64,000 bases of DNA from Daucus carota subsp. sativus (lineage: Eukaryota; Streptophyta; Magnoliopsida; Apiales; Apiaceae), in the NCBI RefSeq assembly GCF_001625215.2, contig NC_030384.2:45790390-45854389 (forward strand), given 5' to 3'. The position numbers were made by a program, and so were the translations under genes. Shown one piece after another: positions 1-64,000 of this stretch; positions within the stretch are counted from its first letter, which is position 1; every line of letters begins with the position of its first letter. The notes beneath the pieces were generated by a model. It was not told the origin of the DNA. It ran no database searches and saw nothing but the letters and a program-made list of their open reading frames with translations.

Positions 1-640
1 GGCAATGGCAGTACCCCACCTCCACAAGGTCTTTTACCCGGCTCCACGATATAATACCTGCCTCCGCAGAATTAACCTCTAAAACACTCCCTCATTATCT
101 TATACTCCTCCAACTCACTAAAGTAAGTTAAAGGAGTGGGGGGCAATGATAGTACCCCGCTTCCGAAGGGTCTTTTACCCGGTCCCGTTATATAATACCC
201 GCCTCCGCAGTCTTTTACCCGTTCTGCAATGCTTTTACTGTTACAATATATATATTTTATCACACAAATAATGGGACAGGAGGATGACGGGACGAGATAG
301 GCACTCCTTATAAATGTTATGGTATCATTCTTTCTCACGGACACTCTTTCACTCACACATACTCTCTTCTTGTTTTCTATATAAACGGATTCTCATTCTT
401 ACACCGGAGGGGCTTGACGGCCACCACCCCGGTCGAGCCTTGTTTTGCAGGCTCCCAACACCTAACAGCAGTAACATCGGAGATCAACCGAAGAAATGGA
501 GACCACGCATATTTGGACTTATCATTCATGATATTAGAAAGGTCATAAAAGAACACCTTGTTTGATCAGAACACTGGACTTCCCATCTACATCTGTATTC
601 GCTGTGGGTCACCGAGGGAATCTAGACGCAACTTGCAACA
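1..640. mobile_element. LTR-like fossil fragment (probable Gypsy-type LTR remnant)
   Basis: This stretch contains a TATA-like TTATAAATG near 309-317, followed by a GC-richer segment near 400-455 with the CCGGAGGGG and CACCCCGGTCGAGCC words that are common in the R/U5 part of plant Gypsy LTRs. Positions 1-70 and 140-210 are diverged copies of one another. No internal coding region and no second LTR are visible in the window, so it is a broken or solo remnant. The family assignment is inferred from motif style only. Confidence 0.3.
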
Positions 641-3600
641 TTATTTGTTGATATAATAATTATCACGGAGAATAATAATACTCTATATTTTATATACTAT
701 GCGAAAATATTCAAATTCAAATTATAAAGTATAAATTCATTCCCATTCTTGTTTGCTTGTAAGGGCTAGTAGTCAGTAGAGTAGTAGGTCCGATATGACT
801 TAGGACCATTCTCATCAACTACGCTCGGCCCATTCTACTATTTAGTAAGGATACCGCGCCATACATGCATACCGTGTCTAATGTTTTATTGCTCAATTAC
901 CAAAAGGTACAAAACCATACTCAAACACGTAGTTGACATTTAATTTTGACAGTGTCTCCCACACTTTGGGTGTCCAGTGATTTTGATTATTCATTAATAG
1001 CCATGTTTTTTGTTGGAGCATATAGTCAAAAAGCATTCTCTTCATTTCTTCGTATAGGGCAAAACCTTTCTGTCCCAAAAAATGTTTACGCGTAATCAAA
1101 GAGACATAGTACATTCCTTAACTAATAGCCATGAAAATATAATGAAGTTTATAAGATTATAATTTATAAATTTATGAAATTGCATGCTGAACCAGACCAC
1201 TAAACCAGCACCCATTTTTGTCAAATGGTTTGGATGGAAAGATTGTGGGCTCAAATCAATCCAATAGTAAGGACTTAAAAGGCCCACGCAATGCCTAAGA
1301 ATACATTGACCTTGTTCCGTCAATAAAAAGGAAAATAAATAATTTATTAAAAATACAACAGCACAAAATGTGGGACATACCGTTCGTTTATATGAATTCC
1401 AACCACATATAACAATAATTACGTATTGTCATTGAAATAATAATATATTTAAATATATATTGAAAGTAAATAAAAAAGGATGAGAGGAAAGAGATATGTT
1501 GAATGAAGAAAATTCAATTTTTTATTGATAAAATTAATTTAAAACATATTGACACCTTGAAAATAAAATAAATACTAAATATACTAATATTTCCAAATGT
1601 CCCCGATTTTGATTAGTACCCAGGCCCAGCTGTATAGGCCATAGAATGAACATGGGAGAAATAGTAGTAACAAATTCGATTAGCTAGCTAACTTTGAAAA
1701 ACACAAATTCGCTATACGTGGGGAATAAAAATAATGGAAAGAATTCACTCATGCATATATGATCTTTCAAAGATTGCGAAAGCTACAGAAGTGCTGACTT
1801 TTCAAATATAAGCAAGTGTATATATGTTGATAAATCCAGTGTACGCACAAAATGGCTATTGGTAAAACTCAATAGATATGATACCATTAAAAAATTGAGA
1901 AATGATTACGTGCGAGAGAGGTAATTAGTTAAAGTGACACCATAATTACTACTCCCTCCGTCCCTCTGATTTCTATACACTTTCTTTTTTGGATGTCTCA
2001 CTTGATTCTATACATTTCAAAACCTTTCGAAAGTGATAATTTTTTATAATATAAAAATCTCAACTACCCACTATTTTCATTTTTACAAATCTTTTTTTTT
2101 AAGTTTCCGTGTCCAATCCAAACGTATGATGAACTAGCTTTCCCAGCTTGGGTTTGTAATTTACCAGTATCTGGTGGACTCTTTTGGTCACTTTTTAAAA
2201 ATTCATAATTATCAATCGCTGGTACGATATACAGTAATTTTACATGGATAAGAGCAATTTCAACCGGCTTTATCAAGAGGTTATCGATATATATACGACA
2301 TTGCACTCTTGGTTGTGAACATATTGAAACTCCATTATTACTAAAAAAATTACTACTCAAGGTTGCTAAAAACCGGCAACATCCTCGTTCAACTAAAAAC
2401 AAACTATTATCCAAAAATAATATTTCATCTTAATCATTTATGTAACTGAAATAAGTATAAAATATTTATGTAAGAGATCATATTGGCAATTTTGATAATT
2501 CCTAACTATTAGAAAGTATTTTATAAAGAAATTGTCAAAAATATATGAATGAGAAAAAATTAATATACATAATGAGTTGGCTGGCTAACTATCAAAATAG
2601 ATAGATGCTCTAACTGCATATACATGTCGAGAAAGGTAGGGGGAGGGTTGAAGTGGGGACCTTTCACAAGAGTATTAATGAGAACGTACATATGAGCACC
2701 CACACCAGGTCGGCTATTGGTTTTGCAAGGTGATTAAAGTGTTGCACCAACCAGACTTATGAAAATACTCGTAGGGCATGTTTATTAATTAGTTGATTTC
2801 ATAATCCCTAACTACCAAAGCTTGGGTTTCCCATTTCTGAATCATGATCCATGAAATTAAGTCGTCTTTTAAGTGTGACCGTGCGAGTGTGAACATAATG
2901 TGATAATTTGCATTCAAATATTGTTGCCCTCTCCATTTTGTTTTATAAGTCGTTTTTTCTATACTTCTAAGTGTTTTGACTACGTCTACGTAACAAAAAA
3001 TATCATTTTAAAATATATTTTTTATGAATAAAAGTATACAACAATTTTGTAATCCATACAAGAAGCATGAGTATTACATGCACCATGCGCCATGCCCTTC
3101 CTTTACTGGGGACAAAAGATTGAAGATTTGAATCTGAGTAGAATCAATCACAAGGGTACACGAGCTTTTACATCCTCGCAACTGATCTATTGCTCGAAAG
3201 TCTCAAGCGAGCATGTATAAATGTATAATGCACTAGCTATGAGCCTAAGCTCGGCAACCAATACAAGTTAGAGTACTGCAATTCCAAAGATAAAGACGCA
3301 GCTAGAGTTCCATTCTGCAGTTACTTGTATTGTATGAAATTAAATTTTTATTAAAACGGATATTCCAAACATCACTCTTTTGTTAGCTAGCCAGAAAAGA
3401 ACATCGTATACTAAGTCAGATTCCAATGAGTGTCGGAGAATTCAGAGAGCTCAAGTCATCTTTTGTTCCACAAAAAATATTGTTGTGATCTTTAAGTATT
3501 GGTTTAGCTTGGAAATACAGTTCTTTCACAAGCTAAACACATTTATTGACGTTAATTAAGAGCACCAGAGCAGGTGTAGAGAGGAAATACAAGAGAGACA

Positions 3601-3753
3601 TTAGACAATATAACTTGCTTATATCACTACCAGTACATTACATATTACGGCGAGAACTCTAGCATCGAACCACTAGTTTAACGAGACTGGTCCCCGATTA
3701 AAAACCTAAAAAAAGTGTGCAAGATTTCATCTTTTTCTTCTTCCTCCGTTACT
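641..3753. other. Intergenic, AT-rich; no gene recognised
   Basis: Only short open stretches occur here. Two overlapping minus-strand frames (893-1323) read as possible degenerate coding sequence, but I do not recognise them. A half Stowaway element lies at about 1952-2093. The 3'UTR of the invertase gene should occupy the last few hundred bases before 3754. Confidence 0.5.
1952..2093. mobile_element. Stowaway-type MITE, left half only
   Basis: It begins with the terminal inverted repeat CTCCCTCCGTCCC next to TA, followed by the family-typical TTTTTTGGATGTC. No matching GGGACGGAGGGAG end follows within the next kilobase, so the element is truncated or was interrupted near 2093. Confidence 0.6.
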
Positions 3754-6192
3754 TTAGTTCATATGCAAGGGCTTCTTCATGCTCCACGCAGCCAGATTCT
3801 CTACGGTAATAGTCTCTGAGCCATTGTTGAAGACATATAAATGAGCATTCTCATAAACTGCTAGTGTTGGATACACCCTGGATGAGATGCATGTCCTTCC
3901 TCTAGCTCCAAAACTTTCAACAACCGAATTATCAATCTGCAAACAATTAAATCATACACATTATATTACTTATAATACAGAACTGTTAATTATAATGATG
4001 ATGAAACAAAATTATATAGCAAAATCAAGAGAGAATATACCAAGCTTCTAAGAGAGATTTGCTTATCAGCAGCTATATCAACATCCACAAAACCTGCAAA
4101 TGATGGCCTGTACAATCCTTCCGTCAACGAGGACCTGTTCCATATTGTGAAGGATAGTAAGTTTGATTATTTTGTGCAGGAGTATGATGAAAGTATTTAG
4201 GTTATATCCTTTTCATATATGAATTATGTAGAGACCGTGTTGCATCAGAGCACATGAGGACTTTATGCGTGTTTTGTGCCTTGAAAACTCTGAAGAAGAC
4301 AGGAGTGTATTCTTCTAGCTCTTGTGATGCCAGTGTTAAGAGACCAAATGGGCCAACTCCACCTTGAACTGTAGAACCCTTGAGGCTGCAAATCTTTTGA
4401 GCATCATATTCTAGCCATTCTGGATCAAATGGCTCAGCTTTCTCCAAGCTTCCAAATGAGAATGTCACCTCAACATCGGCCTGAAGTTGCCAACAACATT
4501 ATAAATAATAGTTCACCTAACTTGACATCAAAAAACCAAACCTACTAACCTGTGCAGCTGTTATTCCATTAACTTCAATACGATGCCCCATAACGAGCAT
4601 TTGTTTATCAGTTAATACAACTTTTGCCCCTCTCAGTGTTTCTAATTCTTGAACTGGCCACTGCATCAACTGTTTTCCATTTGGATCCAGTAAAATTGTT
4701 CGTGGAATCAACTGCATACAGATTCAATGACAGAACAGTGATACTTGCACAGATAATAATCTACATCAAAATATAAGCCATCTTGCTTGTATTTCTGTAA
4801 CAGAATTTGCTCTTATAAAAAAATGATCAAGATTTAAAATTGTGTGAGTTACCTGAATTCCGGCCCATCCCTTTGCAACATCATGTGCAGCAGTGTCAGA
4901 TTCATTAGCCCAACTCCATATAACTCTCCGATTCTTAGCCGGATCAAAGAAAGACTTGGACGCATAAAAGTTTCCATAATCCAACCTCAACCCAGCCCAA
5001 CCATCAACCGATGTATTATCCGGAACATACCTATCCTCTTCAGTAACATAAGTTCCAACAGTGTAATACTCGTACCTTGTGACATCCAAGCTAACCTTTA
5101 GTACATGCTTAACACCTTCTCCTGTAACCGATGCATCTAATCCATTCACACCCTTCAATGACACTGGAAAAAAATCAGGACATTCCCACATTCCAGTCTC
5201 GGGCTTGGAATGAATCGGGTCTTTCGCCTTAGTCCAATTCACAAAATCTTTACTTTTGTACAAATAAGCAATTCCAGTGTCATTGTCCCTGCTACCCACC
5301 AACATTTTCCAATATCCACTTTTGCTCAACCATGCTGTGGTGGGGTCCCGAAAGGCCGTGCCATTTTCGCCATTGTTGGCAACGACTAAAGGGTTGTTGT
5401 CAGGCTTGATCCATTCCCGGAGATAAGGATCAGACAGGTTGGCGGGAATAGCATAGTTTTGAACTTGTACATTTTTTGGCGGCCCTTCTGTGATTCCAGT
5501 GTAGAGTATCACAGGCTTGTTTCCAGGAAGAATAGTTGCTGAACCGGACCAGCACCCGTATTGATCAAATGGCTTGGAAGGAACGATGGCAGGCTCAAGT
5601 GCTTTCCAGTTGATCAAGTCAGTCGATACCGAATGAGCCCATACAATATTGCCCCATACTGCACCCTTGGGATTGTATTGGTAAAAAAGATGATAGATTC
5701 CGTTGTAATACATTGGCGCTGTTTTGCAAACACAAACTCAAAATCATTAGGTACACAAAAATAAAATTAGAAGAAAAGCATGTTATTTGTGAAGGTTACT
5801 GAAATAGCCTACCATTTGGATCTGTTGTTTGTAGTCATTATCCAGCAGCATCAACCGATCATGGAGGGAATAATAAATTCGATTAGCAAAAAATAATATA
5901 ATCAATTTACACTATCACAATAATTACTTCAAGCTCATCAAAATTAATTAGGTACAGTATGACTTGTACCATTAATCCAGTTTTGTTTAGGCTGAAAGTG
6001 GTAGCTAGTTCTGTGCAGTTGCGATACGTTCTCAGCCTCAACAGACTGAAGATTATAATGAAAGTCGTGGGACGCTTCGACACCATGAATGTACAATGTG
6101 GTTGTAGTGATGAAAAGGATGAGTACTACTAGCAGAAATGAGGTAGACCCGTATTCATAACTATGATATTTATGGGATATTTTGCTACTCAT
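3754..6192 (-). CDS. Cell-wall (acid) invertase, beta-fructofuranosidase, GH32
   Basis: This enzyme cleaves apoplastic sucrose to glucose and fructose. There are seven exons on the minus strand: 6192-5970, 5821-5813, 5718-4853, 4711-4550, 4480-4236, 4134-4041 and 3936-3754. All junctions are GT/AG and in phase, giving 593 aa, the usual family length. Residues 18-40 form a hydrophobic signal segment, fitting secretion. The nucleophile motif WINDPN is at 72-77, FRDP at 200-203 and WECPD at 255-259. The Pro in WECPD marks cell-wall rather than vacuolar invertases. The second exon is the 9-nt mini-exon typical of plant invertases. The position after DPN is Ala rather than the commoner Gly. From memory the whole protein is close to the carrot cell-wall invertases. 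The catalytic residues look intact, so the gene is probably functional. Which carrot isoform it is cannot be settled here. Confidence 0.96.
5813..5821 (-). other. 9-nt mini-exon of the invertase (encodes DPN)
   Basis: On the minus strand the sequence reads ag|ATCCAAATG|gt. Joined to the final G of exon 1 (5970) and the first bases of exon 3 (5718), it gives AAT GAT CCA AAT GCG CCA, i.e. N-D-P-N-A-P. Skipping it would remove the catalytic Asp but keep the reading frame. Confidence 0.95.
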
Positions 6193-6287
6193 TATGAATA
6201 AGCTAAATATCTATGTATGCAACAATGTAAGAGGGAAGAAGAGAAGATGAAAGTAAGTGATGGCGAAAGATTGGAAGAGATCATGGT

Positions 6288-6295
6288 ATTTATAG
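6288..6295 (-). promoter_or_regulatory. TATA box of the invertase gene
   Basis: Minus-strand CTATAAAT lies about 95 bp upstream of the ATG at 6192. That predicts transcription starting near 6260 and a 5'UTR of roughly 65 nt. Confidence 0.55.
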
Positions 6296-6479
6296 ACAGG
6301 AGAATGCAGGGCAGAAATGGAATATACAAGCTGAGAAGCTGTGGAATGTGGAAAGATTGGTTATAAAATTTCACTGTAATGAGTTCTATACTTCTATGAT
6401 AGTATGATTGGCCCAAGAAGTCTTCAAGATGAGAAATATAAAAAATGGATAAAAGCCATAAGTTCAAAAACTGCGTCAT

Positions 6480-8002
6480 GCAAATAAGTGGTCAACTGTA
6501 CTCATGGTCTGGAGAGAAACACAAGTATCGTCTAACTGGTCTAGGGGTGATCTTTGTAAGAATCTGGATTTTTGGTATGGGCGGACAGATTTTCTTTGAA
6601 ATAGGGCATGATCAGACGGGTTTTTTTAATGAACAAATACTTATAATCAAAACCTTACTAAATTTAATTCTTGGACTTCGTTCGGAATCTTGTTTAAAAA
6701 GTTTCGTCCAATTATATAGGTCGTGATATCCGACAGAAAAAACTTGTATATGTAAATTATTTTTGATATTTTAGGGGTTTGGTCACAAATATTCAAGTTT
6801 AAATTTTTTTTTAGATCATGGTTCAAAAAATATATTTTTTTAACCGGAAATCAAAAATCCAGATCAACAATATTTTTCATATGTTTACTTCAACAATATA
6901 TAATATACAGTATAATTATCAAAATTATTAGATATAAATACACACCAAAATATTAAAATCGATTATATACTTGTTTAGAAAGTAAAATGAAAATCTTTTC
7001 AAAGTAGTCGACGGTTTTAGTTGTCCGGGCATGACTAATGACCAGCTCTCTTGGGTCCCATTTTATATGATTGACATTAAAAAAAAAATGAACGTATTAT
7101 ATTTATTATTTTTAAACATTAATTTTCATTTATACATTCATTATATTTCTATTTTATATTTTTTTATTGAGATGTAAAAAATAATATCTATACTAACTAT
7201 AAAATTTAATTCTTATATCAAATAAAAGTTTAGATATAAATTTTATAAAAAATAATTATGTTTAAATGTGATTTTTTAACATCTTAAAATACGTGTAAAA
7301 AAATCAAACGTAGTTAAAATGAGACAGAGAAAATAATATTGAATTTTAATGTATTTACTTTTTTTCTTAATCTACGTGAAAATAAACAAACTCACATAAT
7401 AAAATAGATAAGAATGTAATAAATAATAATTTAAAGGTCGGGCAGTTGTCGGACCTACTAAAATCCCATTCCATCCATTTTCAGATATATCGGGCTATAC
7501 ATGCATGTTGCGTGTGGTTTGTATGTCATTTTATGGCGTTTAAACCAAAGGTCAAGGAAAAGCAGATAGGAATGGTAAAGTTTTGACTCAGCTTCGCGTC
7601 GAGAAGTCTATTTGCTTTTCCAACAACACAAAATAAAACATGCCAAATCCGAAAAACAGATTTTCCTACAGTAAATAACGAGAAACAAATAAAGACAGAA
7701 CGCAAAGTAGATCAGAGTTGGTAGGTGCCAATAGGAACCACCAAAACAAGCATCGCAATAGCGCTTGCCTTGCAAAATATAAAATCTTATGCAGAGCTCT
7801 CCCTTATTTTTACAAACTTTAATAATCTACACCAAGGAATCCCGAGGAGGGATTTACATAACCTTTTACTAGGAAAAATATTACAGGCATTGGTTCTGTG
7901 TCCACTCTTGTATTTCTCAAAATTGAATAGCAACAGTATACATGAGAACTACAGATACACACGATATTTGAAGCATTTTTTGGCAATGGACATGAAACTG
8001 TA
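6480..8002. other. Intergenic, very AT-rich
   Basis: This lies between the invertase promoter and the 3' end of the kinesin gene. The part from 6760 to 7440 is mostly A/T runs. I see no gene, RNA gene or bounded repeat. The last 200-300 bases probably include the kinesin 3'UTR. Confidence 0.5.
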
Positions 8003-11000
8003 CTACACTTGGTTGATCTGAGTAAGAGGTGGACGTGGAATTTGAGATACCTTTGATTCTTTAACATCATGCAACTCGGAAGAATGGTTTTCTCGAAATT
8101 CCTCCACAAGAGTGTCCATTGGCATAGCACGAAGTGATTCTATAGTTCCGTTGCTAGGGATCTCAGGCTCGCATCTGATTGGTGTACTTCCAGTTGGTTC
8201 ATAGTCCTGAATGTTCAAAGAAAATAACTTGACACAGACCAACACGACAGAAATCAATTGAACAAAAAATGTTTGCAAACTGCCGCAACCAAATCTAGGG
8301 GGTCTATTTGATAAGTTAATCTAACCCTAACCCTTGTTCAAACTTATATCACAATCTCCAGGCAATAGAGGAGATCCCTGCCATTGGAATCTTGGGTTTG
8401 TGAGTTAAATTTTTATAACCAACTTTTACCATAGAAGAAAAAGAGAGGGCATGACACACTTAATCAATCAAATCCTAACCTCCTATAGTTAATTTTAGTT
8501 TATAGCCAAGACTTCCATTTCATTTAATTTTTTGCCATATTGCATATTCAGGTATCTGACAACATATTACAGGGAAATCAATTTAGACACCAAATTGGCA
8601 TACCATAAACTTCTTCTGGAAAGTATCAACAGCTTTCTGTTCTATTGCTAAACTTTGAGCAGAATGATTATCCCAAAGAACCTCAATTGTTTTTGTGTGA
8701 GCTTTTGCAGCTGATAATATTCCAGATATTGATCCTAGTTCTTGTTCTGACACACCTGTAGTAAAATTCCAAGAAACATTTAAATGTATAATTTATACAC
8801 ATAGAATATAGATTATATAGACATGGTTACTAGATAATTCCATAACCTATTACTCAACAGAACAACACATGCAAAAGTCACATTGCATATAAATAGTAGA
8901 AAACGAGCTACTTTTTGGAGGTGCTGTCTTTTAAAGGAAAAGGGCACGACCACGAAGATCCATTCATATATTGCTCAAGAAGGATTTAGTTAAGTTGATG
9001 TACATAAATAGATTTCGGAAATACTCACTATTTATGTGATGAATGAGGTCTTCACTGAATTTAGCCACATCATCTTCCGCTGCACCCGTCGCAGATGCAA
9101 TTTCAGCATCATGCTGTTCATTACCAGCTAAAACATTCCTGCGGCAGAAAGTAATACTTATTAACATATGCAAACCAATGAGATTATATGGGCTGTATTC
9201 ATATTTTGGACAAAAATTACATCGTTAAACCAACCTGACATGCGATGATAATGTAGATGCATGCTGGTTGCCCATTTCATTCATGGATTCGTGCGTCTTT
9301 TTCCAATGCTTGGCGGCTTTTTCATTAGTATCAACACTGGATATAAGCCGAAAAGTCAACATATACAATTCAAAAGCTACAATAGAGAAAGCTAAAATAA
9401 AAGCAATTGAAAATTTTCAAGATACATTGCATACCATTCTTGTAGCAACAACTCCATACGGCAATGTTTGGCAGCAGAAAAATCGGAACAGTTTTTCACG
9501 TCATTCCCTGCTTGTACAGAAAATTCTTGCCATTTTCTTTTGGCATCGGTTGTAATACCATCCATGGACGAAACATGCCTATCTAAAAAGTTCTTGTTCC
9601 CGACAACAGTTTCTTTCAAACCAACAAGCTTGGCATTCACCTGTAAGCATTATTAATAAATCGATTTATTATTATTTTTTTATATATATAACTAAACACA
9701 CTCATGCACACACGTCTTTGACAAGGTTTGAAGCCAGCTCATAATACAGAAAAGAAGAGTAAAAGCTAATAGAATTAACATACCAGCTCCTTTTGACGAC
9801 ATATGTGACTGGAAACCAAATTAGTCATGTCAGCAATAAGCTTTTCCGCATCAGATTTTGATTGCTCCTGATAATATTATCCCTCAAGCATAAAAGGACT
9901 CATCTTAAATACAATAGACTTCCATTTAAATAACAAAAATGTACCTCATAGGCTTTTTGGAAGTCAGTTATGTTCCTCGTCTGGACTTCAGCATTGTCAC
10001 TTGCATGAATTTCAAGCTGTTTTGCTTCTTTAATAAGATTGTCTAGAAAGTCGTGAATATATTTTGATATATTTGTCGAAAGATCAATACTTGCAGCAAA
10101 TTTCTGCAGAAATAGATTGCAGGTTTTAGTTTAGATGAAGTAAAGACAGGGCTCGGAGGAATAGTTATCAATTGACTATCATGGTGGATTGGAAAACTGA
10201 GACAGGACCCAAGTCTAATAATAAAAAAGAATTACATAATAAGACTACACGCTAAGAATAAATTTTACGATTCCAAACCTGACGAAGCTCACTAGCAAAA
10301 ATGGCTAGCTCCCCTTGTTGGATTGACAAACTTTTGTGAAGTTCATCAAATATTGCATTTGCTTCAACCGATTCAGCTCCTAAAAACTGATTGACAAACA
10401 CAAGAAATTAAAAACCCTGATAAGGTATATTGTTGACAACATGATAATACAAATTAGTCAATTAAAAATGCAAAAGCAAAAAAAATCTCTAAGCCTCCGT
10501 ACTTCTTCAACAGATTGAACATTAGCAGCGACAACAGTTGAAATCTCCTCCAGACCAGCATTCGAACAAGCTTTGTGCAGTCTCACAACATTCTGCATTG
10601 CCTCGATGTGGGAAATATAGAGTGACTGGGAAGCATTAACTTTCTTCTTTACATCCATGACAGCCTATACAAAAAAAATTCACCCAATGATTTGAAAAGA
10701 CAATTATATCTACCATGATTAATCATCCGAAGAAAAAATTATTGTCTGCGTATTTAAAAGCCAACAACACAGCATTCAGAAGTTGAAAGAAGGCGCAATA
10801 AAATTTCTTTCTACAGACATAACAACAATGCATGGAGTAAACCTAAGTGCTCTTGCTATGAATAAAACATCAGCAGTCACGAGGAGAAAACAAAAGCCAT
10901 TGAGTGTTTTACTCTAATTAATGCATACATGATGCATTTATGTATTAGTAGCATAAGAAGATTCCAGTAACAGACTTGCTTAGCAGTGTTATTAATTATC

Positions 11001-14000
11001 ATTACACCACTTTAATCCCTGAGGCGGTTGAAAAGTGAAAACAGCAGCAAAATATACTTGATTGCTGAAAACAAAAACAGCAGTAGTGCAAATATCTAAT
11101 TGACATCAGAACATGTATATATTAGATTTACCCAGAACAACTAAGATATTAGTACCTTGACATTTACGTCCGAAAAAGAATTACAAAATTTCTCAATGCA
11201 CTGAAGATGTTCATTTTGCTGAGTTATTGATGTGGCCACTGTGTTGCAGAGGTTATGGATTTCTTTTGTCAGCTCCGCTTGATATTTGTCCACAACTGAT
11301 CTGTTATCAGCGTTCAGTTTATCCTCTCTACCTATGGATTAAGTAAATTGACAAAATGTAAAACAAGATCTAAGAAAATTAACAAAGATGCAACAAGTAA
11401 CATATACCAGAAAAAAAATGTTTACTTTTACATACCAATTTTTGAAAATAAGGATGCATTATCTTTTAGGGACTTCTCCAAATCCGCCCTCAACACACAA
11501 GCTTGGTGAGCCAGAGCATTTTCTGTTTCAAGGTTTTTAAGATTATAAATATGACATTGTAAAAAGTTGTTCAAATATTTGTATTAATTGAAAGTACCAG
11601 CTTTCTTCTGTTCAGATATAATGAAATCTCGTTCCCTCATAGCATATTGACATCTTCTGACTTCATCTTCAGTATTAGCCAACAATTTACTGGTTTGATC
11701 CAAATTTTTCTGCAAACGTCCTCTGTTAAGAATAAAATATATGCATGTTCCACAACCTTGTAATTAGACTAAAGCAGGACTCACCTGTGTGGCATCAAGT
11801 TCGACACTCAAATCCGAACACTTTAAGACCTCAGCATTATACTGAGCTCTTAATTCTTCAAATTGCTGAACATAGGTAAGCAGAATCAGTCAACAGTTTC
11901 GGATTAGTATGGCAAAACTCAAAAGAATCATATATTTTAATCAGACCTTTTGATGGTTTTCAATTGTAACCCCCATCTGCTCAATCTGATCTGCCATTGC
12001 CTAAAAGCAATGCGGGAAAAAAGCAAAAAAGATATCAGATAAATCACAAAAATATGTCCAACTTAGGTATAAATCTGTTCAGCAAGGACTATCATATTAA
12101 CATCAACTTGTTTCTTACCATAAATCATACAAGAATATGTACTTGTTACACACTTACACTAACATATTTTATGATAATATGATGACAATAAGGAAATATT
12201 TATTACAACAATCCTGATAGAGCAACAGAGCTATAAAACTGCATTTTCAACAAGCTAAGCAAGATCTAAAACCTTTCTTTCGCTTTCCTCTTGATAGTAC
12301 CGCTCCTTAGGCATATAAACACCATTCTTCTCACGCGAAGCATATACCTCTGGGTGGAAAGTGATTGATTAATCAACATTGGCAAATTATTATGTCACAA
12401 ATATATCTAACATATACACTCTAACATAGTTATCCATCACTGAAAATCACAAACCAGCTTTAAGTCGGTCGATTTCACCATAAAGATCCTTAATAAGGGT
12501 TGACTTCATCATTTTCTGATTAACCTGCAATAATAGCGAAAAATATTAAAGAAAAAAGAAGCAGATCCCCACACCAACTATGACATACAAATAAAGTAAC
12601 AGTATTAGAGCAACACAGTTATGTCCTTTATAACAAAATCCATAAATTAAACATATGAGCCTTCAACCCCGTGATATAGATAAAATATAGCATTTACACA
12701 AGCCAACAGACAACAAACCTCAGGCTTATTCCTTATATTCTTTGCTCTGTGGGCATAATCCAGTGTACTCAAAGTCTCTTCCAGACAATGCACAGCAGGT
12801 GATACAGTGGCAATAATACATGTCTTTGTTTTTCCACCCAATGAGTCACGAAGCAAACGAGTGAGTTTGCTATCCCTGCATATAAATTTCAAATTCATAT
12901 GAAGTCAAGAGTTTTATTATTTTTTTAAAAAAAGTAAAACAATATTGATACTATTATTTTTATCCTGTATTTTATTTTATTATAATTCATTTCTTTCTAT
13001 TACATACGCAACTAACACACACAAAAACCAATTTCCAAACCTGTAAGGGATGTGCCCGAGATGCTCCACAAGAGCATTGATTACTCTACCTAAAGTTAGT
13101 AAACTTTTGTTAATCTCACCAGCTTCTCTAGCACGCCCCTAAACATCCAAGTTCAAACAACAATGATATATATTTTAATAAGAAGTGGTTTTGCAGCATT
13201 GAGATCAATAAAACAGATTAAAGAAAAGCAACACATGTTTGAATCTGAAATAAATGCTTGAAAATTTTCAAAACTATACATAAGAAAGATCACTTGAAAA
13301 GCATGAAGCAAACCAAAAAAAAGAATTAGCCTAAAGCTAATAATTACCTCCCTAGCACCAGAACGGGAGATATTTTCAGAACCAGCCAGATCAACCAAAT
13401 TCAGCTTGCCACATTTAATAAGCTCTTCACCTTCTGGAGTTGCTTCTTTGATGTGAATAGTTATCGAAAACAGGGAGTGTGAACGACTGCAATCCAAATA
13501 GAGTTTAATGAAGGAGCAAGTGTACTACTTTGTAGTAAAGGCTAGTTGTAATAATAAAAAAAAATTATAACCTTGATTGCTTGTTTAACAGTGTTTCCGC
13601 AGTTCGCCTTTTGGCAGATCCTCGTTCCAATAAAGTAAAAATTTCACTTGCACTTGTAACAATTTCCTCCTCTAATCCTCTAACAAGCACTCCCCCCTTA
13701 CCATCTTCCATAAGTGGCAGTTGCTTTTTTTGTTTTTCATCCACAGGAACTCTAGATAGCTCTTCAGGTGCTAGCAAGTCAGTGATTTCTTCATTATAAA
13801 GCTCTAGAAATGTGACTTTGACACTATATTCAGCATTTTGACCCTCTAAAGCATCAAATATCTGCTGTACAGCTCTAGGAATAACACCTGCTTCTGGAGG
13901 CAACTCTCCATTTGGTCCACTCTGTCAATTTAATAGAGTAGAACTGTGAAACTTGAAATGGTGAAATTTCAATATTACAATGACTACCAAGAAATAATAA

Positions 14001-15010
14001 ACACAATACCTTTGACCTTTTACATTCACCTTCCATGGTGTAAGTTTTACCAGTACCAGTTTGGCCATATGCAAAAATGGTACAGTTAAAACCCTCCAGG
14101 ACTTCGTTTACAATGGGAATAACTGCTTGATCATATAAATCTCTTTGGCAAGCTGTAGGACCAAAGACCTGCATATGCAAATAATTAAACCCAGCTCCAG
14201 GTCGCATATACCAAAACGATTTCAAAAACTCTAAAACTCCGCGCCTTCATTCTACCACAAACAACACTTTTGGATGATATCTATATATATAATATATATT
14301 TTTTGAAAATATTGAAATTCCACGATTAAAACAGCACGAAGCAGTCGTACTAAACAGAGCAACCAATTTTATTAAGCATCTAGAAATTATATATAGCTGC
14401 AATAAAGGTCTCCACATGCAAACAACATTTTTCCTCCCTCTACTTCATCTCAATTTCTATAATGAATTGAACTACTAGTAACATAACAAAAAAAAACATA
14501 TTCTGACACACAGAACTAGCTACCAGGTCAGAATAAATATTATCCTAATTAACCAACAAAACAATAAGAAACTTTTTCCGTATTCAAGTATTCTTATACT
14601 CTCCTGTAACAATGTCCACAATTAGGACTGTGTTACGAAATCAGATAACGCGTAAAATCAACCAATTGGGGGCCAACAGCAAACATACCTTATCGAAAGT
14701 AAAAACCCTATCAATCTGCTTCCCCGCAATATTCTGCGAGACCGCAACCTCGCGTTGAAAATCGTTACACGTCACTACCTGAGGCGCATGATTCCTCAAC
14801 TCATCTCCACTAAACGGCCTGTCAATTAAACACAGCAATTTCACAAAAACTCAATTCAATTAAACAGATCTGAAAATCAAATTCATCGAAATTACAGAAA
14901 CAAACCCTAATTTAACTTAAATTGATTTATACGCGTGGAAATAAAAGATAGTACCTGCAGCGGAGGAGGACTTGGACATTGACGCCTTTTTCCTTGTCGC
15001 GACCAGACAT
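8003..15010 (-). CDS. Kinesin-5 (BimC/Eg5 family, KRP125-like) mitotic motor
   Basis: This is a plus-end-directed tetrameric kinesin that slides antiparallel microtubules in the spindle and phragmoplast. There are 23 exons: 15010-14955, 14818-14689, 14168-14010, 13921-13572, 13486-13348, 13138-13041, 12875-12719, 12524-12455, 12349-12273, 12000-11947, 11865-11785, 11709-11598, 11522-11436, 11331-11156, 10664-10503, 10386-10279, 10103-9945, 9867-9784, 9640-9435, 9336-9235, 9138-9029, 8755-8604 and 8206-8003. They total 3033 nt and give 1010 aa, all in phase. The P-loop GQTGTGKT is at 97-104, NKQSSRSH (switch I) at 228-235 and DLAGSE (switch II) at 264-269. The neck and a long coiled-coil stalk follow. 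The last exon carries the BimC box, DYEPTGSTP at 944-952, whose Thr-Pro is the known CDK site. Tobacco TKRP125 is of similar length. No break was seen. Confidence 0.96.
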
Positions 15011-15128
15011 TTTGAAGCGGCGAGAAGCGGGAGAGTCGCTGAAAGAACCTATGTTAGTGATGGTTTAACCTAGTACTTAGGATTCGAATGTTTGAGCCTC
15101 GATCTGTGTGTCTGTCTTCTTCGTCTCC

Positions 15129-15138
15129 TTAGCGTTGG
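15129..15138 (-). promoter_or_regulatory. Possible MSA-like mitotic element upstream of kinesin-5
   Basis: Minus-strand TCCAACGCTA lies about 120 bp upstream of the ATG. It differs from the M-phase activator core (YCYAACGGYY) at one position. MYB3R factors use such sites in plant G2/M genes, which would suit a mitotic kinesin. A single near-match is weak evidence. Confidence 0.25.
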
Positions 15139-15668
15139 ATTGCAGTTTGTATTTTTATGGGGGCAGGAGCGGGATAGAGTGAAATAATTTGAATTTTGAG
15201 ATTTCGCCTCTCGTGCTTTAAAGTTTAAACTCTGTCCGCTACTCTCCACTTCTTTTGTGTAGTTTAACAAAATAGCTTTTGGGCCCAACACAGAGAGACC
15301 TGGCCTACTGGTTGTAGTAAATTATTGGGCCAAGTTCGTGGCTATTTTGGGCTTTTGGTTGATCCGTGTAGCTATCAGTTATCGTGGCTATTTTGGGTTT
15401 TTGGTTGATCGTGTAGCTATACTTCTACACTGGAGCGAAAATCACGAGGATTAAACTGGAAACAGCATGTCCACTATTGTCCAGCGAGGCAGCTACTATA
15501 TTGTTGCTGGATATACAACGGCTATGTCTATTGTCCACCACTAAAGTGATGACATCAATAATTTATTTTTTTTAAGTAACATAACAGTCTAACAACAATA
15601 ATTGTTTATCAATTCAGTCTCTCATGGTAATCTACGCTTGAGATTCAAGGTGGTTATATTTACATAAT

Positions 15669-16028
15669 GACCGTGTTTGGGGATTAGCTGTTAGCGGTTA
15701 ACTGTTAGCGGTTAGCTGTTAGCGTATTGAATTAGATGTTTTGACTAGCGGATTGAAATAGATGTTTTGACTAGCGGATTGAATTAGTTGGATCTCGTAA
15801 AACTGTTTGGTTAATAACTGATTGATTTGTTTTTTCTGACACAAACCAAAACCTCTAACCCAAAAAACTCTTCAAAATAGCTTTTCCAAAATTACCTTTT
15901 TGGGTCCAAACCTCTATTTCAATCCGTTAACTACCAAACACTTTTATTAGCGGATTCTAGTGGTCAAACCTTTAAACCACCCCCAAACCTCTAATTTTAC
16001 CCCAAACCTTTAATTTCCAAACAGGACC
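15669..16028. mobile_element. MITE with GTGTTTGG-type inverted ends
   Basis: The left end GACCGTGTTTGGGGAT mirrors the right end TTCCAAACAGGACC, and both are flanked by AAT. The first 60 bp hold short GTTAGCGG-type tandem repeats. Length is about 360 bp with no coding capacity. The superfamily (PIF/Harbinger or hAT) is uncertain. Confidence 0.6.
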
Positions 16029-16268
16029 AATACAGAGATTGCCCAAACAGTCCCTGTAAATCAGAAAATTTCCAGATCTCTAGAAATTGTGATTTCTCCG
16101 CTTTAATGATTTGTGTAATTATTTTTTATTAAAAGTAATTTTAGATAATTTTATGAATAAAAGTTTAAATATGAGAAAAAGAAATAATTACCGAAAATAT
16201 AAAAATTAAAATTAGTGATGTCGGGTTTGTAGTATAAGAGTATTATGTTGTCATTGCATATACTCAGA

Positions 16269-16510
16269 GTCGTTTGGGTAAACTGAAAATAAGTGCATAT
16301 TGCTTAATGTAAATAAGGGATTTTGATGTTAGAAAAAAGTTAAGATTTATATGTAACTAGGATGTTTGGAAATAAGTAGATGTCATAAAACAAAAATTAG
16401 AATTCTTAACTTCTTTTAAGTGGTTCTTGACTTTTTACACAAACGGTGTGAATAACTGCTTTTAACTTATAAATCCAGAAGTCGAACTTTTATGTTGTTG
16501 CCAAACACCC
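16269..16510. mobile_element. Probable small MITE remnant
   Basis: The left end GTCGTTTGGGTAA and the inverted right end TTGCCAAACACCC match at most positions. The interior is AT-rich and non-coding. No clear target duplication was found. Confidence 0.35.
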
Positions 16511-16556
16511 GCATTATTAAGAATAACTTCCCCGCAACGCTGTGAATGCAATGTGA

Positions 16557-17053
16557 AAGCATCTCCGACCATATAAAGTCGTTAGTCAAAAAATGGGTTG
16601 ATGTACAAAAATACAACCAGGCTCTTAAAAAAATCACACTCCAACCATATCTATATTTTGTCTGCTCCTTCTGTCCCCTTCAATTTTTTACGCCATTTTT
16701 TGGCACGTTTTTTCACACTCATGTAAAGCATAGTTCTATAATATATTTTTACAATGAACTTAAACAACCATGGGGAGGGGGGAATATAATTTTAGACAAC
16801 CTTTATATTTGTCAAGTCTCTACATGCGTAAGAAATCTATATGAAGATTATAAATCATTTATCACCATTTTGAACTGATATATTCTATTTTAACAATTTA
16901 AAATATTAATAACATATTATTTTAAAATTATATTAGCCAACTAACTAGTCAATACTACGAAAGCACGGTATCTCACAAATTCAACAAATTTTACATAATA
17001 TCTTGCAAATCTAATTTAGCCAACGATTATAATCAACCTCATTCAAAATGCTC
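16557..17053. mobile_element. TTA-type MITE (GAGCATCTCCAACC family), copy 1
   Basis: The ends AAGCATCTCCGACC and AAAATGCTC are diverged inverted repeats of the GAGCATCTCCAACC family. The right flank is TTA and the left flank is TGA, a decayed TTA. Its right half is clearly homologous to the copy that the Helitron split (25037-32689), and it supplies the unbroken version of that Helitron's target site near 16915-16945. The TTA target duplication points to PIF/Harbinger. Confidence 0.7.
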
Positions 17054-17130
17054 TTATGACTGGGCTATGGCCTATGTGGAGTGCAATTCCAGCCACGAAA
17101 ACCTTAGACTAAAAATGTAGTTAAGATATT

Positions 17131-17400
17131 AAAAATAAAAAATATAATAAATGTCATGAAAACATCATACTAAAAATAAAAAAATATAGTAAATGTCGTG
17201 AAAACATCATACTAAAATCATTCTCATCTCTAATTTATAATTTTAGCCGTGAATGACTATATATGTCGAAACTATACATGATTGTAAGAGTTTTGTGTGA
17301 AAAGTCACACATCATTTATTACTATATTAAACTGATATATTATATTTATAATAATCAAAAATTTTAATAATATATTATTTTTAAATCATAACCAATTAAT
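17131..17400. repeat. Short tandem repeat plus fragment of the same MITE family
   Basis: Two 42-43-bp units lie at 17131-17172 and 17173-17215, each ending ACATCATACTA. They are followed to about 17400 by sequence resembling the inside of the TTA-type MITE, including the CATCATTTATTAC and ACTGATATATT words. This looks like a third, truncated copy. Confidence 0.45.
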
Positions 17401-17641
17401 ACACCAAAACACCGAGTCAAGTTTTTTTTCCCTTTTTTATAATATTAATAATTTAAATTTTTTCCTTTTTATATAATTATAGACACGTCATTTTTGGTGG
17501 TTGTCACAAGTGAGAGGTACTAGTAAACGTCATTGTTGCTTCTTGTCATAAGTTAAGATACTACTTACTGGTCGAAATCGCAATCCAATAATCACAAGTT
17601 TCTAATCCGCAACCGTGCAACTCTCTCAAACTAAACCCAAC

Positions 17642-20473
17642 ATGTCTGAACAACACAAGTCCCGCCCGGTCGGCGGCACAGAGTACAGCTGGTGCAAAGC
17701 AGTCCCCGGCGGCACCGGCATCACTGTCCTAGCCCTCCACTTAACAACCCCTCCCAACATCCCCTTTCTCCAAAATGCCCTCCGCAATCTCCAAATTTCC
17801 CACCCTAACCTCCGCTCCAAGCTCTCCTTCAACTCCACCACACACACCTTCTCACTCGCCACTCCCTCCACCCCTGACGTCACAATCCACGTCAGCGGTG
17901 AATCCTCCACGTCACAACTCATCAACGACTCATCCGAGTCATCACTCACTCCGTTCCAGCTCATCGTCGAGCACGAAATGAACAACAATGCCTGGATCAA
18001 TCAGGATGGCTCAGTTCCCGAGAGCATTGATGTGGTGTTTGTTACTGTGTACAATTTAAGTGAATCGGAGTGGGCTGTGGTGCTGAGGATTCACACGGCG
18101 GCGTGCGATAGAACCGGGGCGTTGTCGTGTTTGAGAGAGATTTTGGGGATGATGAAGAGCGGTGAGGATAGCGGTGGATTTAAAGAAGAGTGGGAGGTTA
18201 GTTTGGGGATTGAAGATTGTGTTCCGGATGGGAAGGCTCATAAGCCGTTTTGGGCACGGGGTGTGAATATGCTTGGTTACTCTTTGAATTCTTTGAGATT
18301 GGCTCATTTGGATTTTGTGGATGCTGAGGTATCGAGATCGTCGCGGTTTGTGAGGTTGAAGATGAATTCGGATGATACTAGTCGGATTCTTTCTGTAAGT
18401 ATTCTTATGTTTTAAGCTAATATATATGTTCAAATTTCACATGAGTTGATTGTGTATGTGTTTGTAATATGAGACTTATCCAGCTACATTGGTGTTTAAG
18501 GGCTTCACAAATTGGTTTTGTATTTGGACTTAATGTGTAGTTGTTGATAAATATCTCTTTTTACAAATTAAGGGTATTCGATGCAGTATATTGTACAGGA
18601 ACCTTGGCAAATAAATTGTAATATTAGCTTTATAAAGATCTCTGAGGGATTGTGTTATTCCAGTTTGGTCTACTGAGAGCATAAAGAAGATTCTGGAATC
18701 TGGAGGTAGTGTTTAGAACTCGACTTATCACCCCTGTAAAAGGTATACTTGGCAATGATTTACGTTGCTCAACCAAAACATATGTTTTAGTGTCTTTCAT
18801 GCCAAGGATCTTAGTGGAATAGTCAAATATGTTGAACATTGGCAGCAGGGGAGCTGTCTTTATTTTGGTTGGCGAGGAGCACACAACACTTGCTAATATT
18901 TATATGATGAGTTATTGTGACAAAAACTGAACAAAAATGATTTTATCTGAAATTAGGATTTTGCAAATTACAAACACTTTTATCCGCAATCTATTATATA
19001 GGATTCCTATTGTCAATAGTGAAAGTATTTATATTAATACTGACTACTGGGGTCAGATTTTCTTTTTTTTGCATCGTAAGAATCTCATATGTGGTGAAAT
19101 TGAGTCAGGGTAGGACGAACAAACCAACAAGTCCTCGAGTTTAATGTTAAGAGGTTCCTAATGTAACAGATCAGGCTCTACTTCTCCTCCTTATTCACAA
19201 CACAGTGTTCACAATTATTGACATACATGTTGAGTACTCAAGTGGGTTTTGTTAGTACTTTAGTGGGTTGAAATGCAAAACCACACGTAAGAAATTCAAG
19301 CACATGTCATTGTGTTGTCATTGTGTGCCTAAAACTGCTAGTAGGGTCATACATGATTGAAAGGATATTTTTTATTTAGTCATTTAGATATAGTTTATAG
19401 AACAGCAGGAAGAGCAATTTATTCAAAGTGATGTTATAGGCTGAACTAAATGTTGTAATTTTTTTGTGACAAAAAAAAATGTTGTAAATTTTTGGCTAAA
19501 TGTCTCTTTCAAGCTGATTATCTTACTAGTACTATATTGTAATTTTGATAGAAATTCGAGAGGCTGAACTAAATGTTGTATATTTTCTACAAAGTCTCTA
19601 GGGAGCTGATTCTATTACTAAATGTAAATTTTAAAGAATTTTGAGTAGATGAATCATGGCAGAACTTTTCATATCATATTCTGGTTTGGAATCCTAAAAT
19701 CCACTCAGTCCTTATTCAGAACTTGCGTATTTTAGGGCTGCGAATCAAGAGGGATAAAACTATGTGGGCTCTTGGAGGCTGCCGGATTAATTGCAGCTCG
19801 TTCCTCGAAAAACCTTCCTGAAGGACAATGGGAGAAGTACTCAGTTGCAACACTTACTGACTGTCGTTCTCTTCTTGACCCAGTACTTACTCCTGGTCAT
19901 GTGGGTAAGTCTGTAGTTGGCTATGAATCATGGTTGTTGGTATTTTTGTGCCTGTGTTGAAGGAGAGAGTTTACGGAGCAAAATGACCCTAACATTAATA
20001 CTTGTGCAGGTTTCTACCATTCTGCCATCATAAATTCACACGACATACAGGGAGGTGAAAATCTGTGGGAGCTTGCTAATAGAACTTACATGGCTTTCGC
20101 TAATGCTAAGAAAAACAACAAACATTTTTCAGACGTGGCTGATCTAAATTTTCTCATGTGCAAGGCCATTGACAACCCTGGTCTGACACCGTCAGCGGCT
20201 CTAAGAACTTCACTTATCTCAGTGTTCGAGGACCCTGTCATTGAACATACTAGCCATTTACGTCAAGAAATTGGGTTGGAAGACTATGTGGGGTGCGCCT
20301 CAATTCATGGTGTAGGCCCTTCTATAGCTCTATTTGATACAATAAGGGACGGGGAACTGGACTGTGCTTGTGTTTATCCGTCCCCCTTGCATTCGAGGAA
20401 GCAAATGGAAGATTTAATTAGTGAAATGAAGCGCATTCTTTTGGATGGTTGCAAGGAAGAGGAGGAAGCTTAG
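17642..20473 (+). CDS. Acyltransferase-like protein, chloramphenicol acetyltransferase fold (condensation/alcohol acetyltransferase-like)
   Basis: Three exons (17642-18394, 19736-19904, 20010-20473) give 461 aa, all in phase. The ATG at 17642 (MSEQHKSRP) is the first usable one; the open frame runs further upstream only by way of a GTG. The N-terminal half shows the CoA-dependent acyltransferase pattern, with a putative active-site His in HTAACDRTGA (residues 151-160). This is spaced HxxxxD rather than the HxxxD of classical BAHD enzymes. The C-terminal half contains a GPSIALFD motif region typical of this plant family. The substrate is unknown. Exon 1 is much more GC-rich at its start (CCC/TCC codons) than later exons, as is common for 5' coding ends. 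The acidic C-terminus (EEEEA) is unremarkable. It is probably a functional cytosolic acyltransferase-like protein; the function is inferred from fold only. Confidence 0.85.
19438..19660. repeat. Tandem duplication in intron 1 of the acyltransferase-like gene; unit 1 carries a short poly(A) insertion
   Basis: The unit starting AGGCTGAACTAAATGTTG occurs at 19438 and again at 19561. Unit 1 contains an extra stretch of about 27 bp, in which TTGTGAC plus an A-run sits between two copies of AATGTTGTAA-TTTTT (about 19449-19464 and 19478-19494). Unit 2 lacks it and so acts as an empty site. Confidence 0.6.
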
Positions 20474-22275
20474 CTTTATACTGTGAGACAACTACATGTG
20501 TTTAGCTATAAAACAGTTCTATATGCAAGGGCTTCTGTAGTCCTGCCCAATGCCCATTCTTGAAAATCAATATTATTAGCAAGACAGAAATCATTACTGG
20601 CTTAAATTTCTTCTGGGTTGCCGATTTGTAGTTGCTCAAGCCTCAAAGTGTTGGGCTCGTCTAGGTCAAGCAAACACGAACAACTGTCATTTTTTAAGCA
20701 AATAACTTGGCTTCTAAACTTGTTTTCACTCTCTGTTAGTTGGTGATGGTTACATTAAGGACTAATAAAATTTTCTCAATAGCTTCTCTATATAAATCTG
20801 TACAATGACCTATATTTTTATATGAAGAATAGCAGGCCCTCAGGTACAATTACTACTACGTTTGAATTTATTACGTAATTTAAAAAATTCTGAAATTAGA
20901 GAAAAAAGCAACATTATTTTAGATTTTTTTATACAAAACTTCAAATATATAATTAATATTTTCCTGTCTTTTAGATTCTTTTGTATTAAAACTTGAAAGA
21001 GATTGTTTGTCAGGGTTGCTTAAAGTTTTTACGACTTTAAACTCAAAAATGTATGTTTATATAATAAGTGTGAAACTCAGTCAGAAATAAGTACAAACCG
21101 ACTTAAAACGAGAAGTTAGTTGACTTAATTTTGTCAAACTTTTTTTTAAATAAAAATTATGCATAAATCATTTTTATTTTTCTTATATTATTAATAACTT
21201 ATAAGTCATTAATAAATTAAAATCACCAGAATAGACATTTTAAACTCCCAACCCTCACAATTTTAAACTCACTCAAACTTTAAAAATTAAATGACTTGTA
21301 TAACATACCACTAAGTATAGCTCTAAAATTTAAATGACTTGTATAAACATACCATGAAGTATACTCATTTGAGATACTCTTGCAGCTAGCAAAACAAAAT
21401 GTTTATTCAGATACAAAGTAGATAAACTATAGCTGTGATTAGTTCGGATACTGTATATGATTGATTCCTTCAGAAAAAATACAAGATTTTCTTCGTGGCG
21501 CATAAATTTTTAAAGGCGGTAGAGCAGAATTTGGTTGACCTGCGCAAACGGAAGAGTGTTTGTGCTGCAACTACCCTGAGAAAAGTAAAGAAATTTAAAG
21601 GCGCCTGCAGGCTGCAGCGCATAAGAAATATTTATCAAGTGCATCATGTTCATGTATGTGTGCCTACCACGATCTGAAAGCTTTTTTTAAGGCATATACG
21701 CTGAGCTAGGACACCGCACCATGTCAGCAAGTCGCTTATGCTTAAAAAACTCCAACTGTGACCGAGTTGAGTCAAGGCAATGTCTATCAGAAATACAAGA
21801 GGAAGTTCCTTGAGGAATATAGAGCAAGCTACTTAACTTAAAATTGTACCTGAAGTTTAGTATTGCACACTTGCTATTATATTACTACTTTATTCTTAGT
21901 TTGTTGGTTGAGTAGTTGTAAATTGTAATGTAACTGTGATATGCTCTATATTTGTTACTACTAAGCTAGGAGGATTTTACAAGGCAGAAGAGGTTAAACA
22001 TGTGTTGTGTTTTAACTGCATTCTTGTTCTGATTGAATCTAGTAAGAGAACAATGAGCTTAACAATATAGTATCATATTGAAGCCGTCTATACAGAGAAC
22101 AAAAACAAACAATGAAAGTATGTATCATCTGTTTGTTTTACAAGATTTACATATTATGGTACTAAGATACCAGAGTACATGTCAACAGACATTCCGACAT
22201 TGCTTCATCCTAAACAAATGTACCTTACATATCATCTTTCAGAATACGTGGTGGGGATTGCAACTATCTATCTAC
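20474..22275. other. Intergenic; short tandem repeat, no gene recognised
   Basis: There is a 43-bp tandem repeat (TTAAATGACTTGTATAA) at 21287-21329 and 21330-21365. A 60-codon plus-strand open frame at 21495-21677 is rich in Arg/Lys and reads like coding sequence, but I cannot assign it. The rest is AT-rich. Confidence 0.45.
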
Positions 22276-22659
22276 CTATGAAAGGAACTCCTCAACCAAG
22301 TTTCCGAAATCAAAATTTCCATTGCAACATTCCACTGCACTTATCACTTCTTGAAATGCAGCGACACTACAAGGAACCACCAATCCACTCATCTGCTTGA
22401 AACCAAACTCTTTGTACGCCTTTTCTAGCAGCATCTTGAATAAAGGGTGAGACAGGTACCCCGTGGGAACGACGAACCTCTTCCTGTCCTCTCCCACATA
22501 CACAGCCAAAAAGCCGGTAGGGGTGGAGTACTGATCATCTTCGTGATCACCACTGTCTTTTAGCAGAGAATGACGTTGCGACTGTTCAGAATCAACCTTC
22601 TTCATAGACTGAACCTTCTTGGCTAGCTTCTTAACCGCATAAAACTTCTTCCCCAACAT
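22276..22659 (-). CDS. SAUR family auxin-responsive protein
   Basis: This is a single-exon, 127-aa protein with the SAUR domain in its central part: TPTGFLAVYVGEDRKRFVVP, then YLSHPLFKMLLEKAYKEFG, and a conserved Pro-Cys after the core. The N-terminus is basic (MLGKKFYAVKKLAKK). Many SAURs inhibit PP2C.D phosphatases and so activate plasma-membrane H+-ATPases for cell expansion; that role is family knowledge, not shown here. The absence of an intron and the small size are normal for the family. It stands alone rather than in the usual SAUR cluster. Confidence 0.93.
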   Translation of the reverse strand: MLGKKFYAVKKLAKKVQSMKKVDSEQSQRHSLLKDSGDHEDDQYSTPTGFLAVYVGEDRKRFVVPTGYLSHPLFKMLLEKAYKEFGFKQMSGLVVPCSVAAFQEVISAVECCNGNFDFGNLVEEFLS

Positions 22660-22784
22660 TCTTTTTGTTTGTTGGGGACAGAGATAATATTCCTAGACTA
22701 TTGTCTTTTGCATTTAGGGAAAGGATGCATGTAGGAGGGACTACTTATTAGTAGGGAATGTCTTCAAGGCAGACTTCTGACTTT

Positions 22785-22792
22785 TTTATATA
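22785..22792 (-). promoter_or_regulatory. Probable TATA box of the SAUR gene
   Basis: Minus-strand TATATAAA lies about 130 bp upstream of the SAUR start codon. Confidence 0.45.
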
Positions 22793-22799
22793 AATAAGA

Positions 22800-23520
22800 A
22801 AAAAATCCAAGCCTTGAGATTTGTCTGTCTTAAATTATAATTTTAACGTAATATAAAAATTAGCTGCTCTCACATCTTGATTTATTGCATTCACCTAATT
22901 TGACGTGTTAACATCTGTGAAGAAGAAATCAATCATATAAAATTGCACAAATCAACACTTAACCTATTATATGCAGGTACAATTGTACATAATGTGAGTA
23001 CACAGTGCAGGCCAAAATCCAACCTTATATAGTTGTAGTTGGTTTAAGATTCCCTGTCATCCGTAGCTTATGATCGATAATTATTCATATTAAAATCAAC
23101 GTTTAGGGATATTTATGAGAATTACATGAATATAAAGCAAGGTCTGCCTATTTTTCATGTCAATGAAACAAGTCGTCAGAAACAACATCAATAACAATTT
23201 TACTGGATCTTTTCCTTTAGCCTGTAATAAGAGTGCCGAGTGCGAGGTTTAATACTCAGGTTTGTGATATACAATTTCTGCAACTGCAAGTCTGCAATCG
23301 ATTATTAGAAATAGTTATAAATATAAAGCTAACGAATGTCTACAGATTAGAGTTCGCATGAAAATTTTGTAATATATTAATGTAATGGTTCTTCAAGCGG
23401 CCGAGTTTAAGTTATGAATAAGAGTCGCCGTGTAAAGTGTAAACTGAATGATATATATAAAAAAACTATCTCAGTCAGAATTAAGGTGGGAATCCAGAAT
23501 GATCGATGACGACGAAGTGG
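22800..23520. other. Intergenic, nothing recognised
   Basis: This is AT-rich sequence between the SAUR promoter and the hAT-type element. No open frame or bounded repeat could be supported. Confidence 0.4.
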
Positions 23521-23528
23521 TGCAGGAC

Positions 23529-24075
23529 TAGAGGTGGCAAAATATGGTTTTGGTTTGGTTTTGGTTCTTATAAAATGGATTTGGTTGGGATAGATGAACC
23601 AAAACCATTTCCAAACCATATATTAATAAATGTGGTTATGGTTTTAGTTTGAATTATGGGTAACTAGTTTAGCAAGTAAAAATAAGTTTTATATAATGAA
23701 CAAAAGTTAATACACTAAAATCACAATATAATGAATACTAAATATAACAAAAGTTTGTGTGAGTGTGTGAGTTGATGGAGTGGTTTAAGCTCTTGGCTTC
23801 TCCAAGTAAGATCATGAGTTCAAATCATGGGATGTGCATGTGTGATAATTAGCATAAAGAAAGAAAAGAAAAGGAACATAATAGTGTGTGTGGAGAGTTA
23901 TAAAAAATCTTAAAAATGAGACCAAATGTGGTTAGAACCATATTTTGTGAGAAATGTGAGACTAAAAACCAAACCAAATCCATTTTTCTAAATGTGATTT
24001 TAAATGGATCCAAGTTCACAATCTTGGTTTGGTTTGGATTGGTTTAATGGTTTTGCATCCATATTGCCACCTCTA
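23529..24075. mobile_element. hAT-type non-autonomous element with 8-bp target duplication
   Basis: The terminal inverted repeat TAGAGGTGGCAA at the left matches TTGCCACCTCTA at the right. Exact 8-bp target duplications TGCAGGAC lie at 23521-23528 and 24076-24083. Both features are standard for hAT elements. Subterminal regions carry many GGTTTTGGTTTGG repeats on both sides in opposite orientation. Length is 547 bp, with no transposase. Confidence 0.85.
23755..23895 (+). mobile_element. Possible tRNA-derived SINE fragment nested in the hAT element
   Basis: An A-box-like TGGAGTGGTTTAAGC (near 23775) and a B-box-like GAGTTCAAATC (near 23816) lie about 30 bp apart, as in RNA polymerase III promoters. 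A purine-rich AAAGAAAGAAAAGAAAAGG segment follows. The cloverleaf is not intact. It could also be chance internal sequence of the MITE. Confidence 0.35.
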
Positions 24076-24476
24076 TGCAGGACTAATAGTTGTGGGGGAC
24101 ATGAAGACACTAGTTGGTAGGCATCCCAAGCTTATAACCAAAATTAGTCAAACAGATGAAAGGCACACGAGAGCGAACCTGTGTCGCATTTTAAAAGTAT
24201 TTTATTACCTATGTCGTATGATTTCCTCTTAAAAGATAATAAAAATCTACGTCGTATGATTTTCAAAGTAAAAACAGATTACATTTTGTAAACTTAACTA
24301 TATAAAAAGGAGTAGATCAGTACCATAGTTTTGTCGAGGTGAAAATAACTTCTCTTTTTTTTTTAAATTCTAACTGTCATCGAGCTTGATTTTGATTGTT
24401 ACTGCTTTGTTAGTGACTAGCGAGGGATTGAAGCTGCAATATAGTTGAAATGCGGAAACCTCGATCCTCATGAGTC

Positions 24477-24761
24477 ATGTCTATAATCTATATGCTGGCC
24501 AACAGGCCAACAAATGGGACATGGGCAGTTGGCCATTTGTGGTGTGCTCTGGTCTTTGGAAAGAATATAATTGTGGTCAACACTCGAGGATGTTATGGAT
24601 TTGACCTCGAGTATAGCGACGGTTCGCAGTCAAATGTTTCAGCTCCAAAGCCTCTTGCCGTTCAGATTTATGGTTTGGTTTGTGGAACGTGGTTACCGGT
24701 TACATCTAGAAATTGGAAATTTGTCATCAACCAGATTCACGATTTATTAGATATTAACTGA
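24477..24761 (+). CDS. Unrecognised open frame, 94 aa (doubtful)
   Basis: The frame has balanced codon use and a plausible protein composition (several Trp, Gly and Cys), unlike the surrounding AT-rich DNA. I recognise no family. There is no clear TATA box or splice context. It may be a remnant of a captured or decayed gene, as may a minus-strand 60-aa frame at 24870-25052 beside it. Confidence 0.2.
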   Translation: MSIIYMLANRPTNGTWAVGHLWCALVFGKNIIVVNTRGCYGFDLEYSDGSQSNVSAPKPLAVQIYGLVCGTWLPVTSRNWKFVINQIHDLLDIN

Positions 24762-25810
24762 ATTTTCTTTGAAAAATTGATTTTTTTTATCAAATCACAG
24801 TTAATCAAAAACTTTTAAATAAATCAAATATGTTTAGAATACTGATACACATGGATTGATTATCTCTCATCAGTTGACTGAACAGTTCTCTTCTGTTGTG
24901 CTAATAATTAATAACGAGCCAGATAGCCAGGATCCTCCTCCAATGGTCCTAGATGGCTCGGCAACAAGGTAACCAGCTTCAAAATCCTCTGCAAATCTGC
25001 CGAGCTTCTTTCTCTCGCTGCTTGTATACTTTGTTAGAGCATCTCCAACCATCTAAAACCCTTGGCTAAAAGTTGAGTTGGCATACCTAAAATAAAAAAA
25101 TTTAGCCAACAGTTCCAAAAACTCAACTCCAACCATGCTCACCTGTTACCTATAAATTTAGCCAACCTCTTATGGATGACTAAATTTGTCGAACCTCTAC
25201 AGGTCTGTAAGAAAATCTGTAGGAAGATTGTACATCATTTATTACCATATTGAACTGATATATTCTATTTTAACAATTTAAAATATTTATAACATACTAT
25301 TTTTAAACTAGGTATTTTTGCCCGCGCTTCGCGTGCTGTGCATCTATTAAAATTTTGTTTTTTTTTATTCATATTTTTTATATTGTTTTGTTGTTTTGTT
25401 GTTATGGTTATATTTTTACTTAATCAATTATTTTTACTTATATTTTTACTTAATCAAATATTTTATTTAATCAATTATAAATTTTCTATTACTTAAATTT
25501 ATTTTATTTATAAATGACACGGGTCAAATTAAATTATTAAATTACTATTTTATTATTAATATGAATAAATATTATATACGTCATCAAAATATTATTTTAT
25601 TAAAAATAATAATTATTTTCATGTGAAACATTGAAAAAAGAAATTAATTCTTATAAAATTCTATTAAGCATAATTTATTCATCTACATGTCTATTCAAAG
25701 AAAAGCTCAAACATTCTACCATCCTTGAAAATCACTTTTTTGGACTGAATAAAATCACAATATACAATTAATAAAATTAATAGAAATATTCTCTTAAATG
25801 ATGATATCAA

Positions 25811-25855
25811 ATAAATTACAAACTCCCTGACCAAAAAAAAATAAATTACAAACTC
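25811..25855 (+). repeat. Micro-insertion: CCTGACC(A)8 between 15-bp direct repeats
   Basis: ATAAATTACAAACTC occurs at 25811-25825 and 25841-25855. Between them lies only CCTGACC plus eight A. This has the layout of a retroposed poly(A) stub with a target-site duplication. Confidence 0.6.
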
Positions 25856-26876
25856 AATTTTATTTTAAATGAAATAATATAGCTATCTTTCTCCATGTCT
25901 CCATCTATTTTTCTCTTTTGCTAAGTGGCAGTAGCTACTTTATATTTAGTCATTCAGGCTCTTTTACTGTCATCAAATCAAGCTATTGCTGATGCAGGCA
26001 CTCAAGATTCTCCGAGATAATAATAAAATTCTGATAGCTTACCCAGAAAAAAGTCATTGACATTCATATCAATGGTGTAGGTCTGGACCAAGCAGAACCC
26101 ATTCATCCATATGAATTTCTGTAATTAGAAGATTTTCTGTCTTTGTTGGTTCCATTAGGCAATCACCTTCATGCATTAGTAAGATGCACCATATAATCAG
26201 ATAACATTAACACACGTAACAGAATGTCTTCGTGCAAAGCTAATCTAGGAATACCGAGGTCAAAAAACTAATATCTACTCCAAGCAATCTTGTATAGCTC
26301 AACCCCAGAGGAATTACATGACCATCATTGTGGTATTACTTCTGTCTTCTTTTTTCTCAACAACATCCCCGACCACATCCAGGTTTTGTGTTGATGTTGC
26401 TAGTATAACCAAGTGGCCTGCCATTCCTTGGAGCTGCAAAAGTATTTTTGCCCTTCATCTGCACCTCTTTCCCTCTGAACCCTTAATCAGAATGAGGACC
26501 TTGTGCGACCGAAACCTGACGTGGTCAAAGTAAAGTACTACAGAATACATGTGACTTTGTCCAGAACAAACGTTGTATAAAGCTTGTAGGATAATGTTCA
26601 AGTTAAAATTCTATATTGGAATGGTTATTTGCACCATAAAAAAAAAGAAATTGATGAGTTGGGAGTATAAGACGATACCTACTTGTGCATCTGCCTGCAG
26701 AATGAAATCTTGTTGACCGAATTACTCAGAATATAGCTACCTGTGCTTAATCAGAATGAACAAAACTATAATTTTTATTTAAAGAGATATTGTGTAATAA
26801 TCAATCGAAACAATAGTAACCGATCATGAGGAGAGGAGAATACCTACCTGTGGACGACAATAAAATTCAAGAATTA

Positions 26877-26956
26877 GAAATCTGGAGAAGAGAAGATTAT
26901 TATCAGTTTCAAATTGATTTGAAATCTGGAGAAGAGAAGATTATTATCAGTTTCAA
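26877..26956. repeat. 36-bp direct repeat, 44-bp period
   Basis: GAAATCTGGAGAAGAG... occurs at 26877-26912 and again at 26921-26956 inside the Helitron, with no differences seen. Confidence 0.8.
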
Positions 26957-26969
26957 GTATATTTATTAC

Positions 26970-29197
26970 CTCCTTTTATCAAGGTTTGATGTTTAGATAC
27001 AGGTAGAGAATCCTCGGCAAACCTCTGCGCATACAACTGCTCTATTCCCGGACCTCTTCCTCTACGTCTGGCAGTTGTGCTTGCTGTAATACATGTCGGA
27101 ATTACCAAAGCTGATATATATTTGCGTTCAAAAACTACATTAAAATGTTTTACATATTAAACAAAAGCCTGACCATCTGAATTTCCACGTGCTACATTAA
27201 AGTCTTTCATATCAATACAAATTAGGACGTGAATGTAAATTGCTTACATTGCGAGATGTGAAATAGTAAATCCTTGTTTTGAGCTTCCAGAAGTTAATTA
27301 TGCCTAGACCTCTGCCTCTTCACTTTTGAACTGATAAGTGTAAATTTAAGACGAAAAATTCACATTAAATTTTTCCTGTAAATTGAATAGTAGAATGAAA
27401 TATGAGATGATACCTGAGTTTATTGTGTTTTCATGTCTAGTTTCGAAATCAGAAGCATTTGATTGGAGACTATTGATAGCAACAAATCTAAAATCTAATG
27501 ATAACAACAAATTCCTAAATTATGAGAAACTGAATCACTTAAAGATTATTGTAACAAAGGAAATTAAATTGGATTTTAATTGGAGAAAAATTGCTAAAAT
27601 ATGAATCATGACAAATTGGAATCCTTGTATACCTGCTGGTTTTTTCCGGTTATTATTGCTGGTTAGTAGCCATGAAACTTCAAGTATTTCTGTAGTATCC
27701 TCACATTGTTTGTTTGGCCACAAAGAAATTAAATAACATAAATTTCAATAATAACAAAATTGCTAAAATATGAATCATGACAAACCGGAATCCTTATATG
27801 CCTGCTGGTTTTTTTCGGTTACTACTGCTGGTTAGCCATGAAACTTCAAGTATTCCTGTAGTATCCTCACCATTGTTTGTTTGGCCACAAAGAAATTAAA
27901 GAACATAAATTTCAATAATAATAAACCTTGAACAATATTAACTCTTTACAAATTATATTTCACTACATTATATAAAAGATTATATACACAATTAGCTAAA
28001 ACTATATTGTAGGGATATGAAATTGTTCCCATATCAGGTGCAGGAACATCTGTCACCAATCAGATCATGTATCTACTGCATAAAAACTATGCTAATTCAT
28101 TCTAGCTCAAAAATACTCCCTCTTTTAGCACCACCGTAAGGCACTACTCTTTTCCAAGTCATTAGTATGCTGACGCATTCACCTCGTCAGGATCAACCAA
28201 CAAACATCTGTCAGTCCAGTTATTTTTGGCCATTTACGACCCAAATAGATTTTAATTTCGATATGATCCTTAAATTTATACTACAAACCATTTATACTTT
28301 TTAATGTTGAAAGCAAGAACCTTATACCATTGAATAGAGCATGCTAAAAGAGAGAACAAATATAAGACTAAGCAGAGGCTGGTAACGACCTACATTACTC
28401 AACCAAATAGAATGCAACAAACTAAACACTTATAGTTTACACATGTATGAGCCCAACTCTCCTCGATGATTATTAAATTACCTTCGAAAGTTTAATCATT
28501 ATAGGGCATGGAAACATGCATGAGTTAAAGAAAGAACTAATCCTGACATAACATAACAACAACACATTTCATTTGTTAGATTAGCCAGGAAGGACTATAC
28601 TTTGTTTCTGGAAGATAATATTAACATTTATACCACATGCTTTTCTCTTGGAACCTGATCAACCATGCAACAACAAAGCAATATCCCAAACAATATTCCC
28701 AAGAAATATCATAGAGTAATAAAATATTTTATCAAATTAGCTACAGAAAATAACTAATGTTTAAAATTCACAGAATTATCACCCATTTCAATTTTCTTAC
28801 CATTTAATTTTGTGTCCATTAGTGACATAGTTTGATCCTTGGCATTGTGATCAACGACAATAAGAGAAGTTCGCTGTGAACAATGAATGGCAGAGGATCA
28901 CAAGTAGAAATTCATGGCCTGCTTGTAACTATTAAATTTAAAAGTCACCAATATATAGTGTTTTTTTTTATGTTAATAGTACTAACCATTTGAAGGCAGT
29001 GAAATCAAGTTTTGAGAAGGAGTATGGACTATGTTAGCAATTTCAGATGTATGGTCTATAGACGGAAAAAGATAGTAAATGGTGTAGCCTTTAACATCAA
29101 AAAGAAGATTAGCGTCTATTTGTTGAACAAAAGCATGCCGCAATTTAGAACTCTGTGCAATGTTCACCTCCTCGATTAGCAGATGTGCAGTTACCAC
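26970..29197 (-). pseudogene. Exon-like segments inside the Helitron, possibly from an RPA-type gene
   Basis: Several minus-strand blocks are open throughout and bounded by AG and GT: 29197-28987 (211 bp, includes KGYTIYYLFPSID), 28873-28801 (includes TSLIVVDHN) and 27083-26970 (includes TTARRRGRGPG). The strand agrees with the Helitron's own direction, and plant Helitrons often carry an RPA-like (OB-fold) gene, which is why I suggest it. However, the first two blocks do not join in one frame as read, and I could not find start and stop. It may be a decayed RPA gene or captured host exons. Confidence 0.3.
27587..27924. repeat. Tandem duplication, two ~169-bp units, containing an exon-like block
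   Basis: Units lie at 27587-27755 and 27756-27924 and begin AAAATTGCTAAAATATGAATC. They differ by scattered substitutions and a 3-bp indel. Each contains, on the minus strand, an open block ending RKKPAG at a possible splice donor. Confidence 0.85.
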
Positions 29198-30623
29198 CTA
29201 AATTTGTTTTGCAAATGCTAAATCCTGAACTCGTCACTTATATGTCGGGCCTCCAAAGTCGGGGAACCTGTTAGTTTGCACACCAAAATAGGATCAATTT
29301 GACAGTTTAAAATTTTAGCCTTTAAAGAAGTATAAAATCACACACACACACACACACAACATCCATTCCAGGCTTCTGTCCAAATTGAAGGTTTATAGGG
29401 TCTTTTGGGAAGAATTCACCTTGGTAGACTCCATTACATGTATTAATCTGCAGCACTTACACAACTTGGTCACTAATGATCTTGCTTTTAAAGTGAGAAA
29501 TAAGTTATATAACTTTAGAATAAAACATGAGGACATTTCAACAATGACGATAACAAATAATGAAGAATTAATGAGCTTTGAACTCAAACCTGAGAGAGCA
29601 TGATAGGGCCTCCTTGAGACTCTTTGTAACCTTGAATGGCTCATTGTATGTCCTCAAGCTAATGCCCAGAAGTATGTCAAGCCAAATAGGAAACCCTATG
29701 AACACATTACACAAAACACACATTATAAATTAGTGTATAAATGAAATTTAAAAGAATAATTCACTAACTACACAATAATCAATAGAAGTTTTATGACACA
29801 TTAACGAACAAAATCTCAAAATGATCATTCATATTTTTAAAAAAGTACAGGACACTAAGCAAAACTAATTAGTACCAAACATTAAAAGTTTGAGCAAAAT
29901 CAAATATACCAGTAACAAAATAATAGTGTAAGCAATGTGGTTCCATAACATAAAAATATTAAATTACCAACCTTGATATGCCACAATCCTGGTTGATTTT
30001 TGTTTACTCCTAACAAACACTTTATGCCTCTGATTTATAGTAATAATAAATTAGAAATCATACATGACAAACTATAACAAAATCAAAATAAATTTAATCC
30101 AGAAGAAATAAAAGACAAACACAAACCACTATTTTTTTTCCAAGCTTCCACCATCAAAATCATAGCCCCTCTCACTACTTTCACCTACAACACTTACAAT
30201 CCACAATAATAAAAAATATAATTAAACTTTTAGGTTATGGTTTGAGAAATCTATAGATTTCAAGATTTGAGCTGCAAATGCATATGTTCCAAGAATGTTT
30301 TGTTTTATATTTTTATTAAAGAAGAAGATGCTACCACCACTAAGCTCAGATATCCATTTCAATTCAAAACAGAAATGGTTAAAAAAATTTCAAAAAAAAT
30401 ACACTAATATTGAAACATACTAACATGCTCAACTCTTTCTTTAACGTTCTGTAAGCAGAGCATCAGAATTAGATGAAGGCACATATCAGCTTTTTTATTC
30501 TGATAAAAAAATGATACATATGTTCTGGTGCTAACCTGATGCATATGTTTCCAAGAAAGAAATGGTGACAACTTATGATTAATACCAAAAACTTGTACAT
30601 GACATTGGTAAAAACACAACAAA

Positions 30624-30767
30624 TAAAGAGTTAATAGTCACTCTATTGATAACACTTGACAACCATTCTGTTATGCAAAAATGCATATACACCATTGCCA
30701 GACTTTTTCCTTGGCTCACCTAATACATACATATACTTAAAGAGTTAATAGTCACTCTATTGATAAC
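30624..30767. repeat. 30-bp direct repeats, 114 bp apart
   Basis: The repeat starting TAAAGAGTTAATAGTCACTC occurs at 30624-30653 and 30738-30767, within the Helitron. Confidence 0.75.
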
Positions 30768-31554
30768 CATATAACACTGTATTATGAATTAAGCCAACTA
30801 TAATGTGCCAAGTGAGAAGTATTACCATCAATAATTTCAGTTTTGAGATGAATTCCAAGTACGTTTACGGGTCCAGTAAAAGATCAACTAAAATACTTGC
30901 AAACAAAAATAATAGTATTAGAGAACCATAAAGACAGACATGTTTTAGTTCCTGGATTTTGCAAGAGTGGACGGTATAATCATTTGGGCAACTGCATCAG
31001 CACATCACTAATGTGTCCAATCAAATTAAAGAAAATAATTAAACTTACACAATTAAATTTTCAAAAAAGAAATAGCAAAACCTATAAAAACACAATTGTT
31101 CATCCTTACCCAAGTTAAGGTAGCAAAGTGAAGCCAAGACTTGTAATTCGATATGTATCAACAGCGATCTCCGGAACCTCATTACTCAAACTCCCGACCA
31201 TCACTTATTTGATCAGACTCTGGAGAATTATCCCCAGCCTCTCCGCCGCACTGATTTAAAAGAGTGAAACCTTTAATTGAGTTGGAACTGCTAGACCCAG
31301 GTAAAAGCAGCTTCGCTTCTATTCTGTATGAATGATCATCACCAAGGGACAACACGGATAGAATCTTGAAATACGGTAATAGTGAAGGAAAGAAAATTAT
31401 ACAGAGCGAGAGTAGTAGTGGAAGGGGATAGACAAATATACAAATATATGAAATCAATTAAATGAATCAAAATGAAAAAAGTAATAAATCAAAATAGCTA
31501 ATTAACAAATTTAATGGTGTACTAATATATATATTTTTTATGTAATCTTGTGAA

Positions 31555-32146
31555 AATATTTTAACTATATCTTAATTTTAAATATTTTAAGAAAAGACGA
31601 TTAGCAGTTTAAGAGGTATATCAGCTTTTCAATTTTTAAATTTTGAATGCAATATCGTACAAAAAATCTTCTATAGTGCTTAGGAAGTCTTTCCATGTTT
31701 AATTTGAAAAAGATAGGAAGTTGATAATATATATATATATCGAATTTTGAGTACAATATCATACAATAAAATCTTCAGAATGTTTAGGAAGTCTTTCCAT
31801 ATTTAATCTGAGAAAATAGGAAGTGAGTAATTATACAAATATATACATACGCACACATGGATTTCCATACATGACATGCTTGTATATGTAAACCTTACGT
31901 GTTTAGTAACTCAATCAGTAATATGAATTAAAGTAGGCCAATATATTTAATACATTACTTTTTTTATGTCATCTTGTGAAAATATTTTAGCTATATTTTA
32001 ATTTTAAATATTTTAAGAAAATGTCATTAGAAATTTTAGAGGCAGCTTTTCAATTTTTGAATTTTGAATGTAATATCGTAAAAAAAATCTTCTAGAATAC
32101 TTAGAAAGTCTTTCCATGTGTAATTCGAAAGAGATAAGAAGTAACT
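31555..32146. repeat. Three diverged copies of a repeat near the Helitron 5' end
   Basis: Copies lie at about 31555-31720, 31741-31826 (partial) and 31970-32146. They share the words AGGAAGTCTTTCCAT and TTTTGAATGNAATATCGTA. The cluster is within 1 kb of the Helitron's 5' end, where an element promoter might lie. Confidence 0.7.
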
Positions 32147-32692
32147 AATTAATATATTGAATTTTGAATTTTAAATTTAGTGAATCATAATACAATGAAT
32201 GCATATCAATATTCGGATTTATTACATTTTCAAATGCTAGCACTGATTATGGGATTGATTGAGCAAGTGTAATATATAATAAAATCTACTATTTAAAAAT
32301 TTCCATACGTAACACACTTTTATATGTAAAGTGTATCCCAAGCATTAATACGAATTAAATAAGTAGAACAATATAAGCTTTTTAAATTATGAAGAGCACA
32401 CTTTTAATACCTCCAAATTAGTAATCTACAATTAATAATTAATATATATAATTACAAATGGGTTAACGGGTCGGAGCAGGCAAATCAAAAAGAAAATGAC
32501 CGAAGTACCCTTATTTTGTATGGGAAAACCAAACTCTTCACTAGCACCCATTAAGAATATATAGATTATAGCCAACCAATATAGCCAGTACCATTGAAGC
32601 AAAATGTCTTACAGGTTCAGCAAATTTTACATAATGTCTTACAGGTCCAATTTAGCCAACGATTATAGCCAACGCGGTTGGAGATGCTCTTA

Positions 32693-34391
32693 TGGATATT
32701 TTATTACATTCTTTGTTCTTTTAAGTTTTACCTGCCATATTTCCCACGTGGCTTTCCCATTATTTACTCCCTCTTATCTTTTGTATTAGGTTCACTTTTT
32801 CCATTTGAAGGGTTGATCAAATTCTAACTATAATTTAAAATTTAGTTTAATAAAAATTTATAAAATTTATTAAAATATATAATTTCTAATTTTTATCAAT
32901 ATAAAATTTCTAATTTTACTTGATTATATAATACATTTAATTTTCATAAACATTTAAATTAATTTGCTTTATCAGAATTGGATAATTATTTTGAAATGCG
33001 GATAGTATAATATCTGAATAATATGATCATATAATTAATAAAGGTCATTTGTTAAATCTGGATAATAATTTCTAAATGATATAAATTTCTGGACGGATAA
33101 AATCTGAATGGAATGAGTAAATATTGTTTGATTCAAAATTTTGGACGGATAATATCTGAGCGGAATGAGTAAATATTATTTAATAAATAAAATATATTGC
33201 AGTTTTCTATTTGTTAAATTTTTAGATAAATTACCAACTTCCAAAATCAACCACTATAATATTACTCCCTGCGTCCCACCAGATTCTTTACAATTCCTTT
33301 TTTGGATGTCCTACTAATTTTTTTACATTACAAAACTTTCCTAAAATAGTTACGAGTCCCCCTACTTTCCCATTTTTCCTCTTTTTTTCACACTTTTTTT
33401 ACTACACTATATCTTTTTTATATAATATTAAAAATTAATGGGTCCCACCACTTCACCCACTTGTATTTTTTTTTTTCGCTACTTTTTACATATTTCTTAA
33501 TCTTCGTGGTCAAACTGAATGTAAATTATTGGGTGAGACGGAGGGAGTATTATTTATCAATGTACTAATGTATATATATACACAGATAATAAAAATTAAA
33601 TTTTATTATATTTTCTTAAAAATAAAAAACGTTAAACAGTTTCTTTTGCGCAGGAAAAAAAATACTACATCGTTATATGTACCAGATACATCCAACATCA
33701 TATAACTTTATTTTTTGAAATTATTGTCAACGAGACCAATCAACCATCCACCTTCATTTTTGAGGAGGTATGGTTCAGCTGACGAATTTCACTTTACCAA
33801 ATAAGCTGAAAGACAGCTCTCCTTCCCGTCCAGCTCTTTTTGTCTCAAGGAGTTAACAAATGACCTTTTAGTTTAGTTGGGTGGGGGGATCAAACATCGT
33901 TTTTGACTCGTAAAAATATAATTAATTTATAGTTAGTTAAAATAATATATATTAATTATTTTATATAAATATTTAAATGAATTATTTTACTGAACATAAA
34001 TAATTTTGTCTAAGTAACAAAGGTTGTAGCTGCTCTTATAAACTTGGGCTACTCTATATAAACCGTAAAAACAACTGATTTCAAACTAATTGGCTAAAGA
34101 GATATTACACTTGGTTTGGATTTTTTTCAAAATTAATTAAATAAATCTTAAACAAAAATATATCTACTCCGAAATCATTCGGAAATAGGAGCCCAAACCC
34201 CAGGCCCATAAAACTGGGTCTTGTCTGACAAACCTATAGTTGGGCCATATGAAAACCCAAATGATGCAAATATTAATATCACATGTATTTATTTTAAATT
34301 TTATATATCAGGGTTTTGCTGAGCTCAGTCACGGTCTCTTTGTTGTTACTTCCCGTCGCCTATTTTTGTTCAATCTCCGTAGCAAATAACA
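32693..34391. other. Intergenic; one Stowaway MITE and short repeats
   Basis: AT-rich. Two diverged GGACGGATAAxATCTGA units lie near 33093-33185. The Stowaway element is at 33265-33547. The last ~100 bp before 34392 should be the SmG 5'UTR and promoter. Confidence 0.5.
33265..33547. mobile_element. Stowaway MITE
   Basis: The left end CTCCCTGCGTCCCACC and right end GGGTGAGACGGAGGGAG are inverted repeats, and TA flanks both sides. Length is 283 bp, non-coding. Tc1/mariner-derived, by the family's ends and TA target. Confidence 0.88.
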
Positions 34392-36797
34392 ATGAGTCGC
34401 TCAGGCCAGCCCCCGGATCTAAAGAAGTAAGCTATTTTCTCGCATCGTATCTATTTATTATATAATAATATATTTATCGAATGGTTTAATTGCCGTGGTG
34501 GTTTATTAACTCTCTAATTTCTGTGATGATGATAGGTACATGGACAAGAAGCTTCAAAGTAAGTTCTGATTTCACTGTACTCTCTAATTCCCTATATTTA
34601 CAGTATCTTTCAAGTTTTTGCATATTTTGTTATTGTTTTCTTTAGTATCGGCTATTTGTTTTAATTATTAGGGTTTCTTAATGTGCTGTATAGGAACCGA
34701 GAGAGGATGAAAGTATGAAGGATAGACTTTGTAATTAAGGCGCAACCAATTCGAAATTTCATTACAATAATGTGCCCAATTGAAGCCATTCTTAGAGGCT
34801 GCAAGTTAGGATTTTTTTTTGGCAATTATAGTCTATTTTATTATTAATTAATAAGCTTAACGTTAATATGATTGTGATATTCTTTTGTTTTTGGTTGTAT
34901 AAAGTACTTCCCCGGCTTATTATTGATGGTACAAAATTAGTTAGACACCAGGAGTGAGGAGAAGCACTAGAGAAGTAACTTATTTAGAATAGGTGTTTAG
35001 AGTAATGCCAAATAACAGTACTCAACACTTCCTTTGATTTACTGTTCGAACAAAAAATATGACAAAATTTGTTTTTCTAAATGGTGATAATCAATCTCTC
35101 GCAAAGACTATGTTTTTCCGTACCGTTGTTGAGCACTGCCATCCCACAGCAAGGCTCCTACCGACCCAACACGGCCCTTCAAACCACCACTTTATTACTC
35201 TTAATTATGCCAGAAGCAAGCCAATTACAACACCCCTGCTAATTGGCAGTTCACCGGCCGTAAAAGTGTATAGACTGCCATAAACCCATATCCAATCTGA
35301 AATAAAGTCCACAACTGCAATACCCAAGTGCAATTACTTTATGTGAAATTTGTACCCCATTCTGTAACTTAACTTTTGGAACTTTTCCTAACTAGATTTT
35401 GAAACATAATTAAGAGAATTGTCACAATGCTTTCTGTGTATGAGGCAGTCTACACTTTGTTATTTAATGATTTGTGTACCACGACTTTTGAAGACCTTGT
35501 TTCCCCTCAAATTGATCTTCTGATTTAAGACGTACAAGTTGACAATGTAGAGATCATATAAGAACATGATTCTCTGTCTCCCTCTTTCAGGATGTCAAAT
35601 AATTTCTACACAGTCCAATTTGACTTTATTGTTATAGGTTTATCATTATAAATCTATGCAAATGATATATATTGTTCAGGGATGAAAAATATATATACTC
35701 TTGTAATACCCAGTTCCAGTCGGATGATTAATGTTATGAACGATTGGTTACCTGATAATTTTGAGGATCAATATGTGCCCCTGCCGATTCTCCGCTGAAA
35801 TATTCTCAGTACGTGTTTCAATCCTTTTTCATAACCTCATCCTACATCACAAACCCACAACAAGTCTTTGCTCTTATCTACACTAAGATCCCTGTTTATC
35901 ACTCTCCCAGGAGTTTGTGTCCTCTTCCCAAATCAGAGAGATAAACCTAAAGGAAACTAATTATAGTAACCTATATGGCCAGAAAGGGCGAAACAATGGT
36001 TACCTAAATGACAAAATTTAATTTTCAGATTATCAACTCTGTCAGTGCCCTAAGGTGTTGGGATTTGGGAGATGTTACTAAACAGAGCATATCATTTAAC
36101 AGTAACAAAATCTTGCACAACATAGCTATTAAAATAAACATTACAACACATGAGGCAACCAATCATGAGTGCAGTATGTCAAAACATTCTAAGAGATTTG
36201 CTTCTCTTTGTTAAGATTGCGGGGATCAACTGTATGTTGATCTTTATATTTCTTTTCAAATTATGGGCCTTTTAAAGTAAGGGTGTGCTATAACCATATT
36301 ATTAATGTACATGATTAATATTTACTTGCTAGATAATGACAAATAAATACAGTTTTAATATACCTTCAGATTCTTGTTTAATGTGGTTTTTAATATGTAA
36401 GAGGCTTCCTGTATGATTAATACATCTCTATACTGTTAAAGTCTTGGCTACTTTGTAGTCATTGTAGTTAAGTTTCATGTGTAACTACCAGGTTTGATAT
36501 ATAAGCTCTGTGTTTCCTTTTCTTAAATTGCAGTTAAGATGAATGCTAATCGCATGGTGGTTGGCACCCTTCGTGGTTTTGATCAGTTCATGAACCTGGT
36601 GATTGACAACACTGTGGAGGTGAATGGTGATGAGAGAAATGATATTGGCATGGTGGTAAGTTTAATTCTTTCCTTTCATATACATTTCTATTTTTTGGTA
36701 GACCATTACTAAATGTTTGTTCTACGTCAATCAGGTTATTAGAGGAAATAGCGTGGTCACTGTTGAAGCACTTGAGCCAGTAAGCAGAGGACAGTAG
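34392..36797 (+). CDS. SNRPG: Small nuclear ribonucleoprotein G (Sm protein G)
   Basis: This is a core subunit of the heptameric Sm ring on U1, U2, U4 and U5 snRNAs, used in pre-mRNA splicing. Four exons (34392-34426, 34536-34558, 36534-36655, 36735-36797) give 80 aa, the normal length. The protein starts MSRSGQPPDLKKYMDKKLQI. Sm1 contains GTLRGFDQFMNLVID and Sm2 the IRGNSVVTVEALEP segment with the conserved RGN. Exon 2 is only 23 nt. Intron 2 is nearly 2 kb and holds no supported gene; a 74-codon frame at 35059-35283 is probably chance. All junctions are GT/AG and in phase. Confidence 0.97.
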
Positions 36798-37065
36798 CTT
36801 CAAATTTGAATTTGTATGCAGTAATTTGGAAGCACTTATGAGGGTGGAACATTCAAGGGAAAACAAGCATTTACAAGTGTGGGGGACTAAGGTCTATGGT
36901 GATTTTCATGAAATGACTTGTGACAGTTTTTCTTGCTTAAAATTGTAATCTTAATCATCTTGCATTATGTATTGTTGCCTATTGTTATCAGTCTTAGTTC
37001 AGGGCTGAATTTATTAAACATTAATCTGTCCCAAGTTGGCTTCCTTGTGTGTTTCATATGATATA

Positions 37066-37218
37066 CTACCTCCGTCCCACTCTTCTAACTTTTCTAGTCC
37101 CCATTTCGTTTTAATCTTTCCATACAAAAAATACAATGTTTTGTAATATATAGATTTTTTTTATTATGACCGAATAAAAATTGGTTTTGATAGGAGACGA
37201 GAAAACTTGGATGGAGGG
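37066..37218. mobile_element. Decayed, shortened Stowaway MITE
   Basis: The left end CTACCTCCGTCCCACTCTTC and the right end TTGGATGGAGGGA are imperfect inverted repeats, flanked by TA-like bases. Confidence 0.55.
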
Positions 37219-37358
37219 ATTAATTTTTTACTAATTTCAATTTGGTATATTATAACAATTACATTAGCATAAGAAAGAAGCCATGGCAGTTGGAGATTTG
37301 TATTATTTAATTATTTAATTATTTTGGTGTTTTAAAAAGCTAATTTTTCAAATGCTAT

Positions 37359-37412
37359 GACATGTGTCTAGCTTTTTTTTTTTTTTTTTTTGACAGGACA
37401 TGTGTCTAGCTT
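37359..37412 (-). repeat. Micro-insertion: CTGTC(A)n (minus strand) between 16-bp direct repeats
   Basis: GACATGTGTCTAGCTT occurs at 37359-37374 and 37397-37412. The 22 bp between them are a T-run plus GACAG, i.e. CTGTC followed by about 17 A on the minus strand. Confidence 0.65.
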
Positions 37413-38689
37413 AATTATAAAAAGTTAATCGAACAACTATTTATCTAATAATAGTTTCATATGAAACAATTAATTCAATTTTTTCAATCAACCAGTTAAA
37501 AGAGCTAATTCATTCCATTGATCGCCAAACAGGTGATAATCATTCCACGGAGGCTGATGAGTGATGATGATAGTATTCGCATTCATGCAATTGAATTGCA
37601 ATGCTTCTTAGTTCTATGGCTCTCGGGGTTCATATTAAATCCTTCATAAAACAGATACAGGCCTACAGCCTGCAGATGATTATAACTAGGGAGTAGATTC
37701 ATTATTTTTTTTGTGTGAAGCCAGGCATGCTCAAGCAAATTCATTACTAGAGGCTGATTCTCTTTCCAGGGAAAACAAGTCTTTTGCCATTCTCTTGAAT
37801 AAGCAAAATGGAGCTCTTACCTAATCACCCAAAAGTTGATCAAAAGTTAAATCAGTTGATCACAGGTTCATGCAAGCTGGACCTAGGACTGAGAAGCTAT
37901 TATCCTAATTCCTACCATAATGTAGATTTAACAATTGGCCTAACTATTTCTTAGAATACAAGCATAGCCTTGCGCTATGTTTGTTTGGGGATCATAACAC
38001 AAATTATAAACCTATCATCAGTATAGGATTTTTGTTGAATAATATACACGTCAAGCAGCTCAAAATTACTGTGACATGGTCCCGTAAAGATGCCGAACCT
38101 TCAAGTTTGCCAAACTGGCGTGGTCCAAACCTATGTAATAGGCATATAGTTGTCCAAGTCTTGTCATCTCAACTAGGATCCTTTAAGTCGACTTTACTGG
38201 AAAAATCTGCAACATTCATACCTCTCTAATTTTCTAGAAGACTATAAACATTATACAAAAATATAATCCAAGGAGCTATTACTTGGAAAAAGAAAAGTTA
38301 GCTAGCTAGTCCTTCAATTTGGTCCCTCGAACACCAAAGCTTGTACTGCTAAACTGGCCACTTAGCCCGGACATATACTGCTAAGCTGCACCTAGCTCTT
38401 AAGTATAATACGTACATACATCATTTGATAATTCATGCTCTTTTATGTGAATGGGAAACAAATTAACATCCGAACTTTAAAATTTTTTTTTAGTCCCAAA
38501 CTGTATGTATAATCAGTCACATAAATATTTCATTTCGAATTAGTGTTTGATACAAAATTTGGTATAATTTTCAGATAGCGTGACACTTGATTTGATAATA
38601 TGAATTTTTTTTGTCGAAAATATTGATGTGAACACAGTTTAGCAGTTCAATCTGGGAGAAATAAAATATTACATATTAACATGGAGTAA

Positions 38690-38745
38690 TTTGTGTACCA
38701 GAATTTTATTTAGCAAAAAAAAAAAAAAATTGTGTACCAGAATTT
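38690..38745 (+). repeat. Micro-insertion: TATTTAGC(A)15 between 16-bp direct repeats
   Basis: TTGTGTACCAGAATTT occurs at 38691-38706 and 38730-38745. The 23 bp between them are TATTTAGC plus fifteen A. Confidence 0.7.
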
Positions 38746-39123
38746 ATGTGTTCTGTAAATCTGTAATGCACTAGATTAAAAAGGCACTGTACTTAAACTA
38801 AAGTTGATGACGTAATAAATAATACGTGATACCACAGTCCATACTGCATCCTACTGGTTCCTCGTCATCTCTGTCTTCTCCTCCAAGCTCAATATGTTTC
38901 CATCTCATCTCAGACAATGATTAGTTACACCAACAAAGGCGGAGAAACCCTCCCCTGTTCACAGTCTCATACTTAAATATGTTGTACTACGTAGTATCAT
39001 ACATGCAGGAGAAACATTAAATACAATAAGAAGAATGAAGAGAAGGGTAGATTTAGAGAAAGATCAGCTGTCATAGTCAGCTGTTTGGTTTAGTGTTTAG
39101 CGAGTCCTCATAGTAAATCATTA

Positions 39124-40904
39124 ATGAAGAAAGATAGTAGGGAAGCTGGAACCATGGATATCGGGGCGCCTACAAACGTAAGACATGTAACTCATGTCAC
39201 CTTTGATCGATTTAATGGCTTTCTTGGCCTGCCCCTTGAGTTTGAACCTCAAGTTCCCAGAAAGCCACCTAGTGCAAGGTCTGATATCCGTGTTTTTATC
39301 TCTTTTATATAATTTATCCCGTGTCTTTCGATCTGTTATGTTAAGCAGGACTTGTTGCCACAATTATGAAGAGATTCCTTTCATATGCAAGAATTTGAAG
39401 TAGACTATAATAAATTTAAAGCAAAATACTTTAATTGATGGAAATGGCCTTTGGATCAGGTGTGTTGCTGAGAGAGATTCGTGCTATTTGTTTCTTAAGA
39501 CAGTTTTTAGCTTATTTCTCGGGGCCTGATGTGGATACTTGATTAATTAAAATGGATGAACTTGAATCTGTGGTATCCTATTTGAGTCTTGTATTGTATA
39601 GCTCACATAAATGTGTTTTTTCATCATGTAGTTCAAGTGTGTTTGGAGTTTCAACAGAATCAATGCAGCTTTCATTCGATTCCAGAGGGAACAGTGTGCC
39701 CACGATACTTTTGATGATGCAAAGGCGTTTATATGAGCAGGGAGGTCTGCAGGTGGTGTTTTCGTCTTAACTAATTGTTTTACTCTCTTAATACTGTAAC
39801 ATCGGTATTAATCTGAAATAGATGTTGAGTTTTGACACTTCTGTGCAGGCAGAAGGGATTTTCAGAATAAATGGCGATAATGGACAACAAGAGTCTACAA
39901 GGGAACAACTAAACATGGGACTGGTGCCAAACAACATAGATGTGCACAGTTTAGCCTGTCTGATCAAGGTGGTGCTGTTTCAGTTTAAACATTCTAATTA
40001 AAAGGCAGTCTGGAGCCTTCAGTTTACCTTGGAAATTTGTGTTTTTGTTACTCTAGGCTTGGTTTCGGGAGCTTCCAAATGGAGTATTGGACACTCTAGC
40101 ACCAGAACAAGTCATGCAGGCTCAGTCGGAAGAGGATTTTTCTCAGCTGGTGAGGCACCTTCCACCAACAGAAGCTGCTTTACTGGATTGGGCAATTAAT
40201 CTGATGGCTGATGTTGTTGAGATGGAATTTTTTAACAAAATGAATGCTCGCAATGTAGCTTTGGTGTTTGCACCAAACATGACGCGGGTAAGCAAAAACT
40301 TGTCAAGTTCATAACACAATCGGCATAGTCCAGAGGAGTCATAACGTTGATATATATAATATTATTATCTTGTTGATTGCAGATGGCGGATCCCTTGACA
40401 GCGTTAATGCATGCAGTGAAAGTGATGAATTTTCTGAAGACACTTGTTGAGAAAACTATGAGGGACAGAGAAGACTTTGTAGTGGAAACGGGTCCTGCAT
40501 ACGACTCAGAGCCTTCAGATGAAATTGAGGACAATCCCATGTCTTTGCGGTCAATGATTGAGATAGAAAATGAGATGAGTGAGTTGGAGAAAGCATCGAT
40601 GAACAAAAAACCACTATACTATAGCTCTGCAGACCTTTCTTCGGTTGACTCAGAGCCTGAAATCAAAAATGATCATGCATCTATTATGCGCACTACTAGC
40701 AAAGGGAAATCTGAAGGGGGTCAAGAGAAGCTGAAGTTGAAGACGCCAATGCGCAGAGTTAGATATTGTGAATCATGCGTGAAGAAAGGGGATGGGAAAG
40801 GCACCGAGCCTTCAGAGATTCGCCGTACAGGAGGCAAGAGCAGGAGAGCATTCACTACTAGTCGCTCCAATTCAAGAACCGAGAGAAATGCGGCCTGGAG
40901 ATGA
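39124..40904 (+). CDS. CRIB-domain Rho-of-plants GTPase-activating protein (RopGAP)
   Basis: This protein stimulates GTP hydrolysis by ROP/RAC GTPases, switching off polarity and growth signalling at the plasma membrane. Exons 39124-39278, 39632-39752, 39849-39968, 40057-40287 and 40383-40904 give 382 aa, all in phase. The CRIB motif occupies about residues 12-45 (MDIGAPTNVRHVTHVTFDRF, then GLP). The RhoGAP domain follows, with the arginine finger in AEGIFRIN (Arg98) and the NLMADV...NARNVALVFAPN helix region. The C-terminal ~150 residues are acidic, then basic (ending SRTERNAAWR), with no known fold. The N-terminus before CRIB is only about 11 residues, shorter than in many RopGAPs, so a missed upstream coding exon is possible. 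The stop at 40902-40904 is clear. Confidence 0.92.
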
Positions 40905-41683
40905 ATGGTGAATCATGTTTGTTACATAATTGGAGTGTCAAGAGTGGATATCATCAAGTAACGGAGCGTTCGTGCAGTGATTTTTGGATATCAGAGTATC
41001 TATCATAATATATTATGTTTCTTTTCTTAAAGCGTGTTTAAGTATTTTCCCCTTCTATCTCAATTGTCGATCATACATTCTCTGTTATAAAGTGATACTA
41101 AATTCATTTAGATGCTCAATGCAGGCTACAAGGCAGCGCGTTTGAGCGTTAATACCTAATATCACGAGTTTGGCCTATATTGAAAACAATTGATCAAATT
41201 ATGAAATTTTAATATCGAATGTAACCATTTCAAGTTTTAGTCAACTTTATTGGTTTGTTCAGATTGCAATTCTCCAAAAACCAAAATGAAACACCAGCAG
41301 TGTTTTGGAGACCACACGTAGCCTATGTTTCAGGTGGACCGTGATTGCAATCTTGCCCGAAAGAAACATGCATCTCCACAAACAAAGGGGTCTCTGAACT
41401 GGTCATTCGGATTTGGTGTCTTTCTGTATTCAATCAAGTATAGAAACTTTATTGTCCAATTGTATGTTAAAGCAAGTTTTGTGGTTTGCCGACAAGTGTG
41501 AGGTGCTGCATTCTTCTCAGAGAATTCAAACTCCGCGTTCATAATCTGTAACTAAACCACACTTTACGTTACATGTAATCCCTTCAAGCCTATGCACATT
41601 GGAAAAACGAAGAGTTTCAGAATCATAAACATTCTAGCCTATCTAACCAATAAGTCCGCTTAACAACATCATTATTATAAAAA

Positions 41684-42024
41684 ATGATGGACGCCAGTGA
41701 TTCATTTCCGGCTGCTGATGCAGAAAAAGAGTTGAATCCGGGCACCAACACGGAAGTAGAGGTTGATTCTGTTTCATCTGAAATCGCAGAGAAGAAAGCG
41801 GTAGGCAGTTTTTGTTGTCACGTCGATTATATAGGCAATTCGATGTGAAAAAATATGTCGTAATATTAATGTGAATGCAGGAAGGCAGTGCAGGGAAGAA
41901 GGAGAAAGGAAAGAATGATCCAATGCAAACATTTAAAACAACCATGATTGTCTCAGGAGTGGTCATTGTGGTGCTTGCTGTAGCTTTGGCCGTATCCAAG
42001 AAAATGAAAGAGAATAAAGCTTGA
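41684..42024 (+). CDS. Small single-pass tail-anchored protein, copy 1 (86 aa)
   Basis: Two exons (41684-41800, 41881-42024) encode 86 aa. The N-terminal half is acidic and Ser-rich (SFPAADAEKELNPG). A basic stretch (GKKEKGKND) follows, then one hydrophobic helix of about 20 residues (MIVSGVVIVVLAVALAV) and a short basic tail ending KENKA. This topology suggests a C-tail-anchored membrane protein. I do not recognise the family. A clear paralogue lies at 52430-52774 with the same intron position and nearly the same C-terminal half. The start has two adjacent in-frame ATGs; the first is chosen. Confidence 0.75.
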
Positions 42025-42696
42025 TGAGTTAGATGAGAAATCACCTGGAGACAAATCAACACGCCTAGATGCTAGATTCAGCTCAATTTTGTATTTCTTT
42101 CATAAATTTCAGTTGCCCACAGTCTGTGCGTGGCTTTTAATTTAAAGAAACATTGATCTTTCTCTAATTTTGTAGTAAATGTTTATATGTTATTATTTTT
42201 TATTTTTATTTTTGTTAGCAGTTTCTTGAGAATGTAGGCTGTTGCCTGGGGCTGGCAGCCATGCCCATGAGGCATCTCCGGCCTCCAGGATCGATTTAGG
42301 TATTCTTAGCAGATCTCCCACTTATTTTTATGTACTTTTTTCCACGGATTTCTTCTATAATCTATATTAACTTTTTGTATCTGAATAAAAATCTAAATAT
42401 AATATTTTGTTTAGGAGATAAAAAATATAAATAAATTATAGAATTATATTTTATAAAAATATGGGGATAATAAAAAAGTCAACAATATTGAATCTTTTAG
42501 CTCAATGGGAGAACACTGGTCCTCTGATCATTTTTATTTTTATCTATCAAACACCTATTTCTCAACCTATAAAAGAACAAGTAATCCTTGCCTAACAAAA
42601 TATATGTATGTTAACAAGAAAGCATTTTTTTCATTTTAAATCTGTGATACAAATTTAACTTGTTTTAGATCAATGGAACAAATTTAACTTGAAATC

Positions 42697-42746
42697 AACA
42701 CATATCCATATAATTCCATCCAAAAAAAAAACACATATCCATATAA
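42697..42746 (+). repeat. Micro-insertion: TTCCATCC(A)8 between 17-bp direct repeats
   Basis: AACACATATCCATATAA occurs at 42697-42713 and 42730-42746. Between them are only TTCCATCC and eight A. Confidence 0.7.
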
Positions 42747-42850
42747 ATTTAATCCGACAAAACAATTTCATCTGAGAAAATTAATCGATCAGGAATAGGG
42801 TTACATAATTATACTTTAATATCTAATTGACCTTAAATAAATTGTCAAAA

Positions 42851-42851
<1 letters not shown>

Positions 42852-42927
<76 letters not shown>
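42852..42927. repeat. (ATT)n microsatellite, about 25 units
   Basis: This is an uninterrupted trinucleotide run of about 74 bp, roughly 100 bp upstream of the probable PPTase transcript start. It is likely length-polymorphic. Confidence 0.95.
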
Positions 42928-43032
42928 TCTTCTGCTAAATAATCTGATTACTTAAAGGCGAGCAAACGGCCGTTACGGCCCTATGCCCCTATTGGCTACT
43001 TGAATCAAGACACGCGCACTCCGATTACTCCC

Positions 43033-43640
43033 GTAAGCTCTCTTCCTTTGCTACATCATCTCTACTAAATTGATCTTCAATTGAATTATCTTCATCGTTT
43101 AATTGAATTTATGCAATTCATTATATACTTACATACATACATATGGTTTCTTTATGACTATGTGGTGTTGACTATTAATTTTGTCTAGGGCGACTTCCCC
43201 AAATTTGTACACTACAATCTCTTAAGCAAATAATAGGTGATTCTGAACAACAGAATGTGATTGTTAAAGTATACGAAACACGAATCGAGTGGTATACTTG
43301 TTGTTACATGATTACTCGAGTATTGTGACTTGCACTAGGTTTTGATTACTCAAGTCATGTTACTTTACTGTAATTCAACTTCTTGTATCGTGATTTCACA
43401 TTACCAGCTTGTTTCGCGTATAATTTAGTGCTGAATTTTGTAGTATATGATTTGCGGAATTCTCATACATCTGCTTTGAGTTTTTATTTTTACACGGTTG
43501 TTACTCTGTAAATTTATGCATAAAGACAATCGATTATAACATTTCAGTAGAATCAGATAAGTGATTAGGAGGTAGTAGAATTTAAAATTACTAGTGTTGA
43601 TTATGACAGAACATAGCATTCTGGAAGGACTATTGAGCAG
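43033..43640 (+). other. Probable 5'UTR intron of the PPTase gene
   Basis: The donor GATTACTCCC|GTAAGCTC and the acceptor ATTGAGCAG| lie 12 bp before the ATG at 43653. The intron is about 608 bp. The exon wording before the donor resembles the leader of the hnRNP-Q-like gene (GATTACTCC). Confidence 0.4.
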
Positions 43641-43652
43641 CCTTTAGGATTT

Positions 43653-46600
43653 ATGTTTTCACGCTTGCGTGGAGTAAGATTCACGATGAGGATGCAATGC
43701 CTGGATACAAAATTCTTTACTTCAACTTCTCTGGTGCCAATGCAACTTCCTTCCCGAATGTATGATTTGGTGTTGCAATTAAGTTAACATGTATTTCTAT
43801 ATTTTATGTGATCTTTATCTGGGGGTTAGTTATCGGTACATTCAGGACCTCTTGCTACTTTTCTTGCATCATTATGTAATATACTTTCTGAAATGCAGGG
43901 AAACTCATCTTTGGTATGTTAAACCTAATGAAGTAAAGAGTGAACAACTCTTAAACAAATACTTGGAATTTCTGCCAAAGTCTGAAAAAGAACATGTTTT
44001 TAGCATGCGTGGTGATGAATTGCGAAAAGGAGCTCTGCTTGCTCGTGCTCTTGTTCGAACTACCATTGCGAGATGTATGACTAACTGATTTTTATCTTGA
44101 TCTTCCTTTAATTTCATACTCAAGTTACACATTTAGATTTATCAGTCTTGCAAAAAGTAAACTTAGTCTTATCTAGATAATTGAAAGATGATTATGATAA
44201 TCTGAAGATGTCTACACAAATTTTCAAATTATGCTGGAAGCATATACTATTACTTCTTGTAACATCTTCTGATGATGACAAGATATTAAAGATTAATAAT
44301 TTTGGAAACACCGGAACATAGGTCATTGGGTTCATATTTTCTTTTACAATTCCTGGCTGTTGATAACTTGCACAAAATGTTCAGTCAACTCATTTGATTA
44401 CCGAATTAATATTTTCTCTTCCTAGATCAGATAAATCAAGTTAGTCCAAGGTCTTTGAAGTTTAGGAAGAACATCCATGGGAAGCCTGAGGTTTGGGTGC
44501 CATATGTTGTCTGTACCGTAACTCTTTTCATTTACACGTTTACTAATCAATAATCATACACTAAAAACTTCAGCCTTTAACATATTTATAGGTAGACTGG
44601 CAACAGATAGAGGATTGGCATCCTCAACAATTGCATTTCAATATTTCACATACCGAATCTCTAGTAGCATGTGGAGTGACGACGCATAATCCAGTTAGTG
44701 ACTATCAATTTGTTACTCTGCGTAAAATACATATCTTTGAAGCTTATCTTGTAAACAGGTTGACATAAAATTTCCTCTTCCATTTTTGTTAAAGTAATGT
44801 ATTTACGCGTTTTCATTAACTTCTGGATATTAGATTGGCATAGACATAGAAGAAAAGGAACGGAAGATTAAACACAGCATCTCATCATTTGCTAAAAGAT
44901 ACTTTTCCCAGCAAGAGGTGCAACTATTAAGTTCTATTTCAGACCCCGAAATTCAGCGCCAGGAGTTCATAAAATTATGGACGCTCAAGGTTAGCCCTGT
45001 TATTAGTTCCACTATTGTATGTGTCTTATTCCTTTGTAAAGCAAAGGCTTACAGTTTTGGATTTTTGTATTAAGTTGAGCTTTACTGCCTCTTTGTGTCT
45101 TAATGTCTTAATTCTTTCTTAATAATTTATTTATGTCTTTAGTTCGAATAGTTAAAAATGTAAAAGTATGTGGAACAATCTCACAACATAATAGAGATAG
45201 TTTACTAGACATAAGTCTACAAAGTTCAAAAACTTAATTTTTACGATCGATTAGCTGGATTCCATATTTCCATGGCTCCAAATTTTCTCTATTTTGGGTC
45301 TTCGTCTTCAAGAGTTTAAGTTTTAAGAAAAAGCTCAATTGGTTTGCGTCTGGGGTGGATGGTTATTCATCCAGCGCCTCGCATGAAAAAGCAGTTCTTC
45401 CCCTACTCCGTCCCATTTTATTTGAACCACTTTCCTTTTTTGGATGTCCCAAAAAGAATGAACCTTCCGTTTGTATCATCTTTTTAAGATTATTACAACC
45501 ACACATTCATAAACTACACTCGTTTAATATCCACTAACTCTTTTCATTTGGTTAAAAATAAGTCAAACATTTATTCCTTAAAATCCGTGCTAGTCAAACA
45601 AGCTCAAACAAAATGGGACGGAGGGAGTAGTACATACCAGTGTACCCTTCGATGAAACGTGCGGCTCGCATCTCAAGCGAGGCTACATGTGAGACGCAAA
45701 TGGAGAGAGGACTGTATATTCGCATATAACTGCTACTCCTTTTTTGTTTGAAATTCTTCCTACTTTTTTGCCGCTTTGCTACTCGCATACAACCTTTACT
45801 CTTTTTATTGAAATTGTCCCTACTTGTGAACTGCCTTTTGCAGCACATAGCATACGATAAGCCTCCTGACTTGGCTTTAGATTCTGGGGAAAATATTTAT
45901 GAAATTCACATTCCCCCCTTATTTTTAAAGTACTCAAATCTATCTGGAAGTACACCTCAGAATTGTGAATATAGTACTCCTTTATCCAAGGGCTATCAAA
46001 GTCAAAGTTCTATGTGTTTTGATTGCAGTTTTTAAGCAAAAGTAGGTGATATTTTTAAAAAAGTGTGATTCAGAATGTAGATATAGTTGGTTGTTATACT
46101 TTTGCTTAGCAAAATGTTATGATGGTTTTAAAATATTCTTATGTGTCTCGTAAATTTACATTTATAATTCTTTCTATAGGGAACTATGCAAAATGCTGAT
46201 ATTTTCTATTTGGCTGTATACATTACTTTGAAATATCTTGTGCATTTATTTTTTGATGAAGATACATCACTGTTATACACACCATGTAAGCAGACACCCA
46301 CACACATACTTATGTCTATTTAGTTTCTCTATCAGTAGTGCTAGTTGGTTATGTATGATTTGTGAAGTAGATACATCAATTACAATATTTCCTTGCATCA
46401 ATTACAATATTTCCTTTAGACTTCACTGACCTGGAAATCTATATTCAGGAGGCTTATGTTAAAGCATTAGGTAGGGGATTTTCTGGATCACCATTCAAAA
46501 CGTTTACCATCCGGTCTGCAGCTGCTAGCAAAGAAAGCATTCATCTTTCTGAAAGTTCCAGTTTTGAGGTATTTGATCACCTCTGGGCTCTGTTTAGGAA

Positions 46601-48185
46601 TCAATTTCTCCATGTTGCTATGCTGTCATTAAATTATGTTGCTTACTTATTGCCATAAGTTTTGAGTTAAAAACATAGGCCTGGTGAATTATCGTCGTAT
46701 CAAAATATTCTAGTACTCAGATTAAGTGATAGAATAGATGCAGTTTTTTTAATGTAACATCGTGCCTCTTAAGAGTTAAGGTAGGCGAGTAAAGGTTGTG
46801 ATTACACTTTTTCCTTACATAATAAGCCAAAAGAAAAAAAAGATACCACAAATGATACTTATTTCTGTAAAATAGTAAGAAACTAAATCTAATAAAGAGG
46901 TTTTCCCCTCATGTAAAGAATAGAAGAAAGCTGATTAACATGTTTTAATTAAAATTGTAACAAAAATACAGTATCAGTACTAATATTATAATAAACATTA
47001 AATAGAAATATTAAAGTAATTTAATATAAAATTAGCATAAGAAGGTTTTATTGGCTGTGGACGTTGTTAACTATTTAGGATCTTAACCTCATATACTATT
47101 ATAAAATATAATCTTATGTATTTCCTAGCAACCAAAAATATTGCCAGATTCAAGGAACATATTTAAAGTCTAATAAGAAATTTGTCAACAAGTATTACAA
47201 ATGAATTAAAATCCAATATATAAATACTAAATGCAATCTAAACTTTGATTATGGTAAGCAATTCAAAATGCCAATTAAAGATTTAGTAAAAAAAAGCCAA
47301 TTAAAAATTTAGTGAAAGCGTAGGAATTTCGTCTTATCTAAGTGAATATATGGGGAGTTGTGAGTGTTTTACTCATTCTCCACAAATATAGGTTTATTCC
47401 TTTATTTCCCCCCCTTTCCCACCCACCATTGTCCTTCTTCGATAGTACATTCTTTCTTAAGTATTTGAGACTTTGAGTATTGTACAAATTATTTTTGTGC
47501 TTTAAGAAAGTCCAAAATGTTCTGTTATTCTTTCAATGTTCGTGCTTGGTGCCATTTTTAAGTGGTTACTTGTTAGTTATTACGATCAGGTCATAAGATT
47601 GAACCTTGGAACAAACTTTTGTGAAAAATTAAAGAAGATTGCACTTGCGTACATGAAGATGTTTTCAAAAACCTGCTGTGGTGGCAGTCTTATGTATCAG
47701 GCACTGATTTTTTTTTTTTTTTTTTGAGAATAGGCACTGACTTTTGTTAAGCTTGTCGAAGATGTTCAGTTATATTATGCATACAATTTCACATAATATT
47801 CATTAATTGTTAAACGTACTAAAAGGCTTCAAATATGCTGTCAGAATTCTGACATAGTGGTCGAGTCTTTAGAGGATTCTACCAACCACACAGGCGATTG
47901 GCAATTTGCACTCTTGGAATTGGCTGGGTCTCATTATGCTGCTATTTGCTCAAGAAAGGACTGTGCCAATATAGGTAGGTAAATTGTAATATGTTCTTTT
48001 TTTTTTTTATGAATATTGTGGCAATGTAGAAAGTAGAAACACATATTTAATAAAGAAAACTGTGTCATTGAACTTTAGACAAAAGCCATCCTATGAAAAT
48101 TGGAGTGTGGAGGACAATTCCACTTGTTGAAGATGAATATGTTTCCGGGACTAATTCTGTCATCGCCGTTGGGGGGCTAATGTAA
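43653..48185 (+). CDS. 4'-phosphopantetheinyl transferase (holo-ACP synthase, Sfp type), probably mitochondrial
   Basis: This enzyme transfers 4'-phosphopantetheine from CoA to a conserved Ser of acyl carrier protein, activating it for fatty-acid synthesis. Eight exons (43653-43759, 43899-44074, 44426-44490, 44592-44693, 44834-44989, 46449-46568, 47845-47974, 48079-48185) give 320 aa, all in phase. Motifs are intact: FNISHT at 132-137, GIDIEE at 152-157 (Mg2+ ligands) and W199-T-L-K-E-A-Y-V-K with GRG at 210-212. The first 35 residues (MFSRLRGVRFTMRMQC...) are Arg/Ser/Thr-rich with one acidic residue, which fits a mitochondrial presequence. The Arabidopsis mitochondrial PPTase is, as I recall, At3g11470. 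Intron 5 holds a Stowaway MITE, and intron 6 holds two micro-insertions. A downstream Met (residue 12) is an alternative start. Confidence 0.93.
45404..45627. mobile_element. Stowaway MITE in intron 5 of the PPTase gene
   Basis: The left end CTACTCCGTCCCATTTTATT mirrors the right end AAAATGGGACGGAGGGAG. TA flanks the right end. It is about 224 bp and intronic, so the coding frame is unaffected. Confidence 0.85.
47270..47313 (+). repeat. Micro-insertion: (A)8 between 18-bp direct repeats
   Basis: GCCAATTAAAGATTTAGT (47270-47287) recurs with one mismatch at 47296-47313. The spacer is eight A. It lies in PPTase intron 6. Confidence 0.5.
47699..47740 (-). repeat. Micro-insertion: ATTCTC(A)18 (minus strand) between 9-bp direct repeats
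   Basis: AGGCACTGA occurs at 47699-47707 and 47732-47740. Between them are a run of about 18 T and GAGAAT. It lies in PPTase intron 6. Confidence 0.6.
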
Positions 48186-48580
48186 GTAGCAATTTTGTGC
48201 TAGTTAACCAACCGATTATTATTGTTGCTGGCATGATGTAATCAGGATTTCAGATTGGTATTGCAAGTATTTAACTAATGGTATTGAATGCATCTCAAAT
48301 CGAGATAAATTGGTCCTCTTGATCTTGTATATAGGGATTACAACTTCAACTGTGTAGACTAGAGAGGTTAATGAGGTACGACATTTGATCTAACTGATCT
48401 GGACTGTATTGCAATTGTAATGCTTACAATTATTTATATGAAAAGCAAAGATTGCTGTTGTACACTCTTTTACATAGAACCTTGCATAGTGAAAGTATGT
48501 TGCTACTCATATATATCAGTGTAATTTTTACACCTAGATAGAAATGTAGTAATATTTTTAAGAGTTTGATATAATGTCAA

Positions 48581-48635
48581 AAATCACCTGTTCGTTCTTT
48601 ACCAAAAAAAAATAAAAAAAATCACCTGTTCGTTC
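48581..48635 (+). repeat. Micro-insertion: TTTACC(A)n between 17-bp direct repeats
   Basis: AAATCACCTGTTCGTTC occurs at 48581-48597 and 48619-48635. The spacer is TTTACC, nine A, T and more A. It lies between the convergent PPTase and PPR genes. Confidence 0.7.
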
Positions 48636-48733
48636 ATTGCTCAACTTGAATTCTAAAAAAAAAAACCAAAAAAAATAAAATTATAGTGGTTGTTTCACTT
48701 GTAGAAAGTTACTGTAATATTTTTGACAATTTA

Positions 48734-50659
48734 TTACCAATAGTCATTGCACGAACAGACTCCATTCTGGAAATGGTGGAAACGAGTTGCATCTCTAATT
48801 ACAAATTGACGATCAACAATTTTGCTGACTAACTTTATAAAAATATGACAATCGGTGCATACTCTTAGGTTCTTTGTCACAAGTATCCGACTCCCCAGAG
48901 CAGTGTTCATTAGTGCAAATGCAATAGCCAGCCTTTCACTGTGGACTCTTGCACAACTAACAAGTTCAGAATTACCTCCATCATCGTCAATCTTCCTACG
49001 TTCACTGGTTTCCTTTGCTAAATCTTCCAATCTATTCAACATTGCATATATTTCCTCTGTTTGCGGATGGCTTCTATCCCCAGCCATAAAGAGATGATTC
49101 CTCCCACCGTACTCAACAGAACTAAAACCAGGGTCCTTTCTAAGCTTTCGTTCTCTCATCATCACCCGCACTTTCAGTATCCCTTCCGTGTATTTTGTCT
49201 CGGAGTATAAATTTGATAACAAGACGTAGTAACCAATATTTGTTGGTTCCAATTCAATGACTCGTTCAAAAGCCAACTCTGCAAGCTCCACGTTTCGGTG
49301 GATCTTGCAAGCACCCAAGAGTGCACCCCATACAGCCCCGTCAGGCTTGCCTGACATAGATTCGATGAGCTCTTGAGCTTCCTTAAGCCGGCCTGCCCGG
49401 CCTAGAAGATCAACAACGCAAGAATAATGCTCTGAACCAGGTTGCAGCCTATATTTCTTCTCCATTGAATCAAAATATTCCAATCCCCTTTTAGTTAGCC
49501 CTGCATGACTACATGCAGACAAAACGCTAACAAAAACGGTTTTATCAGGACGAATGCCTGCATCAATCATCTGGTCGAAAAGCTTCACAGCATCATCTCC
49601 ATGTCCGTGTATTCCATAGCCACCTATAATTGCTGTCCATGACACTAAATTCTTCTCTGGCATGTCATCGAAAATAGCCTGAGCTTTAACCAGGTTACCA
49701 CATCTAGCATACATATTAACCAGAGCATTCTGAAGGAACTGGTTGGATCCAAATCCTCTACGCTTGATTTTCTGTTCTACCTCCATACCAACCTCTGACG
49801 CACCAAGATTAGCACAAGACGACAGAACGGCAACAAGAGTCACCGGGTCCGGAGATACGCCCTTCAATTCCATCTCGCGATAAAGGTCAAGAACAAGATT
49901 GGCATGACCATTTTGCGCATACCCAGAAATCATAGCATTCCAAGATATCAAACCCTTTTCAGGCATCTCATCAAAGAACTTCCTACCACTCCAAACCGAA
50001 CCACACCGAACATACATCGTAAGCAAACAATTCCCCACCGACATATCACCATCCAAACCACACTTAACATTCAAACAATGCAATGACATCCCAAACCCCA
50101 AATGCAATGGAACAGTACAACCAGGAACCAAACCCAACATTGTAACCGAATTAACCGCCACACCCAACAACCTCATTCGACGAAACAACAAAACAGCATC
50201 ACAAAACTCTGAATTATGAGTATAACCAGCAATCAAAGCATTGTAACAAACAGTGAGCCTCCTAGCATACGTACTTTCATCAAACAGCTTACGTGCATTT
50301 TCGACTAAAAAACATTTACAGTACATTGACATCAGAGCCGTTTGAACAAAAGGCTCTGAGTGGCACCCGGTTCGAATAACATGGGCATGAAGCTGTTGAC
50401 CAGGGACAGGGAGACACAATGCGGCGCAAGATTTGAGAGCAAAAGGGAAAGTGAAGGCGTTTGGAGATGCGCCTGAGCTGAGTAGCTGAGGGTAGAGATA
50501 GAGAGCTTTTTGATAATGGCCTTGTTTGGCTAGCTCTCTCAGTTGTGTGTTCCATGAGCTGCAGCTGCTGGTATTACTAGTGCTACATATGTACCTTGTG
50601 TTAAACCTCAAAATTGTTGTGCTGCTGTAACATAAACTGTTGGCTGATCTGCTGATCAT
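48734..50659 (-). CDS. MEF10: DYW-class pentatricopeptide repeat protein, mitochondrial RNA editing factor (MEF10-like)
   Basis: This is a single-exon, 641-aa PLS-type PPR protein with E, E+ and DYW domains. The DYW domain is a cytidine deaminase that performs C-to-U editing of organelle transcripts at a site chosen by the PPR array. Visible marks are the repeats (e.g. VCYNALIAGYTHN, ISWNAMISGYAQNGHANLV, VSWTAIIGGYGIHG), HSERLA (zinc-binding His and catalytic Glu), CTDCH, and the C-terminal NDYW just before the TAA stop. The N-terminus (MISRSANSLCYSSTTILRF) is a typical organelle presequence. From memory it aligns throughout with Arabidopsis At3g11460 (MEF10), whose neighbour At3g11470 is the PPTase; here too they are adjacent and convergent, with stops about 550 bp apart. 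The editing target is not shown. Its first ~25 codons were copied by the adjoining duplication. Confidence 0.93.
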   Translation of the reverse strand: MISRSANSLCYSSTTILRFNTRYICSTSNTSSCSSWNTQLRELAKQGHYQKALYLYPQLLSSGASPNAFTFPFALKSCAALCLPVPGQQLHAHVIRTGCHSEPFVQTALMSMYCKCFLVENARKLFDESTYARRLTVCYNALIAGYTHNSEFCDAVLLFRRMRLLGVAVNSVTMLGLVPGCTVPLHLGFGMSLHCLNVKCGLDGDMSVGNCLLTMYVRCGSVWSGRKFFDEMPEKGLISWNAMISGYAQNGHANLVLDLYREMELKGVSPDPVTLVAVLSSCANLGASEVGMEVEQKIKRRGFGSNQFLQNALVNMYARCGNLVKAQAIFDDMPEKNLVSWTAIIGGYGIHGHGDDAVKLFDQMIDAGIRPDKTVFVSVLSACSHAGLTKRGLEYFDSMEKKYRLQPGSEHYSCVVDLLGRAGRLKEAQELIESMSGKPDGAVWGALLGACKIHRNVELAELAFERVIELEPTNIGYYVLLSNLYSETKYTEGILKVRVMMRERKLRKDPGFSSVEYGGRNHLFMAGDRSHPQTEEIYAMLNRLEDLAKETSERRKIDDDGGNSELVSCARVHSERLAIAFALMNTALGSRILVTKNLRVCTDCHIFIKLVSKIVDRQFVIRDATRFHHFQNGVCSCNDYW

Positions 50660-52399
50660 TTCATTTGATTTTTCCTCTGGTTTGTAACTTTGTATCTAAT
50701 CAGGATTCAGTGCAGTAGCCAACCTAATTCTGGTTCGAATGTTTTGAAGTACAGCATAGAATTTATTAGTCACATATTTTTATTTAATAATAAATATTTT
50801 AAACATAATAATCTGATTAGCGAGACTAAAAGTTTAATAATGTCCGAAAAATCAAACAACTTATATTTGAAAAAAATAGAAGAAGTGTTAGATTAATAAA
50901 ATGCTACTATAAAAGTTTGATTTCAAATTCAATCTTCAACTTATCGCCTTATCGGTGGTTGTCAAAAAGTTATTATGACAGCTTAACTTAAAAAACAGAC
51001 TTGACTGAATTATAATATATTTCAGTAGATACTTAACAACTAACCCATCCTACTCTGATAATTATTCGTTCACTGATTTAATCAGATTGAGATTACCTCT
51101 ATAAAATATATAAATCAAAACGGATTAGAAAAAACAAAAATGAACTAATTTTTATAGTATTAGTGCATCTAAAGACACGTGGAACCCTTTCTGCATTTTT
51201 GACTTTCTACCTGCTTAAAAATTGCACACTTGCATTGCAGTTTTATTTAGCAAGCATATACGATCACATCTTTCCTGTTGATAACGAGCCACGGGTAAAG
51301 TCCCGGAAGGTGTGGATCACATGTTGCCTATGTTTCAGGGCACCCATGAGTGCAATTTTAGACACAGAAGCTGATGAACCGGAGAGACCTCTAAATCAGT
51401 CATTCAAATTTAGTTTCCTTCCACAATTGCCCAAAACTTTAGGCTCAGCAATCATCCAGGTATATTCACCATCTTCTGTAGATTTTCGTGTACATATGTA
51501 CCTTTTGTTAAACCTCAAAATTGTTATGCTGCTGGAACATAAACTGTTGGCTGATCTGCTGACCATTTCATTTGATATTTCCTCTGGTTTGTATCTTGAG
51601 TATCTGCTAAGGATTCAGTGGAGTAGCTAACTTAGTTCTGGTTCGAATGTTTTGAAGTATAGTAATAAAATTATAAATTATATTAGTTATATATTTTTAT
51701 TTAATAATAAAAATTTCAAAAATAATAATTTTAATGATGAGATTAAAAATTTAATAATGTTCATGAAAAAATCCAACAACTTATATTTGGAAAAATTGAA
51801 GAAGTATTAGATTAACAAAATGCTATAAAAATTTAATTTCAACTTCGATCTTCAACTTATGGATGGTTGTCAGAAAGTTATTTTGACATCTTGCCTTAAA
51901 AAACGGACTTTGCTGAATTATATTATATATCAGTAGATACTTGACAATTAACACATCCTACACGTTGATAATTATTTGTTCACAGATTTTATCATATTGA
52001 GCTTACCTCTGTTAAATATATAAATGAAACCGGATTTTAAAAAAAAAACGAAAATGAACTTATTTTATGTATTAGTGCATCTAAAGACATGTGGAACCCT
52101 TTCTGAAATTTTTAACTTTTTACATGCTTAAAAAATTGCACACTTGCATTACAGCAAGAATATACGCTCACAACTTCCCTGTTGATAACGAGCCACGGGT
52201 AAAGTCCCGGAAGCTGTAGATCACATGTAGCCTATGTTTCAGGGCACCCGTGAGTGCAATTTTAGACACAGAAGCTGGTGAACCGGAGAGACCTCTAAAT
52301 CAGTCATTTAAATTTAGTTTTCTTCCACAATTACCCAAAACTTTAGGCTCAGCAATCATCCAGATATATTCACCATCTTCTGTAGATTTTCGTGTACAT
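50586..52399. repeat. Tandem duplication of ~906 bp (unit A 50586-51491, unit B 51492-52399)
   Basis: The unit starts ACATATGTACCTT and ends CGTGTACAT. The two copies are similar along the whole length, with scattered substitutions and small indels. The unit includes the first ~25 codons of the PPR gene (minus strand) and the sequence leading to small tail-anchored gene 2. The PPR start in unit B still reads ATG followed by VSRSANSLCSSS in an open frame, but lacks the rest of the gene. Both units contain a segment (AGTGCAATTTTAGACACAG) that also resembles the region upstream of small gene 1 near 41335. Confidence 0.85.
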
Positions 52400-52429
52400 T
52401 TTTCTGAATAGGCTTCCTAGAAACAAAAA

Positions 52430-52774
52430 ATGGAGTCCTCCGATGATTCATTTCCCGCTGCTGATGTAGAGAAAGAGTTGAACCCGGGTAATAACACGTC
52501 CGTAGAGGTTGATTCTGTCTCATCTCAAATTGCGGAGGTAGGCAATTTTTATGCTGATGCACAGAAACAAAAAGTATTGATTGTATGGGAAAATGTGAAA
52601 ATATATGTGATATTATTGTATGTGCAGGGAAAAGGTGTAGCGAAGAAGGGGGAGAAAGGAAAGAATGATCCGGTGCAAACGTTTAAAACAACCATGATTG
52701 TCTCGGGAGTCCTCATCGTGCTGGCTGGTGTAGCATTGGCCATATCCAAGAAACTAAGAGAGAATAAAGCTTAG
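52430..52774 (+). CDS. Small single-pass tail-anchored protein, copy 2 (84 aa)
   Basis: Two exons (52430-52537, 52628-52774) give 84 aa. It is a paralogue of the gene at 41684-42024, with the same order of an acidic Ser-rich N-terminus (SFPAADVEKELNPG), a basic GEKGKND segment, one membrane helix (MIVSGVLIVLAGVALAI) and a basic RENKA tail. The phase-0 intron lies at the equivalent place. That intron is 90 nt and free of stops, so the unspliced reading frame is also open (114 aa). The splice form is preferred because it matches copy 1, whose intron is 80 nt. The family is not recognised. Confidence 0.75.
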   Translation: MESSDDSFPAADVEKELNPGNNTSVEVDSVSSQIAEVGNFYADAQKQKVLIVWENVKIYVILLYVQGKGVAKKGEKGKNDPVQTFKTTMIVSGVLIVLAGVALAISKKLRENKA

Positions 52775-54884
52775 GTAGTAAGATACTTGAATGAGAAATC
52801 TACCTGGATACAACTTGATGCCATCTTGATCATCATCACAACTATTTGTTTAGTTGGTTTGTCATCGGTTATACATGTAAAAGCTCATTTTTTTTCTTTT
52901 TCTTTTTATGTTTTCCAATGTAGTATGACAGTTGATTCGAGTTTTAATCTTTTCTTCGTCTTCTTTAAGGATTATTTCTTACGAGTTATTGATGGAATTT
53001 GCATAACTTCGGGATTTTGTGATATTATATTGACAGTATATAACGGTGATCGGTGAAAAACGATGATTCATATATATTTCAAAAAATTTATATGATTAAG
53101 GTTGTTATAATTTTTGATGATCCGGAAGATATATGTACGTAAGTTTTACAGATATAGGATCGATATCAGACTAAAATCCTTTAGGGGTCGTTTGGCTCAA
53201 GGAGTGGTATGAGGTTGGAACGAAGAATCGGGTTAAGATGGTACGGGGATGAGGTATCATTCTTGATATCATGTGTTTGGTTGAGTGATGGAATGAATAA
53301 TATATTGAATTTAAATATTTTTAAATTATTTTTTTTATTGATGAAAAATAATTTTATAATTTTATTTTATCCAATTTTGAGTTATTGATTTACTTTTGTG
53401 TCAAGCATTTGATGTAATTGTATATAAAATAAAAATATTTTTGATTCCTCATACCCATGTTTTATACACACCTTCCCCTTAAGGTATCAAAAACCCATAA
53501 CTTGGGGTTTGAGGTATGGGTTTGAACGAATAAATTTTCCAACCAAACATGAGTTATGGGTCTGGAATGAACCAAACCCATACCTGATACCTGAAAAAGC
53601 TGAACCAAACAACCCCTTACTCAGCTATAGATTCCGAATTTGTAGGGGAAAAAAAAATGTTATCATGAGCTGAGGTATGTCCCGTGGCTATGCAAAGATC
53701 TTCAACTTAACAGAGTATCCTTCCTTTTAAGTTATAAGACTGTGTCCGATGTGCTCTTTAACTAATTTCAAATTTCAAATTTAAAGAGCTAAAAGTTTTT
53801 TTAAAATTTAAGAGTTTATTTTCTTGAATTTTTATTAAACCCTTGTAATATTTACTTTTCAAACAAATAGTAACCTTTTTCTTATTAACTTCTACATACG
53901 GGATCCTTAAATTCAAACATTTTGAATAACAAAGGAATATTATGTGTGTAAAATATAAAACTAAGGTCATAAAAATACTATTCATAGGGCGAAAATACGA
54001 AAACACATCACTCACAATAGTCAAACAAAATAATATTATTGAGAATTTTTCTTCTATAATTTAAATTTAGATTATTATTATTGATTTATAAAATTTTTAT
54101 TTTATAATTCCAGGATTAAATATATATTTAATAAGGTGTAGCTTTTTGCTCAATACTAGAGTCGACAATGTTATAACTAATTTAGTCGCGATAACATTTT
54201 TTGTCCAGTGGATTCGATTTGAGAGAAATTTTAAACCTCTACCCAAATTGTCATTTAGCTCTGATTGAGAGTGATGTTTCAGAGTAATGTTAAAAATTGA
54301 CATCTCGACGAAAAAATGCTAATATTTAATTAAATTGTTGTTTGATATGTTTTTTGATATGTTTTTTTGATATTTATATATTTTGAGTTATAATATAAAA
54401 AATAATATCTTATATGAAATTTGATAATAAAATATGTGACGGTTTTATGTAAAAACTAAAAAACAACATTTTAAAAATATACGAGGATATATGTTTTTCT
54501 TAAAAATATATTTTCGGCCAAAAACTGATAGTATGATAAAAAAAATTCAGCTTTACGAAACAATTATTAGCCCTTTTTTCAGAAAAAATACCGTTAGTCC
54601 GCAACACCAATAAGAAACGGGTCCAAACAACCGCGTGGGGAGAGTAGCGAAGGCAGGGGTAAAATGGTAAGCGTGCATAGCAGGACAGCAGTGTTATAGT
54701 GTATGTATCTTTTTACCCAAAAAAATAGGCGTGCATATATATCCAACGGTGTTAAAAGAGTTGAACCCGATAAACGCTAGCTCGCGGCAGAGTCTGTGTA
54801 ATTAAATCTAGGGTTTCTTTCGCACTCAATAAAAAAGAGGGACAAAAAGCACCCCCTTCTTCACCATTCAGATTACTCCTCTCG
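52775..54884. other. Intergenic with one Tourist-like MITE
   Basis: It contains the 3'UTR of small gene 2, the MITE at 53184-53616, AT-rich filler, and the promoter and 5' leader of the hnRNP-Q-like gene near 54780-54884 (GTTTCTTTCGCACTC and GATTACTCC words). No other gene was supported. Confidence 0.5.
53184..53616. mobile_element. Tourist-like (PIF/Harbinger) MITE with TTA target duplication
   Basis: The left end GGGGTCGTTTGGCTCA and the right end TGAACCAAACAACCCC form inverted repeats. TTA lies at 53181-53183 and 53617-53619. Length is 433 bp, and the interior carries mirrored GAGGTATGGG-type words. No transposase. Confidence 0.88.
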
Positions 54885-55850
54885 GTAAGCCTCTTTCCTC
54901 TTGTTCAATTCCTCCGCAACAACTAATTAGATCTGTAACTCAATTGTGTTCTTCAATTTGTGCTTTTCCGTTCAATTGATTATTAATTATTAAAGATGTT
55001 GAAATTTATTGGCGCCTCCACAATTTTTAATTCTTTGTTTCCGGTAGTCCTGGCTCAGAACTCACAATTGATTATTCGTACTTCGGTATATCTGACATAT
55101 TTTACGGAATTGATATCGAAAATCTTGATAATTAACATTTGATGCCTCTAAGTTGGAACAAGAGTATGCTCATTGCATCTAGCTTTGCGTAATTAGTTAT
55201 TAGATTGAGGCGCATTTTAAATTGTTAATTGGTTACGAGTCAGAAGATGCACTGAGTTCTTGTGATGGAATGTAGTTTTGTTATATATTTCCAGGAATTG
55301 AGTAGCGTAGTTATAGTTATGATAATTTATGTTAATTACGGATCTTTTCACTTGACATGAATTGCTGAATTTATGTTACTTGTGTAAAATTCACTTGTAT
55401 TACCATTTCTCATTGTTGTTATTTGTTCTTGTTGTTTCTTGGTCCTTCTTTCCTCTTTTGTTGTAAATGCATTATTCCTGATGATAGTTAGCCTTAAAAT
55501 TTGGCCATTATTTTTTGGGCGTCATTCGGTATCTAATTTCAGGAAGATCGTAGCTTCTCTTTTAACCTGTTGAGCATTATCATCCTCTTGAGGATCATTC
55601 ACATTCTCTCTTGATTGTCTCGATAATTATTTGTGCCATGCTTTTAATCATCCTTTATTGATAATTAATAATCACGTTGAAACTCCTTGAAGCCATATCT
55701 AATGGCACAAATTCAATCAAAATTCTCACTCTTGAACTCCTTTTGGCCTTTCGTTTTGTTTCGGCCTGCCCATTTTTGTATCTTTCTCTCTTCAAATGCT
55801 TGTGGCTTCTGTGCTTCTACCACAGTTGCTGTGAAAGCATATATTTCCAG
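54885..55850 (+). other. Probable 5'UTR intron of the hnRNP-Q-like gene
   Basis: The donor CTCTCG|GTAAGCC and the acceptor ATTTCCAG| lie 9 bp before the ATG at 55860. The intron is about 966 bp. Long first introns in the leader are common for plant RNA-binding protein genes and can raise expression. Confidence 0.5.
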
Positions 55851-55859
55851 ATATACAAG

Positions 55860-58800
55860 ATGCCTAGGACAAGGTCAAATGCTTCAACAGTTAAATCAAG
55901 TGAACCTGGAAAACCTGCAGCGGCAGAAAAGCCTGTTCAGCTTATAGAGCCGGTAGTGTCTGATGGGGATAATGATGAGACAGTTGAAGAAGAAGTTGAG
56001 TATGAAGAGGTAGAAGTGGAAGAAGAAGAGGAGGAGGAGGAGGAGGAGGAAGAGGTCGAAGAAGAGGAAGAAGAAGAGGAAGAGGAGGAGGAAGAAGTTG
56101 AGGAGGAAGAAAAGGATGCGAGTGTCTCTAACAAAGCTGGTTCACGCAAAGGCCAAGATAGTGATGATGAGATGATAAATGCTGAAGCAGCAGAGGATGA
56201 GGAGAAAAAGCATGCCGAGTTACTTGCCCTTCCTCCTCATGGTTCAGAAGTATACCTAGGTGGTATCCCTCATGATGCTTCTGAAGACGAATTGAAGGGG
56301 TTCTGTGGATCCATAGGGGAAGTCACAGAGGTAATCTTAGATACTGTATAGATGATTGATAAGCAATGTATCTTAAAAGGCTCTGTCTTATTTACTATGT
56401 GGCTCACATTTTGTTTGTTCACTTGTTATGCGGAAAACAGGTCCGTATTATGAAAGGAAAAGACTCGAGTGAAAATAAGGGTTATGCTTTTGTTACCTTT
56501 AGAAGTAAGGATTTGGCTACCAAGGCCATTAAAGACCTCAATAATACTGAATTTAAGGTATTCTTATCATTATTCCTTCCATGATATTTGCTGCTCTGTA
56601 TGCACTTGAAAGTGACTCATATTGAGCTTTATTAATATACAGGGTAGGAAGGTAAAGTGTTCAACATCTCAAGCGAAGCATAAGTTATTTGTAGGTAATA
56701 TTCCTAAAAGTTGGGGAGAGGAAGATATAAAGAAAATTGTGACCAAGGTAGGGCCAGGGGTCAACGGTGTGGAACTGCTAAAGGTTTGTGATAATTTTCC
56801 ACTTCCATATCTTTATCTAGGGGATTATCATCAGAATCTATCTTAACATTGTATGTGTTTTCCTCGAATGTCAGGACCCCCAAAATTCCAGTCGAAATCG
56901 TGGTTTTGTATTCATTGAGTACTATAATCATGCCTGTGCGGAGTATTCTAGGCAAAAGATGTCGAACCCAAAATTTAAGCTCGATGACAATGCTCCAACT
57001 GTGAGTTGGGCTGACCCGAAAAATGCAGAATCATCTGCTTCTTCACAGGTGTAGTTTTGCTATGTTATAACCCATTACAAGATTTCTCTTTACCTCACTT
57101 CAGTGTTCCATATATTGATTTTGCACAGTAAATGCTTAGAAATATGAACATGTGTCATGTCTGCTTCTGAGTTGTTATTAAATCTTAAAACGCCTCTAAT
57201 AGTATATTTTGGTTGCTTTCTTAGTAACATAGTGTGGATAAAGACTACGTGTTAAATCTTCTTTTCAAAAGCACTTGTTCATCTCACCGAATTCTATTAT
57301 AAATTGTCAATCAACCATCATATTGCTGTTACCCTGTTAGTATAAAGTGAACAAACTTATACATGTGTTAATAATGATTAACTTGTGTAGAATTATGTCA
57401 ATTTGCTGGCTAGGAAGTCGTTGCAGTCATAATTTATCAAAATTAAGCTGCCATGTTTGGATTGTAGCGGCTTAATGTTCTATGATATGGAATTGAGCAC
57501 TAGAGTCTGGTGTTATGGTTTTTAATACCTTAAAAAGGCCACCCTGTTAGCTTTTGAATGTATGGTTAAAATTTGTTCTGGATGCTACTGCAGGTCAAAG
57601 CAGTGTACGTGAAGAACTTACCCAAAAACATCACCCAGGATCAGTTAAAAGATGTTTTTGAGCACCATGGAAAGATTACAAAAGTAGTTCTACCTCCTGC
57701 AAAGGCAGGACAAGAAAAGAGCAGATTTGGCTTTGTTCACTTTGCGGACAGGTCAAGTGCCCTAAAGGCTTTAAAGAACACCGAGAAGTATGAGATAGAA
57801 GGTATGTCAGTGTTCTTGTTTCTTGTATTGGGTTGTTACTTGATAAAGAATTAGCCATGATGATTTCGAAATTCATTTTGCTAGGCCAAGTGTTGGAGTG
57901 CTCACTTGCCAAGCCTCAAGCAGATCAAAGGTCATCTGGATTTTCAAGTTCTTCAAAAGCAGCGTTGCTTCCTAGTTACCAGCCTCCAGTTGGTTATGGA
58001 TTGGTTGGGGGTGCCTATGGTGCTCTCAGTGCTGGATATGGCGGTGCAGGCTTTGGGCAGGTGGAAACAGATTTCTTCTCTTGACATTCTGTATCTTCTT
58101 AAATTTTTATTTTATTTTTAACTTTTGAGGTTGCTTGATGTTGAATTCATTGATTGATTTTGTTTAGTGCCTATTCGAGTATTCACTGTACTATATAATT
58201 AAAGTCACAAAAATACTTGCTATTAGATGTCCATAATTTAACAGTTGTAATTATAATCTTTCACGAGTTCATGTGTTTGTGAGTGGGCCTCTTGGTTACG
58301 AAGTATCTATTAATAAGTGGAGCAGAGAGGTAATACCTTTAAACTTGACGCGGGGTGCATGATCAAGTGGGAATACTAGAAGCAATGACTTTTGACACTA
58401 AATTACTGCTTTCAGTCAATTCATTTTTGTTTCTATTGTTGCAAAGTTACTTACAAGATTGGATCCGGTGCTAATGTAATCTTGAATTTTTGTAGCCACT
58501 GGTATATGGAAGGGGACCCGCACCTGGCATGGCAATGATGCCTATGCTTCTCCCAGATGGAAGAATTGGATATGTTTTGTAAGTGTTCCACTTCCACACT
58601 CTTCTCACTTTTTAAACATAATATTGATCTATCTTAGTTTTGTGACTTCTGAACATCATATCTTACCATCAACCATCTCTTAGAATTGCCGGACACTTGG
58701 TTATCAATATGTTTAGGTAGCAGTGTCTAGAGTTGATACTGATGGGTACAACTACAGTTAGCTTTTTATATGCCAGTTTGTGAGTCTGGAAGCCTTATTA

Positions 58801-59349
58801 CCCAAGGTGGATTTCAGTTATAACTTGCAAGTGATTTTCACTCAATCTAATCTGCCCCATCTTATACCTCGAAGTTTGACCTGTAAGTAAACAAGGAAAA
58901 ACACTTGCAACTATTAAAATGGACGCATGCACTGCCAGGCTTAAATTCATAGAGATTGGATTGCTAAACCTTTACCTGAAAACTGTTTAACTAATATAAG
59001 TAGAGAAGCATATCTTGCAAAGTAGATTGTACAAAGCGGATGCATTAATTAATCTTGCATTTCTTTAGTATTTTTGTTCGTTTACTTATTTGCTACCTCT
59101 TTATGCCTTAAATTTAGCAAAACAAAATAAATCAAGTTATTTTCCTTATACAGGCAGCAGCCAGGAGCACAGCCCTACAGTAGTCCACCACCTCCCCAAC
59201 AACAAAGAGGTGGTAGGAGTGGAGGAAGGAGTGGTGGAAGTTCAAGTGGTGGAAGGAGTGGAGGAAGAGGTGGGGGTGGAAGCTCTAGTGGTGGAAGGCG
59301 TGACAGTGGCGGCTACAGTGGTGGTCGTAACCGTTATAATCCATACTAA
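55860..59349 (+). CDS. Three-RRM hnRNP-Q/LIF2-like RNA-binding protein
   Basis: Eight coding exons (55860-56330, 56441-56557, 56643-56783, 56875-57048, 57594-57801, 57885-58060, 58496-58578, 59154-59349) give 521 aa, all in phase. The order is: a short basic N-terminus (MPRTRSNAS); a strongly acidic Glu tract (about residues 42-100); RRM1 (VYLGGIPHDASEDEL... KGYAFVTF); RRM2 (KLFVGNIPKSW... NRGFVFIEYY); RRM3 (AVYVKNLPKNITQDQL... FGFVHFADRSSALKA); a Gly/Tyr-rich linker; the conserved MLLPDGRIGYVLQQPG segment; and an RGG/SGG-rich tail ending NRYNPY. This architecture matches Arabidopsis LIF2 (LHP1-interacting factor, At4g00830) and its relatives, nuclear proteins acting in chromatin and RNA regulation. 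Which paralogue is not resolved. The frame upstream of 55860 is intron, not coding. Confidence 0.93.
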
Positions 59350-60221
59350 CAATCTTTATATCCTCTGAGGATTACCTGACAACAAATGTTTATCAAATTA
59401 TGCATGTTCTGATATTTTAAATTTCAGTTTAATGCTTGGCATATTTTCGGATTCTCAAGTGTTGCAATCAAAGTCCTGTTAAAACTTTTAGCTTTGGCAT
59501 TTGATTTAGCTGGTGAGTTTAGAGCTCACTCTTGTTATCCGTTAAACAACTAATTTTATATACCTTTGCAGTACCGAAATTAAGTTTCATTCAAATCTCA
59601 GCTCTAGAAAGTGGCTTTGAGATTCCAGAACTGCAATGAACAAAGTGTGTTTATCATTGAGAATGGATGTCTGGGGTCAGCGGCTAATCCAGAAATCATT
59701 TTAGAGGGGGCGTTTTTTGAATAAAAAATTTCATATGAGCAGCGTGTTTGTTTATAATTGAGAATGGATGTCTGCGGTCAGCGGCTAATCCAGAAATCAT
59801 TTTAGAGGGGGCGTTTTTTGAATAAAAAAATTCATGGCTACAAAATATGGACTCAAACTGTAGGTGTGTCTCAAGCAGTGAGCTGAAATAAAAGCCAAAA
59901 AGCACTGCAATAGCATTCGACTTGTAACTGTCAAAGATGATCAAAGCAACAAATGAATCTATCACTATCAGCAAATATTCACTTCCAAACTTAAAAAACA
60001 GCTCAGACAATTTACACCTGTTTATTCAGCTCAAACAACAAATCAGAACAGCAAATAAACGAATCAAAGTGACATCCAAAGCACTCACACAGGGATCTAT
60101 CAATCTCACTTTCAATTAATTATCCTCAGTTTCACGAGAAGAGAACTATTGACTAGTATAAGCAGGAACAAAATCAACAATGTGACAACCAGTTGAAAAA
60201 TCAGGAAACTGATCTTCTAGA
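59350..60221. other. Intergenic between convergent genes; 101-bp tandem repeat
   Basis: It contains the 3' ends of both neighbours and a tandem repeat at about 59646-59847. No gene was recognised. The short frames on both strands have no coding character. Confidence 0.5.
59646..59847. repeat. Tandem repeat, two 101-bp units
   Basis: AGAATGGATGTCTGNGGTCA begins at 59660 and again at 59761, with near identity through AGAGGGGGCGTTTTTTGAAT. Only a few differences are seen, so it is young. Confidence 0.85.
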
Positions 60222-61391
60222 TCAACAACATATGGGGCACTGAATCAAGCCATTCTCATTGCACTCGTCGCACTTCAGGGTCTTCCTCCCATCTTCATCG
60301 AAAAGCTTACAACTCCCATTGCACTTGACACACATCACAAACCTCACACCGCTGCACCCTTGGCAACCAACTCCTGCCCTTGGTATCCTATCAAGCAGTA
60401 ATCCGAGTTTCCCCTCCTCATCCAACTTCAATATCTCATCAGCTCCACCAACCAGTCTTCCTTTAACAAACACAACCGGAACTTTCACTTGCTTTGTCCC
60501 CATTAGTCCTCTCAGTTCCTCCCTAAACCCAGAGTCCATTGACACATCACGTTCAAACATCTGAACATGATGCGACTCAATGATAGACCTAACAATGTTG
60601 CAATCCTCAAATGTCTTCCTAATTCCTCTCAGCGTGGTCGTGTAAATGACCACTGCATTCTCACCACCAGGCGGGCAGATTTTATCAAACACTTGAAGAA
60701 TGCTCTCCGCGTCTTCCAAATTTCGGGCCTTCCAGGATGTGGCAGATTCAGTCACCATCTTCTTAACCTTCTCCTCTCCATCTTTAGTAGTATCCACTTT
60801 TTCTGGATCAAACAGTGGACTCAAACTCCTCCTCCTAAACGAAACCCCCCCAAGATCCAATTTAGTCATATCACATTTCACCGGAAGCCTGATATTTGGT
60901 GAATTCTTCCTCGAATTCTCCAACACATTGCTCTGCTTCAAAACCCTTTTAGGACTACAATCCCACCGTGCAACGCCATTAACTTGCCCCTTATTCTCCT
61001 TCCCAACAGACCTCTTCCCCGTCTTCGGTGAACCAAGTTGATTCAAAAACTTCAAAGGACTCTTCACATCCAAATCAGCAAACCCGCGAAGAAAAGCCCT
61101 GGGTCTAGGACTACTCTTCTTGGGTTGAATCACAACAGGCGCCCCTTCTTCAAGCCCTTCCATCAACTCCCAAGCATTAATAATCTCCGGCTCTTGTCGC
61201 GACAAAGACTTCCTAGGCTGAACCACATTCACACATTGTTGAGGCTGCGGATCTTTATCCAGATTGAGAGCACCATAAGTCGATGAAGTCAGAGAAACAA
61301 CATGGTTGGGATAATCTTGTTGGGCATTTTCAAAGTGAATAATATCTCGTTTGAGATCTTTCTTAAACAGTTTTGAAGATGCACAACCCAT
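60222..61391 (-). CDS. Glutaredoxin-domain protein with N-myristoylation motif and C-terminal CxxC zinc ribbon
   Basis: This is a single-exon, 389-aa protein. It starts MGCASS, a textbook N-myristoylation/palmitoylation signal, suggesting membrane attachment. A Ser/Lys/Pro-rich low-complexity region (40-200) follows. A glutaredoxin-like domain spans about 246-335 (VVIYTTTLRGIRKTFEDC, with the cis-Pro segment VPVVFVKGRLVGG). Four CxxC pairs then follow at 343-346, 354-357, 374-377 and 385-388, as in DnaJ-type zinc fingers. The usual CPYC/CxxS active site is replaced by TLRG, as in this plant subfamily, so thiol-disulphide chemistry at that place is unlikely. The role is unknown; a scaffold or zinc-linked function is inference. 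The relatives I recall include At5g39865. Confidence 0.92.
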   Translation of the reverse strand: MGCASSKLFKKDLKRDIIHFENAQQDYPNHVVSLTSSTYGALNLDKDPQPQQCVNVVQPRKSLSRQEPEIINAWELMEGLEEGAPVVIQPKKSSPRPRAFLRGFADLDVKSPLKFLNQLGSPKTGKRSVGKENKGQVNGVARWDCSPKRVLKQSNVLENSRKNSPNIRLPVKCDMTKLDLGGVSFRRRSLSPLFDPEKVDTTKDGEEKVKKMVTESATSWKARNLEDAESILQVFDKICPPGGENAVVIYTTTLRGIRKTFEDCNIVRSIIESHHVQMFERDVSMDSGFREELRGLMGTKQVKVPVVFVKGRLVGGADEILKLDEEGKLGLLLDRIPRAGVGCQGCSGVRFVMCVKCNGSCKLFDEDGRKTLKCDECNENGLIQCPICC

Positions 61392-64000
61392 TGGAACTAC
61401 TCCAGTTTCAAATTTGTGTTTGGTTCTTCAAATGGTAATAAGAAAGTGAAGTGGAGTTACTTACTGTTACAAAGAAGTGGAGGTTTATTTTCTTACAGAT
61501 AATACTAACCGTTACATTGTCTTTGGTGAGGGTCCCAACGGTCGGAAAATTCAAATGGGGTTTAAGAGTACGAATTTTCGTACTTATTTTATATGCAAAC
61601 ACATGTTTACTTTTTCTTTTTCTGTTTTATTATCATTATATTCAGCATTTCTAATCGTTGGTTGTCTCTGTCTTTTTATCTTGTTCTGCAACTTCCTGTA
61701 TTTCAGTTTATGTTGCATTCGAAATATTTTTATTTAAAAATTTATCTACGAATTTATTAGAAAATAAATTTTTTTAATAGGCAAATAAATTAATATTGTT
61801 TATAAAAATTTATAGTAAAATTATTGGATGCACAGGGCTAATTCTTCCTATCTAGTTTTGGAAGCTAGTCCCATACAATTTTTTTAAAATGTATTCTTTT
61901 AAAATGTCAAAAAATTTAAAAGTATGTTAATTTTTGAAAATAAGCGAAGACATAGAATTGGATTAATATCTTTAAATTTTGTTTTAATGATATGTTATGA
62001 ATAATATTTATTGTTTGTTTTGAACACTTTTCATCGTTAACGTATAACTTACAAAATCATAAATAATCATAAATATTACATTTATGGAGATTAAGAATAT
62101 GTAAGATGAGTTATTATAAAATTAGAGTTTCAGAAAACTTAAAATATTCAAAAAATATAAATATTTTATTATTAAAAATTAGGGCATGTAGCCCATAGAA
62201 TATCATATAAATAGCAAAGTTTCATTAACATCAAAATAATAGAGAGAGTAAACAATATTACAATAAGAGATAGAGTAAACAATGACAAGCGAACAGATTG
62301 AGAATCCAATGTTTCAATCTATCTAGTTATGAACTTAATATAAATTATATTTATTATATCATATTATAAAACACAAACAAAATAAAAAGAGTTACTCCAT
62401 CTGTCCCATTTAATTCTATACGTTTCTTTTTAAGTGTTCGACACGCATTTCAATACTCTTATAATATATAGTTCCGTAACTTATTTTTGAGATTTTCTTT
62501 TTCTGTATAAAAGTATAATATCCAAACTTTAATTCAGAAAAAAAATAATTTAAAAATAGATTGCATAACTACACTTTGCAGGAGTATTAAAGTCCGTGCC
62601 GCGTCCCCGTCCCCAATGTATACTACTCAGGGGGACGGAGGAGTATCATTTTCTTAGTTTAATAATTTATAATTTTTAGAATATTATTGTGATATTTCCA
62701 TTTCAATTTTAATATTTAATACAGTTGAATTGTTATTCATAAAGTTAATAACACAAAATCTTAAGTATATTTTAGTTCATATTTAATTTTCAAAATCTAT
62801 ATAGCATTTGAATAAAAAACATTGACTAGCGCAAAAATAAATCTCATATTTATTAAATTGTTAATATTTCAAATACTAATTTGAAATAAAAATAAGCATA
62901 ATTTTATTAATATGAACGTCATAGCTCACAGTTATTTTTTTTATCTCACACCAAATTTAAATTACAAAGTCAATGTAGTCTACGAGAGACTATTCAATTT
63001 AATAAATTCACAACAGATTATGCACTTTTCGTATGATTAAGACTTTTGATGATTACGAGCTTATTCAATTTTAATAAGTTCGAAAATGTCTACTTATGTA
63101 ATATGATAGAATTCGGCTTCAAATTAGATATAAGTTAGAACTAATTTAAAATTAGAAGTTAGTTTGAGTTAATTTTTAAGTGATTTTTATTATTATATTT
63201 TTAATAGCCTATAAATTGTTAATAAAATATCTGATTTTTATCACGTAAGTCGATGTTGCTGTTCCACACGGACAGAACTTTTACTACACTACTATCCCGA
63301 GTCATCATTTAAATTCTCCTTTGCCATTTGTTTGACAAAGGTTTTGTATGTAATTACGAAAATGTTTTATTATTTGTAAATATTTTATATTTATTTTAAT
63401 ATATAATTTTTGAATGAAAGATATCATAATTTAGCATGACAAACATGATAATTAACTAGAAATGCATGAAATAACCTTTTTTATGTTATCTTCACATAAA
63501 TAAAAAATAATTAATATTTATATACTTATGTAGGTGGATACTCTTATGGAATAGGTAGATAATAAGGTGGACAAATTTAAAATCTTTTGGGATTTTAACA
63601 TTCCGGATTTCCCATATCTTATATGAGAGCGTGTTTTGTCCTCTAATCTTATAATGCTAAATTATTTCATTCTAGAAATTTCTCATGCACCTTTAATTTG
63701 CGTCTAGAATTTTAAACGGTCAAAAGCCCGGCTTAATTTTATGTTTAAAATCTTATGGACTCCCTGGACCCTGGTCACCGTAAAAGCCCAACTGTCTCTG
63801 CGTATCCAACATGCCCATTACTCAATGAGAATATACCCACGGTCAAATGTCAATGGCCTGATTTGTTAAAGCGTTTATGAATTACAACTGTTGTAAATTT
63901 TGTCGACATTGGTATCAAATTCAGACAGAACAAGAAGAAAGCGTTTCGACAAGAAAGAGTTGTTAAAAAAATTTCTGGGACAAAGACCATGTAATTTCAT
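61392..64000. other. Intergenic, very AT-rich, one Stowaway MITE
   Basis: It contains the promoter of the glutaredoxin-like gene at its start, the element at 62395-62645, and otherwise long A/T-rich sequence with no supported gene to the window end. Confidence 0.5.
62395..62645. mobile_element. Stowaway MITE, diverged
   Basis: The left end CTCCATCTGTCCCATTTAAT and the right end GGGGGACGGAGGAG are imperfect inverted repeats flanked by TA. About 250 bp, non-coding. Confidence 0.72.

What the first reader, a model, noticed from the sequence alone, without database searches (positions are those of the whole stretch)
19438..48635. A recurring micro-retroposon pattern: few bases ending in C, an A-run, and 9-18-bp flanking repeats
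At least seven sites share one layout: a direct repeat, 4-8 bases whose last base is C, 8-18 A, and the same direct repeat. They lie at ~19449-19494, 25811-25855, 37359-37412 (minus), 38691-38745, 42697-42746, 47699-47740 (minus) and 48581-48635. An eighth (47270-47313) has only A between the repeats. The pre-A words are GTGAC, TGACC, TGTC, TAGC, ATCC, TCTC and TACC. The base before the A-run is C every time; if C, G and T were equally likely, seven of seven would be about 1 in 2000. The layout is that of target-primed reverse transcription with extreme 5' truncation, leaving almost only the tail. LINE/SINE truncation is established; a dense population of stubs under 25 bp with a C-ended junction is, to my knowledge, not a described class.
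Basis: partly seen in the sequence, partly recalled or inferred. Interest (0 to 1): 0.75.

Follow-up and report, generated by a model that had tools for sequence, protein, structure and literature searches.

The report
Tail-only retroposon stubs in a plant
A 64-kb piece of what looks like a flowering-plant genome carries eight tiny insertions that are almost nothing but a run of A's between two copies of the target DNA, the footprint expected when a LINE-type enzyme starts copying an RNA from its poly(A) tail and quits almost at once.

Summary
All eight sites are in the sequence: seven have a 4-8 base word ending in C before the A-run, one is pure A. Seven of the eight flanking repeats are 16-19 bp, one is 9 bp. 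The layout is far above shuffled sequence and has one polarity: the A-run abuts the 3' copy. In 5 of 8 sites the target reads YY|AA, close to the L1 nick site TT|AAAA. One site (19448-19494) has a neighbouring paralogue without the insert. No longer A-tailed, repeat-bounded insertion scored above shuffles, local duplications apart. Best explanation: L1-type target-primed reverse transcription with near-complete 5' truncation. The kind is known: simple poly(A) insertions in human disease genes, and A29 with a 15-bp duplication in dog RPGRIP1. What may be new is their density in a plant, the lack of longer partners, and the C junction. No genome is held for this window, so nothing could be tested genome-wide.

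The parts
19448..19494 (+). Stub 1: repeat of 17-18 bp with a 1-base indel between copies, word TGAC, A9, repeat
19561..19645 (+). Paralogue of the stub-1 site, starting 123 bp downstream, without the insert and with one repeat copy: paralogous empty site
   Evidence: joined flanks score 84.6, filled allele 64.6; 71 identities, 13 mismatches, 11 gaps; best of 1,000 random stretches 34.5
25809..25855 (+). Stub 2: 17-bp exact repeat, CCTGACC, A9, repeat
37359..37412 (-). Stub 3: 16-bp exact repeat, CTGTC, A17-19, repeat
38691..38745 (+). Stub 4: 16-bp exact repeat, TATTTAGC, A15, repeat
42697..42746 (+). Stub 5: 17-bp exact repeat, TTCCATCC, A8-10, repeat
47270..47313 (+). Stub 6: 18-bp repeat with 1 mismatch, A8 only, no word
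47699..47740 (-). Stub 7: 9-bp exact repeat, ATTCTC, A18, repeat (shortest repeat)
48579..48635 (+). Stub 8: 19-bp exact repeat, TTTACC, A9-T-A tail, repeat; a similar ACCA8TAAAA begins at 48665
27802..27833 (-).

Best explanation
Each site is the product of one L1-type target-primed reverse transcription event that aborted almost at once. An L1-clade endonuclease nicks the bottom strand at a YY|AA-like site. The T-rich 3' end primes on the poly(A) tail of an RNA (LINE, SINE or mRNA). The reverse transcriptase copies 8-18 A and at most about 8 bases of the RNA body, then stops or is displaced. Second-strand nicking 9-19 bp away and repair leave [target][few bases][A-run][target]. Shown here: the anatomy, the excess over shuffles, the polarity, the nick-site bias in most sites, and one paralogous empty site. 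Inferred: the enzyme, the source RNAs and the reason for early abort.
For: Strict layout: 6 hits against 0 in 100 shuffles, none with T, G or C runs. Scans for inserts up to 8 kb (exact repeats of 13 or more) and 10 kb (one mismatch, against 5 shuffles) found stubs and no longer A-tailed insertion that is not explained by a local duplication. Seven of eight repeats are 16-19 bp. YY|AA at the first nick in 5 of 8 sites against 9.7% expected after allowing for automatic leftward extension into A, P = 3.8e-4; the looser Y|AA gives P = 0.0095 (the motif was worded after seeing the sites). The joined flanks of 19448-19494 align with a neighbouring paralogue that has no insert and one repeat copy. 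Retrocopies with L1-like hallmarks occur in dicots (PMC4838847, passages), and plant L1-clade LINEs are proposed to have relaxed, poly(A)-based template recognition (PMC3747384, passages and section 4.3).
Against: Three of 8 sites (38691, 47270, 47699) lack the YY|AA motif. One repeat is only 9 bp and scores at noise level in the alignment scan. The insert of 48579-48635 resembles sequence 60 bp downstream, and a 12-mer of the 19448 insert recurs at 18915, about 550 bp upstream, so local templating is possible there. No source RNA was identified. No LINE protein was matched in the 18 of 71 listed ORFs that were scanned. The only empty site is a paralogue, and no orthologous allele could be fetched. 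The polarity control shares the limits that made that scan miss three sites.
Confidence: 0.75

Rival explanations
1. Patch-mediated double-strand-break repair: two staggered nicks, fill-in and end joining duplicate the overhang, and a short filler, by chance or by local templating A-rich, is inserted between the copies.
For: Short-gap duplications without A-runs are also common here: 21 exact repeats of 12 bp or more with 4-45 bp gaps against 0.18 per shuffle, of which 5 are stub sites and 16 are others, several of them tandem arrays. Tandem duplications attributed to patch repair are reported as the commonest insertions in rice (PMC7971508, passages). A local source is possible at 48579 and 19448.
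Against: It does not predict A8-A18 fillers, the single polarity (no T-run counterpart), repeat lengths bunched at 16-19 bp, or the YY|AA bias.
Confidence: 0.15
2. The A-runs grew by replication slippage inside pre-existing short tandem duplications.
For: A-runs do slip: A28 and A29 variants of the dog RPGRIP1 insertion are reported (PMC3520932, passages). The two tandem units around 27802 differ a little in the bases before the run and in its length, so some drift occurs there.
Against: Slippage explains length changes but not why the run abuts the 3' copy at each listed site, nor the words. The paralogue of the 19448 site has one repeat copy and no A-run.
Confidence: 0.05
3. The C-ended junction marks one specific source: a LINE or SINE lineage whose RNA body ends in C, with abort at a fixed place. 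This concerns the template and is compatible with the best explanation.
For: C in 7 of 7 listed words; 7 of 7 drawn from the window's 48 A-runs of 8 or more has probability 2.6e-4.
Against: The strict hit at 27802 has G. Bases before the C differ among sites, so no common 3' end beyond one base is visible. CA makes up 31% of poly(A) sites in Arabidopsis and 33% in poplar (PMC3832601, table passage); mixed mRNA templates would then give 7 of 7 with probability about 0.002-0.004 and 7 or more of 8 with about 0.01-0.02 (my arithmetic).
Confidence: 0.12

Closest known systems
Simple poly(A)/poly(T) insertions by human L1 (3 of 48 disease insertions in an earlier survey; one of about 120 bp in NF1; PMC3219598)
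   Same: Insertion that is almost only a tail; the authors count it as L1-endonuclease mediated and say it may be a severely truncated Alu, L1 or processed pseudogene (passages)
   Different: Tails in the NF1 series are 60-178 bp, here 8-18 bp; here a 4-8 base word precedes the tail at 7 of the 8 listed sites; here eight lie in 64 kb
Dog RPGRIP1 cord1 allele (A29 with 15-bp duplication; PMC3520932)
   Same: Poly(A) run flanked by a direct duplication of target-site length (passages)
   Different: A single allele in one gene; no word before the A-run is mentioned in the passages seen; no word beginning with 'retro' was found in the text, so the authors do not call it a retroposition there
L1-like retrocopies of dicots (Arabidopsis, cassava; PMC4838847)
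   Same: TTAAAA-like target, poly(A) tail and TSD in some young copies; one cassava copy has a 15-bp tail, a 13-bp TSD and TTAAAA (passages)
   Different: They carry recognisable gene sequence, and by the authors' account only that one copy fits the standard L1 model fully; the stubs carry 0-8 bases
Patch-repair tandem duplications of rice (PMC7971508, citing Vaughn and Bennetzen 2014, which I did not read)
   Same: Short direct duplications ascribed to repair of adjacent nicks (passages)
   Different: No A-run or polarity is mentioned in the passages seen

Membership tests
L1-type (TPRT) retroposed insertions | Direct target-site duplication of L1-type length | tested here: met
   7 of 8 are 16-19 bp, one is 9 bp
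L1-type (TPRT) retroposed insertions | A-tail abutting the 3' copy, one polarity | tested here: met
   8 of 8 listed sites; no T-run counterpart in the strict scan
L1-type (TPRT) retroposed insertions | TT|AAAA-like nick site | tested here: inconclusive
   YY|AA in 5 of 8, P = 3.8e-4; Y|AA P = 0.0095; 3 of 8 do not fit
L1-type (TPRT) retroposed insertions | Empty allele with one copy of the target | tested here: inconclusive
   1 of 8 sites has a paralogous empty site; orthologous alleles not available
L1-type (TPRT) retroposed insertions | Insert matches the 3' end of a known RNA | not testable with these tools
   Words of 4-8 bases are too short and no genome is held
Simple poly(A) insertions | Insert is only an A-run between target duplications | tested here: inconclusive
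   Strictly met by 47270-47313 only; the other 7 have a short word
Patch-mediated duplication | Filler of no fixed composition or polarity (definition recalled) | tested here: not met
   A-run and polarity are constant at the listed sites

The most novel reading that the evidence does not exclude
In this plant an L1-type machinery aborts so often that tail-only stubs outnumber longer retroposed copies, leaving thousands of sub-25-bp insertions that repeat annotation misses. The frequent C would mark the point where the enzyme meets the first body base of a preferred template and falls off.
Probability: 0.17. Interest if true: 0.6.

Novelty: new variant of a known kind. Interest (0 to 1): 0.4.

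Why it matters
If such stubs are as frequent genome-wide as in this window (8 in 64 kb), they would be a large, unannotated class of small insertions and a direct record of where and how often LINE-type reverse transcription starts and fails in plants. They would also be clean presence/absence markers. In mammals, single alleles of this kind break genes.

Tried and rejected
Whole-genome search: no genome is held for the window. Rfam at gathering thresholds: 0 matches. ARAGORN with the bacterial code: 0 tRNAs. Set aside as local duplications: 17139-17217, whose insert repeats the flank (0.83 identity), and 51129-52060, inside the tandem duplication at 50584-52399. The longer-insert mirror control gave one hit; its repeat lies at 50855 and 51775, in the same duplication. 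An empty paralogue for 42697 in the 41.7/52.4 kb duplication failed: the alignment ends at 42055/52814. The mirror control was not usable because it re-finds the same sites. A scan of 952 A-rich tails for older, decayed stubs gave 42 at score 10 or more against 1.6 per shuffle. I looked through the 22 printed there and the other 20: known sites, the 17.2 and 25.4 kb tandem arrays, AT-rich matches, the MITE-like copy at 1981 and the filler duplication at 24213; I added no older stub from it. Literature: 10 searches; searches returned nothing. None of the titles and abstract starts listed described a plant census of tail-only stubs, but phrase searching is narrow.

It is now reported as a candidate with a G-ended word. 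For that reason I lowered the C-source rival from 0.15 to 0.12, the novel case from 0.20 to 0.17 and interest from 0.42 to 0.40. I also corrected the paralogue identity.
Full report
What the window is. It is 34% G+C and its ORFs match Pfam families for GH32, auxin-responsive (SAUR-type) protein, PPR with DYW deaminase, and glutaredoxin. The GH32 fragment's best PDB matches include cell-wall invertase CWINV1 (the listing names no organism). Two repeat copies contain TACTCCCT, an end that I recall from plant Stowaway MITEs. I take it as plant nuclear DNA, probably eudicot; no call names the species. No genome is held for it, so the tests below rest on 64 kb.

The observation. All eight sites are present. 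With repeats extended to their maximum, seven are 16-19 bp and one (47699) is 9 bp. Six are on the plus strand and two on the minus strand. Seven have a short word whose last base is C; one has none. Differences between the two copies are one 1-base indel (19448) and one mismatch (47270). The other six pairs are identical as delimited, so they look young, although a scan that needs matching repeats favours young sites.

Chance. A strict scan of both strands gave 6 hits, five of them listed sites, and missed three of the eight through its limits. One hundred dinucleotide shuffles with 6,176 A-runs gave none, and T-, G- and C-runs in the same layout gave none. An alignment scan of 200 A-runs put six listed sites at 14-18, 19448 at 11.5 and 47699 at 9.0. 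The maximum in 6,757 shuffled runs was 12. So 47699 rests on the strict adjacency scan only. Exact repeats of 12 bp or more with 4-45 bp gaps number 21 against 0.18 per shuffle; five are stub sites, and the other sixteen include tandem arrays and a few filler-bearing duplications without A-runs. Duplication with insertion thus arises here by more than one route, and the A-run class stands out by content and polarity.

A ninth candidate. The sixth strict hit, 27802-27833 on the minus strand, has a 9-bp repeat AACCAGCAG, the word TAGTAACCG and an A-run. It lies in a tandem duplication (27554-27719 and 27720-27886), and both units show the layout, so it predates that duplication. Its target reads GGCT|AACC, which fits YY|AA, but its word ends in G. 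If it is a stub, it supports the mechanism and weakens the C rule to 7 of 8.

Size spectrum. The same layout with inserts up to 8 kb (exact repeats of 13 or more) gave only stub sites. With one mismatch and 10 kb, ten entries exceeded the best score of five shuffles (21.2). Seven are listed stubs. The others are the 17139 tandem array, 51129-52060 inside a tandem duplication, and 19438-19581, made by the stub-1 paralogue. Old long elements with decayed repeats would be missed, and 64 kb is small.

Mechanism. After allowing for automatic extension of a repeat into A's, the first nick reads YY|AA in 5 of 8 sites against 9.7% expected (P = 3.8e-4); the looser Y|AA gives P = 0.0095; three sites fit neither. 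The motif was worded after seeing the sites. It resembles TT|AAAA, also used as a hallmark for dicot retrocopies, of which the authors say only one fits the standard model fully (PMC4838847, passages). The 19448 site has a paralogue 123 bp downstream (19561-19645). With the flanks joined it aligns with 71 identities, 13 mismatches and 11 gaps (score 84.6; 64.6 with the insert left in; best of 1,000 stretches elsewhere 34.5), and it has one repeat copy and no insert. This is a paralogous and not an allelic empty site.

The C junction. C precedes 17 of 48 A-runs of 8 or more, 10 of 41 outside the seven sites. Drawing 7 of 7 from the 48 has probability 2.6e-4, post hoc. With 27802 the count is 7 of 8. 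If the templates were mRNAs, the poly(A)-site table of PMC3832601 (passage) gives C shares among UA+CA+GA of 31/75 in Arabidopsis, 33/73 in poplar, 24/86 in potato and 28/80 for the plant average. By my arithmetic 7 of 7 then has probability about 0.002, 0.004, 0.0001 and 0.0006, and 7 or more of 8 about 0.01, 0.02, 0.0008 and 0.004. The preceding bases do not agree among sites. At 48579 an ACCA8TAAAA lies 60 bp downstream, and at 19448 a 12-mer of the insert recurs 550 bp upstream, so these two C's may be of local origin.

Distribution. Six of the eight sites lie within 11.3 kb (37.4-48.6 kb); uniform placement does this with probability 0.017. The extent was chosen after seeing the sites, so this is a lead only.

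Known or new. Tail-only insertions are described in mammals: three simple poly(A) insertions among 48 disease insertions, and a ~120-bp poly(T) in NF1 (PMC3219598, passages); and A29 with a 15-bp duplication in dog RPGRIP1 (PMC3520932, passages). Maize LINE discovery asked for TSDs around 3-10 kb blocks with a LINE protein motif (PMC2774510, passages), so I infer that stubs like these were not sought there. The listings of my ten searches showed no plant census of them, which is weak evidence of absence. I class these as a short-tailed, dense plant variant of a known kind, with a C junction that remains to be tested.

Noticed in passing
27554-27886: Tandem duplication of about 166 bp whose two units both carry the candidate ninth stub with a G-ended word.
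   Followed up: partly
50584-52399: Tandem duplication of about 907 bp (86% identity) that starts at the 5' end of the PPR-DYW ORF on the minus strand.
   Followed up: no
41679-42054 and 52425-52813: Dispersed duplicate of about 380 bp (73% identity); it ends before the stub at 42697.
   Followed up: partly
24213-24262, 21287-21346, 32603-32646: Short direct duplications with non-A-run fillers between the copies, candidates for patch-type repair.
   Followed up: partly
37359-48635: Six of the eight stubs fall within 11.3 kb, a possible hot spot (P 0.017 with the extent chosen afterwards).
   Followed up: partly
59645-59835: Two 90-bp units, 96% identical, starting 101 bp apart: a young tandem duplication.
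   Followed up: no
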